Assembly: GCF_000002865.3 (NCBI RefSeq)
Contig: NW_001865041.1
Span: forward strand, 855,793 to 919,792
Direction: 5' to 3'
DNA: 64,000 nucleotides
Source: Monosiga brevicollis MX1
Lineage: Eukaryota > Opisthokonta > Choanoflagellata > Craspedida > Salpingoecidae
The position numbers were made by a program, and so were the translations under genes. Each line of letters begins with the position of its first letter. The first letter of the stretch is position 1. This document shows, piece after piece, positions 1-64,000 of this stretch. A model generated the notes under the pieces. It made no database searches, had not been told where the DNA came from, and saw only the letters and a program-made list of their open reading frames with translations.

Positions 1-202
1 GGACGACGAGCTTGTGCTGCGAGGCCAGAGTTGGCAGGTCTGTCTGATCTGTGTTACGACGGGGTGGTGTTGCTTCTTGGCTGGCGGGGCGGAAGGAGAA
101 GAGCAACAGTTTTTCTCCATTGGCGGTACCTTGATCAAGTCAACGTGTGTTGTGACGCAGAGCCGACAACAGCAGCAGAACAATCATCACACAACGTACA
201 GA

Positions 203-1375
203 ATGGCTGACTCGACAGGCACTTCTCCGACCTCAAAGGGCGGCGAGAAGGAGGCAAAACGCGCCAACACGGTGAGAAACACAGGACGTTGACTCGATGT
301 GTCCCTGATTGCTTGGGTGCTTTGCCAGCGCGGAGCTCGGTCTCTTTCTGATTGGGGGTTTTTTTTGTTTTTTTTTTGGCTTCTTGTTTTATCTTGTATC
401 CTTTTCTACTCGGATCTTTTTGAATGCTGTTCATGTGCTCCGGGGGGGCCGGGCTTGAACAGGCCGAGGCCAAGACCACGGCAAGCGGGTTTGAATGTAC
501 GTGAACGTCATTGCCCCATCTCATGTCCATGTTTTGATGCCTGTTCCTTGGTTCTGTGGCTCATCCGACTTTGCACCCGACATCGATGCTCCGCGCGCCT
601 CTGGCTCACGTTTTCTGTCATCTCTGCAGATCTAGACCACACGGCTGATATCCAGTACGTGCAACACTTTGTACAAATCATCTCTTAGTTTTTGGAGGAT
701 TTGAAGATCAACCCGATTCTAGCAGATCTAACTTTCTGCTGGGTGGAACAGGGTGCATGCGTGGGGGCAGACACTGAAGGATAGTTTTGAGCAAACCGTT
801 GTGGCCATGTTTGGATACATGACAGAGCTGGATGCTATTGAGATTGATGATTCACAGACTTCTGAATTCTCAGTCGAGGGTAGGTTATTCGTCTTTGCAC
901 CAATGCTATTGATCATCCCCCCATTTCTCGCGCGCCTCTGCTTGTGCTCTGGACACTGACCACCGGGGGGTCATGTTCTTGCACGCTTAGGTCATGATTT
1001 GATGTCGTTGTTGTATGCGTTGTTGGACGAGTTTTTGTTCCGGTTTAGCGCCGAGGACAACCTGGTGTGCCGTGAGGTTGAAATTGTCGAGTTTGATACC
1101 GACAACTTTAAGATTACCGTGCGCGGGTAGGATGTGGCCATTGCCATGAGCGACCACGGCCCAGCTCCTCGCTCTCCGAGCTGTACGCAATGCACATCAC
1201 AAGCGACCTGTGCCCCGACTGACCATGGCTATCGCTGTGCATGCTTAGGAAGGGCGAGGTGTTTGACTTGGCCAAGCACCCACAGGGTACTGAGATCAAG
1301 GCTATCACCTACTCCAACATGCAGATTCACACGGAGCGGGCCACCCATGATGTTTACGTCATTTTGGACATTTGA
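203..1375 (+). CDS. ZBTB8OS: Archease (tRNA-ligase cofactor), six exons
   Basis: Archease activates the RtcB-type tRNA splicing ligase, which joins tRNA halves and acts in the unfolded protein response. Exons at 203-271, 463-496, 630-654, 752-879, 991-1126 and 1249-1375 join in phase to 172 residues; human archease is 167. Family landmarks are FEYLDHTADIQVHAWG near residues 33-48, the stretch VVAMFGYMTELDAIEI, then LAKHPQGTEIKAITYSNMQ, and a C-terminus ending VYVILDI. The Asp of LDHTAD and the final Asp match the metal-binding acidic residues known in the family. The two smallest exons (34 and 25 nt) are needed to rebuild FEYLDHTAD, which supports the model. The first ATG of the frame is used; the N-terminal 30 residues are polar and not conserved. 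Identification is very secure; the first splice junction is slightly less so. Confidence 0.93.
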
Positions 1376-1747
1376 CAGCCATGATATCCAAGCTACCAAG
1401 AGTCTTTCACTCTTTCACGACCTGATGTGTGCTGATTGCCAGACTCGCTTCGCCTTTGGTCGGATGAGCGCGCCCAAACCCCGAACTGTTAGGCTTTGTC
1501 CACAACGCAGGCAGATTGAGAAAAACAACAATTTACTTTCAAAAGCCAAGCATATGGTGCATCCATGGTAAGGGTTGTCGATTTTGCGGTGGGACGTCAA
1601 CGGCTGCTGCTTGGCTCGGCCAACAACCAACGGCAACGCCAAATTACGGCCGTGCACGACACATTGGCATTTGCGTTGGGAGAAGGTTGAGCGACCCCAG
1701 GATGCTTGTCCGACCATGCCTGCGCAAGCGAGGAGACGTCTGGTTGT

Positions 1748-1966
1748 CTAGTCTTGACGCTCCTTCTTGCCAAACTGCATCTTGGGCACACCGTCAGTGG
1801 TCATGTATTGGTAGACCCAAAAGAAGAAGACGCAGAGATGGACAAGTAGGAGGGAGATGACAAAGAGGGCCACATTGCTTGGCGTCACAATGGCGTTGGC
1901 AAGTTCAGCCATGCCCACATCGCCGTCATCGGCCAGCGCCACCCCCGCAGTTTCGTCAATCGCCAT
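1748..1966 (-). CDS. Small single-span membrane protein, 72 aa, unrecognised
   Basis: This is a complete short frame. An acidic N-terminus of about 28 residues precedes one strong hydrophobic span (NVALFVISLLLVHLCVFFFW, about residues 31-50) and a short tail ending KMQFGKKERQD. A basic end after the span suggests a tail in the cytosol. I do not recognise the family; it resembles small integral membrane proteins of the ER or mitochondria in size and layout only. A good minus-strand donor (GTGAGT, exon end near 2152) and an acceptor just upstream of the ATG suggest a 5'UTR intron, because joining them puts a stop before the ATG. It lies tail to tail with archease, 372 bp apart. That it is a real gene rests on the hydrophobic span and these splice signals. 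Confidence 0.55.
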   Translation of the reverse strand: MAIDETAGVALADDGDVGMAELANAIVTPSNVALFVISLLLVHLCVFFFWVYQYMTTDGVPKMQFGKKERQD

Positions 1967-3964
1967 GGTCTTGACGGTCTAGTCTTGAGTCTGTCCCTGT
2001 GTGCACAGCAATCAGACTGGTTTCCTATGGATTCGGAGGACCAGCAGCGACTGTGCATGAGCTACACAGCATCAATGCAGAGAAATAGATCCGTCCTGTC
2101 CAAAATCTGCTTCAGAGCTGCGACCGCAGCCCAGCATTGGTCAGCACTCACCTCAGCAGCCCCCAGGGGCAATGGCGGCGTCAGCGGCGGCGCGGTGAGC
2201 AGCTGAGCGCTGGAGGGTCGTGTAAATGGAAGTGTGTTAATCTCACGCTTTAAAAGCTCTGTTGTTTTTTCCTTTGACTGCATTCGCGTTCCGCTCCAGG
2301 CGACCTTTTCTGACAATTGTGGTGCACCCAACGCCTCCGATGTTCGTTTTCCAAATCCCGAAGTAGTGCAGTTGTCAGATGAAAAGTTGTGGGCTTGGCG
2401 TGTGAATTTGAGAACACGCGTGCGTGTGGCAGCGGCGCTGGCGGTCGCTGCTGCAGAGTATCAGCAGCGTTGCACCGTGGCGCCGCAGAAGGATCGACGA
2501 GCTCCAGCCGATTTGGCACAAGCAACCTTGGTTGCCCTAAGGCGGCTGCCAGACTCACCCGAGCTACCAGCTCTGGATTAATTATGGCGCCCAGACTCAG
2601 CTCGCCATGAAGGTCGGTAGCTGTAGAGATGTGCACGTCAGGCACAGGCGCTGGTGCGTGCGTGCTGCCATTATGGCGCTTGTCGCATGCCATGAGGCAA
2701 TGTGTCATCATGTTTGCGCCTCGAAACCAAAAGGCGTTGGCGATGCGTGCTCTCACAACAATGTGCCGGATGCAAGCGCAGATTGCTTTTGGGACCCACA
2801 AGCAAGATCTCATAGAATGCATGTGCTGTGACACAACAGGGTCGCAATGCTCTGGTTCGGTGGGACAGGCCAGACATTCGCAGGAACGTCCCCCCTGGGG
2901 ATGGGACAGTGTCCCGCGCTGAAAGCTGCAAGGCACAGTGTCATTGTAAGCACGACAGCTGCTAAACGCTGCGATCCGAATGATGTTCATGCCTCGGAAG
3001 TCGTGGCCGCGCAGCTTCAAGAAGGCCAGAAAGTTCACATCGAAAGACGTCGTTGAATGGCCGGGGCTCGATGGCCGTCTACGCAGCCGGGTGCATTTGG
3101 CTCAAGTGTCATCACCATTCCCCTCCGAGGTGGTTCGCGACTTCACCAGGGCACACACGGCCCAACCAACAGAAGCAAGGCCCAAGAGGGGGCCGGTCAT
3201 CCCTGCACCTTGTCCTTTTCCCCGATTGGGGTTCAAGATGCGCAGAATCGCGCCAATGAGGCAGCAAGCGTACTGCAGAGCGCGGTTGGCTCAAGTTGCC
3301 CCAAATTCCACACGTGACCGTAAATCTGCAGAATCGGGGATGGACCATCAGGGTGGAACAGAAACAAGTAGAGGGGACACCCCCAACGCAAATTCCAACT
3401 TGCCAAGCATTCCCAAGCAACAGTCGCGACCAACACGAGCAATGGTCCATTGTCAGCGTTTTCAGGTGAACGATGTGCGCAGTTGCGTCTGTAGTCTTCG
3501 TGACAAAACCCATCTGGTGCTATCCCTAGTTTGTTGCATCACCCTGTGTCTTTTGTTCAGTTGTCCTCAGTTGGGCGGTGACAAATGCAGTGCTGATGAT
3601 GCTGTTGTTTGGATCTGCACACATGCAAATGTGGCGTGTGACACCACGAAAAACATGTGGCATGGCGCCGGCGCCGCGTGGTCTGTTGTCAACGGCGAAG
3701 ACAAGGGGTGGGACAGTCCACACCTGTCCACATCTCACTCATCCCTGCAACTCACGTGCCACAAATCACGTCTGGCACGCGATGCTGCGCCACACAATTG
3801 GTACGACTCGACTCTTCAACATTTGAAACAGCCGTTGCACGCTTGGTTGAGAGTTTAACATGCAGCCCCCCTCCATGAATCGATGGAGGGACCGCAGAAG
3901 GCGGCACAGCGTACTCTGCCAGCCGCGCGAAAATTGACACCCGAGCCAACCGCTGGCAGAAACA

Positions 3965-4000
3965 GAAGGGGTTTATTCAAGAGAAGGGGTTTATTCAAGA
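3965..4000. repeat. Tandem repeat, 18 bp x 2
   Basis: Two perfect adjacent copies of an 18-bp unit beginning GAAGGGGTTTATTC lie inside the gene-poor interval. There is no associated open frame. It is most likely a simple replication-slippage duplication. Confidence 0.85.
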
Positions 4001-4639
4001 GAAAGCTCAAGGATGACCCCCTCCTGCGACTTCTCCATAAGGGCAGGATGTGGACATGAAGGTGTGTGGCAGGCTTATAGCGTCGGTGAGATGCGAAACT
4101 GGGGGCGCGAACTTGTCCCGTGTCCTTGGTCCAGATCCATGCTAGCCACCCAATCCATCTCACACAACAACCAAAGGGGGTGGCGAAACCATCTCCCCTA
4201 ACCCTAACCCATCCCTGGCCCCATACGAATGTTGTTCACTATCATACTTTCATGCTTAAACCCTCACCCCGATTCTTGTCCCAACCATACAACAACACAC
4301 AACCAACTTGGCTTGGCTCTCCCAATGGCATCACGGTCTGGCTACGAATTGCGTTGTGGCCTTGCCACTACACCACCAGGCATGTTTGGGGCTGACGCAT
4401 CGCTCACTGCTACCTCCTGCTGCTGATCAAATGTTGCGGCCACCACCACTGCTGAACGAACCGCCACACCAACTTGCCATTCAACAAGACTTCGTGTGCT
4501 TCCCCCACTTGCTCACCCCTGAAGATCACTCATCTTTACGTTCCAAACCCCTTTTCTTTCTCGCTTTCATTCATGATGTGATGCACGCAAATGTCATCCA
4601 TGCAACACTCGCCCTGCTCGTCGTCCCTCACCAACCCTA

Positions 4640-4980
4640 TTCGCCGCCACCGCCACCGCCACCGCCACAAAAAAAACACTCCCAAACCAACTGCCCTGAC
4701 CGGCCCTCGCTAACCCCACCACCGACCCCAACAACACAACCACCCACCACCACACACACATACACACACAACCATTCAGTTTTGTCCCCCCACCTCGTGC
4801 CCGACAACTGCGTACTTGTGTGTGTTTGCATGTCTTCTTCTTCTTCTTCTTCTTCTTCTTCTTCTTCTTCTATCTCTCTCCTATCACCAAAGGCTTTTTG
4901 CTTTCGTCTCTCTCTCTCTCTCTCTCTCTTTTTGTGTGTGTCTTTAATCTCTCTCCTCTTCTCTCTCTCTCTCTCTCTGT
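4640..4980. repeat. Microsatellite cluster: CCGCCA, CACA, TTC and TC tracts
   Basis: Successive simple repeats lie on the + strand: a CCGCCA-like tract near 4640-4667, CA-rich sequence near 4740-4770, about 13 TTC units at 4833-4870, and TC tracts near 4898-4930 and 4957-4978. They sit 300-650 bp upstream of the F-box start codon, so a polypyrimidine 5' region or promoter element is possible. Confidence 0.85.
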
Positions 4981-5291
4981 GAGTACGACTTATTGGACTC
5001 CCACCAATAATTTTTCATGTGGTCTCTGGTTAGCTGGTCGTCCAGCGAGCGCCTCGGTACCCCTTGTCCCCTTCCACCACTTGCGCATTTTCTTCTTGCC
5101 GGTGCCGCTGCCACCCTGTCCCTTGCGCACGCCAATACACTTGCATCCCCTGCCCCCTCTCCGCCTGCAGCTTCCTCATCAACCGGTTTTGAACACATTG
5201 CACACACACACGCGCGCGTTTGTTGCGGCCGGGCAGCCCCAGCCCGTGTCCCACCTCTCGCCCCAAGGAAGGCACGCACACACGGTCCAAC

Positions 5292-8200
5292 ATGGACTTG
5301 CTCGCCCTTCCCGACGAGGTTTGCCCGCGCATGCACATCCTGACAACGCGCGCCGTCCCCTGTCTGCCAACAACCCCGCTTGTCGTTGTCAGAGCGCTCA
5401 CCTCCATTTCCTTGTCGACCGCTAGTTAATATTGCGGACACTTGCATACTTGACCGGTGACCCGGCAAGCTTATGCGCTGTACGTGCCACCTGCCGCCGT
5501 CTTTATAACCTTGCAAGCCGCGAGCACCTGTGGATTGCTGTCGTTGCTCGTGGCCTGAGCCAGCAACCGGCGGATGCCGTAAATCACCCTCAACGCCTCG
5601 AGGCTGCCCTCCACCACATCGCGCAGTCCCATCCCCTTCTGCGTCACCACCTTGTCACGAAACAGGTCGGTTCATGTGCTCCCAACCCGCCCGTGCCGGC
5701 TCCGCCTTCAACCCCCTCGCGTCCGCGTTCTCACGAGCTTTTCGTGTCGCCCCTTCCCCCTTGACGAACCATGATAGCTTTGGAACGATGCCTTGGCGCA
5801 TGCCCCCCCAGCCGAAGCCCGTGACCCTGCCAACCCCGCACCCCAAGGCGAGGGCTTTCGCTGGTGTCTGCAGGATGGCTTTGCAGCGCTGCTGAACCTT
5901 GCCCAACAGTACCCAGCCTGTAGTGTGCTCCTCGATACCCAGGCTGCTCACACTCAGGCCAACGTGCAGCATGTGCCTGCTTTGGCGCTTGCTGCTGAAG
6001 TATACATTGCCCGTGCCCCGCAAGCCAGTTGCTGCTCCCTATGCTGGGCCCCCACCGCCAACCTGGCCCTCGGTATGCACGATCTCCGACTCTGCAACGA
6101 TTGTCTGAGTCACTTCCTGCTCTCTGAAACGCGCGTGCGTCACATGTTTGCCCTCTCCGAGAGCGACGTTCGCGACCTCGAGGCCACCCACCAGCTGCAC
6201 ACCATTGGTGGTCATGGCAGCCAGCGCTACTTTTTCGCACCAGCCGTCGCCCACACCATTGCCTCCCGCAGCCCCATCCCGCTGTCACAGGCCGATGAGA
6301 CGAATAGCGCCGTCGTTGCTGACCGCGTCGCCGCTGTGCATGGCTACGAACAAGCCTTGCTTGACTTGCAAGCCATGAAACGTGTCTGCCTTTTGCGCTC
6401 GTGCTCAACCTATGGCATTGATCTGGATGAGCTGGCCCAGCGCCACGCTGACCTCGAAGCCTCAGCCTTCTCAGACTGGCGCAAGCCCAACCCGCTCTGG
6501 CGCCGAATTTTCCAACGTTGCCTGCAGTTTTGCAGCCGCCCCGTCAACTCTACCCGCCTCATCACTGAGCTCCAGGCCGACATCCTCGTCGTTGAGCTCT
6601 TCTCCGCGCTCTGCTTTGAGCAACGCGCCATTCACTTGCATCACCTCCTCGCTGACGCCGGGCTTCCCACCTGCTGGATCACTCCCCACGCCGCCGTCGA
6701 CACTTCAGTCGCCGAAGTCTACCCCGAACTCACAAGCTACATCATGCAGCCCCTCGAACGCTCTTCCCACACCGACGAGTGTGCCCAGACCATGGTCAAA
6801 CACGTCCTCCAGCTGGAAACGGCGCGACAGACCAAGCTGGCCTTGGTTCGCACCAAGCTCCAGCAAGTTTGCCGTGGCAACATGGACCTCTTGCGTCGCT
6901 GCCGTGCCCACCCCGCGTACAAGTCACTCCTCAAGCGTCGCCGCATTGGCGACGTCATGGACACCGTCGTCGAGATCATGACCCCGGTCTTTGAGCAGCT
7001 CGCTGCCACCACCTGCGACATGCCCCAGCGACAGGCCTTGGTTGATGGAGTCCTCCGCGACCAGCTTGGAACCGAGCCCCCCTCCCCCGAGGAGCTTCTC
7101 TTCTTCTCCGCTTGGGGACGAGCTGAGATTCACCCCTGCGCCCTTTACCTGCAATTTATCGCAGCCGTGCCCCCGACGGCTGCACCCCCAGGTGCTGCCA
7201 CTGTCAGCGCTCAGCTGGCTGCCCAACAATGGGCCGCCTTTGCCGGCAGCACTTCGCGCAGCAAGCTGCAGCATCTGCTTCAGCTTGTCGGTGCTCACGC
7301 CCTGGTCCAACTGCTTTACCACGACTTCTCGGGCCTGGTCAAGCTGCACCTCATTCGCTTTCTGGCCGCCGCTCGCGAGGAAACATGCGCCTTCCACCAC
7401 AGCCGTCTTAGCGCCCTCTCCGCCACCATGCGCTCGTCAGCCTCGAGCCACCCCGTCTACTCGTGGGGCGCCGCCCCAACTCTCGACCCCAATGAGACCA
7501 TGCCTTCGCCTCTGGCCGACAAGGCCATGTCGGCCAACGACATTGACACGCTCGTAGCCACACAGGAGGTTCATCTTGGCATGGAACGCTCCCTCACGGA
7601 CGGTACCGTGGTTGCTGCCGAACCCTCAGCCGATACTAGTGAACCGATGGACCACCACCAGGATGTCGACGCAGCACCACACTCCTGCGCTGCCGCTTCC
7701 GATATGCCCACGATGGAGCAGGGCGCTGATCACGATGACGCCATGCCCACGGCCGCCAGCACACCAACTGCCGAGGTGTGCCATTGCCACGCAGATGCTG
7801 CCCACCATATGGCGCATATCCTCAGTGGCTTCGCCGTTCGCGTGCATGATCTGCAATGTGCGCTGGGAGATCAACGTGTCGTGGCTCGCCTCACCTCGGC
7901 GCAAGCTCAGAAGGTGGCCCGCGCTTACACGTGTGCTCCTTTGAATCGCCTCACGGCCAAGCCCATCCGCGCCGACGTGCAGGTGGCCAGCATCAAGCTT
8001 AAGGGCCTTTTCAACCTCAATCTTGACCTCGATGAGCTACCGTCTCTGGATGTCTCTGCTGCTCCAACCTCTGCCCACGAGGCTGCCCGCCTCATTCATC
8101 TCTATGAAGATCAGTTTATCCAACGCCTGCACCACGTCACCGAGCACTTTGTGCAAGCAGGTCTTCATCTTGACCTGGGTTGGATCATGACGGCACATGC

Positions 8201-8795
8201 TCAGCTGGGCCACGTCGCCGGTGCTGGTCTGGCTGCTACCCTTTCCGCCTATGCCCACGGGTTGGTGGACTTAACTCCTGAGGAGTTGGATTACAAAGTC
8301 CAGCTGGCAGCACAGCGAGAACAGGCGAAATCGTCGCGCGCCCGTGCCCTGCAGGACACTTTCCGCCCGCTGGCCAGTGTGCTGCAGGACACGGTGGGCC
8401 AAACCGATGTGGAGCGCCATGAGGCGCGAGCAACCATTCGCAGTCTCGACGCCTTGCGCTTTCTGCACCATGGTGCAGAGTCGAGCTTGGAACAGTGCCG
8501 TGCCAAGCGGAACAAGATCGTGCAAAAGCGCCGCCGTGGCGAACTTCACAAGGGGCGTCGTCGCGACCTCCTGGATCGCCTGGGTGCAGTCACCGAGTGG
8601 CACATGCTCAGTCATGCGGAGCAAACCTTTTTCCTCCAACGACGCGCCGCACAACGCTATCTAAAGCATGAAGGGGTCGATGTGATGGAGGGCGTAGCAG
8701 CCGTGGCCAAGGACCTCGACACGACAATGCGTCAATTTCCTGAACTGCCAGCTTTGGTGGCTGACTTTGGCGCCATCCTGATCAACCGTGACTAG
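5292..8795 (+). CDS. Large F-box protein with a cysteine-pair motif, three exons
   Basis: Exons 5292-5318, 5426-5665 and 5778-8795 join in phase to 1,094 residues. The N-terminus is an F-box (MDLLALPDE, then LILRTLAYLTGDPASLCAV, then RATCRRLYNLASREHLW), split by the first intron right after LPDE. This predicts a substrate receptor of an SCF ubiquitin ligase. Near residues 160-185 a CCSLCW...CNDC pair precedes a charged stretch (ETRVRHMFALSESDVRDLE), a combination seen in several F-box proteins and probably a small zinc knuckle. The remaining roughly 850 residues are helical with no domain I can name; an acidic, His-rich disordered stretch lies near residues 690-750. The first donor is weak (GTTTGC). 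The 3-kb last exon is long for this genome. F-box identification is good; the substrate is unknown. Confidence 0.85.
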
Positions 8796-9290
8796 CTCCC
8801 GGTTGCTTTGTTGTTATTTTCTTCACTAGGGGCTCAGCCCCCGGATTTCCCAGAGGGAGTGACTGATTGTCTTTTATTTGTGGCTCATTTCATTTTTGTT
8901 GTTTCGTTGACTTTGATGTTTTGTATTTTGTTGCCTGGCCAGCTTTGTCGAGAGGACATGAGCCCGGCCACTGCATATGCGCCTCGGCAAGACAGAACGT
9001 TGGTTGCCGCCCTTATTCTTTTGTGTGCTTTGGGAGACAGCAGCGCTGAGCGCGCTGGTTGATATTCTTCCCTCCCACGTTGACTGTGTCAACACCCTGA
9101 CTTAATTGAATTCTTGAAGACGGAATGAAGCAGATATTCATGCAATTGCATAGCTTCCCAGTTACTTCGCAGGCCCCCACCCTTCAAACCTTCATACTTG
9201 ATGACATACCACTTGCACTAGAAGCGGGCCATCTGGTTACGCGCGCGGCTGATGAGGGTGAAAATGGTAATATCATAATAGAGTGGATTG
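8796..9290. other. Intergenic, convergent 3' region
   Basis: About 500 bp lies between the F-box stop and the end of the minus-strand 288-residue frame. It probably holds both 3'UTRs. A second minus frame (9218-9424) could be an alternative terminal exon of the 288-residue protein, but nothing decides this. Confidence 0.5.
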
Positions 9291-10157
9291 TTACTGGAAG
9301 ACATAAAACAGTAGCTTGGGGCGCTGATGAAAGCCGCGCGGTAGAACTTGAGAGGGACGACGAACAGGCTGTCCTGGCGGGGTGCTGCTACTGGCTTGAT
9401 GTGCTGTCGTGCTTTGGCGCTCACGATAGCGGAGGTAGGTTGAGAGCGAAAAGGAAGAGCCTGTGGGTGGTCCGCCTGGTTGTGCTAGGCGCCGACGTGG
9501 ACTGATGGGGCCCGCCTTGCCAGCATGGGAATCAAGGTCCGAGTCGTCGTTCTCCGTTCCACCTTGCAACAGGTCTGGCTCAAGATTCAAGTCATCAAAG
9601 GGGATATTAGAGTCTCGCAGCATGGCCTCTTCCTCTTCGTCTGCGGTTTCGCCGGTTGAATGAGCCACGCCTAGCGACAGTGAGGGCGTTTGTTGTAACT
9701 TGATATTTGAACGTTGCTGAGAGAAGGAGGCCAGACGCTCGAAGGATTCACCACGAGCCACGGTGCGGCGTGTTGGCGTCTCACTCCCGCGCAGGACGTG
9801 CACGCCGCGACCACTACCATCTTGACCCAAGCCAATCCGGCTGGCAGCTGGACTGAGGGAGCCCAGCAGATGTTGTAGACTTGGCCGCACACACAACAAC
9901 TCGGCGCTGGGTCGCCCACGCAATGCCTCGGCGCTGGGTCGCCCACGCAATGCCTCCGCATTCTTGGTGCTGGCTTCCGACTCGCGTATTCCTGACGAGT
10001 GCCTCTGATGCTGGCTGTGGCGCTGCGGTGAGGCCCACAGTAGTGCCGTGCGGCATTGTTGATTCTCATCGGTGCGCGCAACACGCTTAGCCGGCGGTCC
10101 CAAAGGCTCGCTGGAGAGGCCAACACCCGCAGCTGCAGCGTGTGAGCGGCGTGCCAT
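9291..10157 (-). CDS. Disordered low-complexity protein, 288 aa, unrecognised
   Basis: This is a single uninterrupted frame from an ATG. The product is rich in Ser, Arg, Pro and Gln, with a basic N-terminal patch (GPPAKRVART), an acidic cluster (TADEEEEAMLRD) and a later Asp-rich patch. It looks like an intrinsically disordered, possibly nuclear protein. A nine-residue unit EALRGRPSA occurs twice in tandem. No known domain is visible. The start lies head to head with PDRG1, 343 bp away, which supports a real promoter. The C-terminus ending PKLLFYVFQ may be an unspliced read-through, so the 3' end is uncertain. Confidence 0.5.
   Translation of the reverse strand: MARRSHAAAAGVGLSSEPLGPPAKRVARTDENQQCRTALLWASPQRHSQHQRHSSGIRESEASTKNAEALRGRPSAEALRGRPSAELLCVRPSLQHLLGSLSPAASRIGLGQDGSGRGVHVLRGSETPTRRTVARGESFERLASFSQQRSNIKLQQTPSLSLGVAHSTGETADEEEEAMLRDSNIPFDDLNLEPDLLQGGTENDDSDLDSHAGKAGPISPRRRLAQPGGPPTGSSFSLSTYLRYRERQSTTAHQASSSTPPGQPVRRPSQVLPRGFHQRPKLLFYVFQ
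9901..9954 (-). repeat. In-frame tandem repeat, 27 bp x 2
   Basis: Two perfect copies of a 27-bp unit, length divisible by three, encode EALRGRPSA twice in the 288-residue protein. Preservation of frame fits either coding selection or a recent duplication. Confidence 0.85.
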
Positions 10158-10500
10158 GACAACGTCGTGCGCAGCCTGAAGAAGTCATGAACACCTACCA
10201 AGACTCAGAAAGCAGCGCTTTTGACGCCCCCCTTATCCACCAGCCCTGAACATCTCAACCCCATCATTTGCGCCAGGCGACTGCGACGGCTCATTCACCC
10301 ACGCACATATGCACACGCATCCATCCATCCATCCATCCATCGACAACGCCGCGCCACCAAAATAAAATAACGGTCATAAAGCTTGGTGTTGCGAACGCAG
10401 TGAGAAATGAGTTTGACTTGATTCATCTCACTGATTTCGCACTCTGAACTTTGTGTGGCGAGTGCGTGGCGGAGGAGGACAGGGAGCAGCACCATCGAGA
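10158..10500. promoter_or_regulatory. Shared divergent promoter region (288-aa protein / PDRG1)
   Basis: A 343-bp gap between two opposite start codons must contain both promoters. It includes a CATC tetranucleotide tract at 10318-10341. No TATA-like box stands out at a sensible distance from either start. Confidence 0.45.
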
Positions 10501-11397
10501 ATGGCATCGCAGGACGCACAGCAGATGGTTGAGGGCATTGCCCGGGTAGAACAGCTGGCAGAAGAAACGTTTTCGCTACGACATGATGTAGGCTTGCGTT
10601 TGCTGAAGCATGGTACGCTGACGTCAGGGCGCCGAGATGCCGCATGGTCACTCATGCCGTCACCTGTTTCTGTTCCCACACAAACGCGCGCGCTAGCTGC
10701 AAGAGTTGGATCGACGACTACACCAAGAGCGCGAGGCCATGCGCGAGCTGAAGCGTGGCGCCGGTGTCAAAGGTGTGACTGCTGCTACTCCAAATTCTGG
10801 CTTCTCAAACGGCGTCTGCCTGCCCCATTTTGCCTGTCTTCTTGATACTCAGCCTCAACCCCTCTGACGGTGCCTTAGAACACCACCCCTGGACAAGCGT
10901 GGGTCCCTTGTTCATTCGGATGCCCCGTGAAGAGGTTCTGACTCAACTTGCGCAAAGTACGATTCTTTTTCTGCTTGCCTCCTCGGCCAGCAACTTCATC
11001 GTTGCATTCTGCTTCCCCGTGCTCTCTGCTCGCTCTCCGGTCCCTTGGCGAAGCCTGGCCATTCTCCTTGCGTGACGATCGGTCGCAGCTCGTGAGAATA
11101 AGAACTCAATGAAATTGTGGTTTGTCGATTGATTGGTGGCATGCTGTGGGCACGTTCAACGTGCAGGTAGCCAGGAGCTGGAGACCCAGAGACAGATGAC
11201 ACGCGACCATCTCAAAGACAAGGTCACCTTGTTGCATCAGGTTCAAGGTGAGATGACCCTCAAAGCCTCCATCTGAACCCCGACTTACCAGATAATTGGA
11301 TCTTATCGTGCTTTGCTAACTTACAGGCCAGAAGCTGGACCCCGGCTTTCAACTACAAGGTGTCCGTACGTCGGATGTTTATGGCCCCGAAGCATGA
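10501..11397 (+). CDS. PDRG1: PDRG1, prefoldin-like subunit, five exons
   Basis: PDRG1 is a beta-type prefoldin-like subunit of the URI1/R2TP (PAQosome) co-chaperone, which helps assemble RNA polymerases and PIKK kinases. Exons 10501-10587, 10697-10772, 10879-10956, 11167-11247 and 11327-11397 join in phase to 130 residues; human PDRG1 is 133. Matches are IARVEQLAEET in helix 1, a basic coiled coil (LQELDRRLHQEREAMREL), the central PLFIRMPREEVLTQL (human has MFIKMPHPE), a second coiled coil (QELETQRQMTRDHLKDKV), and a C-terminal QKLDPGFQLQGV (human has PELKGFNL). The stop lies close to the minus-strand IMPACT gene. Identification is secure by position-by-position resemblance. Confidence 0.9.
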
Positions 11398-11578
11398 GCA
11401 GCGCGAGGGCTTGTATGGACCTGGCACTTGACGCTGGGGTCGGTAATAATGTTTCAGCGCTTCTTCTTTCCCTTGCCGCCTACGTTGATGATGAGCATGG
11501 CGAGGTCCCGCAAATCCGGTTTGAGCAAGTGCAAGCAAACGTTTCAGCCAGTACCTGCTCGTCGTGCACGCGTGCCTT

Positions 11579-11580
<2 letters not shown>

Positions 11581-11666
<86 letters not shown>
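11581..11666. repeat. CA dinucleotide microsatellite, about 43 units
   Basis: An uninterrupted CA tract of 86 bp lies between PDRG1 and the last confident IMPACT exon. On the minus strand it is a GT tract and probably lies in the last intron or 3'UTR of IMPACT. Confidence 0.97.
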
Positions 11667-11668
<2 letters not shown>

Positions 11669-11892
11669 CGCTTTCTTTCCCCTGAGGGGATCTCTTCCAA
11701 TTGCACCCACCTGTTTCGTCTGCGAAATTGAACTGGGTGAGCACACCCCTGAAACGTCCGTCATTCCCATTGAAAACCGTGTCAAGCAGACCAGAAATGA
11801 ACCACGGTAGATGCACAGCAGCGTGCCGAGTATGTGCCCATGCAGCAAACGTCTGGGTGCACAAGAAGCGATTCTGGATGGGCGACACGTAC

Positions 11893-13362
11893 CGGGTTAC
11901 ATTGTTGATGTGCTTGAATCGATCTGGTCCAAGGTGGATGCCTCCATACCAGCGGCTGACCATGACAACAACGTTCTTGACGTCCATGATCTGCAACCCA
12001 GCCCGGTTCGGGCATGGGGAGTGTGAAGTCGATGGTCCCGTCCCATAAGGACACACGCACGCAACGCAAACAAAAACAAGATACACTTCACAAACCTGAA
12101 GCAGATGCAGCATGCGCGACCCTGCACCATGTTCTCCATCATCATCATAGTCCTGAAGATAGCCTTGCGTTGGCTCGTGCCAGATGCGATACGCAAGCAT
12201 GTTGTGGGTGGCGCGTGCAATCTTGCCATTGGCTAGCAAAGCCTTGCGAAAGCTCTTGATTTCCAAAAGAGAATGCACCTCAGCCACGTGACCCTTCGTT
12301 CAAGGCAAGGCATGAATGGTGCGCCTGTGAGAGAGCAGGAAGCAGCTGGCAACGTCTAGCTGCAATCATTTTGTGTGACAAGTAGACTTACTTGGAAGCT
12401 GGACTTGCGATCCAAGATGGGATCCCCCGTATGTGTCTCCGGTGGAGGTGGCAGTACCTTTTTTGGTTTGACCTACATGTGTGCCATGAGGATGTGTCAA
12501 GCGTAAGGAATGTCCTCAACACGGCACCACTCGTCGACTCTACGCCATTATGGTGCGCCACCAAGCTGACCTCGGGAACGCTTGCCAGCTCTGGCTCCGC
12601 TTGCCCAGGTAGCAAGCTGCTGGTGGTGGTGGTGGTTGTCTGCTCGGTCTCCCGTCCAAAAGCAAACAGGGATGAGAGGATGTCACAGCACGCGATGGCG
12701 TCATCATCTCAGCACCCCGTGTGCGCTCCTCACCTCGCCATCCAGCTCGTCAAGAGGGCAGTGGTCCTCCAAGTACTCGCGAAGTACTTCAATCCACTCA
12801 AAGAGAACGGGGTTGCCCTACATGCACCATGCACCGAACAGCGTGAGTTGACACGCGTGCGCTCGCCGTGCTTGGCAGCGAGCAAGCGCACGACGGTTCG
12901 CAACCACCGATTTCGTACGGGTACAAAAGTAGAGGTGAGTAGGTCGTGCAACCCGGGTCCGTGAGGATGATGTAGCCAGTTGGCGCTCAGTTCATAGTCT
13001 GGTGCTCGACTGACAGTGTGAGCCGCAAGCATCGACAATGAGCAAGAGCCGCGCAAGTGCACACACGGGCCGAGCTGGCACAGCCGCAAGAATCGGTCCG
13101 GGGCACACCTGGCTGGATATTCAGCGTGGAGGTGTACTTGTAGCTGGCAGTCCCGCCGAATGTCCAAAACAATACTCTCGCCTATGGCCTCGACATCCTC
13201 GGGGAAGATGGCGAGTAAGGCATCCACTTCCTCCTGTGTGTTTGGCGAGATGAGTCAACTCTCCCAAGGCAATAACCCAAATAGCCCAACGCCGCCCCCC
13301 GACAAACTATTCCGTGGATAAAAACTCACCCGGTGAACCGCTTGTATGTCCTCATCAGCCAT
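11893..13362 (-). CDS. IMPACT: IMPACT/Yih1 homologue (RWD + UPF0029), C-terminal exon unresolved
   Basis: IMPACT competes with GCN2 for GCN1 and so restrains eIF2-alpha phosphorylation. Minus-strand exons are 13362-13330, 13233-13109, 13009-about 12919 (or 12925), 12817-12734, 12639-12571, 12472-12392, 12293-12096 and 11990-11893. The RWD domain comes first (EEVDALLAIFPEDVEAIGE; AEYPASRAPDYELSANWL matches the human EYP...WL motif), followed by VLFEWIEVLREYL. After a Thr/Pro linker comes the UPF0029 domain: ILDRKSSFQ, GKIARATHN, LQDYDDDGEHGAGSRMLHLL and VSRWYGGIHLGPDRFKHINN. All joins keep phase. The last stretch is unresolved: a strong donor (GTACGT) follows HINNVT, and a possible terminal exon lies beyond the CA tract near 11353-11560. 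It pairs head to head with RAB5IF. Confidence 0.92.
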
Positions 13363-13582
13363 GATACGGGGTCGACGCGAGGGCGCGGGTCGCTCGACAC
13401 CGGAACACCCTGCTAATATTTGATGCTGTGAGCACCTTTTTTTTTTTCTGTTGCTTTTGACAAATTGTCAGATGCCTCATGCTCTGCTCTTTCAAGCTTA
13501 CTGACTGGCTGTTGTGTGAGTGAGTCTTCTCCTTCTTTTTGTCTTGCTTGATTTTTTTTTTTTATTATTGGAAATCGTCTTG
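13363..13582. promoter_or_regulatory. Shared divergent promoter (IMPACT / RAB5IF)
   Basis: Only 220 bp separates the two start codons, so the promoters must overlap. The stretch has T-rich tracts near 13437-13448 and 13552-13565 just ahead of RAB5IF. No conserved core element could be assigned. Confidence 0.6.
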
Positions 13583-13885
13583 ATGGAGTCAGCACGGGAA
13601 CAGCACCTGGACCGGGTGTTTTGGCTGCGGCAGGCTATCGGCTTGGTGCTGGGTGCCGTGTGTGGCTTTCTGCCTCTAGAGGGCTACGGTGGATTTTTGG
13701 TTTTTTTTGCAACTGCCGTTGGCATGCCGCAAGTGTTGTTGGGACATAAGGAACGGCTCGAGTCGCTCAACATCACGGCCAACCAATTTCTCACTGAAGG
13801 ACTCATGCAGGCCCTGGCCACGTTTCTGTGCTTCTGGATCATTGGCTTCACACTCGTCACAGAGCCGGCATCGGTGGCAAGCTGA
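13583..13885 (+). CDS. RAB5IF: RAB5IF/OPTI homologue (multipass translocon factor)
   Basis: In animals RAB5IF (OPTI, RCAF1) is a small ER membrane protein that works with TMCO1/GEL-type insertases in the multipass translocon. The frame gives 100 residues from the first suitable ATG; an upstream hydrophobic extension of the frame lacks an ATG and is taken as 5'UTR. DRVFWLRQAIGLVLGAVCG matches the human YWFRQIIAVVLGV segment, followed by FLPLEGYGGFLVFF. The last span lies in EGLMQALATFLCFWIIGFTL (human EGFMTSFALFMVIWIIF). Three hydrophobic segments are visible. It is shorter than human RAB5IF at the N-terminus and appears intronless, unusual here; a missed 5' exon is possible. Confidence 0.82.
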   Translation: MESAREQHLDRVFWLRQAIGLVLGAVCGFLPLEGYGGFLVFFATAVGMPQVLLGHKERLESLNITANQFLTEGLMQALATFLCFWIIGFTLVTEPASVAS

Positions 13886-14780
13886 GCAAAGGCCCCTGTA
13901 CCTTTAACTTGCTCACTGGTGGTGGTGCTGCAAACGATGACGGCATGATACGGATGCTGTCGCCGACGACCACGCATCTGAAATGAGAGCCAAACGGACA
14001 TGAACACTGGGGCTGGGCACTCTAGGCGTTGAAGCGACCGGCCACCTCTCTCGCACACCCCTTTACTCTCCCTAACTCTCCCTTTTTCTCTCCAACTCTC
14101 TTTAAATCCCCAGACCTCTCTCTTCCCAAAGGCCTCTCTCGTTCTCTCTCTCTCTCTCGCTCCGTCTTTTGCTCGCACGCGACAAGCTGTATTTTATGCC
14201 CACTTTGCACCTGTGTACAAGCATGCTTGTAGTTTGAATTGACAAGAGAACCCTGCATTTTCCCTTTTATCCAACGGCATCCCACCAAAAGCAACCTCCC
14301 CCCGCCATCTTGCGTCTGGCAGCGACAACGATGCAGCCTTTGAGCGTGTGTGGGAAACAAAAAAGTATTTTACTTTGTGTCCGTGGGCCCGGAAACCCTT
14401 TCTCAGAAACCATGCATGCAGGCTTGGAATCATCAGAGAGCTCGGTGACCATCGCCCGTAAGTTTGGAATGGGGCGCGACACAGAGGGCAAGCAAACCTT
14501 CGCCGCCCCAGCAACCAGGTCCAAACCCATGCCATCGGTCACTTGCGCCGGATTGGCAAAAAAAGAAATGCTACTCACAAAGGCGTGTGCGCGTGGGCTG
14601 TATGCGCGATGGCTCGTCCCACTTTTCTCTAACGCCCGTCTGTTCAAGAGCAACAGACTTTGGTGTCAAGAGCCAGTCGCCGACGGATGAGCGCCCGACT
14701 GCCCGTCTGAGCGCTGCCTGCCTTTCTTCTTCCCGATCCTGGCTCCTTCATCCCTGCATCAGCGCCACACCCAGAGAACC
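13886..14780. other. Intergenic with a long CT-rich tract
   Basis: About 900 bp with no supported gene. The + strand is strongly pyrimidine-rich at 14037-14160, with CTCTCT runs. Antisense frames across it (Arg/Glu repeats) are low-complexity artefacts. The downstream half is presumably the promoter and 5'UTR of the antistasin gene. Confidence 0.6.
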
Positions 14781-16140
14781 ATGCCGGTTGCCTTGGCACG
14801 CCGCGCTGGCACGAACCCCGGACGGGTTTGGCTGTTTGTTGCTGTTTGCCTATGCACGACGCTCTGCACGGCCCTCGCCAGCTCTGAGCTGGATGACTAT
14901 GACGACGGCTCAGGGTCAGGGGACGCAGCGCTCATTACCACCGTGCCCGGCTCTCCGGCAACAATAACTGCTTCGGCTTCGATGTTGCCTGCATCTACTA
15001 CTCAATCAGTGAGCAGCACCACTGCCCACACCTGTGTGTACGTCCCTTGTGAGTGTGGCCGAGGACAGACGACGGTTGGCCGCCTTGATCGATATGGATG
15101 TCCGATCTGTGCGTGTGAGGACGCCGAGACCATCCCCCAAGACAGTACCAGCTCGGTCGCTACCTCCACCACACCCATCCCCGCCGGGCCCTCGGCGCCC
15201 CCTGTGGTGCCGGCCAACTTTGTAGTACGCCTATCTCTGGTGTTCCTGGACATGGACATGAGCGAGTGGTCGACCAGCTGGACCAGCGTCGTGCGCCAGA
15301 TTGTTGCCAACAACTTGGGTGTATCTCTGGAAAACATTGTGCCGACTCGATTGATTTCCGGCAATAGCAATGTTCCCGTCGCCGCTGGTGGTCCGACCAC
15401 GGGGGGCATAGACCTCACAATCGACGTGTACGGTTTCACCACCAGTGTTGCCGCCGTTCAGGCCGCATCGCGCCTAAATGAGTATGGTCTCGTGCTCCCC
15501 GTTGCCTTGGGTACACACACGCTTGAGGCTCGGGCGATGACAGTGCGCGATGCTGAAAGTCCTGTGAGCACTGGCGCACCAGGTACTGGGCCTAATGCCG
15601 AAACTGACAGTGCTCGTGCGACTCGAAATGCCTTTCTGGGATTGGAATGGAACGATGTGACCATCGCCAGCGCTGCCGTCGTAGCCACGCTTCTCCTCCT
15701 TGTCTGCTGTATGGCCTGCCGTTTGGGCCAGCGTCGAGGTGGTCAGACTCTGGACAACAAGGACCTTTCCTCGCCCCCGTATGTGCTAAGCGTGCACGTG
15801 CTTTGTCCACATGTAGTTGAGCGCCCCGTTTTCCTTGTCATCCTCATAGCTTGCTTGCATGCAGGCCGACTTCTCAGCAGCAAGCCCAGTATGCGAAACG
15901 CCGTGGGCTTGAGCTGGCCGAATTGGACGTGGAGGATGGCTTGCCATACGAGCAGGCAGCCGGTGTTGCCTCTGCGTCACACCAGCGCGACCATGCTGTA
16001 CGCTTTCTAACCTGTCTCAGCGTTGACATGTCAGCTTGTTCGCTGCGCCCCCGGTCTCGTTGCTCATACGTGCATATGTGCGTCTTTTTGTTCGTTCGTT
16101 CGTTCGTTCGCAGGGGCATGCTGCCACCTTAATGGCTTGA
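14781..16140 (+). CDS. Antistasin-domain type I membrane protein, three exons
   Basis: Exons 14781-15778, 15865-15997 and 16114-16140 join to 385 residues. An N-terminal signal peptide (VWLFVAVCLCTTLCTALASS) is followed by an acidic Ser-rich patch. One antistasin-type module lies near residues 81-111 (VPCECGRGQTTVGRLDRYGC, then PICACE); in animals this fold occurs in serine-protease inhibitors and matrix proteins. After a Ser/Thr/Pro stalk comes a roughly 100-residue alpha/beta region (MSEWSTSWTSVVRQIVANNL) resembling ferredoxin-like domains of protist surface proteins. A membrane span (IASAAVVATLLLLVCCMAC) precedes a cytosolic tail of about 70 residues with a basic start (RRGLELAELDVEDGLPYEQ). 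The last intron contains a GTTC repeat next to its acceptor. Protease inhibition is possible but not shown. Confidence 0.85.
16089..16111 (+). repeat. GTTC/TTCG tetranucleotide tract at an acceptor
   Basis: About five TTCG units lie directly before the CAG acceptor of the last antistasin-gene intron, in the place where a polypyrimidine tract is expected. Confidence 0.85.
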
Positions 16141-16877
16141 GCCTGGATACGCCTCGCACGCCGGGGCAACGTTTGTTTTCTTCTTCCTTGCTCGCCCTGC
16201 TTCACGCGTGCCGTCTGGGCGATGCCCCGCGCCTACCCCAGATGGAGTAGGATGTGCAGCATACGATTGTGTTCTTTTCCCAGTTTTGGTTTTTGATGTA
16301 TTTTTCGTTAATTTTTTGTTCATTTCGGCGGAGACTCGAATTGAGATGTCAATTTACATAATATTAGGAAATGCTGACTCGTGTTCCTGTAAACCTTCCT
16401 CTCCTTGGGGTGCCGGAATGAGCAACAAGCGTATCAGTTGTCTCTGTCGAAGGAGGTGCCGGATGTGAACGCCACACGATGTGATGTTTCGACATTACAA
16501 TCATAAACACTTGCTCGTAACGTAAATCATAAGCTCAACGTGCGAGTAATAAACTTTGACATGAAAACATTATAATTCGCACTTGAACACGGGGTCAGCG
16601 AGAGGGTGGCTGCAACGACCACTTCCCCACTCACTCTCTCTCACACAACGCTCCGGAGGCAATCAAGTCGAGACGGGAGCAACAGGCATACAGCTTATCA
16701 ATTCATAACTCTTCTACAACACAGACCGCACACGGTAGAACACAAGGTCTGGAACCCGGCGCACCAAGCACCAAGAGTGACAGACAGATACCAGCTCGAC
16801 ATGGTACATGCACAAGAACATGCACACAGGTAACGCTCGTCTGCACGCCTGCTCGGGACCGGTGACACATTACACCT
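16141..16877. other. Convergent 3' intergenic region
   Basis: This interval lies between the antistasin-gene stop and the minus-strand RPB4 stop. It is more AT-rich than its surroundings from 16255 to 16580, as expected for 3'UTR sequence. An AATAAA lies at 16548-16553 on the + strand, about 410 bp past the upstream stop, and is a candidate poly(A) signal. I see no further gene. Confidence 0.55.
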
Positions 16878-17668
16878 TTACTGATTGAAATTACGGTTGT
16901 TCATCAGCTCATCAAGCAAGGTTTGCAGTTCATGTTCGTCAATCTTGTCGTCCGTCAGGCTGCGGCAGAGCCGAACGACAGAGCATCATCAGACCGGCAC
17001 GGAGCAACGAACCCAAGATGTCAGACACAGTGAACATACCTCGGTATGAGGGAGCGAGCTTCTTCAACGCTCTGCGGGCACAGATTGGCGAGCTGCATCC
17101 GCTCAAAATCATGAAGGCCTTCGCGGCTATCGATGATGCTGAAGAGAGAGCACGGCGGTCCAACATCATGAGGATTTCGAGCTCACGTCGAAGGACAGGT
17201 TCAAAGTGAATCGATGTCTCACAGAGGGACATGGAAGCAAGAAAGCGAGAGAGCGCATCACTGAAGGGAGGAAAGAAGGGACGTGCACACAGAAGACGGG
17301 GACGTGTGCACGCGCTTACGCACCCGCGGACCAATGAAGAGGTTTGACCCTCTTTGGTCTGATAGGCATCAGCGCGATAGCTGGCAAACCGGCTAGCATA
17401 GTCAAACGTTTTTTGAAGTTGTGGCGCCACCTGTTGCCGGCGTTCTGAAATAATGTTTTCAAGAATCATCTTGACCTCGGGCAAATGAAGAATCATGCGA
17501 TTATGCCCTATGAGATTGTGCCATACACCGGGCAGCGTCGTCAGGTGCCAGAGCTGGTGCAACTGTAGGCAAAATCAAGTTGTCTGTCCTCTGCCAGGCG
17601 GTGTGAGCATGTTCGCGTGACGCACCCTCTTCAAACTGCAACTCATCGCTATTCTCTGCTTGAGCCAT
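16878..17668 (-). CDS. POLR2D: RNA polymerase II subunit RPB4, four exons
   Basis: RPB4 forms the Rpb4/7 stalk of RNA polymerase II. Minus-strand exons 17668-17626, 17507-17324, 17138-17040 and 16959-16878 join in phase to 135 residues; human is 142. Landmarks are MAQAENSDELQFEE at the start, LPEVKMILENIISERRQQ (human LLNSEVHMLLEHRKQQ), FDYASRFASY (human LNYTARFSRF), GLHDFERMQLANLCPQSVEE (human [20 protein letters not shown]), and a C-terminus SLTDDKIDEHELQTLLDEL. Three of the four exons resolve only with the splice sites given, and each matches the family. It is head to head with TOM70. Confidence 0.93.
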
Positions 17669-18453
17669 GATGCAGCCTGGCCAATAAGAGGTATGCAAAA
17701 AAAAAAAAAAAGGCAAAGGATACCAAAAAAAAAGGCACAGCTACTGGCGCGCCAACCCCAAAAGGATAGACACTGCCGGGAAGACTGTCACCCAATGATT
17801 CTTTGAGGCGCGATCCACCCGAGCTCAGCTCGTCACCGAAAAAAAAAAAAAACTCATTCGAATGAGTATCCATCAGTATCCACCAGTCTCCCAGTCTCCC
17901 ATTTTGTCAGACGGTTCATTCATTGCTCTCGGTTCCTTCTGCTTGTTGCAGAGGTCTTGCACCGTGGCGCCAGCGAGAATAACATTTAGTAGCACCGTCT
18001 GACAAGCCCGACACACACAGACTTGCAGTTGCAGAAGCACACAAGGTAGAAGAACAGCAAAAGGTCACATGGCCAGTCCGTGCGTCGTCTGATGGCTTTG
18101 GCGACACTGGCAGCGGGCACCGGACTACAGACGGGATATCGGCTGCGGCTCTTGGGCAAAGGCAAGCGAGGCAGTATGGAAATGGGGCAGGGCACTTATA
18201 CATAGGCTTGCTGATTTGGTGGATGTACCGCTGCGTCACTGGCTGCGTCGCCTGGTTGCCCTCTGGCCTTGATGCTTCGTCCTTGCCCCCTGCCAACACA
18301 CGAACAAGTCTTTGCGAGGGTGTGGGCAGAAGGGCGTCGAGGTGCCAGACCTGTGGCAGTAACCCAAGGTCCCTCTCATTCTCGTGTGTGATTACGGGTG
18401 TACTTTGTTCTCAGTTCTAAGGATTGCAAAGCGGCACACTTTAGACTATCAGG
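17669..18453. promoter_or_regulatory. Divergent intergenic region (RPB4 / TOM70)
   Basis: 785 bp between two opposite starts. It contains A-tracts (17697-17711, 17725-17734 and 17839-17852) that would be T-tracts on the RPB4 sense strand. No gene or recognisable small RNA was found; both promoters are presumably here. Confidence 0.45.
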
Positions 18454-21400
18454 ATGGCCGAGTCTTCTTCTTCTACAGGGTCGGCCAGTGCCACTTCGCT
18501 CGTGGCCTCGGCGCGCCAAACGTTTGAGGAGCTGCCTCAATGGGCCAAGTACGCGGTCGGTGCCGCCGCTGCCACTGCAGTGGCTGGTGGTGTTTACTAT
18601 GCCGTGACGCGCACGGCCACACACGACGGTTCCCAGGTGGCCGCTGCTGTCCCCCACGACTCCATGTACGCCTCGAAGCTCGCGCACGCACACGCCCTCT
18701 GAAACAAACACCAGGCAACGCCTTGACTCGCCACAGTGCAATGTGGCCGAGCATCGGTTAGCGTACCCATCTGACTCAAATGCCTCCTCTTAGGCAAACT
18801 TCCGAGCCGGCGCCGGCAGTCAAGCCCGAGGAAGTGGCTCGTCAATCCCCCGAGGATAAAGCTGCTGTGCGTACACACCTTAAAGCCATCTCGGCCCACG
18901 ACTCAACACAGCGTTGCATGCGCCCAGTCAAACAGCGGGGTCCTCAATTTTTGACTTTTTGGTGGCAATGTAGGAGGCCCGGCAAGCTGCCCTCGCTGCC
19001 AAGAAGGAAGGCAACGCCGCGTACAAGAACAAGAAATGGAGCGATGCCGTGTCCGCTTACTCCAAGGGCCTCAAGCTCATCGCCAGTGATGACAAGGAAG
19101 CTGCCGCCCTTTACTGCAACCGCGCCGCTGCTTACTTGAACTTGGTGCGTCCGGGCGATTCAAATCCATTGGTCTGGCCCACCAGGCGCAATGAGGAGGA
19201 TCCTCGTTTCATATTACTATTTTCAACTTTTGATCTGTACTTCCCGATGGCCCTAATTTCTGGATTTTCTGGTTAATATCTGCACAGAAACAATACGAGC
19301 GCGTCGAGGCCGATTGCACCCGCGCTCTCAAAATCGACCCACGCTATGCCAAAGTAGGAGGATAGAACCATGTCGCGGTTGTCGTTTGTCCATGGCTTGC
19401 TTACTTTTTTTCTTCTTCTGTGAAACCGATGCTTTCTTCGTGCGCTTTGACCATGGTCGATGGGCTCGCGTCGACGTGCTTGACACTATAGGCTCTAAAC
19501 CGCCGTGCACAGGCCTACGAGTACATGGGCAAGCCGCGTGAGGCCATGTTTGATTTTTCCGCTCTTCTCTGGATCGAGCGCTTCAGCAACGAGGCCACTC
19601 AACAAGCCATGGAGCGCGTTCTCAACACGCTGTGCATGATGGAGCTGCCGAAGATTATGAAGAACCGTCCCAAGCGACTTCCCGCTCGTACCAGCATCGA
19701 GACACACTTTGACTCCTTTGGTCGCCCCCCGCGCGAGTCAGCGACCGTCGAAGAGCTGGAGAAGCTGCTGCAGGAGCAGGACAAGCCAGATGCAAAGATT
19801 TCGACACGCATGCGCCTGGCTCACGTATGTCATTGCCCTGCCATGCTCAAGCCCTTGCATTGCTATCTATCTTCTCATGCTCCTTCCTTCATGATGGTGA
19901 TTCATGTATCCTTGCAGCGCCTCGTCAAGGACAAGAAGTACGAAGAGGCCATGCGTGCTTACCAGCAAGTTGTCGACACTCTGCGTGGTACGGCAAATGG
20001 CACGCACATACACGCATCTTGGGCTGAATCACGCGCACAGCTGAAGACTCGTGACTCTTTGCCAACTCCCACGCACTCTCACACTCTCGTGACTTGGATC
20101 ACAGACGCAGAGCAAACAGACATTACTCGACTCATGTATACCCTGGCCCTGACGTATCTCTCGTCTTTCAAGATGCTGTCCAACTGCAACGACGAGGTAT
20201 TTGTTCAACGCTGACACGACCAACCACCTCTCAACGCACACTCGTGCTCACCTCCAATGTGACCTTGCGCCTCCAATCGGTTCGCCTGGCAGGCCTTGGA
20301 GTTGCTGAATACCGCCCACGAGATCACATCCAACAACGTGTTTGTTCTGATCCGTCGTGCCACCGTGCTTTTGGAGAAGGGTCGCGCCCCCGAAGCCATC
20401 GCCGATGCTGAGAAGGCTGTTGCCACTGGCAATCCCTTTGCTTTCATTTGCCGCGGCCAGGTATTCATGACATGACTATTCAATCTTGACATGGCCCCAC
20501 ATATGTCCGCGTGGCGACGACAATGCAATGTCTTGCTCAAGCATCTTGTGCTGGCTTGCAGGTTCACGCACAAACAGGCCGCCAAGCTGAAGCCTTTGCC
20601 GACTTTGAAAAGGCCATTGCGATGGAGAAGAACACGTGCGTGTCTGGTTGTCCGTATTCGTTTGTCGCAGCTATGGCAGGACTGACATGACGGAGCTCAC
20701 CTCGTTCTGTTTCCTGTTACAGCTCGTACATCCCCTACATTCACGTCGTGCTCAAGGCATTGCAGACTGACCCAGCCGCGGCGGGTCAGCTTTTGGACAG
20801 CGCCCTGGAAAAGTTCTCCGATGTAGCAATCATGCACCAGTTCAAGGGCGAGGTGTGTGTACCATTGACATTTATTTTATCGATAAATCCTGTCATGGGC
20901 AGCCTAGCGCTGTGGCTTTTGCTCGACACCATCTCAAGCTGGTGCATGTCTTTTCTCATTCTTCAATGCTTCGTGTACTTTCGGGCAACTTGTGTTCTTT
21001 TCATTCTGTCAGGTGTTGATGAACCTTGGCCAGCTCGCGGCTGCTGAGCAAGCATTTGACCAGGCCCTCACCGTGGATCCGGATAGCCCTAATGCCATTG
21101 TCAACAAGGTACATATCTGGCTCCAACTCACATCTTGCTGCATACATACCCTGGCTGACCTTGTCCTCATCATTGTGGTTATGCATGATTGCTCGCTGCT
21201 CGCTGCTCGCTGGTTTAGGGCATGGTGCTGATTCAGCAGGGCAAATTGCGCGAGGGGCAGGAGCTGATTGAACAGGCGCTCAAGATCGATCCCCTTTGCG
21301 AGGCGGTACGACAGCTTTGATCGACATATCAGGCGGCGAGGGTCGCCGAGCGCAGGAACCGCCAACGTCGTGGGCCAACTCATCCTTCTTTTTTTTTCTA

Positions 21401-21757
21401 AAATAAATTGTCTCACTAATTTGTAGGCATATGCTCGCTTGGCTGAGCTCGAGATGCAGAAGCAAAACGGCAAGAAAGCTGTCGAGTACTACCAGAAGGT
21501 TTGTTTTTTCCTGCTAACCTCGGCCAGAGATGTTTCGTGTGATATGCACCGACTCATTTTTATTTTTTATGATTTTTTTGCGCTGTTGCTCGCACTATTG
21601 CCCTCTTTGTCAGGCAATCGATTGCGCTTCGGTGCCCGGCGAGATTCAGCAACTGCTGCAGCACCGAGAGGCCGCCTACGCTCAGGACTACGTTGTCACC
21701 ACGTATCCTGAGTTGATGATGAACATGAGCGATGAGGCACTCCGCTCTGGCTTGTAG
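18454..21757 (+). CDS. TOMM70: TOM70 mitochondrial import receptor, 14 exons
   Basis: TOM70 is the TPR receptor on the mitochondrial surface that takes preproteins from Hsp70/Hsp90. Exons: 18454-18665, 18794-18866, 18974-19144, 19288-19353, 19492-19824, 19918-19987, 20105-20196, 20293-20460, 20562-20635, 20723-20852, 21013-21108, 21219-21305, 21427-21498, 21614-21757. All joins keep phase and give 595 residues (human 608). An N-terminal anchor (WAKYAVGAAAATAVAGGVYY) is followed by a Pro/Glu linker, then a TPR clamp (KKEGNAAYKNKKWSDAVSAY; ALYCNRAAAYLNL; VEADCTRALKIDPRYAKAL). A charged middle segment carries RTSIETHFDSFG (human IKSYFSSF), then come further TPRs such as ALTVDPDSPNAIVNKGMVLI. Introns are 87-160 bp. 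Confidence 0.96.
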
Positions 21758-22002
21758 GCTGCTTATCAATGGTTGTCATCTTGTTTCGCCGTCTGAAGCC
21801 ATGCTGAAGTCCTTCTGGGGGGCCCAAATTGAGGCTCGCGGTGCAACATTCAATCGCCACACGTTCAATTGCAATCAAAATGGTCGAGAGACGTCTTGAT
21901 GATCAGGTTCACTAGGATAAATTAATATAAATGGTCACAGACTGAGTCCTGCGGCAAAAAGCTGGGTGTCTCAAATGACTGGCAACAGAGGCTCGAAGAG
22001 CT

Positions 22003-23255
22003 TCATGTACTCTCAAGGGTCGCAGCATTTCTGGTGGCGGTGGCTTGCTTGCGAACAGCGCTCTCTTCGACGTAGACTGCTAATTCTGTACCACCAAGCT
22101 GAATAGTTTTGATAGGATGAGCCACCGAGGCTGGCGTGCTATCGTCGTCGCTACTCAGACGCATCTCCAACGGCGTTGCACTCAGCCAAGGCATGGTCAA
22201 ATCCTGCTTTCAAGAAGCCCGAGACAAGACGGTCGTGGGTGGTACAAGTTCAGAATGGAGTGAGTGGAGTACCTCGAGTTGAGCCAACGCAGCGTCGAGC
22301 TGAGCTCTGGTTGAGCTAGACTGACCTGAGAAGAGCGTTGTTCCACTTCAGGAGTGGTGAGAACATAGATGGCAAAGGTACATCCATCTGGTAACGGAGC
22401 CAAGGCCGCATCACAAGTATTGATTTTCAGCAACACGGCTCGAAGCAAGGCCTCTGGTTGCCCCGCATAGCTTTGGGCTTGAGATTGCCTGGATCAAAAG
22501 AGGTGTGGTGCGCCAAGGCGCGCATGACCAGTCAAAAGGAGGCGCAGGATCGGAAAATAAACGCGGGTGGCGGAATTGCACGTACGCCAATGCGCCAACA
22601 TCAAATACAAAACGTTCCACTGGCTGATGAGCCTGGCGGGGGAAAGCAAGTGAGTTTCAGCGACGCTTTGCACCCGATCAACAGCTGATGGTCATGGACG
22701 TTGATCTGCAAAGACTAGAGGCAACTGACCGAGTCAAGGATATGCATGGCGATGGAGCGGGCTGTGCGTTGCAAGAACCAGGGTTTAGATGCAGCGAGGA
22801 CAGACTGAAAGTAAGAGACCACGTCGGGATGACGGGCTTTCTGTTTCGACGGAACAAAATTCAGAGGCGAGTCAGCACAGGTCATGCACTGCACGGCAAA
22901 TAGGCCAAGAGTGATGTGCACAGGCGCGCGGCAGTTCTTGGTGGGGTGGGTTGCCGGTCTTACCGGCACGGGTACGCCCCATTTGAGACAGCGTTCGTAG
23001 ACATCTATCAAGAAGCAAGCAGTGACAACCACAACAGCATTTGGCGAAACCCCTTGAGGAAAGCAAAAGCAGGACGACGGGCACAATTCCCCCGTGCGGT
23101 CCAGGCTCTTTATTCAACGCACGCGCAGGATAGAGATTGCGAACGTAGGTAATGAGGTGAAAGGCTACCTCCAGCAGCTCACACACAACCTCAATTTCCG
23201 CCTCTGACGTTGCTGATGCTGTTCTAGCGCCAGCCTTTGCAGCTGCCTCGGCCAT
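22003..23255 (-). CDS. MAD2L2: REV7/MAD2L2 HORMA protein, six exons
   Basis: REV7 is the HORMA adaptor of DNA polymerase zeta and of shieldin. Minus-strand exons 23255-23123, 23004-22964, 22840-22730, 22623-22586, 22488-22326 and 22203-22003 join in phase to 228 residues; human is 211. Matches: VCELLEVAFHLITYVRNLYP (human VLCEFLEVAVHLILYVREVYP), CLKWGVPVP, ARHPDVVSYFQSVL (human CHPELNQYIQDTL), PVERFVFDV (human PVEKFVFEI), EALLRAVLLKINTCDAAL, DGCTFAIYVLT, DLTMPWLSA, and the seatbelt end LAVYVEESA (human MQLYVEERA). A six-nucleotide in-phase microexon between exons 3 and 4 cannot be excluded. The first ATG is 23255; the upstream part of the frame has only GTG. It is head to head with an RNase H gene and tail to tail with TOM70. 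Confidence 0.92.
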
Positions 23256-23399
23256 GACCGGCCTCTTCAGACCCGGCCGCACCTCACAAGCCCCGCAATC
23301 TCACACCCAAGTCCATGAAGTGCGCTCTTCTTCTTTTTCTTGATTTGTAACTGTTTCGTGCTGTGCTGTGGCAAATGGCTTGCTGACAATTCTCAGATC

Positions 23400-23493
<94 letters not shown>

Positions 23494-23686
23494 ACTGTTG
23501 AGAGTTTGCTCAGAATTGTTTCCGTGCTAAAACTCGATGCAGCGCATGGTGGTGGGTGGTGGTGGTGGTGCTGTTGTGAGATTGACTCAGCTTGTAGAAC
23601 GGGCAGGGCAGGCGAGGTGGCGGTGGCGTGGCGTTGACTGCGACACATTCAGAGCGTGCCAGGGTCGCTGGTTTGCATCTACTGTC
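23256..23686. promoter_or_regulatory. Divergent promoter region with a CA tract (REV7 / RNase H)
   Basis: 431 bp separates the two opposite starts. A 90-bp CA repeat fills a fifth of it. Both promoters must flank or include the repeat, so length changes there could alter spacing for both genes. Confidence 0.5.
23399..23488. repeat. CA dinucleotide microsatellite, about 45 units
   Basis: Uninterrupted CA tract of 90 bp between the REV7 and RNase H starts. Open frames through it on either strand are artefacts of the repeat. Confidence 0.97.
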
Positions 23687-24733
23687 ATGCCCAGTCCGTG
23701 GACGCTTCACTTTGACGGCGGCGCGCGGGACAACAAGCGTGGATCGGGCGGACCCGCCGGTGCCGGTGCCCTCCTCAAAGACCAACATGGAGCAGTGGTC
23801 ATCAAGGTTGGACTGCGCACGGCTGGATCTTCACCTTGCTGGCTTTTCCCGGAGACTCACGCCATAATCGCTGTAGGTGGCCAAATTTCACCCTGGCTGG
23901 ACCAACAACGAGGCCGAGTACATGGGCTTGATCATGGGCCTTCGGGCCGCAACCTTGTTCAAGCCACCCGCAGGCCTGCAGGTGGTCGGTGACTCGCAAC
24001 TCATTGTGCGTCAGGTAAGCACTTTCCTGTTGAGCGTAAGCGCCTGAACTTGACCGCTTGCATTGTTGTTTGATTTGAGGAGGGCGAACAAGTCGCCGAC
24101 ATTGTCCTACAGTGTTCTGCTTTCCACATTGGTATGTGCCTGTCCTCCCTGCCAATACGGCACGGACTGCCGACATAGATGCAAGGCCAATATGCTGTCA
24201 AGTCGGCAACCCTCAAGCCCTTTTTTGACCACGCAAGAAGCATTGCTTTGCCCTGTGAGATGAACATGACACACACCCTTCGCCACAACAACGCCGAGGC
24301 TGATGCCCTGGCCAACTTGGCCATGGACAAGCAGTGTAGTTTTATTGAGGTGGAGCAACCAGGGACTGAGCTCACGAGTAACCAACGAGCCTGGATTCTG
24401 GGTGGCTTGGGTGTACCATCTTCTTGCAGCCCGCTAGGGACTGTTAGTGCAGATGCGTCAGAGCCCCCGGCCAAATGTGCCAAGCTGGATGAGCCCAGCT
24501 CCCTGCATCAGGTCATTGCCAGTTTTGCGCAAAATTTGGGCACCATGGAAGGTCACATGGCCATGTTAGAGCAGCAAGTGGCCCGGGTCGACTACGCTCG
24601 CGATGGAGATGCCCTCTCAGTCCTCACGGCGCAACTTGCAACACGGGTTGAAGCCTTAAACCGACGCTTTGCTCTTCTGCAGCAGCAGCAGCAACTGCAA
24701 CGCCAACAGCAGCAGCAACATCAACAAAAGTAG
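23687..24733 (+). CDS. RNase H-like protein with coiled-coil and polyQ tail, three exons
   Basis: Exons 23687-23806, 23877-24014 and 24179-24733 join in phase to 270 residues. The first 145 residues are a type-1 RNase H fold of the bacterial/archaeal/plant kind. The four catalytic acidic residues are all visible: Asp in HFDGGARDNKRG, Glu in TNNEAEYMGL, Asp in VVGDSQLIVRQ, and Asp in RHNNAEADALANLAM. It is therefore predicted to cleave the RNA strand of RNA-DNA hybrids. QGQYAVKSATLKPFF matches the usual RNase H helix. The basic handle of eukaryotic RNase H1 and its hybrid-binding domain are absent. Residues 190-255 form a coiled coil (MEGHMAMLEQQVARVDYARD), and the protein ends in a Gln-rich run encoded by CAG/CAA. 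There is no obvious targeting peptide. Confidence 0.88.
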
Positions 24734-24923
24734 CAGCCGTCACCTGTGCCGCACTCAACTCTCAATTCTGGATGGTTGATCAAACGTGTGCTAGCATGGT
24801 GGTTCTGCCCCTGCCCAGGGTATTTTTGCATGGATGCATGTTTGATCCCTAAAGCTTGAACGAGTACAAGTTGACAATGGTCAAACTCCTTTTTTTTTTG
24901 TTTTTGTTACTTGAGATGACGCG

Positions 24924-24929
24924 AATAAA
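24924..24929 (+). terminator. Candidate poly(A) signal AATAAA
   Basis: A consensus hexamer lies about 190 bp past the RNase H stop codon in AT-rich sequence, at a typical 3'UTR distance. Confidence 0.45.
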
Positions 24930-25085
24930 TTTGATATTGACATGTGAACTACTTTTACATGCACGCGGAGTGGAGCACTCACGTGCGATCATTGATGCAA
25001 GTGCAGAGGCGCCTACAGTCCCACAGACGCTGGTTGCACTCCCGTGTGAGGCGAGCGTCAGCTCACAACTCATATGCTCATGAGG

Positions 25086-26588
25086 TCAAGCGAACCCGAA
25101 GGTTGAGGTTGTGCTTTCACGGGCCCAGGGGGGCTGAGCACAGTCACCATCATTGCAGCACGACTCGCAAGGAAAAGTTTGGTTTTGAAGCCAGAAGCGC
25201 TGGGCCGTCGAGTTGTGGTACCAGGCCGTAAAGGCGAGTTCAGCACCCATGCCATCAATGACCTTGCCCAGGCAATCGACCCAGTAGCCACAGTGATGGT
25301 GGCATGAGTCCACAAAGGCCGCATGCTTACCATGCTCGGCCAGATTCAGGGCTGCTGTGAGTTGTGACTGCAGCATCAGGCCATAAGGGTTGACTCGAGC
25401 GGGATCGTCCGAGCCCAGGATGGCGCTGGTCTGATAAGAGTCAAAGCGTCCTTGCAAGGCAAACATGGGCGTTTGGCAAAAAGGCGCGGTATAGGGCGCA
25501 AATATGCACATGTAGGTTTGATCTAGGGGCGCGTAGTGTGCCACGCAATCTTGGTGGAGGCCAGCTGTGGCGTTCATCTGATGGTACACCCAGGCCAAGT
25601 CGTCGTGGTAGTGGCCGTAGTCAAGAAAAAAGCCCGAGTCGGGGAGCCCCACAACCTTGGTCGTCGGCGGGAGCTGTCGTCGAATGTGGTCCGTATGAAT
25701 CCAAGTGGCCAAACCGCCAGCGGAGTCACCGCCAATGATGACCTCCGTGGCCATGTTCAAACCCTCAAATTCGAGGAGATCCCCGAGGATAGCGTTGAGA
25801 TTGCGAAACCCTCTAAAGTATTGCGATCGGCCATCTTGGACGGTGGTCGAGATATTGTCACCTAGTCATGCCGAATGTGTTGGGTAAAAGCAGGTGGCGC
25901 GCCTGAGTAAGGCTCAAAATTTTGGGAACGTGGCAGTTCTTGAGAAAGGGGGCCGCGGGGAGAGAAAAGCGCAGCTTACCAGTCCAACTGCCACCATCGC
26001 AGTAGTGAAAATAGGCAAAGTTCCAGTCGTGACTCAACGGGTTGATCGTCGAGTCTGGGACAGCCAGGCTGCCACAGTAACGGCTGTTGTTGCACCCGAT
26101 CACACCCGACAAGTCCATGGTCTCATTGAAGCCTACGGCGTTGGCCATGCAAAGGACCAGGCTGGTGAGCGAGATGCACAAGGCGATGCTGACAGTTTTG
26201 AAGAGCTCACGGCTCGGGTGTGTGGAGTGGGCTTGGCCCCGAACCAAGCAGACCCAAACCTAGGCCTGTGCGCCGTCATTTTTGCTTACGCCTTCGTACC
26301 GTATTGCCGATCTGATGAGCCTAGTCGAGTGAGACCTCGTGCAGCGCAATCCTCGGCACTGACGCACCAACCGCCGCCCTCAATGTGAAAGTACCACTTG
26401 GTGCGATTGATCTCGGCACTGGCGCGCCGGAGCGCATAAAACGGGGGCGATCCATCAATACAGCGTGCACCAGTTGCGTTGACAGCTTTGTCCAGCCATT
26501 TACCCTGCGCCACATTGGGCACATACATGCCGCGAACGACGGCGCCACAGGCGAGCGCCACCACCACGACCAGGCAGAGGAGATTCAT
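25086..26588 (-). CDS. Secreted pectinacetylesterase/Notum-family esterase, three exons
   Basis: Minus-strand exons 26588-26300, 26132-25980 and 25861-25086 join in phase to 405 residues. An N-terminal signal peptide (MNLLCLVVVVALACGAVVRG) predicts secretion. Family motifs are CIDGSPPFYALRR, WYFHIEGGGWCVSAEDC, GCNNSRYCGSLAV, FHYCDGGSWTG, the nucleophile elbow VIIGGDSAGGLATW, and GLPDSGFFLDY. The triad is Ser in GGDSAGG, Asp in QGRFDSYQTSAIL and His in SCHHHCGYW. Family members deacetylate plant or algal pectin (CE13) or remove palmitoleate from Wnt (Notum). With no Wnt expected, a role on algal or bacterial polysaccharide is the better guess, but this is inference. The C-terminus carries an extra Cys-rich patch (CESCCNDGDC). 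It is head to head with the mucin-like gene. Confidence 0.9.
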
Positions 26589-27078
26589 CGCGTCGATGTC
26601 CGAAGTGAGAAGCGATCCTCAAAGTATTTTACTTTCAACCGCCTTCCAAAGTGAAATCGCATTCTCTATCGTAAAAGGCATGATGCCTTTGAGGCTCGTT
26701 GGCGTGGTGATGGCTTTCTTTCTTGCTTTTGTTTTGCGCGTCTTGTTCATTTTTTTTTTTTCTTCCATCCGTTGAGTAAGCTCAACTCTGCTCTTGGACG
26801 GCGGCGGTGGCGGGGATACAAGTGGTATAGCAGTTGGATTGTGCTGTACCGTGCTGTTATCAAAGGTCAGTGTAGGGCTTCTCTCACTCGGCTGTTATCA
26901 GGTTGCAACCTCTTGTTGCTGTGGATGCATTGGTAGAAGAAGGCTTGCTGTGGCGTGGTTCTTGCGCTGGCTCACTTTGGTGCTGTTCTCATTTGGTTGA
27001 TCCCCTGGAACTTGGTTGATTGACCTGTCAAGCTTGCCTTTGGTGCGGCTCAATACAAGTGAAGCATTCACCACCACC
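26589..27078. promoter_or_regulatory. Divergent region (esterase / mucin-like gene)
   Basis: 490 bp between opposite starts, with a T-run near 26751-26761. It presumably holds both promoters; no element is recognised. Confidence 0.4.
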
Positions 27079-28095
27079 ATGGCGAGGAGCATGCTTTGGG
27101 TGGTTGCGCTGTTGCATCTCTGGCTCGGCAGCTCTCTGATCTCGGCAAATGCGGACTTCAATGTTGAAGGTTGCAATGCTATTTGGAACAAACTCAACGG
27201 TTGCTTCTTAGCGTGCTTTCCCGAAGTCTCAATGAGCGATCCAGGCACCTGCTTCGAAAGCGCAACAAAGCTAGCAGCAACGTTGAAAGTGAAGAATTGC
27301 TCGATTCCCGAGGCCACTCCATCAGACCTTTGCAAAGATGTGACAGATGCAGACATGCCTAGCAGTGAAAAGTTTTTTGAACGTGTCGTAGTCCCGCTCA
27401 AAATCAGGTGGGCAGTCGAGGCCGAGCACGTTTACAATCTGTTTGCATATCTCCAGGCGAATCTGACCTCTTCCACGACAAGCACGACAAGCACGACAAG
27501 CTCGACCAGTACGACAAGCACGACAAGCACAACCAGCACAACCAGCACAACCAGCACAAACAGCACAAACAGCACAACCAGCACAACCAGCACGACCAGC
27601 ACAACCAGCACGACCAGCACAACCAGCACGACCAGCACGACCAGCACGACCAGCACAACTAGTACAACGAGCACAACGAGTACGAGCAGTACGGGCAATA
27701 CTAGCAGCTCGGCTATCTCAAACACCACGGCCAACTCGACCGACACTTCGACATCGATGAGCCCAAGTCGCACGAATGGCTCAGACACGCCCTCTTCTCC
27801 CGCCCCGCCCGCGTCTCGCCCAACGAGCGAGACCGACAATGGCAGCGATGGCGTTGAGGATGATGACGAGTATGGCGAGGCTGAGGAGCAAATTGAGGTC
27901 AAGGGTCAGTACGAGGCGGCAGGACAACAGTCTAACTTTGCCATGTTTTGGCTTCTCGTGCTCCTGGTGCTCGTCGTTATTGCTTTTGTCTATCGTGAAA
28001 ACCTCTTGGGCTTGCTTGGTCGGACACAAGGGCAAGGACCAGCTGCTCCCAGAGTCCGCTACTCGCGGCTGCAGCGTGAGGCCCACGAAGTTTGA
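27079..28095 (+). CDS. Mucin-like type I membrane protein, single exon
   Basis: 338 residues without introns. A signal peptide ([20 protein letters not shown]) precedes a roughly 100-residue Cys-containing ectodomain (six or seven Cys; [20 protein letters not shown]). A long Ser/Thr stalk follows, built from about 25 near-perfect STT units (about residues 130-215), a dense potential O-glycosylation region. Next come a Pro/Ser patch, an acidic patch ([16 protein letters not shown]), a membrane span ([19 protein letters not shown]) and a 34-residue basic tail ending QREAHEV. I do not recognise the ectodomain. The start is the ATG that begins the signal peptide; the frame opens 63 nt earlier without an obvious initiator. 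Confidence 0.8.
27472..27700 (+). repeat. Coding STT minisatellite (9-bp AGCACAACC/AGCACGACC units)
   Basis: Imperfect tandem 9-bp units encode Ser-Thr-Thr and variants such as Ser-Thr-Asn. Third positions and some second positions differ between units while the frame is kept, so this is an expanding coding repeat. The opposite strand shows a mirror Leu/Val frame, which is an artefact. Confidence 0.9.
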
Positions 28096-28560
28096 GGTTG
28101 CATTGGCCTTACCAGAACGCGTTGTATCTTTTTTTGATGTGCCAACATGACCTGTGTCAGTTCATATCATGGCTTCTGCCTTGTCATCAATTGAAGTTGG
28201 AAGCTGACACACGTAAGCGCAAGGGAGACAAAGAGGAACTCTTGAATGTCATGATTTCCATTGAAGTACATTTGGTAACAATAGAGTGGCCAAGCGTGCT
28301 CCGAACGAGAGAGAACTTAGCGAGTGAGCGAAGAGAGAGCGAGCGAGAGCAGGGCCAGAGCGAGAGTGAAGCCAACTTCTGGTGAGTCGAGGCCGTGCTG
28401 GCGGCCCACTCAATACCGGTGGGCTGACGGCCCATTCTATAGGCGGCTACCGCTGGAATATGGTTCACGTTAGAACATGGCTTGGTATGTGTGATCTCAC
28501 GTTGGCGTTTCTGGATTTGGCCCAATTTCTGTGCGTAGCGCGCCGACGAACATTGGCATC
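28096..28560. other. Intergenic, mucin-like gene to EMC2
   Basis: 465 bp between two genes on the same strand. It contains a GAGCGA-rich purine tract near 28310-28370. No gene is supported; it presumably holds the 3'UTR of the first gene and the promoter of the second. Confidence 0.5.
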
Positions 28561-30344
28561 ATGGCAGTAGCTCAACTTCGCGAGTGGCGCAATGCCGGGT
28601 TTCGCAACAGCGTTGAGGTGGTTCAAATGGCCGAGCAGAATTGGACCGCCATCAAGATGGCCGGCGATGAAAGTACGCTCAGGGATGGCCCTCTTCTCAC
28701 ATCTCATGCCTTGGAAAAGTTACATCTCAGTTGCCGCCGTGCATGACCCCTTGCTTTGCTCCCACGCACAGAGTGGGCCATCTACGAGCAAGTTATGACA
28801 GCATGCCTCGACTTGCCCAATCGCCAGGATCTCTTGAAGGTGGGTTACAAGACAATAGGGCTTGCCCGCACTCCCTTCCCCGGCTCACCTCAAGTTGGAA
28901 CTTTGATCCTCAATCTTTTTTTTTTTCTTTTTCCGGACGATTTAGTCGTGCTTTGAGCAGTTGGAGGCCCGCTTCCCCAAAAGTCAGCGCGTGGAGCGAG
29001 CTCGTGCCATGATCTTGGAGAGCGAAGGCCGGTGCGTCCAGGTGTCGATGTGACTTCCCTCTCCACGCTCCACAGTCTCCACACTCAATGTAGTTGTTGA
29101 CATGTGGAATGCTACCTCCTTGTAGCTACGCCGAGGCGCTCAACCTTTACGAGAGCCTCCTCGAGGCCCACCCGGTCGACATGGTACGGGCAACTGGTGG
29201 AAACATCTGCTTTGGCGCATCGGTACATCCTGCGATGGTTCACCTAACCTTCTGGTGGGCGCTTGGTGTTTCGTTTGACGGCAATTCTGCTAGCACTTGC
29301 TCAAGCGAAGGATAGCTCTCAACGTGGCGCAGGACAACACAACCAAGGCCATCAAGCTGCTCAACGCCTACATTGAAACGTGCGCTCAAAAACCTTCGGC
29401 TTGTTTATTCCCGTCTTTGTTCATTCCGATTCATGGCCATGTGCCTCGCTTGGGGTCACGATGCTCTCGCTGCTGCCGTGATTGTTGGCCTCTTCTACTT
29501 GGTCGAATGTTAGCTTCAGCAAGGACGAGGAGGCCTGGCAGCAACTCTTGGACTTGTACCTTGCAGCGCTCGAGTCAGTGCCGCAATCTCGGCTGCATGA
29601 TGCGTTTTGCCCGGCTTTATTGGCGCTTCATGCTTGTCCCACCCCATTCTCATGACTGCGGTTGACGCTGTGCCCGTTAGTTATGAAAAAGCCGCCTTTT
29701 GCGCCGAGGAGCTTCTCCTTCTGAATCCACACAGCCATTACTATCATACACTTTACGCCGAGGTCAGCACGAGCAGCGCAGGCGTCTTGTCTTCTAAAAA
29801 AGGCCTCGACACATTCTTCTCATTCGCGTTTGGCTGGCTAATACGGGTGACCAGATTCTGTACACGCGCGGTGGTCGTGACAACTTGTTGTTGGCTCGCA
29901 AATATTTTGCCAAGGCCGTGTCACTTCAGCCCAAGGGCGTACGAGCCTTGTATGGCCTCTATCTGGTACGTCGGTCAAGGACTGACCGGGCTCCGTTTCG
30001 TCTGCCTGGAGGTCTTGAAGAATGCTTTGTTCAGTAACATGGTTTGACCCTTTGCCCAAACCCATGCCACAGGCCTGTCTTCGCACCCAATCCGGTCCTG
30101 CCAAAGGTTAGTCCCAAAGGTTAAAGTCAACTCTTCCGCATTTTGCAAATGGGACACACTATTATTTGACCTCCTTTCCTTCTGCTTCACAGGTCGCAAC
30201 TCAGCCGGCGATGATGATGATGAAGATGCAGGCTTGACCTTGACTGATTTGAGTCAAGGCTGCCGACGCCAAATCAAGCAGGCAGTAGAGGGCGCCCCGG
30301 AGCCTGTTAGAGCGGCCGTGGCTCGCTTTCTCCAGCTATCTTGA
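28561..30344 (+). CDS. EMC2: EMC2, ER membrane complex TPR subunit, ten exons
   Basis: EMC2 is the cytosolic TPR scaffold of the ER membrane protein complex insertase. Exons: 28561-28672, 28772-28839, 28946-29031, 29126-29183, 29294-29379, 29514-29555, 29681-29762, 29855-29965, 30073-30106, 30193-30344. Total is 276 residues (human 297). Matches are KWAIYEQVM (human IWIIYEQVM), FEQLEARFPKSQRVERARAM, YAEALNLYESLLEAHP, KRRIALNVAQDN, DEEAWQQLLD, YEKAAFCAEELLLLNPHSH, RDNLLLARKYFAKAVSLQP and RALYGLYL. The C-terminus has an Asp-rich insert (GDDDDEDAGL). The exon 6 donor is ambiguous: 29555 (GTACCT) keeps phase but shortens one helical hairpin by about five residues, whereas 29577 would fit the family better but breaks phase. 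Confidence 0.92.
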
Positions 30345-30563
30345 ACGTGACGCCCGTGGAGGATTTTCAGGTCTCCCTCAAATTGAAATCAGTGTGCAAC
30401 AGCAAAACATGGTTTGCTTGGTTGATCATCTTCGACTGAGTGACAACAATAATGTGCGGGTTTCATTTTTTCAAGCTCGGGCTCAGGCCTGTATGTAGCC
30501 TAGGCGGAGGCGGGTGGTTCTTGCGAGGGTTTTGGCAAGAGAGAAAGGCGCAAAGTTTCATTC

Positions 30564-31641
30564 TTATTCACCAATTCCTCGTGCAAAAAATATCCCCTGG
30601 CGAGACAGGCGGTGCATATCCACAAACGTAGTGAGTGCAAAGCGACGGGGCTTTCTTGGTGCTGCCGCATGGTCAAAATCATTACCGTTGATTATAGCGG
30701 AAACTATCAAAGCCAAACGTTTGTGATGCTGGTTCGATACGGGCGCAATCCAACAGTGTGCGCTTGGGCATGCCCAGCATGTTGAGTGTCTCAATCTCAA
30801 TCTGAATGACCAGGCAAGGTTGCGGCATGGGAACCATGGTGAGAAATTGCTGACCCCTGACAGGAATCTCCTCGTCGGGGGCAGAACGAAAGCCTCGTAA
30901 CTAAAGCCTCGTTCTCAGGAGAGGGTGTGCCAGACCTTTGAAAAGCGCGTCGGAGCGGCTTCGGAGCTGGCTTCTGGGGTGGCTACAAAAATCTTGCGCA
31001 CATATCCGCGTGTGGTCAAGTGTAAGACGGCTAAAGGTGTTCGTCACGAGCAAGTTAGGATGCCATCAATATAAGTCACAGCGCGAGTTCCAAGACTCTT
31101 TTATTCATGGGCTGCCTTGTTGGCGCGCAGTCGATACAGAAGGCCAGTGCATAGGCGCACCGGTAGTAGCGGCCGCAAACAGGCAAACCGTCCCCAGCAT
31201 GAAAGCTTTGCCCGAAGCCCAGAGGTCAACACCCATGAGCATGCTCTAAGCGAGGTTGAGCAGTCGGGTGGCAGGTCGAGGTGAGCTCTTGGCAACTTGG
31301 TAGACCGCCTGGTAACAGGGCGGGTGATAAGCGTGCACGATTGGGTCAAGCTTGAGACAAACCGTGGGCACAAAAGCAAAAGTCAAAGTGGCACTTGTGG
31401 CAGACACGAGCTTGAGGCGACGGATCGGGCCGGAAAGTGGGCCTTCGTAGACGAGTCGGTTCGGGGTTGATGCTTGACTCGAACTTGAGGCAGAATTCGC
31501 AGGCTGAGCCAGCAGGCGCGAGGCCGACCAAGTCTGTGCGGCAAAGCAAGGTCGGCCACGGGTGTTTGCTCGTAAAGCCGAGCCCAAGCCCAAGCCCAAG
31601 CCCGAGCGCGCCAACACGTTTGCAACTGGTCGCAGCGCCAT
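30564..31641 (-). CDS. TMEM70: TMEM70 homologue, mitochondrial assembly factor, five exons
   Basis: TMEM70 is an inner-membrane hairpin protein needed to assemble ATP synthase (c-ring) and complex I. Minus-strand exons 31641-31339, 31245-31161, 31030-30936, 30849-30741 and 30661-30564 join in phase to 229 residues; human is 260. The N-terminus is a typical presequence, basic and lacking acidic residues (MALRPVANVLARSGLGLGLG). VYEGPLSGPIRRLKLVSATS matches the human [20 protein letters not shown] start. The second span (KAFMLGTVCLFAAATT) runs into VLHLTTRGYVRKIFV (human LLHFITKGYVIRLYHE). The C-terminal exon gives RFALTTFVDMHR (human VFTTFYAKTK). The last junction has an equally in-phase alternative that adds about 15 residues. 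Two earlier in-frame ATGs exist; 31641 gives the best presequence. Confidence 0.85.
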
Positions 31642-31966
31642 GATGTGCATCCAACCCGCTGAAAATGTAAATTGAAGTTCGTTCATGTCTCGCAATGGTG
31701 TATCTCGTATGTGTTTCGATTGATTTTTATCTTTCCACCAACAACCATTTAGAAAAAACAGGAATCAATTGACATGCACTGGCAGTATTAATGTGGCTGT
31801 GGTGCAGCCAGCAGAGTGGGATTGATTCAGTGTCGCATCGTGCGTGTACAAATGAGCGAAGCAGCGGGCTCCAACGCTCGGGGTTTGGTGTGCATTTCTG
31901 CTCGTTGCTTTTCAAACTGATGGATGATTATGTTGACTGACATTGAGCAAAAGTCCAATTCTCTGC

Positions 31967-34900
31967 TCAGGGTGCCGCATCGTAGTGCGCAGCGTTCAAA
32001 GCGCCGAGAACGCCTTTGAGGTTCTCAAAGCCTTCGAGCTGGCGCAAATCAAACCCCGAGTGTGCTGTTGCATGCGGGCCAGGATTAGAGCTCGAGTCCT
32101 GCGACAGTGCCGAGTCTTGTGATCCCTCGTGCGTGCCGCCGCGCGGAGCACTCGATGCAGCACCCATGGAGCTATCGTGTGGCGTGTGGTGGGGCTCATG
32201 CTTATCCCTGGTCTGAGTGTGCGAAGAATGCGCGGGACGGGCCCCATCATTGGGTTTGTGTCGACGCTCTTTCTTACGGTTCATGATGATCAACGCCACC
32301 AAAGAGTCGGTGCTCGTGTTTCGCAAGTCTGGAAACGCCAAACCCATCCATCCATAACAGTGAGTGCGAATAACCAGCAAGAGATACAGATACGACGCGG
32401 GTTGACAGTCGTCAGCATTGTTGCTGAGGTCGCGCATCCAACCTGAGGTTGCCAGCCCAGTGGCCTCCATCAAGGCAGGTGGCAGGCCGGCGCCAGCCGC
32501 CATGGGGATCAAATACATGTCGCGCACAGGGGCTCGCGTTTCCTTGACTACGCCAAAGCGATTGTTCCTATGTAATGCCTGCCGGTGAGGGGAAAAACGA
32601 CAACAAACGCCGAGGTCGTGGGCCTGTACCTTCGGAAATATTCAATCAAAGTGGTAAAAGCAATTTGTGCTTCGTCGTTGGCTGGTTCAAACTGAACTGC
32701 CAGATAGAGCTTTGAAGAGGCCTCGCGCAGCTTGCGAACATACGACCAAACCTACGCAGCATCATTGTCGTGAAAGTCTGAACCCACAACGCTCTTCCAT
32801 GGACGTTCAGAGATGCATTCAAGATGCTGAAATCAATAACGGTATACCAGCAACCAGCAACAGCGTCAACAAGCAGGCATCTGAGGAGGGTCGTGTCTTA
32901 CGCACATCATTGGCACGAATGCGGCCATCGATTCGTAGATGTGACCGTAGACCGGCCTTGACAAGCGCTTCATGTTCTTTGGTTCTTTGAAGAAGCGACG
33001 CTACCAGTTCTACGTGTCCCACCGCTGAGAAGTCGACAAAATATGGCCAAAGCAGAGAAAGATGAGAATTACAAAGCAAATCGGCAGCTCGTGTCCGGGA
33101 ATAGCAGGTATAAGCCACGCACACTCGTGCTTCAAAGTGCCACGCCACGCCTCCTCCGTCAAAATATCAAGAGAGGGCTCTGCAACGTTTCGTGAGCCCA
33201 CATGTGGGGCATGGTTGATCAAATCGTCTTCCTTTCCTTCCCACGGCTCGCCAGGGCCAAGGTGTGATCGATTCAATGTCTGGGACACGGGAGACAGGGC
33301 GGGAGACAAGGTGGGGTCCATAGTCTCATTGGCTGGTGCGGGCAGGTCAGGCGTGGCATCCACTTGGCTCGCTGCTGTACGCTCCCAAGGCAGCAGTGCA
33401 GGTTGTGTGTCTGGCCTGCTTGTAGTCGAGGGTGTAGGCGTAGTGGGGCGTTGAGGAAGAGTCCGCCGTTCGCTGCTGCCTTTACCTTCATCAGTTTCAG
33501 TGGTCGTGAGGGATTCCGCAAGGCCTGCTCATGTCCATGACAAGTGGGTGGTATACGGATTCAGCCAGTGCCCAGGCAGTCGAGGTGAGGCAGTGACATT
33601 GGTCTCACGGCGAAATTCTTGGCAAAGGGTGCGCACGCGTACTTGCGGCCACATGTGGCTTTTTCTTATTTTCCACATGAATTTGCAGCTGCTCAGCGGT
33701 GAGGATGGATTGCTCTTGACGCTCCTTGACGGCCTCCTCAATCTCACGCTTCTCGCTCCGGGGTAAAAGGTCTTCAAGTGTAAACTGTGCCACCTGCGTT
33801 GGTGTCACTTTGTGTTGTGCAAGCTGATCCAAAATCTGGCCCGAGGGATCTTGCATGTTGCTCATCAGCCGTCGTAAAAAGCTGCGATAATCATCGTCAA
33901 TCTTTCATGTATTCAACAAAGTGAGAAGCCAATTCTTTGTGAGGAACCAAACAAGCCCAGTGCACGGCTGACATCAATGCCATGGGGCATCCACAAACTT
34001 TGCGCGCTATATAGCTCCAACAAACAGTGTCTGCTACAAACCTCGCAACGGAATTGTGTATAGGTAGCGTGCTCTAGCCGCTCCGCTAGCTGCACAGTGT
34101 TTATTTCTTGCGCTTCGGAACCTGCCATGTGTCTTAGACGATTTTCGATGGTCTTTGCGAGGCGCTAGGAATAATAGAAATGAAGCGCAGCATTTGAGCC
34201 AGCTGGTGCAATACACGTTGTCGCAGAGTCGCAAGCACCGGCACGCTCGCTCGTCAACTCGACAAGCATCATACAACGATGAAGAACGACCGCAGCAGTG
34301 CTTCACGGCCCACATGCAAAGGTGGTCAAGGCATGGACCATAGTGGGATGCTTACTTGTCGAAAATTGGTGCGCACACGCTCATGGGCAGGAGAGGGTTG
34401 AGGCTCTTTGCTCACCCCAGGGCTTTGGTGCGTGGGGGCAGGGGGCATGCTCTTGCGCGACCCTGCATTTTCCGACTGTAAAGTGGAGGCTCGGCGAGCC
34501 ACATGCGCCGAGGCGGGTGGCACCGATGGACTCATTCCCGACGGCATGCCTGTCATGGCCTGTGTACACACGGTTTCACAACAAAAGTCAAGACGATAAA
34601 AGCAAAGTTCAGCAGCCAATATGCATGGCGAAAAGACGGGTGTGACAAATTAGGGCGTAAACTCGGGCAAAGGGTGTGGCAGCGCAAACAGCTTCATCAT
34701 TCGATGAATGCCGGAAAACAACTTAGTTCTGCCAACCTGGAACGCTAATTGAGCAGCTTCAATGGCACAGTCATCGCTACAAAATTGGTCTGCATCGCGA
34801 TGTAGTTCCTTCAAACACATGCGGCACATTGTCGTCGTTTCATCCTTGACGACCTGCAATCGTCGTTCACCAAGAATTCATCATTATTGGTGTGAGGAGT

Positions 34901-36051
34901 GTTGCTGTTTGATGTGGGCAAGCTCTTGCACGTCAACCACCAAGAAGAAAGAGCTCGGTTGTTTGCTTGCAAACAAGATGCAAAGCCGCAAGTACAGAGA
35001 GGGTATTCATTCGCGCAAAAACAGATGACTCTTTTTACCTCAGCGGCTTTTGTACGCTTGCGTTGCCGACCTGCATCCCATTATGCATGCGATGCATTTT
35101 GCGTCAGTGAGTCGAGTGCCGCTCCTTGTGAGAAACAGGTCGATAAAGTCTTCGTACCTTTCTTGGGTGTGGGTGACGAATTGGTCACCGTTTGTATCTG
35201 CACGTCCACAGCGCGAAGAAAGACCATGCACGCGGCCGACAAGGACAGAGCATGTGAGGAATGAGTCTGAGCGCTTGATGGAGAGAACAGTGATGGCAGG
35301 TTTGGTTTGGAAGCACAGGCACGCACGCTGGGCAGCAGCGGTTTTTGCCTCTTGGCTGGCGGCTCTATACGCAAGGCAAGCGTGTCACTGAGGGTGGCAA
35401 GTGTCTTGTGGCACTGTAACAATGCAACTGTCGATGCTACGTGTGGAAGTTTCGATGAATTGACTGACCTTTACATTTAGGGCAAGTGTAGGTCTGATGG
35501 GTCGCCTCAAGGGCCCGAACGTGCTTCAGGTTGAGGTTGAGGCAATCGATGTGATACCATTCATCGCAACTGTCACAGGCAATCATGTAGCGGCCATCAT
35601 CTGGTCCCCGACAAATGCAGTATGGTGTGTCATCGTCATCGTCGGCGTCGTCCTCTTCCTCTGCTTCCTGCTTCTCCTTGTCAGCTAGCGCTCGACTCGG
35701 AGCGTTGCTCTGCTTTCGGGCCCCGTCGCTGTCAGTTGATCCAGAGGACACTCCGTTGGTGGGCTGATGCATCGACTTGGAACTGGCTGGTTTGCGTTGC
35801 CGAGCGGAGCGGCGGGGTGGGTCAGCTTTAGAGCCTGCGGAACTTGGCCCCTGCTCACTCGACTGAGGGGCGCCGGCAGTGGTGTGTTGTGGACTCTCAT
35901 CCGATGGCACCAACGCTGGCACATCGCCGTTATTATCGACGACCTCCGTAAAAGATGTCTCCCCGCGCAAGAGCTCATCCAAGGTGTGCGCAAGATCATC
36001 ACTATCCTCGCCATTGCCGTTCTGACTCGGGTCCATCAGCAGGGGATCCAT
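31967..36051 (-). CDS. PHD-zinc-TFS2M-SPOC transcription regulator (DIDO1/PHF3/Bye1 type), 13 exons
   Basis: Minus exons 36051-35469, 35364-35327, 35197-35158, 35070-35039, 34853-34737, 34559-34356, 34164-34042, 33901-33643, 33524-33123, 33024-32906, 32751-32630, 32567-32443, 32328-31967; in phase, 841 residues. An acidic/Ser-rich N-terminus leads to a PHD finger (residues 146-195: YCICRGPDDGRYMIACDSC, then WYHIDC and YTCPKCK), which reads H3K4 methylation in this family. A basic NLS-like exon (RQRKRTKAAE) and a CxxC zinc motif (MCRMCLKELH, FCSDDC) follow. The TFIIS central domain has RVRTNFRQRLAKTIENRL, YRSFLRRLMSNMQD and HKVTPTQVAQFTLEDLL. The SPOC domain has LTEEAWRGTL, GRIRANDVWSYVRKLREASS, NRFGVVKETRAPVRDMYLIP and DSLVALIIMNRKKERR. 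PHF3/DIDO1 bind the phosphorylated Pol II CTD through SPOC. Confidence 0.93.
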
Positions 36052-36940
36052 GCTCGTGGGCCGTTCTTGCCCTTGGAATGGGCACTAGAGCGACAAGGTG
36101 ATGATGGGTCTGTGGATCGCTGTCCCAATCGCTGGCCCAAGGACTTGAGCACTATATAGGTAAAGAATGGTCGATCCTACTGGACGCAGTGGGCGTTGTC
36201 CACTACCAGCTTGATGCTTGAGGACAAGCAGGCCAGCAGCCTTCTGCGGTCGGGGCTCGTCGATATATCGCCACAGCGGTCAGTTGAGCAAAGTGTTCAA
36301 ACGCCACACACGAGTCAATGAATGAACGAACGATACTTCTGACATTTTCTCACGCTAAAATAGTTATGTTCACTCGTTTCGTGTATTAGTCGCTCCGGCG
36401 TCCTAGCATGCATGCAATCTTGCCTGCCCAACAACAAGTCTCGTTGCACAAACAACCCGAGCAGTGCCATTCAAGAGGATGTCAGTGCGAGCGGAATTTT
36501 GAATATATCCGGATGTATTGTGCGAATCGAGACCAAGGTGGCTAGGAAGTTAGTTTTCCGCTGCTTACCTTTTTTCCTGCTCCGGTGTGCAGTGTGGTGT
36601 TGTAAAGACTGTACTAGGACCGTGCCAGGAACGTGCCAGAGCACGCTGGGGGATTCCGGTTCGGATGCTCACTCCACTATACTAAAGCACGGGCACAACC
36701 CATCTGCTACCTCGACGCCCATCTGCTACCTCGACGTGTTGTTGGTGACTTTGTCTTTGCTGTCGGGCATGCAAGTGGCAAATGGGCTTGGTTGGATGTG
36801 AATGTGATTCGGTGATTCCTCCAAGCCTCAGGCCTCTGTGCCAGAATTGTTGCATGACTGGGCAATGACCCATTCCGCCCAAGTGGCCGGTCATCACTCA
36901 AATCTTGTGTTCGGCACTTCCGTTCTGGAGTGCACTCATC
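36052..36940. promoter_or_regulatory. Divergent region (PHD-SPOC / RasGEF) with a 19-bp tandem repeat
   Basis: 889 bp between opposite starts. A perfect 19-bp duplication lies at 36699-36736. A 129-codon + frame at 36412-36801 runs through it but has no recognisable content. No core promoter element could be assigned. Confidence 0.4.
36699..36736. repeat. Tandem repeat, 19 bp x 2
   Basis: Two perfect adjacent copies of CCCATCTGCTACCTCGACG. The unit length is not a multiple of three, which argues against the surrounding open frame being coding. Confidence 0.85.
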
Positions 36941-39900
36941 ATGGATTTTAGAGGGCCGCCTCCTGCTGCGGAGGCTCTTTCTGGGTTGTGGAATGCCTTT
37001 CCAGACACGAGCGTGCTAGTCCCTCACGCTTGGTCGGACATGCCTACGTTGGTCTGCTCCGTACCTCAGCTGTTTTTCTTGACGCTTCATGCATTTGGTG
37101 TGTCCGGTGCAATTTTGCTATTGTTCCGCCAGGGTGTCAAATCAACCCCTCCCCCCTACCTCCCCTTGCGCGTCGTCCCCACGTGACTAGAAGCTGCACG
37201 CACATGCCGGCTTGCTCGCGTTGCTGAACCCCATCTTTTCTCTGCTTCACATCGTGCTAGATTCGGAGCCAAACTCAGATATGCTTGATCAGCTTGGCGA
37301 GGGGTTGAAGCTGGAACCCAAAGTAAAACGATCACGCCGATCCTTGGGAGCACGTCGCGCGTCACTACTCAGCTTGGGATCAGGCTCAAGCCAATCATCG
37401 CTTATGATGGATCAGGATGGGGCGGCACCTCACACTGATTGGGTGGACATCCCTGGTGCTCCAGTTTCAACCCATGCTGCCCAACTTGCAAACGGCAGCC
37501 CAGTACGTTCCTCTAGCAGTCCAACACGAACCACACGGGCGGTCTCTCCTTCACGCTTACCTGCAAAGCAAAGGGTAATGCTCGAATGTTTTCGCCACCG
37601 TGGCGTGATCAGCGAAGATGACGTTCGAGGACTACGAAGCACAGTGGCTCCTGTCGACGGCGAGACCTTATTTCGCTGGTTTCAGTTGCGTGCTCGTTTG
37701 TTTGATGTTCTTGCGCTTGCCACCCGCGCAAACGCTGTGACAATCTTGGAGCTGCTGCTCGATGCTCTTCAGGTCACCTCTACATGACCCTGCTGTGTTT
37801 TTTCTGCTTTGCGTGTGCCTCTCCAAACCTCCCTCTTGCCTGTTCGCCCCAAAGATTCCCATTTTTTGCTCGTGCACTGCACCTTTCATGGCGTTGTAGG
37901 TGCCTAGCTGGGCTCCGAATTCCCACTGTCTTGCTCGCTTCTCCTCTTGGTCTACGGATGCCGTCATGGCCTGGCAATGTGCCGTGGCCGAATTTTGTCG
38001 GTGCGACTCGACTGTTTGCCCACATCTAGCTAATCGGTTCTCGTTCAGATTCACTTCTTTTCACAACCACATGATGTGTTTCACACGTGATCGTTTCGGA
38101 TAGCTGCTGGATGCCTTTGCACATTGCAGAGTTGAGCGATTCGTCGACGGCCAGGAATCTCAATGCATTCATTTTCCGCCTCGAACAATGCTCGGTATCG
38201 AAGACTTTCATGAACCCAGTCTTAAGGGGATGGCTGCGGTTGCTGGACGCCGATTATGGTACCAGGATGGTGTTGTGCTGGCATTCCTTCTCATTCCGTC
38301 TGCGATGGTTGACAACCGTTAGGCACTCCAGACTTTACATGGTCCAGACATGTCTACCATCTTCACTCAGCCGATGTCTCGTCTTGTGTGCGTGCGCTCC
38401 TTGTTGATCCTCTTCTGTCGCCCAAGGGGGCATTGTCGTCGTAGCATTGTCGTAGCCACTCATTAACCTTGCATCTCTTGCCCACTGCTGATCCCATTAT
38501 TTGCTTGCCCTGGTGAAAAGCAGAACGCCAACGCTGTGTCGTGAGGCGCTGCCGCCGGTCATTAACCCTCTATGGGGATCAGACACTGATACAGACGCCC
38601 AAGCCGTCGCCCATGCGCTGACAGTCCTGGAATGGGACCAGATGGCCATGGTCACTGTGAACGACATCTTGCTAGCTGCTGTAGGTGACTTTGCTTGTCA
38701 GCGCGGCGTTGGCAATGTTCCACGCTTCGCTTCGGGAATGTCTTGACTGGTGTCGTTCATATTGTTGGTATTGTTGGACTTTTCAATGGTCTGTAGATTG
38801 ATGGTCGGACAGAGCGAGCTGTGACAGGAGTTATTACTTTTAGCAATCAACTACGCGCTTGGGGAGCCACCGCCATTGTCAATGCTTGCTGCTTGGTGCA
38901 CCAACAGCGCACCCTAGAGCATCTAGTTGCCATTTGTGACGCCTTACTAGCCTTGGGCAACTTCAACTCTTTCGTCTCTCTCCTCGCTGTCTTTGCGCAC
39001 CCAGCTGTCTCCAGGTTGAAAACCTCGCTGGGAGAGCTGTCTCGGCGTATTCAAAAGGTCAGTGAGGTTCCGCCATCGGCCTGTCGGCTCTATGCATCGA
39101 TGGACAGAACAGCCGTCTGCTTTTGAGATCAGTGCCCCGACGCAAGGTCTGGTGTGCTTACCTTCCGTCCACATTTGCGTGCTTTCGGCTTGAATGGGGC
39201 TTGATGTCGTTGCGACACAGCTTCGGCGAAAGCTCGAGGACGTTGCCGACCCTAGCAATAATCACGAGAATTATCGACGCGCTTTTCGTGCTTGTTTGGC
39301 CACCGGCCAACCGTGCATACCATTTTTGGCGCTCTTGATGCGTGACGTACTTTCTGCCCATACCGTGCTACAAGTAGGTCACATACACCCACCCTTTTGA
39401 CTAGATTCTCGTGTAGTTGGTGCACGACAGCAGTCGTGACTTTTTTTCTTCATTCGCCAACGTGCCCATGGTATCATAGAATGTGCCAGCATCATGTGTC
39501 AGCGCTAGCAAACTTGCGGTCATGAGCATGCTTTTGCAGGATTTCACAAGAGCCCAGGTCTTGCTGTTCTCGCTTGTGGGCTTGACGTATCGTGCCCAGA
39601 AGTGGTCTCATCCATCTTGAACCAATAGATCAAGCCACCCAATGTCAGCATTGATCTGGTCTTGCTGGCTCGCATGCGTACGGCGCTGCAGGTGAGAAGC
39701 CCCGAAGCGCTTGGGGGCGCTGGCTCGTTTGACAGCTTCCGTCTCACGCCTACTCTCTGCGTAGACCTCTTTTCCATCTGAAAAACAACTCTACGAATCA
39801 TCAAAGGCATGGGAGCAGACTCATGCATCTGAGAGAGGTGGTTCATCTTCCTTGTCTGTGTTTTGTTGGCTCGAAGTTTTCAACACGGCACAAGTCTTGA

Positions 39901-39987
39901 TTTTTTGTTGTTTATTGGCAGGTTCAAACTCCCCGAAACAGCGAGGGGCCTGCCAATCTTATGTTTCTGAACCCGGCTCATCGCTGA
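36941..39987 (+). CDS. Ras-family guanine nucleotide exchange factor (REM + CDC25 domain)
   Basis: Placed exons: 36941-37097, 37261-37772, 37900-38000, 38104-38258, 38524-38680, 38797-39057, 39221-39373, 39540-39557, 39629-39691, 39922-39987. The join between 38258 and 38524 is out of phase, so one short exon there is missing from the model. A basic, Ser-rich segment (KVKRSRRSLGARRASLLSLG) comes first. A helical region (LFRWFQLRARLFDVL; RNLNAFIFRLEQCS) matches a Ras exchanger motif in position. The CDC25 catalytic domain is clear: AVAHALTVLEWDQMA (family QLTLIEWELF), LVAICDALLALGNFNSFVSL (family AEHCRELNNFNSLMAI), AVSRLKTSLGELS and NYRRAFRACLATGQPCIPFL (family NYREAL...PCIPFLG). Ras, Rap or Ral preference cannot be told. 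The C-terminus is uncertain: the last exon stops just where the final helix would continue. Confidence 0.82.
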
Positions 39988-40090
39988 ACGGTGAGTTGCC
40001 AACGCACTCAGTCCTTGTTGAGCATTTTCTCTTGAGCCTACATTATCGACCGTGACGAGCAAGCGCTTCTGCCTTGTTGTTGCACGTTTA

Positions 40091-41689
40091 GAAAGTCAAG
40101 CGTCTAGCTCAACCACTTTTGTTCATGATGCCAAAAAGGTCTGGCCATGCCTATCGTTGGCCATTCGGCCGACCACTTGACACACCAAGTCGAGTCTCAC
40201 GCATGCTTTGTGATCCCGTTTTAGCGCCTTGCGAGTTCACTGGAGGGGAGAACACTTTTATCGGATCTGACTCAGCAGGTATGGGAGGTATCTGTCCTAG
40301 ACGAATCCTCACCTTCTGGAGCGTTCTTCGAAGCCGAGTTTGGGCTGAGAGCTAATTTTTGCTGCTATTCGTATTGTTGTCAAAGCTGGTAAACCTGGCT
40401 ATTTTGAGCCGCTCAGAGTCAGCTGGCTGCGAAAACCCCGAGACAAGGGGGGGGAGACTGAGCCACAACCAGGCAAAAGTACCCAATCAGACCAGATCTG
40501 ATCTCGCAATTGGCTTACAAATCTTGCAGGTGAGATTTTAACTCTCTCGTATTCCAATTTGAAGTACATGATCTTGAGCCTTCGAGCAAATGATGATGCA
40601 TTTCGCGCTTTTGAGGGGATAAGAGCGCGCACCTGCTCGGGCTCACTTTTGGACTGGACGCTGCTGATTTCAGACTTGTCTGGATGAGCCGCTCCTGGTC
40701 CATGAACTATTAGAGAACGCATCCAGGGCTGCATCGGTAAGTGTGAGTATTTTCGGTGCGAGGTCTTTCTGTGCTTTGTAAGATCATACTTGCTTGTGCG
40801 TGGCGCCAGGCATGTTCAAGTCAACCCGAGGCAGCCCCGGCTCAAGACAATGCCTTTGACCTCTCGCCGAGCTCAACAAACAGCAATGGGTTTCATACGG
40901 ACACTGTTGCTCTGCACGAAGACCTCTTACGTTGTTTGCAGGCATCTTGCCTTGAGCTCGCGGTTAGTGCTGACCACTTTCCATTTGCAGCGAGTGCGAG
41001 AAACGCGGGGTCTACCCGACTTGTTTGTCTCGACTATTCCAGCCAAGCCTATGCTCCGTCTCATTTGATGACGCGTTTCAGGGATTTGACATTGCCCGGC
41101 TGAACAAGACAGCCCGATTGCTTCAAGTGAGTCAACCTGAGCAATGAACTCACGTTTTTGGTTTATCATTGTGATGAAGTTGCGCATGAGCCGGCAACAT
41201 GATGATTTGCTCATGTCTCACACGACGCCTGGTCTGTCGCATTGAATCAATGAATTCAACAATAAACCTTCAATTTGAAGATGCCAGCACTGCAGTCCGT
41301 CTTCTTGACGGGTCTTGTGTTGGTTCGCCATGGCATCTGGGTAACATCCAGTGAGAGCGTGGTCAACAGGCCCACATTCCTGCAAGGCCAGGCGTTTGGG
41401 CGCGGCGCCACAATCATGCTCGAAGCCTCGACAGAACTTTGCTCTTCTCAGAATGGCGAGCTTTGGCATTGGGTACGTCTTTCACCTGCAAAAGGGTTTG
41501 ATGTACGATCTACTAGACAGTCTCCTCCCTCATACAACCTCCCTTGTCCAACACGTTGACTCGTACATGCAGAGCACAACGACGCTGCGAGAATTTGCCG
41601 GGTTTCAAGTTTTATCAGGTGCAGAGTTTGATATGACCAGCGGTGTGGGCGATGATGGTGAGGAAAACGAGCTCGAGACGGATGTGTAA
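40091..41689 (+). CDS. Possible multi-exon gene, unrecognised (or 3' part of the RasGEF gene)
   Basis: Several + strand stretches look like exons bounded by fair splice sites but could not be joined into one frame. Examples are near 40091-40136 (KVKRLAQPLLFMMPK), 40674-40737 (LDEPLLVHELLENASRAA), 40809-40941 (Ser-rich, ending TVALHEDLLRCLQ), and a final stretch to 41689 (YDLLDSLLPHTTSLVQHVDS, then an acidic end ENELETDV). They lie on the same strand directly after the RasGEF stop, so they may belong to it through an alternative splice, or form a separate small gene. No family is recognised. A candidate poly(A) signal follows at 41818. Confidence 0.35.
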
Positions 41690-42366
41690 GAGTTGCTACT
41701 GTGCTGTGATGTGATGTGAGGCTGCGCCATCTCGCGAGCCAGGCTTGAACTCGAGTGACAGGAAGGAAAGTCGATTCTTAAAGAGTTTGGAGATAAGACT
41801 CACATGGGTGCTTGCTCAATAAAAGGAAAGGAGACGAGGTCAGACTTGGAAGGAACAGTCAAAAGCCAACATAAGTTTCGATGAAGCGAGGGGGCAAAAC
41901 GGGTCAGGGACAAACGTATTATTCATCTTCTCCGGCCCATCCGAACCTCCAGTCGCTTGCTTCATCGCACTTCCACTTTTGTTGTTCCTCTTGCTGCCAC
42001 GTACTCCCTTCGAGCGCATCACCCCAGCCTTCCCTCATGCACACACACACACACACACACATAAAAGCACACCTCTCAAACAGTAGATACAAACAGATAA
42101 AACAGAACACACAAAAAAACCAAAAGGCAAACAATACAGATACAAGCAAAACACAAAGTGTCAGTGTGTACGCACGCATACACAAGGACAATGGAACGAC
42201 ACATGGTATTTGTACAAAAATGGACAGAGATTCACAAGTGAAATCTCGCAAGCATTGCCATTAGCAAGGAACAGACCATTGTAACCCCTCACCAAGGCTA
42301 CGCTTTCAAAAGTAACGGTGAAGTAGGTCACACGACAACGGACCGTTCAAGCTGATTCCGAGAGCT
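41690..42366. other. Convergent 3' intergenic region
   Basis: This interval lies between the last + strand exon and the stop of the giant minus-strand gene. AATAAA at 41818-41823 (+) is a candidate poly(A) signal for the + strand gene. A short CA tract lies at 42039-42060. No gene is supported. Confidence 0.55.
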
Positions 42367-43593
42367 TTAGAACAAGCTTTCAGAGATGTCCGGTTCAGCA
42401 CGGCTAGGGCGAGTGCGCCCACGCTTCTCCATCTTCATGGACTGGCGATTGAGGCTGTCTCGCATTCCAGACACGGAGGCCATGTCCGAGCCAAACCGGT
42501 AGCGATCGTTGCGCAGCTGGGCGCGATAGGATTGGATCTCATCTGTATGTACTTCATCATCGTGGCCCGTAATCAGATACTCCGGGTCCATGGTGCCACT
42601 CGTGTAGCGACCAACATTTGCCGAAATGAGGCGATGGCCCACGTTGACACCACGCGGCTGATAGTAAAACTGGATGCTCGTGCCGGCCTTGCTCTTGGCA
42701 ATGCCAACCGCCCAATATCGGCTGATGCCGGCGGGGTCCGTCTTGGCAAGCACATAGCCGCGGCAGTCGGGCATGGGGCGAACACGGAAGTTAATCACCA
42801 GGCGACGCTGAACAGCAGGATGGAAGTGCTCCGGTACGTTGAAGTAGCACTGACTTGTGCCATCAAACACATAGCTATCTTCTGCTGAGCCTGCTTGCAC
42901 CGTACCGTTAACGTCATCAGCCACGGCAAACAATGGTACTGGATCGCTAAGAGCGTCTGTACCAGCGGCGTTGGCAGAGGCAGCATCCGAGGCAACGGTA
43001 ACACCGGCCAGCTCTGCATGCAAGGGGTAACGCCCCGGAGGACGCTGGCCCACACGCAGAGTGCCAGGGCCGTCCTGCAACACATCCGTCAAGGGCGTGG
43101 AGAGCAGAACACTGCCATCGCACGAGAATGTGATTTCTGTGTCGCGAATCTCAATGCACACGTCTAACCAAGGGTCATCCTTGACTGCTGCCAAAACAGC
43201 GCCTGCCAGGAGCGAGCTCTTGTCAGAAGCCACGGGCAGCGCCGAGGCAGAGGCAGTCGCCGCCGCCGCCGCCGCCGCCGTAGTTGCAAGACTGGAAGCC
43301 GCGGTGGGTGCACCACCACGGCTCGATCCTGTGTCAAACATATCCATTTTCAGAGCATTGGCCTCGTTGTCCTGATAGTTGACATCGGGCGACAAGTCCA
43401 CGAGCGGGTCCTGTGCCCCACGACCACCAAGCTCAACAAAGGCCGAGAACAAGGGATCAACGACCTCTGGTTCTCCCGTGTCGAACATGGGGTTGACAAA
43501 GGCAATGTCCTCGCGCGTCTCGTCCGTAAGCTGACCCATTTGGATCTCCAGGTTGGTCTTTTCATCCTGCAGTTGCTTGTCCTGACGCGCCTT
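42367..43593 (-). other. C-terminal tail with LamG-like remnants and an Ala run
   Basis: Roughly 410 residues follow the span. An acidic first part contains an alanine run (about eight Ala from GCC repeats, near 43255-43285). Two stretches look like LamG strands: VCIEIRDTEITFSCDGSVLL, and LVINFRVRPMPDCRGYVLAK with YWAVGIAKSKAGTSIQFYYQ. The end is Arg/Ser-rich and basic. By the positive-inside rule this should be cytosolic, an odd place for LamG-like sequence. Confidence 0.6.
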
Positions 43594-46500
43594 CATGAAG
43601 AGAAGCATGAACCACAGACCGGCGAACACCAGACTGAGCAAAGCCACAATCAGTGCCAGATAAAAGGCCTCATTTGCGTCTTCAGGGAAAGTGGAAGACA
43701 GGGACACAGTGTCACAGTAATCACGCAACAAGTCGGTCTGCTCTGTGATGCCGCTACCCATGCAGTGCCATGCCATCATACACACAGGGGGCTTGTGCAT
43801 TGCCAGCGAGTCGTGCTTGGCAATGTCGCACACACAGGCACGGTAATAAAACAGAACCTGCGCGCCCAACGGTGAGCACTCATCAGATAGCGTGGAGTTG
43901 TAAAACCAGTTACTGCAGAGTTCAATGGCATCAGCTTCCATGGTGTCGGTTTGGAAGCTGCATTCATCATCCGTACGCCAGTAAAGCGGAGCGGTCGATG
44001 GTTGGTACAGGTCAAGGGCGGTCTCTTCTGCAGGCACAACCAAAGTGGTGCAGCTTGTGCCGTGAACGGTGTACTCACTGCCCTCGAGTGCGGTGTCGTT
44101 CTGCGCCAGCACGTCAAAGCCAACAGCCAGCATGAGACCGGCTGCATACTGCTGGGTGGTCTGATACATTGTCGCCCGAGTATGACTGGTGGGGCGGAAG
44201 TAGTCCCACATCAGCAACTCGTCGATAGCGCCGTTGAGGGGCATGCTACTGTCCGTTGGCGGTGACGACGACTCTTCAAAAGCAAGAATGGGTTGCACGA
44301 CCTGTCCGATGCGCAAGGCGCCGGTGGGCGCCAAGCCACAGCCAGGCATGATGCTGGCAAACACGTCAGATTGGTTACTCAAGCCAGGGCTCGAGGTTTC
44401 AAGTTGCAGACGACCATCGACACAGCGCCATTTGATGGCCACGTGAGTCCACAGTCCCTGATAGATGGTAAGATCTGATTGGAACACGAATGCACCCCAC
44501 GTAACCGTCAGCATGTTGTCACGGCACAGCACATTGAATGATGTGCCTGTGGCCTCGTCAGTGAAAAAGGACACGAAAGCTTGATCGTGACATCCGGGCA
44601 CCAGTCGTGACTCATTGAGACGAGGAATGTAGACAGCATCCTCGCCAGCAGCGTAGACTGTGTCTTCCACAGATGCTTCACTGGTCCAGGCATCCTGAAC
44701 GTCATCCACAAGGTAGGATACGTTGGTGCGGGTGCGAACATCATCGTAAATGTCTTGCTCGCCAATCTTGACCCAAAATTCCAGACTCAGTCCATTATTT
44801 TGCTCACACGTAGTGTTGCGTGCCACGCCGCACTGGTGGAGAGTGATACTGGCCGAGAGGTTGCCGCTGACCATGAAACCACCACCGCTGACTTGCGTTG
44901 CCCCCAGGTTCTTTTGAGTCGTGGCAATGTCGTATGTTGACACAGCAAAACGCTGTGCTACGACATTGTCAATCCACGACTGCGAGAGAACGTCAATAAA
45001 GGCCACCGGCTCTTCCGTACTCACTGAGGTGGTGGTGGTTGAGGTGGTGGTAGGGACAGGGGTGGTCGCAGGGTTCGAAGCGGTCGAGGTGCCAACAGTG
45101 GAGCTGACGCCAGTGGTGTTCATGGTGCTGGGAATGGACGTGCTTGTGGCAGTGGTGGGCCCTGCTGTCGTGGTCGAAGATGCTAGGATCGCAACTGAGC
45201 AATTTGCGCCAGCAAAGCCTTCGTCGCAAATGCACTCCACACCACCTTGTTCGCGTTCTCTGCAGTAGCCATTGCCTGAGCACGCAGATGGCGAACCCGG
45301 GCAGCGAAGCTGCGAACAATCAGCCCCCTCGTATCCTGAGAAGCAGCTGCAGGTGCCATTGAGGCTGACGGAGAGGTTGGCCGTTGGTCCATCAGGTACG
45401 CACAGTCCGCGACCCGAGCACGAGCCCGGGCACGAGACATTCAGGTTGCAATCATTGCCACCCAAACCCTCATCACAAGCAGCACACATGGGACCCGTGA
45501 AGCCTTCATCACAAATGCAAGTAGGAGTGTTTCCAACCACGGTGCACTGACCGTGGCCGGCGCACTCTGTTGCATTGCTCATCGGACACACAAGAGGAAC
45601 GTCGCAGTTGACACCACCGTAGCCGGCTACGCACTCGCTGCAATTGGCACCCAAGAAGTTGGTGTCGCACAGGCATGAGGGCGTCGTGGCGCCTTCAAGC
45701 AAGACACACGAGCCATGGCTACCACATGAAACGGGGCAGCTCAATTGACTGCAGTCATTGCCACCGAAGTACGGTTCGCACTCACAATACGGCGTGCCAC
45801 CGGGGCGCGCGAGTGTGCATGTGCCAAACCCACCGCAATCTGGGGTGCCAGGACAATCCAGGAGCTGGCAGTATTGGCCTCGCCGGTTGGGCGGGCAGCC
45901 TCGCCAGTAAAACTCATTTTCCAAAACACCATCGTACGCACCGCAAAGACCACTCACGTTGCCTTGCAGCGTGTTCGAAACGGCCACAGCCACGGACAGG
46001 ACGCCCGAGTACGAAGCAGCCGTCACGTTGACATCATCGCCAGCGGTGATGATAATCTTGTGCCGGCTGCCATTGAGGTAATACCGCACGGACATCGCAT
46101 CCAGCGCAGGCACCCTCGGGTAGTCTGACTGCTCGTACGACCGCATCGAGCCTGAGAGATGCGACAGGATCAAGTCGTCGCTGCCGTCACGGGGCGATGC
46201 AACCACAACGACCTGGTTGTTATGAATTACAGAGACCTCTGACGTGGTGATGCACTGGTGATGAGCCTCGCAAGGCAAGTGGAACACCTGAACCAGCGTG
46301 TCCTCGCTGCGCATCATAGTGAAAGCACCAAGCGAGTTCATATCATAGTTGGTACCGCTGAGGGTGGTCGTGTGCGGGTCACCAAACGACACGCAAACGG
46401 CCTGGGGATGGTCCTCCTTGAGCGTTGAGAGCGCAACGGAGCAATCGGTACCAATCCAGCCAGCTGTGCAGGTGCTGCAAACGTCGTCGCCAGCCCAGCG

Positions 46501-49500
46501 GTCATCACACTCGCAAGCACCGGTTACATTGTTACAATCGCCATGACCCGAGCACGCCGTGTTGTTGACGATGCCCGGGCACGTCTGCTGACAAGAGGGC
46601 CCCCAGTGCAGATCATCACAGTAGCAGAATGCATCTCCCTCGCTATCAGCGGCTGCAACGCCGAAATAGCAGAGTTCATCGCAGTCCTCGCCAATGTAGA
46701 TGGTGGGGTAACCTTCGTTGCACAGTACACGGGCTGGCCAGTCACTCAAGCCCAGAGCCTTTTGACATGTGGTACCAAGTGCGAAAACGCTGCCCAACCC
46801 AGTAGTGGCCACGCCGCTGAGCGCGGCTTGCTGGATGCACTCAAAGCGGTAAGACGAGAAGATGGCCGGGGAAAGCGCACCACAAGCTGGACGCAAGGCA
46901 TCGATCCAATCATCGCAGCTGGCGAGGATGGCCATCTGCTCGTCGGCAGTCAGATCGCTGACCGCGACGGTAGCAGGCCAGCCGGCCACTGAAGTTACCA
47001 CTGCGCGGCGCCGGCGCCGAAGCTCGAAACGAGAGACGGTGACCCGCCGATTTTCCAGGGCGGCCAAAGAATACGAAACGGCGCCTGCCATCGGTACATC
47101 AGAGGCAACCCAAGCCAACGCCAAACGGGATGGCCCCTGCAAATGGTCGCCGTTGATACTATCAAAGGCCAGGTCATCTGTGCCCTCATCAAAACGCCAA
47201 TGACGGAGAAGTCCCGGCGCATAGCGCGGGATGTTCTCACCAAAGGTCGAGCGCACAATGGCCATACTACTAAGGCGATCCCACAAGCGGAGCTCATCCA
47301 CAACACCCACGAAAGGCATGGAGGGTGGGCGTCCAATGCCCAGGGAGCCACCGAGCCAGCGACCCAGGGCCAGGGTGCCAGACGTAAAGTCGGCGTCCAG
47401 ACCAACCCAAGCAGCCGCTGAAAACATCTCGTTACGTTCATCGATGACCCAGAGCTCGACGTAGCCGAGCTCAGCTTGGTGCACCAGAGTCAGCTGCGAC
47501 CATGCGTCATTTGCCAGCTCAATGTTTGAGTCGACAATCTCATCGCCATATGTGATGGTGAGTGTGCGTGTCTCCCACGTGCCAGCAACACAGGCTGTCA
47601 ACGTGGACCAATCTGCGATCGTGCTCTGTGGCACCAGCGTTGCAACCTTGGTACCATCGTCTGAAACGCTGTGCGATGCGACGGTAAAGGGAGTGGTAAA
47701 AGCGTCACAGCTTACGTAAACGGTTCCCAAGACCACAGGGCGCTCAAAGGCCACCATTCGCAAATTGGCACCCGAACGCACCAAGCGTGAAAAGGAGCCC
47801 TGGTCTCCATGTGATACCGTCAGGCTGAGCTGGTCGGCAATGGAGAGGATGACACCTCCCAATGCCCGTGGCTTGACCATCAGATCAAGGGCAAATTGGG
47901 TAGTCACGTGCACGTCGAGGGGCCCACTTACCGACGAGTCATTAAGGAAGACAGCTGCACCAGCGGTGTTGTTGACACCTGCCACAGACAGTCGATAGCT
48001 TGACTCGTAGTATTCCAGGACCGTGTTCAAAGTCTGATTGTGCCAAGCCACCACGGCCGCCTCGGTACAAGCACCGAAAAGACCGTATGAGACACGGCAA
48101 GCCGTGGGCAAGGCTGCCGGGCCTGTTGGGGAAGTGGTGGTGGAGGTTGAAGTGGTGCTGGTTGTGCTGGTTGTGCTAGTCGTGCTTGTGGAGCTTGTGG
48201 AGGTGCTTGTGGTGGTGTTGGTCTGGTTCGTTGCCGTTGTCGAAGTTGCGATCGACGACGAAGTAGAACCAGTCATTGCGCCCGAAGGCATGGCAGTGGA
48301 AAGACTGGAACCGGTGCTGGCACTGGTTGAGGAGACCATGGCGTCAGCAGCCGTCATGCGCAACGAAAGACCAGCATCACCATTCTCACTCACAACTGCA
48401 TTAAGGCCGAAAGCAGGAATGGCCACGTTGGCACTTTGGTCGTTCAACAAGGTGAGAACCATGTCAAACGGCCAAGCACTAACCACACGGCCAACGCCGT
48501 GCAAGCCCAGCATTGAGGTGCCAGTTTGGCCTTCGACCTCCACACGCACTGTACTCACCGTGCTGACATCAAACGTCACAGTCACGTTGCCCACAGCAAA
48601 GCGGACGCGGTCGACACAAGACAGGCGGCCGTCAAAGCATGCCAGCAACACAGCTGTCACTCGGACTTCAATGTCCGGCACGGCATACAGTAGATATTCG
48701 CCGCGCAGGTCAAAGGAGAAGCGAGTGCCAGAGAATGGAGAGATGATACCGGCTGCCTCGAGAGCCGCTTCGTTGCTCGCACCACCACTCATCATGGCAA
48801 ACTCGCACTCATCACCCATCCATCCCTCGGCGCAGGCGTTGCAATCGACGCCAGAGAAGCGAGCGTCACACACGCACACACCGTTAGATCCGCAACGCCC
48901 GTGGTCGCTGCATGGGTTTGAAGCACCACCCGGACAAACGGAGCGGCAAGCCGCGCCATAATAGCCGTTGTCGCAAGCACAGACGCTGGGATTGGCATCG
49001 TCAGCGTTGCCGTTATAGCACTCGACATCACAAGATGGCCCAATCCACATGGGAAAGTCAAACTCAGGGAAGTCGTTGCAGTACGCTTGCAGAGGCCACT
49101 GCGAAAGCGATAAGACGGTCTCGCAAAAGTCAGCAAAGGCAAGGATGGCCGACCGTGAAGCCGACACGTCGCCACTGACAGCAACCTCATCCAAGCACGC
49201 GGCATAGAAGTACTCGATCGTGGTTGACTCGAGCAGGGCACAGAGGCTGGTAGAGCTCTGAATGAAACGGCTGCAAACGTCAATCGCGGCAGCCTCCTCT
49301 TCATCCGAGCCAAAAGACAGCTCTGAGCTACTCGAGGATGTTAGGTCCTCGATGTCAGTGTACGTTAAGAGCCAGTATGGGCTGGGCAGCGGAGGTACCG
49401 CCATAATCAGGTCCATGCCAACGGGGCCCAGATCACGGACCGTATCGCCCTCACCATCGTCAAACTTGTAAAGCAGCTTGAGGTTTTGTGCCGAGGGCTG

Positions 49501-52500
49501 CACGTTGCGCCGGAAGTTCTGCTGGATGGTCGAAGCGTCGAAAGGAGTCTGGGCTCGCTCGAAGATCCTGAACTCATCCACGCAACCCCAGTAGGGACGT
49601 GCATCATCAGGAATTTCAAAGCTTGCCGGACCCACGGCCCACTCACCCAGAGACATGAGGCCCCCTGAATTGAAGATGGTATCTGTCGACTCGAAGCGAA
49701 CAAACTGTTGCTGTAGCTCACCTTCTGGGGTAAACAGGTAGAACTGGACAATGTTCTGCAAACGAGACCAGACAAGCACGACATGATTCCACTCCTCCAG
49801 AACCATGGTGAAGTTGGTTGCACGTCGCTCATCGCCATATGCCAACGTCACAGGCTGGGTGTTCAATACGGCGAAGGTTTGGCCGTTTCGGGGCGGATTG
49901 GCTACGGGCTCCAGCAAACTTTCCTGAGGACGAGGTTCGCACATGTCAAAATCTAGGCGGTTTGAGGTAGCGTTTCTCGGCGCGTTGGTGTACACATAAG
50001 AGAAAACAGTGCCGCCATAGGCCAACGGCTTCGCCAAAAACTCAATCATAACAAAGTTAGACTCAAGCATTCCCGAGGGCACGAGACCGGATGCTGCCGC
50101 CCCCGCTTGTCGGAAGCACAGGGCATAGCCGTTGGTTACGTTTGTCACATCACCATCCTTCCAGGGATCATCGTCTTCGCCAGTGGGATCATCTCCGTCG
50201 TCATCGGGATCGGCACAGCTTGAGCCGTTGCCGCCGCAAACGCCGCAACTGTCCACCACCGAAGAGAAGGTGACACCGTTGGTACGGCAAAGCTGCTCGT
50301 AACCCGCCACGACTGTACAGGCGCATCCCGCGCCGCACTGGCTGTGCGCCAGGTGGCAGCGCTCGAGGAAAGCGTCAACGTCCAGGTTCGACAGGGCACG
50401 GCAAGAGTTGTAACGTGCATCGAGCAGATCCTCACAAAGCGTGTCGTTACCAACCGCCCGAGGCTGCTCGTCACAGGTATCAGAAGTGATATAGCCCTCG
50501 TTCTCTGCAGGCACGAACGTCATGGCGTGTGCGCTCGTGACGGTCACATTGCTCGTTGCTTGCGCCCATGCCTCATATGAATCTTGCATGTCACCACAGA
50601 GGCCACAGATCTCTCCGGCAAAATAGCGCGGGGCGTCAATGCGGAGAACGCGGCCATACGTATAAGCAATAGTGATACCCTGGGAGGCTGAGCTAAAGGT
50701 AACGACTTGCGAGGCACTGGTAATCGTCCAGTTGCTCGCCAGAGTGCGCGGCAGCGACGATTGCACAACGCCATCCACACGCACCGTCCCTGCCACGGTG
50801 ACGGTGGCGGTCGCATCGCCAATCACAACCGTGAGGCTGTTCAGTGCCGTGTAGCCAGCAGCATCACGCAAAGTAAAATGACCGTAGACTTGCACGTCGG
50901 CGGTAAAGCATTCGGTACCATCAGCAAAAAGCAGCATGGTGCCAGAAACACACGCCTGCATGTCCAGACCAGAAAAGGTGCGCGAAAAACCTCCATACAC
51001 GGTGCAGCTGGCCAGGTCATCCTCGTCGTCTTCTTGACAGAGTGAGCCATCGCCACCACACTCACCACATTCATCAATGATAGAAGTGCCTACAGCGGCG
51101 GCGAGGGGCTGACACAAGTCCTCATACCAGCCCACGGTTGTACCGCAGATTTGTCGACTATTCAAAGCCTGAGCCATAGCATCGTCACAGTACATGGCAA
51201 TGCACGCCTCAAAGAGGGATGTGCGGTTTGCAGAAAGGCGCGACAAGCACGTGTCATAACTCGATGCATTCAGTATGACGCCACACGCCTCGGTAGCCTC
51301 AGCTTCACGGTCAACACTTGTGCAGACCGACGAAGAAGGTTGCTGCGGTGTGCACGAAGATGCACCCTCGTGAGGCATCGTGTACGTCAGCAGGGCTGAG
51401 TATGGGATTGCACCCTTGGCATTGCAAACGCCGCACTTGAGGTTTGATTCGACGTGGAAGGAGTTGTCTGACGTCGCCACGATGCGGAAGGCATTGTAGA
51501 GGTGCTCAATCACTGTGGCACCATTCAGCTTATAGATGCTATACAAGCCCAATGTTGTGCTGGCGGGCACAGTGGTGCCGTTGAGTGTGAGTACACCGTC
51601 GGCAAGAATCAGGGTACCCACACCGATTAGTCGCACCCGCAGTGCATTGTTCAACAGGCTGACGCGCGCTGAACCAGAGCCTTGTGCACTACATGCCTCG
51701 TGCAAAACGAGCTCGCAATCACCATCTGGTAGAAGTCCTGAGCTGCCTGATGCAAGCTGCAACACGTTACCACCCAGCACCGAGCAAGTCGTAGCCGGTG
51801 GAGCACGACAGTTGGCGCTGCAGCGGGCGCAATCACCCAGAATGCTGGTGGTGATTGGCCAGCCGTGATCGACACACGTGCGCTCAAAACTACTTACGAC
51901 GCCGCAAGCCGTGTTATTGAGCTCCACCGATGTCTCGGAACGAGCCAACCCCCGGCAGACGGCACGCATGCACTGGTCATAGAACCCAGGCGCATCCACA
52001 TCATCACGGCACGATGCATACACATCCGAGGTGATGAGCGGTGCACAGAGTGACTGCGCAGCGTGGTAAGCATCGGGATCTGTGCCACAGACGTCAGGAA
52101 GCGTGGCGTTGGTAAAGTTAGAGGCGCAATCCGACGTGTTGCGGAGTGAGTCGAGGTAGCGGTTGGCCTGCAATTCGGGCATTGTGCATGCACCCATATC
52201 CAACGCCACCCACGAAGTTGCATTGATGCTAAGCGGGCTCAGCTGAAGTGTCACGCCCCCGTTGAGGCGGTCAAGCACCACCGTCGCGGAGAGCAGCTCA
52301 AAGCTTTGCGAGGTGGCATTCAAAATTGCCAGATTCCCCTCGCGCGTGATGCGGTAAACCAAGTCAGAGCCCAGGCCTTCTTGAATGTGTACGGTCACCT
52401 CACAGTTGTTCTCCGACACGCAGGCCGACAAATCTAGCCAGATGCGCAGGCCCGCTGTGTTGACCAGCGGTAGCTGGCAGATGCCGAAGACGTCGATAAA

Positions 52501-55500
52501 TTGGCTGCGATTGGTGAACATAATGCCTTGCGAATACACCAGGCAAGTGGTTGGGCTGCTGTCGCCACTCAAGCAACGATCATCGCCATCAATAACGAGG
52601 CCACAACCACTACCAACACACAAGTCTTCACGCGAGCGCACGACGGCAATTGCCTCATCCCGGTCGGAAGTGCACATGAAGTAGTTACAGGCGTAAAAGC
52701 CAAAGTCCGTGTAACTTGGGCACGCTTCAAGGCTCAAAGGGTCACCCAGGGTGTAACACAGCGCGTGTTCGTCGCAAGGGCGCGGCACAGCCACGGTTGG
52801 CGTGCAAGTATGGCCCATCGTGCCAATGAACGCAGATGAGGGCACGGGCTGGTCACTACAGATGCCGCTTTGAACTGTCGCCAACGACTTGACTGTGACG
52901 CCGCCATGTCTTGTGACGACAAGCTCAAGGTCCAGCTTGACAGCTACGATGGTGACGTAGTTAAGGCCAGCACGCACCGTCACATCCGCGGCACGATACA
53001 CACCCGACATGAGCACACCATTCACGGCAAAGGACATATTTGGGTACACTACGAGTAGAAGGTCGGCATAGCGCAAATGCAGTGACCGCGAAGCAGCTTC
53101 TGTCCAAACAGCATAGCCGAAAGCCGCATCGGCCAGCAAGACCTGTTGGCAGGCAGTACCAACGCGTTGTCGCGCGCCGGTGAAGGTTTGGACAACCTCA
53201 AAGCCAGCCAGGAAACACGAGGTGCGATCATCCGCGCAAGTTGACCCGTCGCCAAAAGGCACACCGCAGCGATCTTCCACATATGAGACGTTGCACTGCT
53301 CCAAATAAGCACTAATGGCTGGGATGGCAACTTCAATGGTCTCGATTGTCCACTCGGGCTGCGCATTGCGACACACCCAGTCACGACACAGGTCAACATA
53401 AGGTGCAACATCGATCAAGTCATGGCACGGACCCAAGAGACGCACGTCCATCAAAATATCATTGCAGTAGGCCGTTGCTAACGCACGCGTTGCGTTGGTG
53501 CAGGTGACGACGGACGCGTTGGCATTGCAAGGACCAACAGCGCTGGCAAGGGTATTGCTGACAACCTGTGCAGCCGAAGCGCGGCGGCGAGTGCCACACA
53601 CTCCAGTGACATTGTTGACAAAGGTTGCATTGCCAGCGCGGATGGTCATGGTGGTACCACTCCACTCCAGTTCAAGGCTGTCATCGCTCCAAGTCAGAAG
53701 TGTCACGTGTGGCCGGGTGAAAAGGCGATGCGCCCCGGCTCCGAGAATGGTGATGTCACCGAGGCTTACGCTGTGGCCTGTGGTTGGAGCAAGCTGACCC
53801 ACGGCAAAGCTGAGGAGATTCTCATCCAAGCTCGTGTCACGAACCATGATGGTATTTGGACGCATCAGTTCCACGGTCGCCTGGTCAGTGGCAATGAGGA
53901 CATAGGAACAGTTGCCAGCCAAGGGCGCGCGCGCTGCATCAAAGCGAAGCACATCTGTGGTATCATACAAAGTGCAGCTGGTATCGAATGTGCCTTGGAC
54001 ATCACAGCTCGAACCGTCACCAAAGCACACGCCACAGCGGTCGCGGTGATGACTATTGATGGTCGGGCAGCGGTCCTGCTGCATGTCGTACAACTCACAA
54101 AGTACAGCCTCAAGTGCCCCGACAAGGGTTTCTTGAGCCTGCAAACGATCACAGACGCGCTCGTGGCAATAGGTGTACAGAAGTGAGGTATCATCATGGG
54201 ACGAGCAGTTGGGCAGTTGTGCGATCGCCAGTGCGCACTGGCGCGACACGTCATCAGCGTGCGAGATAGGGCACGATGCAGGCGGCTCAGTCACCAATTG
54301 ACACTCATCGGTCGGGAGGACGAGGTGTTTTTCGGCATAGCGGCGGGCATCGGCCACAGAGTATGGCGCGAGGTCATCATTGGCGTTGCCGTTGATGTTA
54401 GCACCGCACAGACCGCACACGCGACTATCCCACGATCCTGCCACGCGGACAAGCACTGCCTCATTCACCCCAATGTGCACAGTCACATTCATGAGCTGGT
54501 CGACCAGGGAGGCACCGGAGCCATCGCTGGCCACGTAAACTCGAACTGACACACCATCCGGGTTATAATCATCTCGGGAATTGGCAGCAAGCCCGCCTGC
54601 GGTAAAGTCCAGGGTATAGTCGAGTGCCAGAGATTGGTAACTGATCACGGGCTCGCCCGTGAGTGCATCCAAGGACATGGCGACAACAAATCCATCACCC
54701 CCGCAATCTTGCGTCAGTACCACGGGGCAGGTGGGGCGCAACCGATACAAGAGGTCGTCAAATGTGGTGAAGTACGCCCCACCCTCAAACCGACATGTGG
54801 CCTCATCACCCACATCGCAGCTTGCGCTTGGGCAAGCGCCACAAGGTTGCTCGACGTAGTCGATATCCACCAAAGCTTGCCGGCAGGCGACTTGGTATGC
54901 CTCAAGTGAGGAGCAAGCGCACTGCGTATCGGCCAGACAGTTACACACAGACTGATAGCACGCGTCATAGAAGGGGGCTGGGTCAACGACATCAAAGCAG
55001 TCGGCAAAGATGCCCGAAGCATTTTGGAGCTCGCTACACGCACTTGCGGCCTGAGGTGGGAGTGAGTTGGGGAAGACCACACAGTTGTCCTCAGGCTCAC
55101 GCGTTGCATCGCAGCTGTTGAGGTCACGCCATTGTAGTCCATATGCCCACGCCAAATCGCGCGTCGACACAGCCTCGTCTTGCAAACCGTCACCGTTGCC
55201 GCAGAGGCCTTGAACCCGGCCGCCATAGTCAGCCGCAATGGTGACCACGAGCGAGCTACGATAGTTCCAGCTGACACGAACCATACCGTGGAACAAGCGT
55301 GCCTCGAAGCCAGCTGGCACCGCTCTGAACGAATCAGCACCAAGATTCAGCGCGTACGTCGAAGTCGAGCCGAAAGTCAAGCGACCGGTGCTTGCTGAAA
55401 CACTGACGCTGCCAAAGCGCGAGCTTGTGATGGTGACGGCGCTCAAACACAGGGCTTCAGAATTGAATGAACACACGCCTGCTTGGAACCACACGGCGAA

Positions 55501-58500
55501 ATCACCCAAGGCCTGCCCCGGTAGAGCTAGTGCTGTACTAAAGTTGCTTGCTGCCAGCTGATAGCGGCAGTTTCCGTAAAAGTCAAACGTCTGGTCGTCA
55601 AAAGTGACAATGCCCAGGTGACCAACGGCACGGCAAGTCAAAGTCGGGTCCGAATCAGTGTAGCCACACGATGTGCCATTGCCACCACACACGCCGCAAC
55701 GATCAAGAGCGTCGGACGCCGGCAAGGCAGGGCACAAGGTACCCTGCAGCCGGGCAGCGAAGCATCGCGTCTCATTAGCGACAGGGCCATCCAGTAGATC
55801 ATTCAGCACGGTTAGATTGGTTACGACCGAGCCGTGAATGTTTGTAATCTCGTCACACACATACTGGACGCAGGCAGCAAAGAGGCGATGTGCCTCGGAG
55901 CACTGGGAAGTTGTGGAAGTACGAGCATACACGCCACATTGACTCAGCTCAGGCTCCGCCATCAGCGTGTCAGAGCAGAACGAGCTACCATTGGTGATCG
56001 GACAAGCAGGATAGATTGTTGTAGCGGTGCCACTCTCAAGTGTGACGGTGCTAGGTACGGTGGCTGGCGCACCCGAACCACAGATGCCGTCGGCGGCCGA
56101 CAGAGCTGCTGAGGCATACACGTCGAGCCATGCTTCCCGCGCGACCAAACGGACGTCCGCACCGACGTCCAGGCGAAGGCCGTCTTCGCGCTCATCCGCA
56201 TAGAGGACAAATCCTGAAGCATCGCGTTGCATCCAAGGGAAACTGGTGATCAGAGCACCGTTCCAGCGCAAATGGCCACCCATTGTCAGTTGAACCAGGT
56301 CACCCGAGGGCGTGCGAACAGCTGCAGTACCGGACTGCCCCGCCATACCCAAGACATAGCCAGACGTGCCAAGCAGCGTGTAGCCACAACCCGTCGTCAG
56401 CATTTGCGCCAGGTCATCGTCGACGAAAACATACGAGCCGTTGACCACTGAGCAGACGGCATTCAGAGAACGCCGATCCTGTGAGCAGCGCTGCACGGCG
56501 GGCTGGAAGGTCGTGATCCCGGCGCTTTCGCAGGCACCACTGAGCAAGTGCAAGCTGGGTAGGCAGGACACCGCATCGGCGCCCGCCTGGCAGCGTTCCA
56601 AGATGCAACGGGACTCCACCGTAGCCCACAGACTGCTGCCAACGGCAACTTCACAAGTGGCATAGGCGGCCATTTCAGTTGCACAAGAGGTTTGCGCGGC
56701 CGTTCGGGCGCTAGTTGAGGGGCAAGTAACGCTGGCCGCATCGCAGGCACCGGTCGACACGCTGAAGATGCCAGTGGCAAGAGGCAAAGTGCTTCGGCCG
56801 GAACACAAGCCACACCAACCGTCACTCTGGCCCGAGCCGTGCGCAACAACATCAACGTTCATCGTGGCCAGGTCTACGTCGAGACGCAAGCCAGCCACCG
56901 ACACGACTAAGGATGAGCCGCTTTGGAAAAAGTCGAGCTCAGCGGACATGAGCGACGTATTATATGCCTTAATGGTTGCCCCTCGGTTCAAGAGGTAGCC
57001 ATCCGAGCGGAATTCGTACAAGGTGCCAAGGGGCGTTCGGACGGCGAGCGCCGGTGCACACAGTCCGTTCGAGCAGGAATGCTGACGCACATAAACACCC
57101 AATCCAGTGACGCCACAATCCGTCACGACGGCGTAGTCACATGAAGCCGAATGTACGGCCACTGTGGTCGCAAATGTCTGATGGAGAGCGCCATACACGC
57201 GGCACTGGTCGTCGCTTGCGCAAGAACCACCAGCATCAGGTGCACCCAGGCATTCACCACACTCATTCACCACGGCAACGTCAGGCAACCCGCAGCGCGC
57301 GGCAACTTCTCTGAGCAGAGCACAGAGCTGAGTGCTGCTGGCACCCAAGGCACGAGCAGCATAGCACTCGTTCTGGCTCAGGGTCAAGTCGATGTCCGTG
57401 CGGCAAAGAGCGAGCGGGAAGCGGTCTGGTGCAATGTAGTCACACACATCTGACGTACACGATGCATTCGCCTCGCAATCGCGGCGCTCAATTGTATCCT
57501 CGCAATCTTGATGGGTTGCAATCAAGGAACTGACCGCCAAATCATCCACGACTGGGGCCTGGAGCATGACGCAGACGTCGAGAGCACACGCACTGGCGCA
57601 TGGCTCTGTTGAGAGGCCGCAGCGTTGGTATGCTTGCGTGAGCAAGTTGCTCGGGCAGGCCACATCTTCGCCATGGGTGGCATTTTGATGCACGGCACGC
57701 CACTCCTCGCAAGTCATGCCGTTGGGATACAAAAAGGCCGACTCGTTGCAAGGAGGCACGGTCAGAGGTTCTTGACTGCGACACAGGCCTGAGCTGGCCA
57801 GGAAGGGCAGCGCAGTGGCTACGTAAACATTCAGGTAGAAGCTCTCGATGCGTACGTCAACATAAGTAGAGTTGTCCAGCAAACGCAAACGAGCTCGCGC
57901 TGATGTCAGGTCCACTATGCCGCCCACGGCCGTTGTGGGCATGCCAACTACGATCTGGCCGTTGACGGTGACAACGGCGTCACCAGCGGCGTACAAGGCG
58001 AGGGTCTCGCCCGTGCCGGTGTGCCGGATAGCCAACGCCGAGTTGACGCTTGCTTCTCCACTTGCTTCCAGACGGGTTTGAAGCTCAAGCTCGCCAATGC
58101 GCAGCAGAGTGTACTCACCAACACCGTAAAAGTCGAAGGTCTTCTGGGAAAATGTGATGTAATGTGGATCACCCCAGCTCGTGCACATGGGGTTTGAGGC
58201 CATGAAGCGATCAAAGGCATCGTCACCCACTGGATCACGCGACGGGCTCGGCGGGTCAGTATAGTTCTCCCATTTCTTGCGCTCTTCGTCCTGCTCAAGG
58301 TTATAGGCGCACCACGCAATGTCATCAGCAGCGCAAACATCCGCGATGCAGGCAGCAACGCTCGCTGCCGAGTCCAACTCGGCGCAGCACTCTTCAGCTT
58401 GGGCTTGTAGTGTGCTGTTGGTGCACTCGTCACTGAGCACGGGCTGCGGGTCCGGGTTGCGCTCTTCGTAAGTGAGGTTGCGATACACAAACCGCGAGTC

Positions 58501-61500
58501 ATTGCGGGTGACGAGCACGCCAGTTGGATCCGAGCACAGACCGCCGTACAGGTCCACTGCACAGCCATCCAACACAAGACGCGGGTTGATGTAAGTCTGA
58601 CCCAATCGAGTGAGGGTGAGCGTAATGAGGTCACCCACAACAATGGTGGCGCTCACGTCAGAGGTCATCACAGTCATGTTTCGGAGCTCGTACATGCCGT
58701 TTGGCACGTGTGTCTGGTTGATGAAGAGGTCGAAGCGGCCCATCATATTGTCTACGCCGACAGTCCACATGTCAGCTCCAGCCTCGTCGTAGAGTCCAAC
58801 GACGACGTACTGGATGGCTGAGCCCTGTCTCACTTGGACGAGGCGGGCGTGAACGAAGTAGCGATCCGTATCAAGCATCCAATATTCACCAACAGCATTG
58901 AAGTTGTAGCGATTCCCCTTCACGCCAATGATGCGCGGGTCTGTGTTAAGTTGGCATTGCAGCCGAGTAGAACAACTGGGCACCGTGGGATATGTGGGTG
59001 GCGGCGATGGCGGCGATGGCTGAACAACCTTGGTGTCTTTGTAATCATTGCACATGTCACGGTCGTTGGTCAGGCAAATGTCAGTAATGCAAGATGATTT
59101 GAGCGAGCCCAATTCAGAGCAGCACGAGTTTGCAAATGCCAGCAGATCTGCATCATCTCGACAATGATTGCTGTCTGACACATCGCACGGCTCGACCTCA
59201 TCAGCAGCAAGACTGTGGAAAAGCGATTCGTTGACCGGAATGCCGTGCAGCTGACTCACAGCATCGTTGCCACACAAGCCCGAACCAACCGCAATGGTGT
59301 CCGCGTTGGCAGTTTCGATCCAAAGGTTGATGTAAAAGCCGTAACGCCGCATGACGACGGTGAGATCCGTCGTGAACACGCGCGCGCTCTCGAAATTGGA
59401 CTGCACAATCATGGATCCCACAGCGTATGTGCCAAGCACGGCAGGAACTCCATTGATCCAGATTTTGCCATCGTAATCAAGCTCAACCCACGAAAGACCG
59501 TTGGCCGTATTATTGTCAACTGCGACGACGACACGCGCGTTGCGACCCGGGCAGGTATGAATGCGCGTTTGAACCCAGGTGTGCGCAGTGCGCAGTAGTG
59601 TAAAGTCACCCGTGGCATAAACATCGTGGCGAAGACCATTAAAGGTGGTGTAGTGAGGGTCACCGATAGCGGCACACGTCGCTTGGGGCGCTGGCCCGTC
59701 TGGGATCTCAACCACCGTTTGAAGGTTGCCAAAGCGCGGGCAGGTAATCTCCGCACCATGAACGCAGGCATGTAGTGCGCAAGCATCTCGCAAAGACACA
59801 TCTAGCGCGACACAGCAGCGTACCTGGGGTAAAGCTTCGCACCGTTGGGCTGCAACGCTGATCGTATCGTTTGCGCTGAGAGGCGCAAACCACGTCGCGT
59901 TGATGCTGACTGCCTCCTGCTCAAAGCGATCCACGGGTGGCTCCACGCGGTTGCTGTAGAAACCAACCATACCAGCACTTTTGTACAGGTGCGCAGGCGT
60001 GACTGAAGTTGCGAGCAAGCAATAACCACCGCTCAAACCATACACCGCAAGCATGGTGCTGCTGGACAGGCGAAGAGTCCACAGATCGTTCAGGCCATCG
60101 TAGAGAAGGCCTTCCACATCATGGGCGCCAGCTGCTGAACCATTGACAAAGACGGACGGTCCACCAGAAGCCGGACACGACCATTGAAGCAATGTGCTGC
60201 TGTTATGTACCCACACAGCAATTCCACGCACCGACACACCATAGACACTTGCAACCAACTCAACCTGAATGCGAACGCCATTGGCGTTGTACAACCAGTA
60301 CACGCCCGGCAAAACGCGCAGCAGCAGGGCTCCGTCGAGGGTACGAACGACAGCGTCCACTAGCACGGCAGTACCGCGACCCAAGTTGGCGCTTGAGGAA
60401 GTCATGCAGGGGCTACTCGTTGTCAGCGCCGACGAAGTCAGGTTGTGACGGCGCGCGTGCGCAAGGCGGCCTTGTTCGGTTGCCAGGTTGGTACTGGTAC
60501 TGACTCGGCAGAAGCCAGCGCTGGCATTGACCAGTGTCGCGGGAATGGCCACGCTGACGTCGAAGGAATCGGCATCCAGGGTGACCAAGAGGGTGGTACG
60601 CGCATCAAAGAGCATCCATTGCCCATTGCGCAAAAACGCCGTCGTGTCGCCCCGCACCTGGCCGTCAGATGTACCGACAGCCTGATCCCCACCAAGGGTT
60701 AGCGAGTGTGCGTCCACATCTACGTCGGCTACGATGCCCGGGCGGGGGCTCACAAGAACGCGGGACACTGTTTGCTGCAAGCACGCGCCTGTTTGGCAAG
60801 TGAATTCCGCCTCAGCAGTGACGCCAAGGGAAGGAACTTCAAGCAGCTGTGAAAGACAGGTGCCACGGGTGATATGGCGAGTGATCCTGTTGAGCGGAGA
60901 CCACAAGCCTGCGCTGGAAAAGTCACACGAATCATGGTCACCAGTACAGGAGCTGTCCGAGCCACCGCATTCACCACACACGCTGTAAGGAACGCTCTGG
61001 GACCAAGGCAAAATGCCTTGAGCAGCGGCGCAGTAGCTTCGAGTCCCCTTGACCACGGCATTGCACAACGTTTCGCGACCATGCTCGCACACGACTGTGA
61101 GACAAGCATCGTAGGTCAAATCCACGTTGAAAGCACAGGCCGTTTGGGTGGTAAGGACGTTGCAAAAGGCCGCAACAGCCGAGAGGTCGCTTGAGGAACA
61201 AGTCGCGGTGGCAGGTACGCCCGCATCGCGGCACGTTCCCGAGGCACCTGTAAGCAGGTGCGCTCCATTGCTCACAGCCCACTGCAGTCCAAACTCATAG
61301 ACTTGAGATGGCAGAGTAGGGTTGGCATACGTTTCACCGTCAGGTTGAATCAGGTCCGACCCGACAGCAGCACCAAAGGCACCGCACAGGCCCCCCACAC
61401 TGCGGCGGAAGATCGAGGGCACAAGAACGCGCACTTCATCATCCACCTTCGACACACGCACTGACAACCCATTGCTGAGTGTGGCAGTGATGGCGTTTGT

Positions 61501-64000
61501 CACAGCCAAAATAGTGTGACCATCTGCGACCCACGGCAGCGAGACGACGGCCCCATTCACCAGCACAGTGCTTTGCGCACGCACTTCAATGGTCAAGCGG
61601 TTCCAAAAGCGAAGCGCCATATCAACGCTCGCCGCGTTGCGACGCACCTGCACCTCGAATTCCGATGAGTTGAGCGTCTTGGTGGCGACATAGGGACATG
61701 TTCCGCTGTAGAGATATGGTGTGCCATCAAATGACACGACAAAGCCATCTTCGCCAATCACGCATGTCGCAAAGTCATCTGCGCAGCTCGAACCGTCGCC
61801 AAGAAGCTCACCACAACGATCCACAACGTCAGGCACTGGCGGCGCATCGCGATCAATACAGAGGAGGCGGTACTGGCGCAAGCTTGACATGCGGTGCATA
61901 TCGTAGCACATGTCCTGAATGCAAGCTTCGTAGAACGCGTCGGGCGCCAACAAAGCGTGACACTCAGCAAAGGGGCCATCCCCATCGATAATCAGGTTGC
62001 ACACCTGTTCAGCACGAATGCGCTCGTCTTCATCAACATCCAAGCATGGATCTGATGGCACCGCCGGTTCTTCAGGCGGCAGACAAATGTCTTCATGGGA
62101 TCGGAACAGCTGCGAGGCAGCACCCGTGACGTTGACGACCGACCAACGGGCAGCCAAGGCAACACCATCCAATTCACCCGTCGTAGTCGACTGAGCGCCA
62201 GCCAAACCGCACACCGAATCGGTGTATTGATCAGGAACCCAAACGGTCAAAATGCTTTCAATGGTCCACTCGACCACGACACCCGAAGGCAAGGTGGCGA
62301 CAATGGTGCCACTGGCGGCGCGGCGCAAGGAGGTGCCATCCGGCAGGAGAGTCGGTAGAGTGCGCACGAGTTCACCGGCATAGTAGACAACACCTTCACC
62401 CAGTTCCAAGGGAGGATAGCGCTGGTGCTTGACGGCAACAGCCTGTGTGTACACACCGTTGCTAGTGCTATTGCGATTGCGCACTTGCACTTCAAACTCG
62501 GCCACACCTGCGCAATCCTTGACAAAGACGTAGTCGCAGACACCGCTTTGACTGAAAGTGGCGCTGTTCACCGTCACGTAATGTGGGTCGCCCCACACGG
62601 TGGTGATGGAGTAGTCGTCGATGCATGTCTCGCCGTTGCCGTTGCAAACACCACACTGATCAATGATGGAGTTGACAGCCAAGGCCCGCCCGCCCGACGA
62701 AGCGCGGCAGACGCTCTCGTATGCACTAAACAGGCCACAGGCCGCCACGCCGCCGGTTTCACAATAGTTGTCAATACAAGCATCGTACATGGCTGCTGGA
62801 TCCACCAACTCGTGGCACGCAGCATAGGGGCCGTCGGCGTCAGAGAGCTGGGCGCAAAACGCCTGGGCATCCTCAAGCGTGGCAGCATCGCAGGTTGCAT
62901 CTCCACGTGCTTCACAATTATCTCCCAACACCTCGGCAACGGTCACGTCGCCCACGACGCGCAGACGAGTGAGATCGTTGCAAGCGCCGTGAAGCGTGGC
63001 GCCTGTTGACAGTGAGGCAAGCACGGAGAGCTGGTCTTGATTGCGGTCATAGCTGATTTCCAAGCTCGGACGCATGACCGAGATGGAGATCAAGTTGCCA
63101 ACTTGCTTGAGCTGGCCAAAACCCAGATCAACTGACTGCTGAACCAAGGCTCCCCATTCGGTAAAGGCGCCTGTTGCATTGATCACGACACTGGTGTTGC
63201 CGGACACAACGGCAAAGCCGGAGAGGACCGAATCCACGACATCTACCGTGATCGCAAAGTCACCCAAGGCCACAATCGTGACGCTACAAGGTGATGCAAC
63301 GCCAAGCGCAGATGGGCCCCGCGATACAAGCACCCCCTGGGTCAACGAGCACGTCCAGGCGTCACATGCATCACCCGTGCCATAGCATTCGTCACAAGCG
63401 TCCACGACGCTGACAAAAGGCGCACTGGCGGCGGCGCAGGAGCGCTCGTAAGAACGTAGAACGTCACAAGCGGCAGCAGGGCCGATATGGCAGAATCGAT
63501 CCACGCAAACATCATAGAATGCTGCGCCCTCAACTTGATCGGCGCAACCGGCATATTGAGTATCGGCCGTGCCAATGAGTACGGCGCAGTAATCTGCTGC
63601 AGCAAGGGGATCGCATGGGCTAGGAGGTTCTGGGCTCACAGTGCACGGACTGTTTGCCATTGTCGTGTTGGTGGAGGCGTTGTGGCAAGCACCGCACGCG
63701 GGTGAGCGATTTGGCGATGTGGCCACGACCGCGGTGATGAAACCGTCATAGCGCAGCGAAAAAGACTGGCTTTCAAGCAACAGTTCACCATTGCTCTCAA
63801 AAAGCGAGACACCATCCACAATGGCCGGCAGGGCCGACAACGTCTGCCCATCAACAACCACCACGGCGCGGGAGAACTGAAGTCGGTCTCCGGCGGCCAC
63901 TAAAGTAGCCGGTGACGTGTACACGTTGTTGACAAAGGCTTCGCCGATTCGCAAGAGCGTGGCAGCTTGGTCGCGACTTACGCCCAGTAGGCTGGCCACA
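42367..64000 (-). CDS. Giant VWD/LamG/EGF cell-surface protein, 5' partial, one exon
   Basis: One open minus-strand frame of 21.6 kb gives 7,210 residues and is still open at the window edge, so the true protein is longer. In order: a tandem array of VWD-like/C8-like Cys-rich units (to about 50150); a LamG-like domain; EGF repeats; a Ser/Thr linker; a second LamG; EGF; a VWD domain (FGDPHTTTLSG); several EGF repeats (CICDEGFTGPMCAACDEG); a Ser/Thr linker; a third LamG; one membrane span; and about 400 cytosolic residues ending SRAEPDISESLF, a possible class I PDZ ligand. The layout recalls SCO-spondin, otogelin or zonadhesin ectodomains plus a transmembrane anchor, but I know no direct counterpart. 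Adhesion, extracellular matrix or prey capture are inferences. Absence of introns over this length is striking beside the split neighbours. Confidence 0.93.
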   Translation of the reverse strand, partial: VASLLGVSRDQAATLLRIGEAFVNNVYTSPATLVAAGDRLQFSRAVVVVDGQTLSALPAIVDGVSLFESNGELLLESQSFSLRYDGFITAVVATSPNRSPACGACHNASTNTTMANSPCTVSPEPPSPCDPLAAADYCAVLIGTADTQYAGCADQVEGAAFYDVCVDRFCHIGPAAACDVLRSYERSCAAASAPFVSVVDACDECYGTGDACDAWTCSLTQGVLVSRGPSALGVASPCSVTIVALGDFAITVDVVDSVLSGFAVVSGNTSVVINATGAFTEWGALVQQSVDLGFGQLKQVGNLISISVMRPSLEISYDRNQDQLSVLASLSTGATLHGACNDLTRLRVVGDVTVAEVLGDNCEARGDATCDAATLEDAQAFCAQLSDADGPYAACHELVDPAAMYDACIDNYCETGGVAACGLFSAYESVCRASSGGRALAVNSIIDQCGVCNGNGETCIDDYSITTVWGDPHYVTVNSATFSQSGVCDYVFVKDCAGVAEFEVQVRNRNSTSNGVYTQAVAVKHQRYPPLELGEGVVYYAGELVRTLPTLLPDGTSLRRAASGTIVATLPSGVVVEWTIESILTVWVPDQYTDSVCGLAGAQSTTTGELDGVALAARWSVVNVTGAASQLFRSHEDICLPPEEPAVPSDPCLDVDEDERIRAEQVCNLIIDGDGPFAECHALLAPDAFYEACIQDMCYDMHRMSSLRQYRLLCIDRDAPPVPDVVDRCGELLGDGSSCADDFATCVIGEDGFVVSFDGTPYLYSGTCPYVATKTLNSSEFEVQVRRNAASVDMALRFWNRLTIEVRAQSTVLVNGAVVSLPWVADGHTILAVTNAITATLSNGLSVRVSKVDDEVRVLVPSIFRRSVGGLCGAFGAAVGSDLIQPDGETYANPTLPSQVYEFGLQWAVSNGAHLLTGASGTCRDAGVPATATCSSSDLSAVAAFCNVLTTQTACAFNVDLTYDACLTVVCEHGRETLCNAVVKGTRSYCAAAQGILPWSQSVPYSVCGECGGSDSSCTGDHDSCDFSSAGLWSPLNRITRHITRGTCLSQLLEVPSLGVTAEAEFTCQTGACLQQTVSRVLVSPRPGIVADVDVDAHSLTLGGDQAVGTSDGQVRGDTTAFLRNGQWMLFDARTTLLVTLDADSFDVSVAIPATLVNASAGFCRVSTSTNLATEQGRLAHARRHNLTSSALTTSSPCMTSSSANLGRGTAVLVDAVVRTLDGALLLRVLPGVYWLYNANGVRIQVELVASVYGVSVRGIAVWVHNSSTLLQWSCPASGGPSVFVNGSAAGAHDVEGLLYDGLNDLWTLRLSSSTMLAVYGLSGGYCLLATSVTPAHLYKSAGMVGFYSNRVEPPVDRFEQEAVSINATWFAPLSANDTISVAAQRCEALPQVRCCVALDVSLRDACALHACVHGAEITCPRFGNLQTVVEIPDGPAPQATCAAIGDPHYTTFNGLRHDVYATGDFTLLRTAHTWVQTRIHTCPGRNARVVVAVDNNTANGLSWVELDYDGKIWINGVPAVLGTYAVGSMIVQSNFESARVFTTDLTVVMRRYGFYINLWIETANADTIAVGSGLCGNDAVSQLHGIPVNESLFHSLAADEVEPCDVSDSNHCRDDADLLAFANSCCSELGSLKSSCITDICLTNDRDMCNDYKDTKVVQPSPPSPPPTYPTVPSCSTRLQCQLNTDPRIIGVKGNRYNFNAVGEYWMLDTDRYFVHARLVQVRQGSAIQYVVVGLYDEAGADMWTVGVDNMMGRFDLFINQTHVPNGMYELRNMTVMTSDVSATIVVGDLITLTLTRLGQTYINPRLVLDGCAVDLYGGLCSDPTGVLVTRNDSRFVYRNLTYEERNPDPQPVLSDECTNSTLQAQAEECCAELDSAASVAACIADVCAADDIAWCAYNLEQDEERKKWENYTDPPSPSRDPVGDDAFDRFMASNPMCTSWGDPHYITFSQKTFDFYGVGEYTLLRIGELELQTRLEASGEASVNSALAIRHTGTGETLALYAAGDAVVTVNGQIVVGMPTTAVGGIVDLTSARARLRLLDNSTYVDVRIESFYLNVYVATALPFLASSGLCRSQEPLTVPPCNESAFLYPNGMTCEEWRAVHQNATHGEDVACPSNLLTQAYQRCGLSTEPCASACALDVCVMLQAPVVDDLAVSSLIATHQDCEDTIERRDCEANASCTSDVCDYIAPDRFPLALCRTDIDLTLSQNECYAARALGASSTQLCALLREVAARCGLPDVAVVNECGECLGAPDAGGSCASDDQCRVYGALHQTFATTVAVHSASCDYAVVTDCGVTGLGVYVRQHSCSNGLCAPALAVRTPLGTLYEFRSDGYLLNRGATIKAYNTSLMSAELDFFQSGSSLVVSVAGLRLDVDLATMNVDVVAHGSGQSDGWCGLCSGRSTLPLATGIFSVSTGACDAASVTCPSTSARTAAQTSCATEMAAYATCEVAVGSSLWATVESRCILERCQAGADAVSCLPSLHLLSGACESAGITTFQPAVQRCSQDRRSLNAVCSVVNGSYVFVDDDLAQMLTTGCGYTLLGTSGYVLGMAGQSGTAAVRTPSGDLVQLTMGGHLRWNGALITSFPWMQRDASGFVLYADEREDGLRLDVGADVRLVAREAWLDVYASAALSAADGICGSGAPATVPSTVTLESGTATTIYPACPITNGSSFCSDTLMAEPELSQCGVYARTSTTSQCSEAHRLFAACVQYVCDEITNIHGSVVTNLTVLNDLLDGPVANETRCFAARLQGTLCPALPASDALDRCGVCGGNGTSCGYTDSDPTLTCRAVGHLGIVTFDDQTFDFYGNCRYQLAASNFSTALALPGQALGDFAVWFQAGVCSFNSEALCLSAVTITSSRFGSVSVSASTGRLTFGSTSTYALNLGADSFRAVPAGFEARLFHGMVRVSWNYRSSLVVTIAADYGGRVQGLCGNGDGLQDEAVSTRDLAWAYGLQWRDLNSCDATREPEDNCVVFPNSLPPQAASACSELQNASGIFADCFDVVDPAPFYDACYQSVCNCLADTQCACSSLEAYQVACRQALVDIDYVEQPCGACPSASCDVGDEATCRFEGGAYFTTFDDLLYRLRPTCPVVLTQDCGGDGFVVAMSLDALTGEPVISYQSLALDYTLDFTAGGLAANSRDDYNPDGVSVRVYVASDGSGASLVDQLMNVTVHIGVNEAVLVRVAGSWDSRVCGLCGANINGNANDDLAPYSVADARRYAEKHLVLPTDECQLVTEPPASCPISHADDVSRQCALAIAQLPNCSSHDDTSLLYTYCHERVCDRLQAQETLVGALEAVLCELYDMQQDRCPTINSHHRDRCGVCFGDGSSCDVQGTFDTSCTLYDTTDVLRFDAARAPLAGNCSYVLIATDQATVELMRPNTIMVRDTSLDENLLSFAVGQLAPTTGHSVSLGDITILGAGAHRLFTRPHVTLLTWSDDSLELEWSGTTMTIRAGNATFVNNVTGVCGTRRRASAAQVVSNTLASAVGPCNANASVVTCTNATRALATAYCNDILMDVRLLGPCHDLIDVAPYVDLCRDWVCRNAQPEWTIETIEVAIPAISAYLEQCNVSYVEDRCGVPFGDGSTCADDRTSCFLAGFEVVQTFTGARQRVGTACQQVLLADAAFGYAVWTEAASRSLHLRYADLLLVVYPNMSFAVNGVLMSGVYRAADVTVRAGLNYVTIVAVKLDLELVVTRHGGVTVKSLATVQSGICSDQPVPSSAFIGTMGHTCTPTVAVPRPCDEHALCYTLGDPLSLEACPSYTDFGFYACNYFMCTSDRDEAIAVVRSREDLCVGSGCGLVIDGDDRCLSGDSSPTTCLVYSQGIMFTNRSQFIDVFGICQLPLVNTAGLRIWLDLSACVSENNCEVTVHIQEGLGSDLVYRITREGNLAILNATSQSFELLSATVVLDRLNGGVTLQLSPLSINATSWVALDMGACTMPELQANRYLDSLRNTSDCASNFTNATLPDVCGTDPDAYHAAQSLCAPLITSDVYASCRDDVDAPGFYDQCMRAVCRGLARSETSVELNNTACGVVSSFERTCVDHGWPITTSILGDCARCSANCRAPPATTCSVLGGNVLQLASGSSGLLPDGDCELVLHEACSAQGSGSARVSLLNNALRVRLIGVGTLILADGVLTLNGTTVPASTTLGLYSIYKLNGATVIEHLYNAFRIVATSDNSFHVESNLKCGVCNAKGAIPYSALLTYTMPHEGASSCTPQQPSSSVCTSVDREAEATEACGVILNASSYDTCLSRLSANRTSLFEACIAMYCDDAMAQALNSRQICGTTVGWYEDLCQPLAAAVGTSIIDECGECGGDGSLCQEDDEDDLASCTVYGGFSRTFSGLDMQACVSGTMLLFADGTECFTADVQVYGHFTLRDAAGYTALNSLTVVIGDATATVTVAGTVRVDGVVQSSLPRTLASNWTITSASQVVTFSSASQGITIAYTYGRVLRIDAPRYFAGEICGLCGDMQDSYEAWAQATSNVTVTSAHAMTFVPAENEGYITSDTCDEQPRAVGNDTLCEDLLDARYNSCRALSNLDVDAFLERCHLAHSQCGAGCACTVVAGYEQLCRTNGVTFSSVVDSCGVCGGNGSSCADPDDDGDDPTGEDDDPWKDGDVTNVTNGYALCFRQAGAAASGLVPSGMLESNFVMIEFLAKPLAYGGTVFSYVYTNAPRNATSNRLDFDMCEPRPQESLLEPVANPPRNGQTFAVLNTQPVTLAYGDERRATNFTMVLEEWNHVVLVWSRLQNIVQFYLFTPEGELQQQFVRFESTDTIFNSGGLMSLGEWAVGPASFEIPDDARPYWGCVDEFRIFERAQTPFDASTIQQNFRRNVQPSAQNLKLLYKFDDGEGDTVRDLGPVGMDLIMAVPPLPSPYWLLTYTDIEDLTSSSSSELSFGSDEEEAAAIDVCSRFIQSSTSLCALLESTTIEYFYAACLDEVAVSGDVSASRSAILAFADFCETVLSLSQWPLQAYCNDFPEFDFPMWIGPSCDVECYNGNADDANPSVCACDNGYYGAACRSVCPGGASNPCSDHGRCGSNGVCVCDARFSGVDCNACAEGWMGDECEFAMMSGGASNEAALEAAGIISPFSGTRFSFDLRGEYLLYAVPDIEVRVTAVLLACFDGRLSCVDRVRFAVGNVTVTFDVSTVSTVRVEVEGQTGTSMLGLHGVGRVVSAWPFDMVLTLLNDQSANVAIPAFGLNAVVSENGDAGLSLRMTAADAMVSSTSASTGSSLSTAMPSGAMTGSTSSSIATSTTATNQTNTTTSTSTSSTSTTSTTSTTSTTSTSTTTSPTGPAALPTACRVSYGLFGACTEAAVVAWHNQTLNTVLEYYESSYRLSVAGVNNTAGAAVFLNDSSVSGPLDVHVTTQFALDLMVKPRALGGVILSIADQLSLTVSHGDQGSFSRLVRSGANLRMVAFERPVVLGTVYVSCDAFTTPFTVASHSVSDDGTKVATLVPQSTIADWSTLTACVAGTWETRTLTITYGDEIVDSNIELANDAWSQLTLVHQAELGYVELWVIDERNEMFSAAAWVGLDADFTSGTLALGRWLGGSLGIGRPPSMPFVGVVDELRLWDRLSSMAIVRSTFGENIPRYAPGLLRHWRFDEGTDDLAFDSINGDHLQGPSRLALAWVASDVPMAGAVSYSLAALENRRVTVSRFELRRRRRAVVTSVAGWPATVAVSDLTADEQMAILASCDDWIDALRPACGALSPAIFSSYRFECIQQAALSGVATTGLGSVFALGTTCQKALGLSDWPARVLCNEGYPTIYIGEDCDELCYFGVAAADSEGDAFCYCDDLHWGPSCQQTCPGIVNNTACSGHGDCNNVTGACECDDRWAGDDVCSTCTAGWIGTDCSVALSTLKEDHPQAVCVSFGDPHTTTLSGTNYDMNSLGAFTMMRSEDTLVQVFHLPCEAHHQCITTSEVSVIHNNQVVVVASPRDGSDDLILSHLSGSMRSYEQSDYPRVPALDAMSVRYYLNGSRHKIIITAGDDVNVTAASYSGVLSVAVAVSNTLQGNVSGLCGAYDGVLENEFYWRGCPPNRRGQYCQLLDCPGTPDCGGFGTCTLARPGGTPYCECEPYFGGNDCSQLSCPVSCGSHGSCVLLEGATTPSCLCDTNFLGANCSECVAGYGGVNCDVPLVCPMSNATECAGHGQCTVVGNTPTCICDEGFTGPMCAACDEGLGGNDCNLNVSCPGSCSGRGLCVPDGPTANLSVSLNGTCSCFSGYEGADCSQLRCPGSPSACSGNGYCREREQGGVECICDEGFAGANCSVAILASSTTTAGPTTATSTSIPSTMNTTGVSSTVGTSTASNPATTPVPTTTSTTTTSVSTEEPVAFIDVLSQSWIDNVVAQRFAVSTYDIATTQKNLGATQVSGGGFMVSGNLSASITLHQCGVARNTTCEQNNGLSLEFWVKIGEQDIYDDVRTRTNVSYLVDDVQDAWTSEASVEDTVYAAGEDAVYIPRLNESRLVPGCHDQAFVSFFTDEATGTSFNVLCRDNMLTVTWGAFVFQSDLTIYQGLWTHVAIKWRCVDGRLQLETSSPGLSNQSDVFASIMPGCGLAPTGALRIGQVVQPILAFEESSSPPTDSSMPLNGAIDELLMWDYFRPTSHTRATMYQTTQQYAAGLMLAVGFDVLAQNDTALEGSEYTVHGTSCTTLVVPAEETALDLYQPSTAPLYWRTDDECSFQTDTMEADAIELCSNWFYNSTLSDECSPLGAQVLFYYRACVCDIAKHDSLAMHKPPVCMMAWHCMGSGITEQTDLLRDYCDTVSLSSTFPEDANEAFYLALIVALLSLVFAGLWFMLLFMKARQDKQLQDEKTNLEIQMGQLTDETREDIAFVNPMFDTGEPEVVDPLFSAFVELGGRGAQDPLVDLSPDVNYQDNEANALKMDMFDTGSSRGGAPTAASSLATTAAAAAAATASASALPVASDKSSLLAGAVLAAVKDDPWLDVCIEIRDTEITFSCDGSVLLSTPLTDVLQDGPGTLRVGQRPPGRYPLHAELAGVTVASDAASANAAGTDALSDPVPLFAVADDVNGTVQAGSAEDSYVFDGTSQCYFNVPEHFHPAVQRRLVINFRVRPMPDCRGYVLAKTDPAGISRYWAVGIAKSKAGTSIQFYYQPRGVNVGHRLISANVGRYTSGTMDPEYLITGHDDEVHTDEIQSYRAQLRNDRYRFGSDMASVSGMRDSLNRQSMKMEKRGRTRPSRAEPDISESLF
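43594..43665 (-). other. Transmembrane segment of the giant protein
   Basis: FYLALIVALLSLVFAGLWFM followed by LLFMKARQDK is a 24-residue hydrophobic span with a basic flank on its C-terminal side, as expected for a type I protein with a cytosolic tail. No other comparable span is visible in the 7,210 residues. Confidence 0.9.
44080..44880 (-). other. LamG-like domain 3, membrane-proximal
   Basis: GLSLEFWVKIGEQDIYDDV, GLWTHVAIKWRCVDGRLQLE and LNGAIDELLMWDYFRPTSHT give the LamG_3 pattern. It follows a second Ser/Thr linker (about 45010-45180) and precedes the membrane span. Confidence 0.75.
45180..45910 (-). other. EGF repeat array, third block (about six modules)
   Basis: Consecutive EGF modules include CGGFGTCTLARPGGTPYCEC, CGSHGSCVLLEGATTPSCLC, CAGHGQCTVVGNTPTCICDE and CSGNGYCREREQGGVECICD. 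Most end in G-F/Y-x-G-x-x-C. A short tenascin/EGF-like array is a fair description. Confidence 0.9.
45920..46400 (-). other. Membrane-proximal VWD domain with intact GDPH
   Basis: CVSFGDPHTTTLSGTNYDMN is a canonical VWD start; NVSGLCGAYDGVLENEFYWR is the typical VWD end. It is separated from the main array by two LamG/EGF cassettes. Confidence 0.85.
46420..46690 (-). other. EGF-like repeats, second block
   Basis: CSGHGDCNNVTGACECDDRW and CSTCTAGWIGTDCSVAL mirror the first EGF block in both sequence and position after a LamG domain. This supports duplication of a LamG plus EGF cassette. Confidence 0.8.
47130..47930 (-). other. LamG-like domain 2 of the giant protein
   Basis: FALDLMVKPRALGGVILSIA, WSQLTLVHQAELGYVELWVI and FVGVVDELRLWDRLSSMAIV give the same LamG_3 pattern as domain 1, ending RHWRFDEGTDDLAFD. 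It is closely related to domain 1, so probably an internal duplication. Confidence 0.75.
48100..48345 (-). repeat. Ser/Thr-rich linker 1 (STT repeats)
   Basis: A roughly 80-residue Ser/Thr-rich stretch with STT units resembles the stalk of the mucin-like gene at 27 kb. It is probably an O-glycosylated spacer between ectodomain blocks. Confidence 0.85.
48780..49050 (-). other. EGF-like repeats, first block
   Basis: Two to three EGF modules, for example CSDHGRCGSNGVCVCDARFS and CNACAEGWMGDECEF, with the usual six-cysteine spacing. They follow the first LamG domain. Confidence 0.8.
49400..50130 (-). other. LamG-like (concanavalin A-like) domain 1 of the giant protein
   Basis: FVMIEFLAKPLAYGGTVFSY opens a jelly-roll domain; EEWNHVVLVWSR and WGCVDEFRIFERAQTPFD are the typical central strand and C-terminal DEFRIW-type motif. 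It is followed by LLYKFDDGEGDTVRDLG, common at the end of LamG_3 domains. Confidence 0.75.
50150..64000 (-). repeat. Tandem VWD/C8/CGxC modules, about 17 units of 250-285 residues
   Basis: Each unit runs: a VWD-like beta region, a Cys-rich C8-like segment (typically CNxL...YxxCHxLxDxxxFYxxC...CxxxxxYxxxC), then a short connector of the form DxCGxCxGNGxxC. Connectors are visible near 63375, 62640, 61805, 60960, 57240, 55680, 54020, 53250, 51055 and 50235, mostly 770-850 bp apart. Canonical GDPHY starts survive in only three units (near 62585, 59665 and 58175). Other units have lost GDPH but keep the connector. A similar CGVCGGDxSxC motif occurs in ADAMTS cysteine-rich regions. Confidence 0.8.

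Follow-up and report, generated by a model that had tools for sequence, protein, structure and literature searches.

The window analysed here, 64,000 nucleotides long (C54:855793-919792 in the 39.47-Mb genome of Monosiga brevicollis), ends inside a single open reading frame on its minus strand, which runs through 42367-63999 with 7,210 codons and no stop and reaches the window edge. Monosiga is a choanoflagellate, a single-celled cousin of animals. With 100 kb of flank added on the frame's upstream side, the frame grows to 59,601 nt or 19,866 codons, the nearest in-frame stop upstream lies at window-continued coordinate 101968, and the 164 kb of sequence read across the locus contains not one N. 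The open frame of more than 21.6 kb (at least 7,210 codons) described in the initial annotation is therefore real and larger than it appeared; the gene that contains it, held there to be intronless, has five introns, every one of them upstream of the window.

As modelled, this giant gene consists of six exons and five introns, with 83,289 coding nt and a single stop at the end, and encodes a protein of about 27,760 aa (27,762) and a predicted 2.9 MDa (Table 1). Upstream of the long frame lie two further open frames, of 1,441 and 6,184 codons, with the same repeats; introns of 96 and 196 nt, placed by hand, connect the three long frames, and three short exons supply the 5' end, with an ATG and a signal-peptide-like start, MQLTSFLLLSLLCLAASMVAS. 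All five introns are confined to the first 23.7 kb of the gene. A simple HMM gene finder, trained on the same region, recovered the ATG and stop of the hand model as well as its introns 1, 2 and 5; where the hand model has a single intron 3 the finder called two, and its intron 4 (100 nt) lies elsewhere, which leaves an uncertainty of some tens of residues in the protein length. The gene model itself is well founded, whereas the cause of its intron scarcity is inferred. As placed by hand, four of the introns (1, 2, 4 and 5) lie within or on the border of 3 of the 33 hits of the glycine-rich module that fills the first part of the protein, and they do not look to have been copied along with that unit, their positions within the module differing as far as could be judged. 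Exon 5 sits in the hand model between two phase-1 introns and is thus symmetric, a property associated with exon shuffling. An antisense frame of 307 aa (48038-48961) was taken to be a shadow of the coding sequence opposite it.

Table 1. Exons of the giant gene and features of its predicted protein; coordinates follow the window and are continued past its edge where so marked.
Feature	Coordinates	Strand	Basis or remark
Exon 1 of giant gene	126515-125853	-	window-continued
Exon 2 of giant gene	125749-125680	-	window-continued
Exon 3 of giant gene	125548-124930	-	window-continued
Exon 4 of giant gene	124595-106339	-	window-continued
Exon 5 of giant gene	106142-102057	-	window-continued
Exon 6 (last), 59,594 nt	101960-42367 (C54:957752-898159)	-	window-continued; 42367-64000 is its 3' part; stop codon 42367-42369
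VWD and C8 array with CGxCxGdGxxC-like linkers	50215-63999	-	Pfam above cut-off; self-HMM; linker by eye
LamG/pentraxin-like, copy 1 in window	49345-50136	-	self-HMM, alignment; weak PDB profile match, E 0.0034-0.03
Two EGF-like modules	48838-49038	-	Pfam, self-HMM
LamG/pentraxin-like, copy 2 in window	47092-48042	-	self-HMM, alignment, weak PDB profile match
Last VWD module	45937-46395	-	Pfam VWD 1.7e-13; self-HMM
EGF-like cluster	45193-45855	-	Pfam, self-HMM
LamG/pentraxin-like, copy 3 in window	44035-44964	-	self-HMM, alignment, weak PDB profile match
Predicted transmembrane helix	43594-43659	-	hydropathy scan; translation
Predicted cytoplasmic tail, 408 aa	42370-43593	-	no family or PDB match

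Base composition predicts some 671 stops in the last exon (log10 P of zero about -297), and the open frame had the top codon score among the six frames in 197 of 198 intervals of 300 nt, with usage learned from other genes and with stops in rival frames penalised, a scheme that favours the open frame. G+C across the window, in 2-kb steps, ranges from 50% to 62%; the genome as a whole is given as 54% in PMC5591225. An Unc18 gene exon, used as a query of 56 aa, is identical to PDB 2xhe_A ('UNC18', an M. brevicollis entry) at 54 of 54 aligned residues. Within the last exon the gene finder called 11 in-frame introns, and 12 controls with shuffled synonymous codons gave 4-12, so that hidden introns show no excess over controls. 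Since only 11 of 118 predicted neighbouring introns are both 3n and stop-free, the ~258 introns expected at 4.33 per kb could not all hide in this exon, which may nevertheless hold a few.

From N- to C-terminus, the protein comprises a signal peptide, glycine-rich modules, a series of EGF, VWD, C8 and LamG/pentraxin-like modules, a membrane helix and a tail. The glycine-rich module yields 33 hits (about 30 modules) over aa 102-15,786, spaced 375-450 aa apart in 18 of 28 intervals (longer hits only), and the remaining half, aa 15,784-27,762, which is without any intron, gives 67 EGF-like, 13 VWD, 19 C8 and four LamG/pentraxin-like self-HMM hits. Pfam cut-offs are exceeded by VWD (PF00094), C8 (PF08742) and two EGF families (PF25024 and PF23106), and eight of the nine VWD matches in the genome are inside the last exon of this gene. 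A hydropathy scan of the whole protein found two hydrophobic segments, the signal peptide and the C-terminal helix, and a type I membrane protein is accordingly the somewhat favoured prediction; a structure model of the 408-aa tail had a mean pLDDT of 39.6 and was unusable. Such a product would be membrane-anchored and very long, and would function in adhesion or as a coat, with a stalk that appears to be of bacterial, glycine-rich type and with EGF, VWD/C8 and LamG-like modules of apparently animal type. The module copies share a mean identity of 35% (best pair, 52%) and the coding sequence is free of exact DNA repeats of ≥25 nt, from which it follows that the expansion is old. Growth by tandem duplication, proposed in the initial annotation, is supported by the number, spacing and mutual identity of the hits.

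Dumpy, titin and PKZILLA all exceed 20,000 aa, and the titin and Dumpy genes have many exons; size is what these proteins have in common with the Monosiga giant, from which they differ in domain make-up. The giant protein is among the largest predicted membrane proteins known. The large central exons of human MUC12 and MUC16 are likewise very long single coding exons of surface proteins, although they are composed of variable tandem repeats, whereas the giant gene is made of old units that have diverged and belong to several types of domain; because MUC12 alleles can reach 23,080 aa, mostly in one exon, according to a preprint (PMC13345508), no size record is claimed here. The VWD and C8 domains recall the gel-forming mucins and VWF, but those proteins are secreted without a membrane anchor, whereas the giant has a predicted helix along with glycine-rich and EGF arrays, and Pfam scans at E 0.01 found no TIL family after C8. 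Teneurin of M. brevicollis itself has a giant exon that was taken as a sign of bacterial origin (PMC6297184) and carries YD/RHS repeats; the giant protein has a teneurin-type EGF array, but no NHL propeller or YD/RHS barrel was matched by Pfam at E 0.01 in a scan of the protein other than exons 1-3 (~450 aa) and a few piece-end codons. A description of the giant gene, or of a rule linking length to introns, was not found in the portion of the literature covered.

The surroundings are intron-dense, as had been noted, with up to 12 predicted introns per gene within the window and 15 just outside it; the 137 predicted introns, the giant gene's included, have a median of 114 nt and a mean of 135 nt. 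In 174 kb around the giant gene there are 21 ordinary genes, 24,966 nt in all, with 108 introns (~4.3 per kb), a set that is incomplete, the finder having missed some genes such as a RasGEF-like stretch; three ordinary multi-exon models that were checked match the MCM2, archease and TPR families. The introns of the 21 ordinary genes are spread evenly over successive fifths of the coding sequence (21, 24, 21, 23 and 19), and 48 are found no more than 500 nt from the stop (4.57 per kb). The RasGEF-like stretch belongs to an interval, 36052-41700, with nearly no predicted genes and with short open pieces on the plus strand (e.g. 38797-39126) that presumably resemble a RasGEF-type gene.

Several very long genes are poor in introns. 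The giant gene has five introns in 83,289 nt and the neighbouring dynein gene 10 in 12,396 nt, and over 23 local genes the correlation between length and intron density is weak (rho -0.38, p 0.077). Five long genes, namely the giant, the neighbouring dynein, and two dyneins and one cadherin chosen for their long frames, have 26 introns between them, of which 14 fall in the first 1.5 kb and one in the last 5 kb; these counts are indicative, for they omit introns called by the finder within open frames: the cadherin has two of these, the last exon of the giant gene 11 and its exon 4 two, and four of them lie in the final 5 kb of the gene concerned. The adjoining dynein heavy chain gene (continued coordinates 144183-158039; C54:999975-1013831) has six of its ten predicted introns in the first 780 nt and one exon of 7,426 nt.

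Beyond the locus, the last exon measures 12,591 nt in one N-free dynein gene with three introns and 11,823 nt in another with two, and a cadherin gene of 30 kb has an N-free frame of 7,963 aa. Among 14 dynein loci above cut-off, 11 have a frame of at least 1,800 aa, a count from which one match below cut-off was dropped, with three loci checked for N and a 4,813-aa frame included unchecked. The other three have short frames only, and in several other dyneins the C-terminal domains are split into short frames and C-terminal introns are kept; both speak against a pure length or 5' rule. Two frames of 29,192 and 11,470 aa, which had seemed comparable with the giant's or longer, were discarded because stretches of N, counted as open, had lengthened them. 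In one dynein, an intron at C46:1007988-1008110 that is 3n and stop-free, and that the DHC_N1 match skips, looks real.

Taken together, the gene structures suggest that it is the length of a gene, and not a place of its product at the cell surface, that accounts for few introns. On balance, the scarcity in the giant gene seems best read as the extreme case of a length effect, combined with duplication of units that mostly lacked introns: where the coding sequence exceeds ~12 kb, many genes would keep few introns, mostly 5', whether the product is a surface protein (the giant, the cadherin) or a motor (the dyneins). Judged from gene structure, the most likely cause is selection against many splicing events per transcript, together with internal duplication. 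At ordinary density the giant mRNA would need ~360 splicing events and, on the assumption of 99% success per event, only ~3% of transcripts would be intact. If selection limits intron number per transcript in this way, the greatest waste of RNA and protein would come from an error far from the 5' end, and introns close to the start, being the cheapest, would be retained. In addition, the gene would have grown by duplication of units mostly without introns. The locus offers a clear test of splicing-error load as a limit on introns in long genes.

A wider reading is put forward more tentatively. Monosiga may hold to a ceiling on introns per transcript and not to a constant density, so that long genes of any product would keep a handful of 5' introns and otherwise have giant exons, and the giant gene may be a chimera of a bacterial-type, glycine-rich stalk of ~15,700 aa and animal-type adhesion modules, together giving a surface protein of nearly 3 MDa, perhaps in the cell coat, the collar or the flagellar vane. 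Such a stalk would link the giant surface proteins of bacteria with a close relative of animals. Were the ceiling true, a giant exon in Monosiga would be no evidence of bacterial origin.

The best surviving alternative, though an unlikely one, is that long genes had their 3' part overwritten by copies reverse-transcribed from mRNA, with introns erased there and spared at the 5' end. It would suit the placement of introns in the five long genes, as counted above without in-frame calls, but it is countered by their even spread in ordinary genes, since a mechanism that begins at the 3' end would be expected to clear short genes as well, and these retain 48 introns in the final 500 nt; several dyneins also retain C-terminal introns. 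Conversion over 60 kb would moreover lie beyond the usual reach of reverse transcriptase.

Somewhat less probable still is horizontal gain, whereby an intron-free bacterial glycine-rich gene was acquired, tandemly expanded and fused to eukaryotic adhesion modules, the scarcity of introns being a relic of its bacterial origin. The glycine-rich module has no Pfam family above chance, and one 210-aa query drawn from it found all 21 of its matches in the Monosiga genome within the giant gene. NCBIfam AgmC_N is matched by eight of 18 modules, at best with 5e-9 and below its cut-off, and the AgmC family (NF047640) scores 32.1 bits at best against a cut-off of 275 bits. Among 590 candidate prokaryotic stretches listed, relatives of the module were found at no fewer than 13 loci, in Verrucomicrobia, Phycisphaerae, Lentisphaerae, Patescibacteria, Gracilibacteria, Auribacter, Anaerolineae, two unclassified bacteria and two archaeal bins, where ~6 kb was read per locus and scanned for this module only; each has one to six modules about 256-448 aa apart (390-450 in three of them). 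No relatives appeared among 600 candidate stretches of viral contigs or, with one query, in phages. The AgmC-like giant surface proteins of bacteria thus resemble the stalk in having a tandem glycine-rich module, at near-Monosiga spacing in three of the at least 13 loci, but differ in that the AgmC match of the giant protein is far below cut-off. In a tree of 28 of the 33 Monosiga hits and 43 of the 49 prokaryotic hits (short or weak ones dropped), in which many branches are weak or long, a single Monosiga clade is not rejected (p-AU 0.765); the tree held to that clade was better by 10.6 log units, and the free quick tree needs four label changes. These observations favour gain, as does the like argument published for Monosiga teneurin (PMC6297184), and from sequence comparison a horizontal source for the glycine-rich half is possible.

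Against the joint claim, a transfer could have run either way, early or late, since the comparison covers Monosiga and prokaryotes; the dyneins, ordinary eukaryotic genes, share such exon structure; and the EGF/VWD/LamG half has no intron at all, the five introns sitting in the glycine-rich half or in the lead N-terminal to it. Because the introns are in the bacterial-type half and the animal-type half lacks them, bacterial origin does not explain intron scarcity. Of the horizontally gained ancestor suggested in the initial annotation, what stands is the possibility raised by prokaryotic relatives of the glycine-rich half, and what falls is its use as an account of the missing introns. Large choanoflagellate exons, which served as a hint of horizontal transfer for teneurin (PMC6297184), are a weaker hint if dyneins share the structure, and the bacterial-origin reading of the teneurin exon is weakened since dyneins have such exons too. 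The recent retrocopy offered as another source is not supported: a retrogene would have no introns and a multi-intron parent, whereas five introns are present, the one module query matches the giant gene only and reveals no parent, and the units are old.

That surface proteins specifically avoid introns, for example through high expression, is very unlikely. The giant gene and the 30-kb cadherin gene, both for surface proteins, do have giant exons, and many long frames occur among the cadherin matches listed, some of them checked for N; but the dyneins are alike in this, and two families of secreted and membrane proteins are not. C1 peptidases matched in ordinary frames in 15 of 15 cases (76-459 aa; five frames carry most or all of the domain in a single exon), as did ion channels in 19 of 19 (56-693 aa), and near the giant gene five ordinary genes with signal- or TM-like segments, with 30 introns in 5.9 kb beside 78 in 19.1 kb for the other 16, are not intron-poor. 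The intron-free rule for surface proteins suggested earlier thus gives way before dyneins with exons of 11.8-12.6 kb and peptidases and channels in short frames. Elsewhere in the window, at 5778-8795, lies another long intron-free frame, of 1,005 codons, in which a hydropathy rule finds no signal peptide and Pfam no match, and its gene does not look like one for a surface protein.

An artefact, either of mis-assembly or of in-frame introns lacking stops by chance, is scarcely credible: the 11 in-frame calls in the last exon and the real-looking dynein intron might be cited for it, but shuffled controls yield similar calls, the sequence is free of N, no exact repeat of 25 nt or more is there to confuse assembly, and domain matches are spread along the whole frame.

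Some minor observations concern the rest of the window and genome. No Rfam match reached gathering score in the window. A tandem array of a 9-nt unit, AGCACAACC, occupies 27481-27677 in 21.9 copies and gives an HNQ/HDK-rich stretch within a predicted 11-intron membrane protein gene. Finally, among 143 Pkinase matches listed (124 of 684 candidates scored), about three dozen cover the profile from ~17-25 to 191-195, mostly in frames of ~650-800 aa on many contigs, and look like one multi-copy gene family or mobile element.
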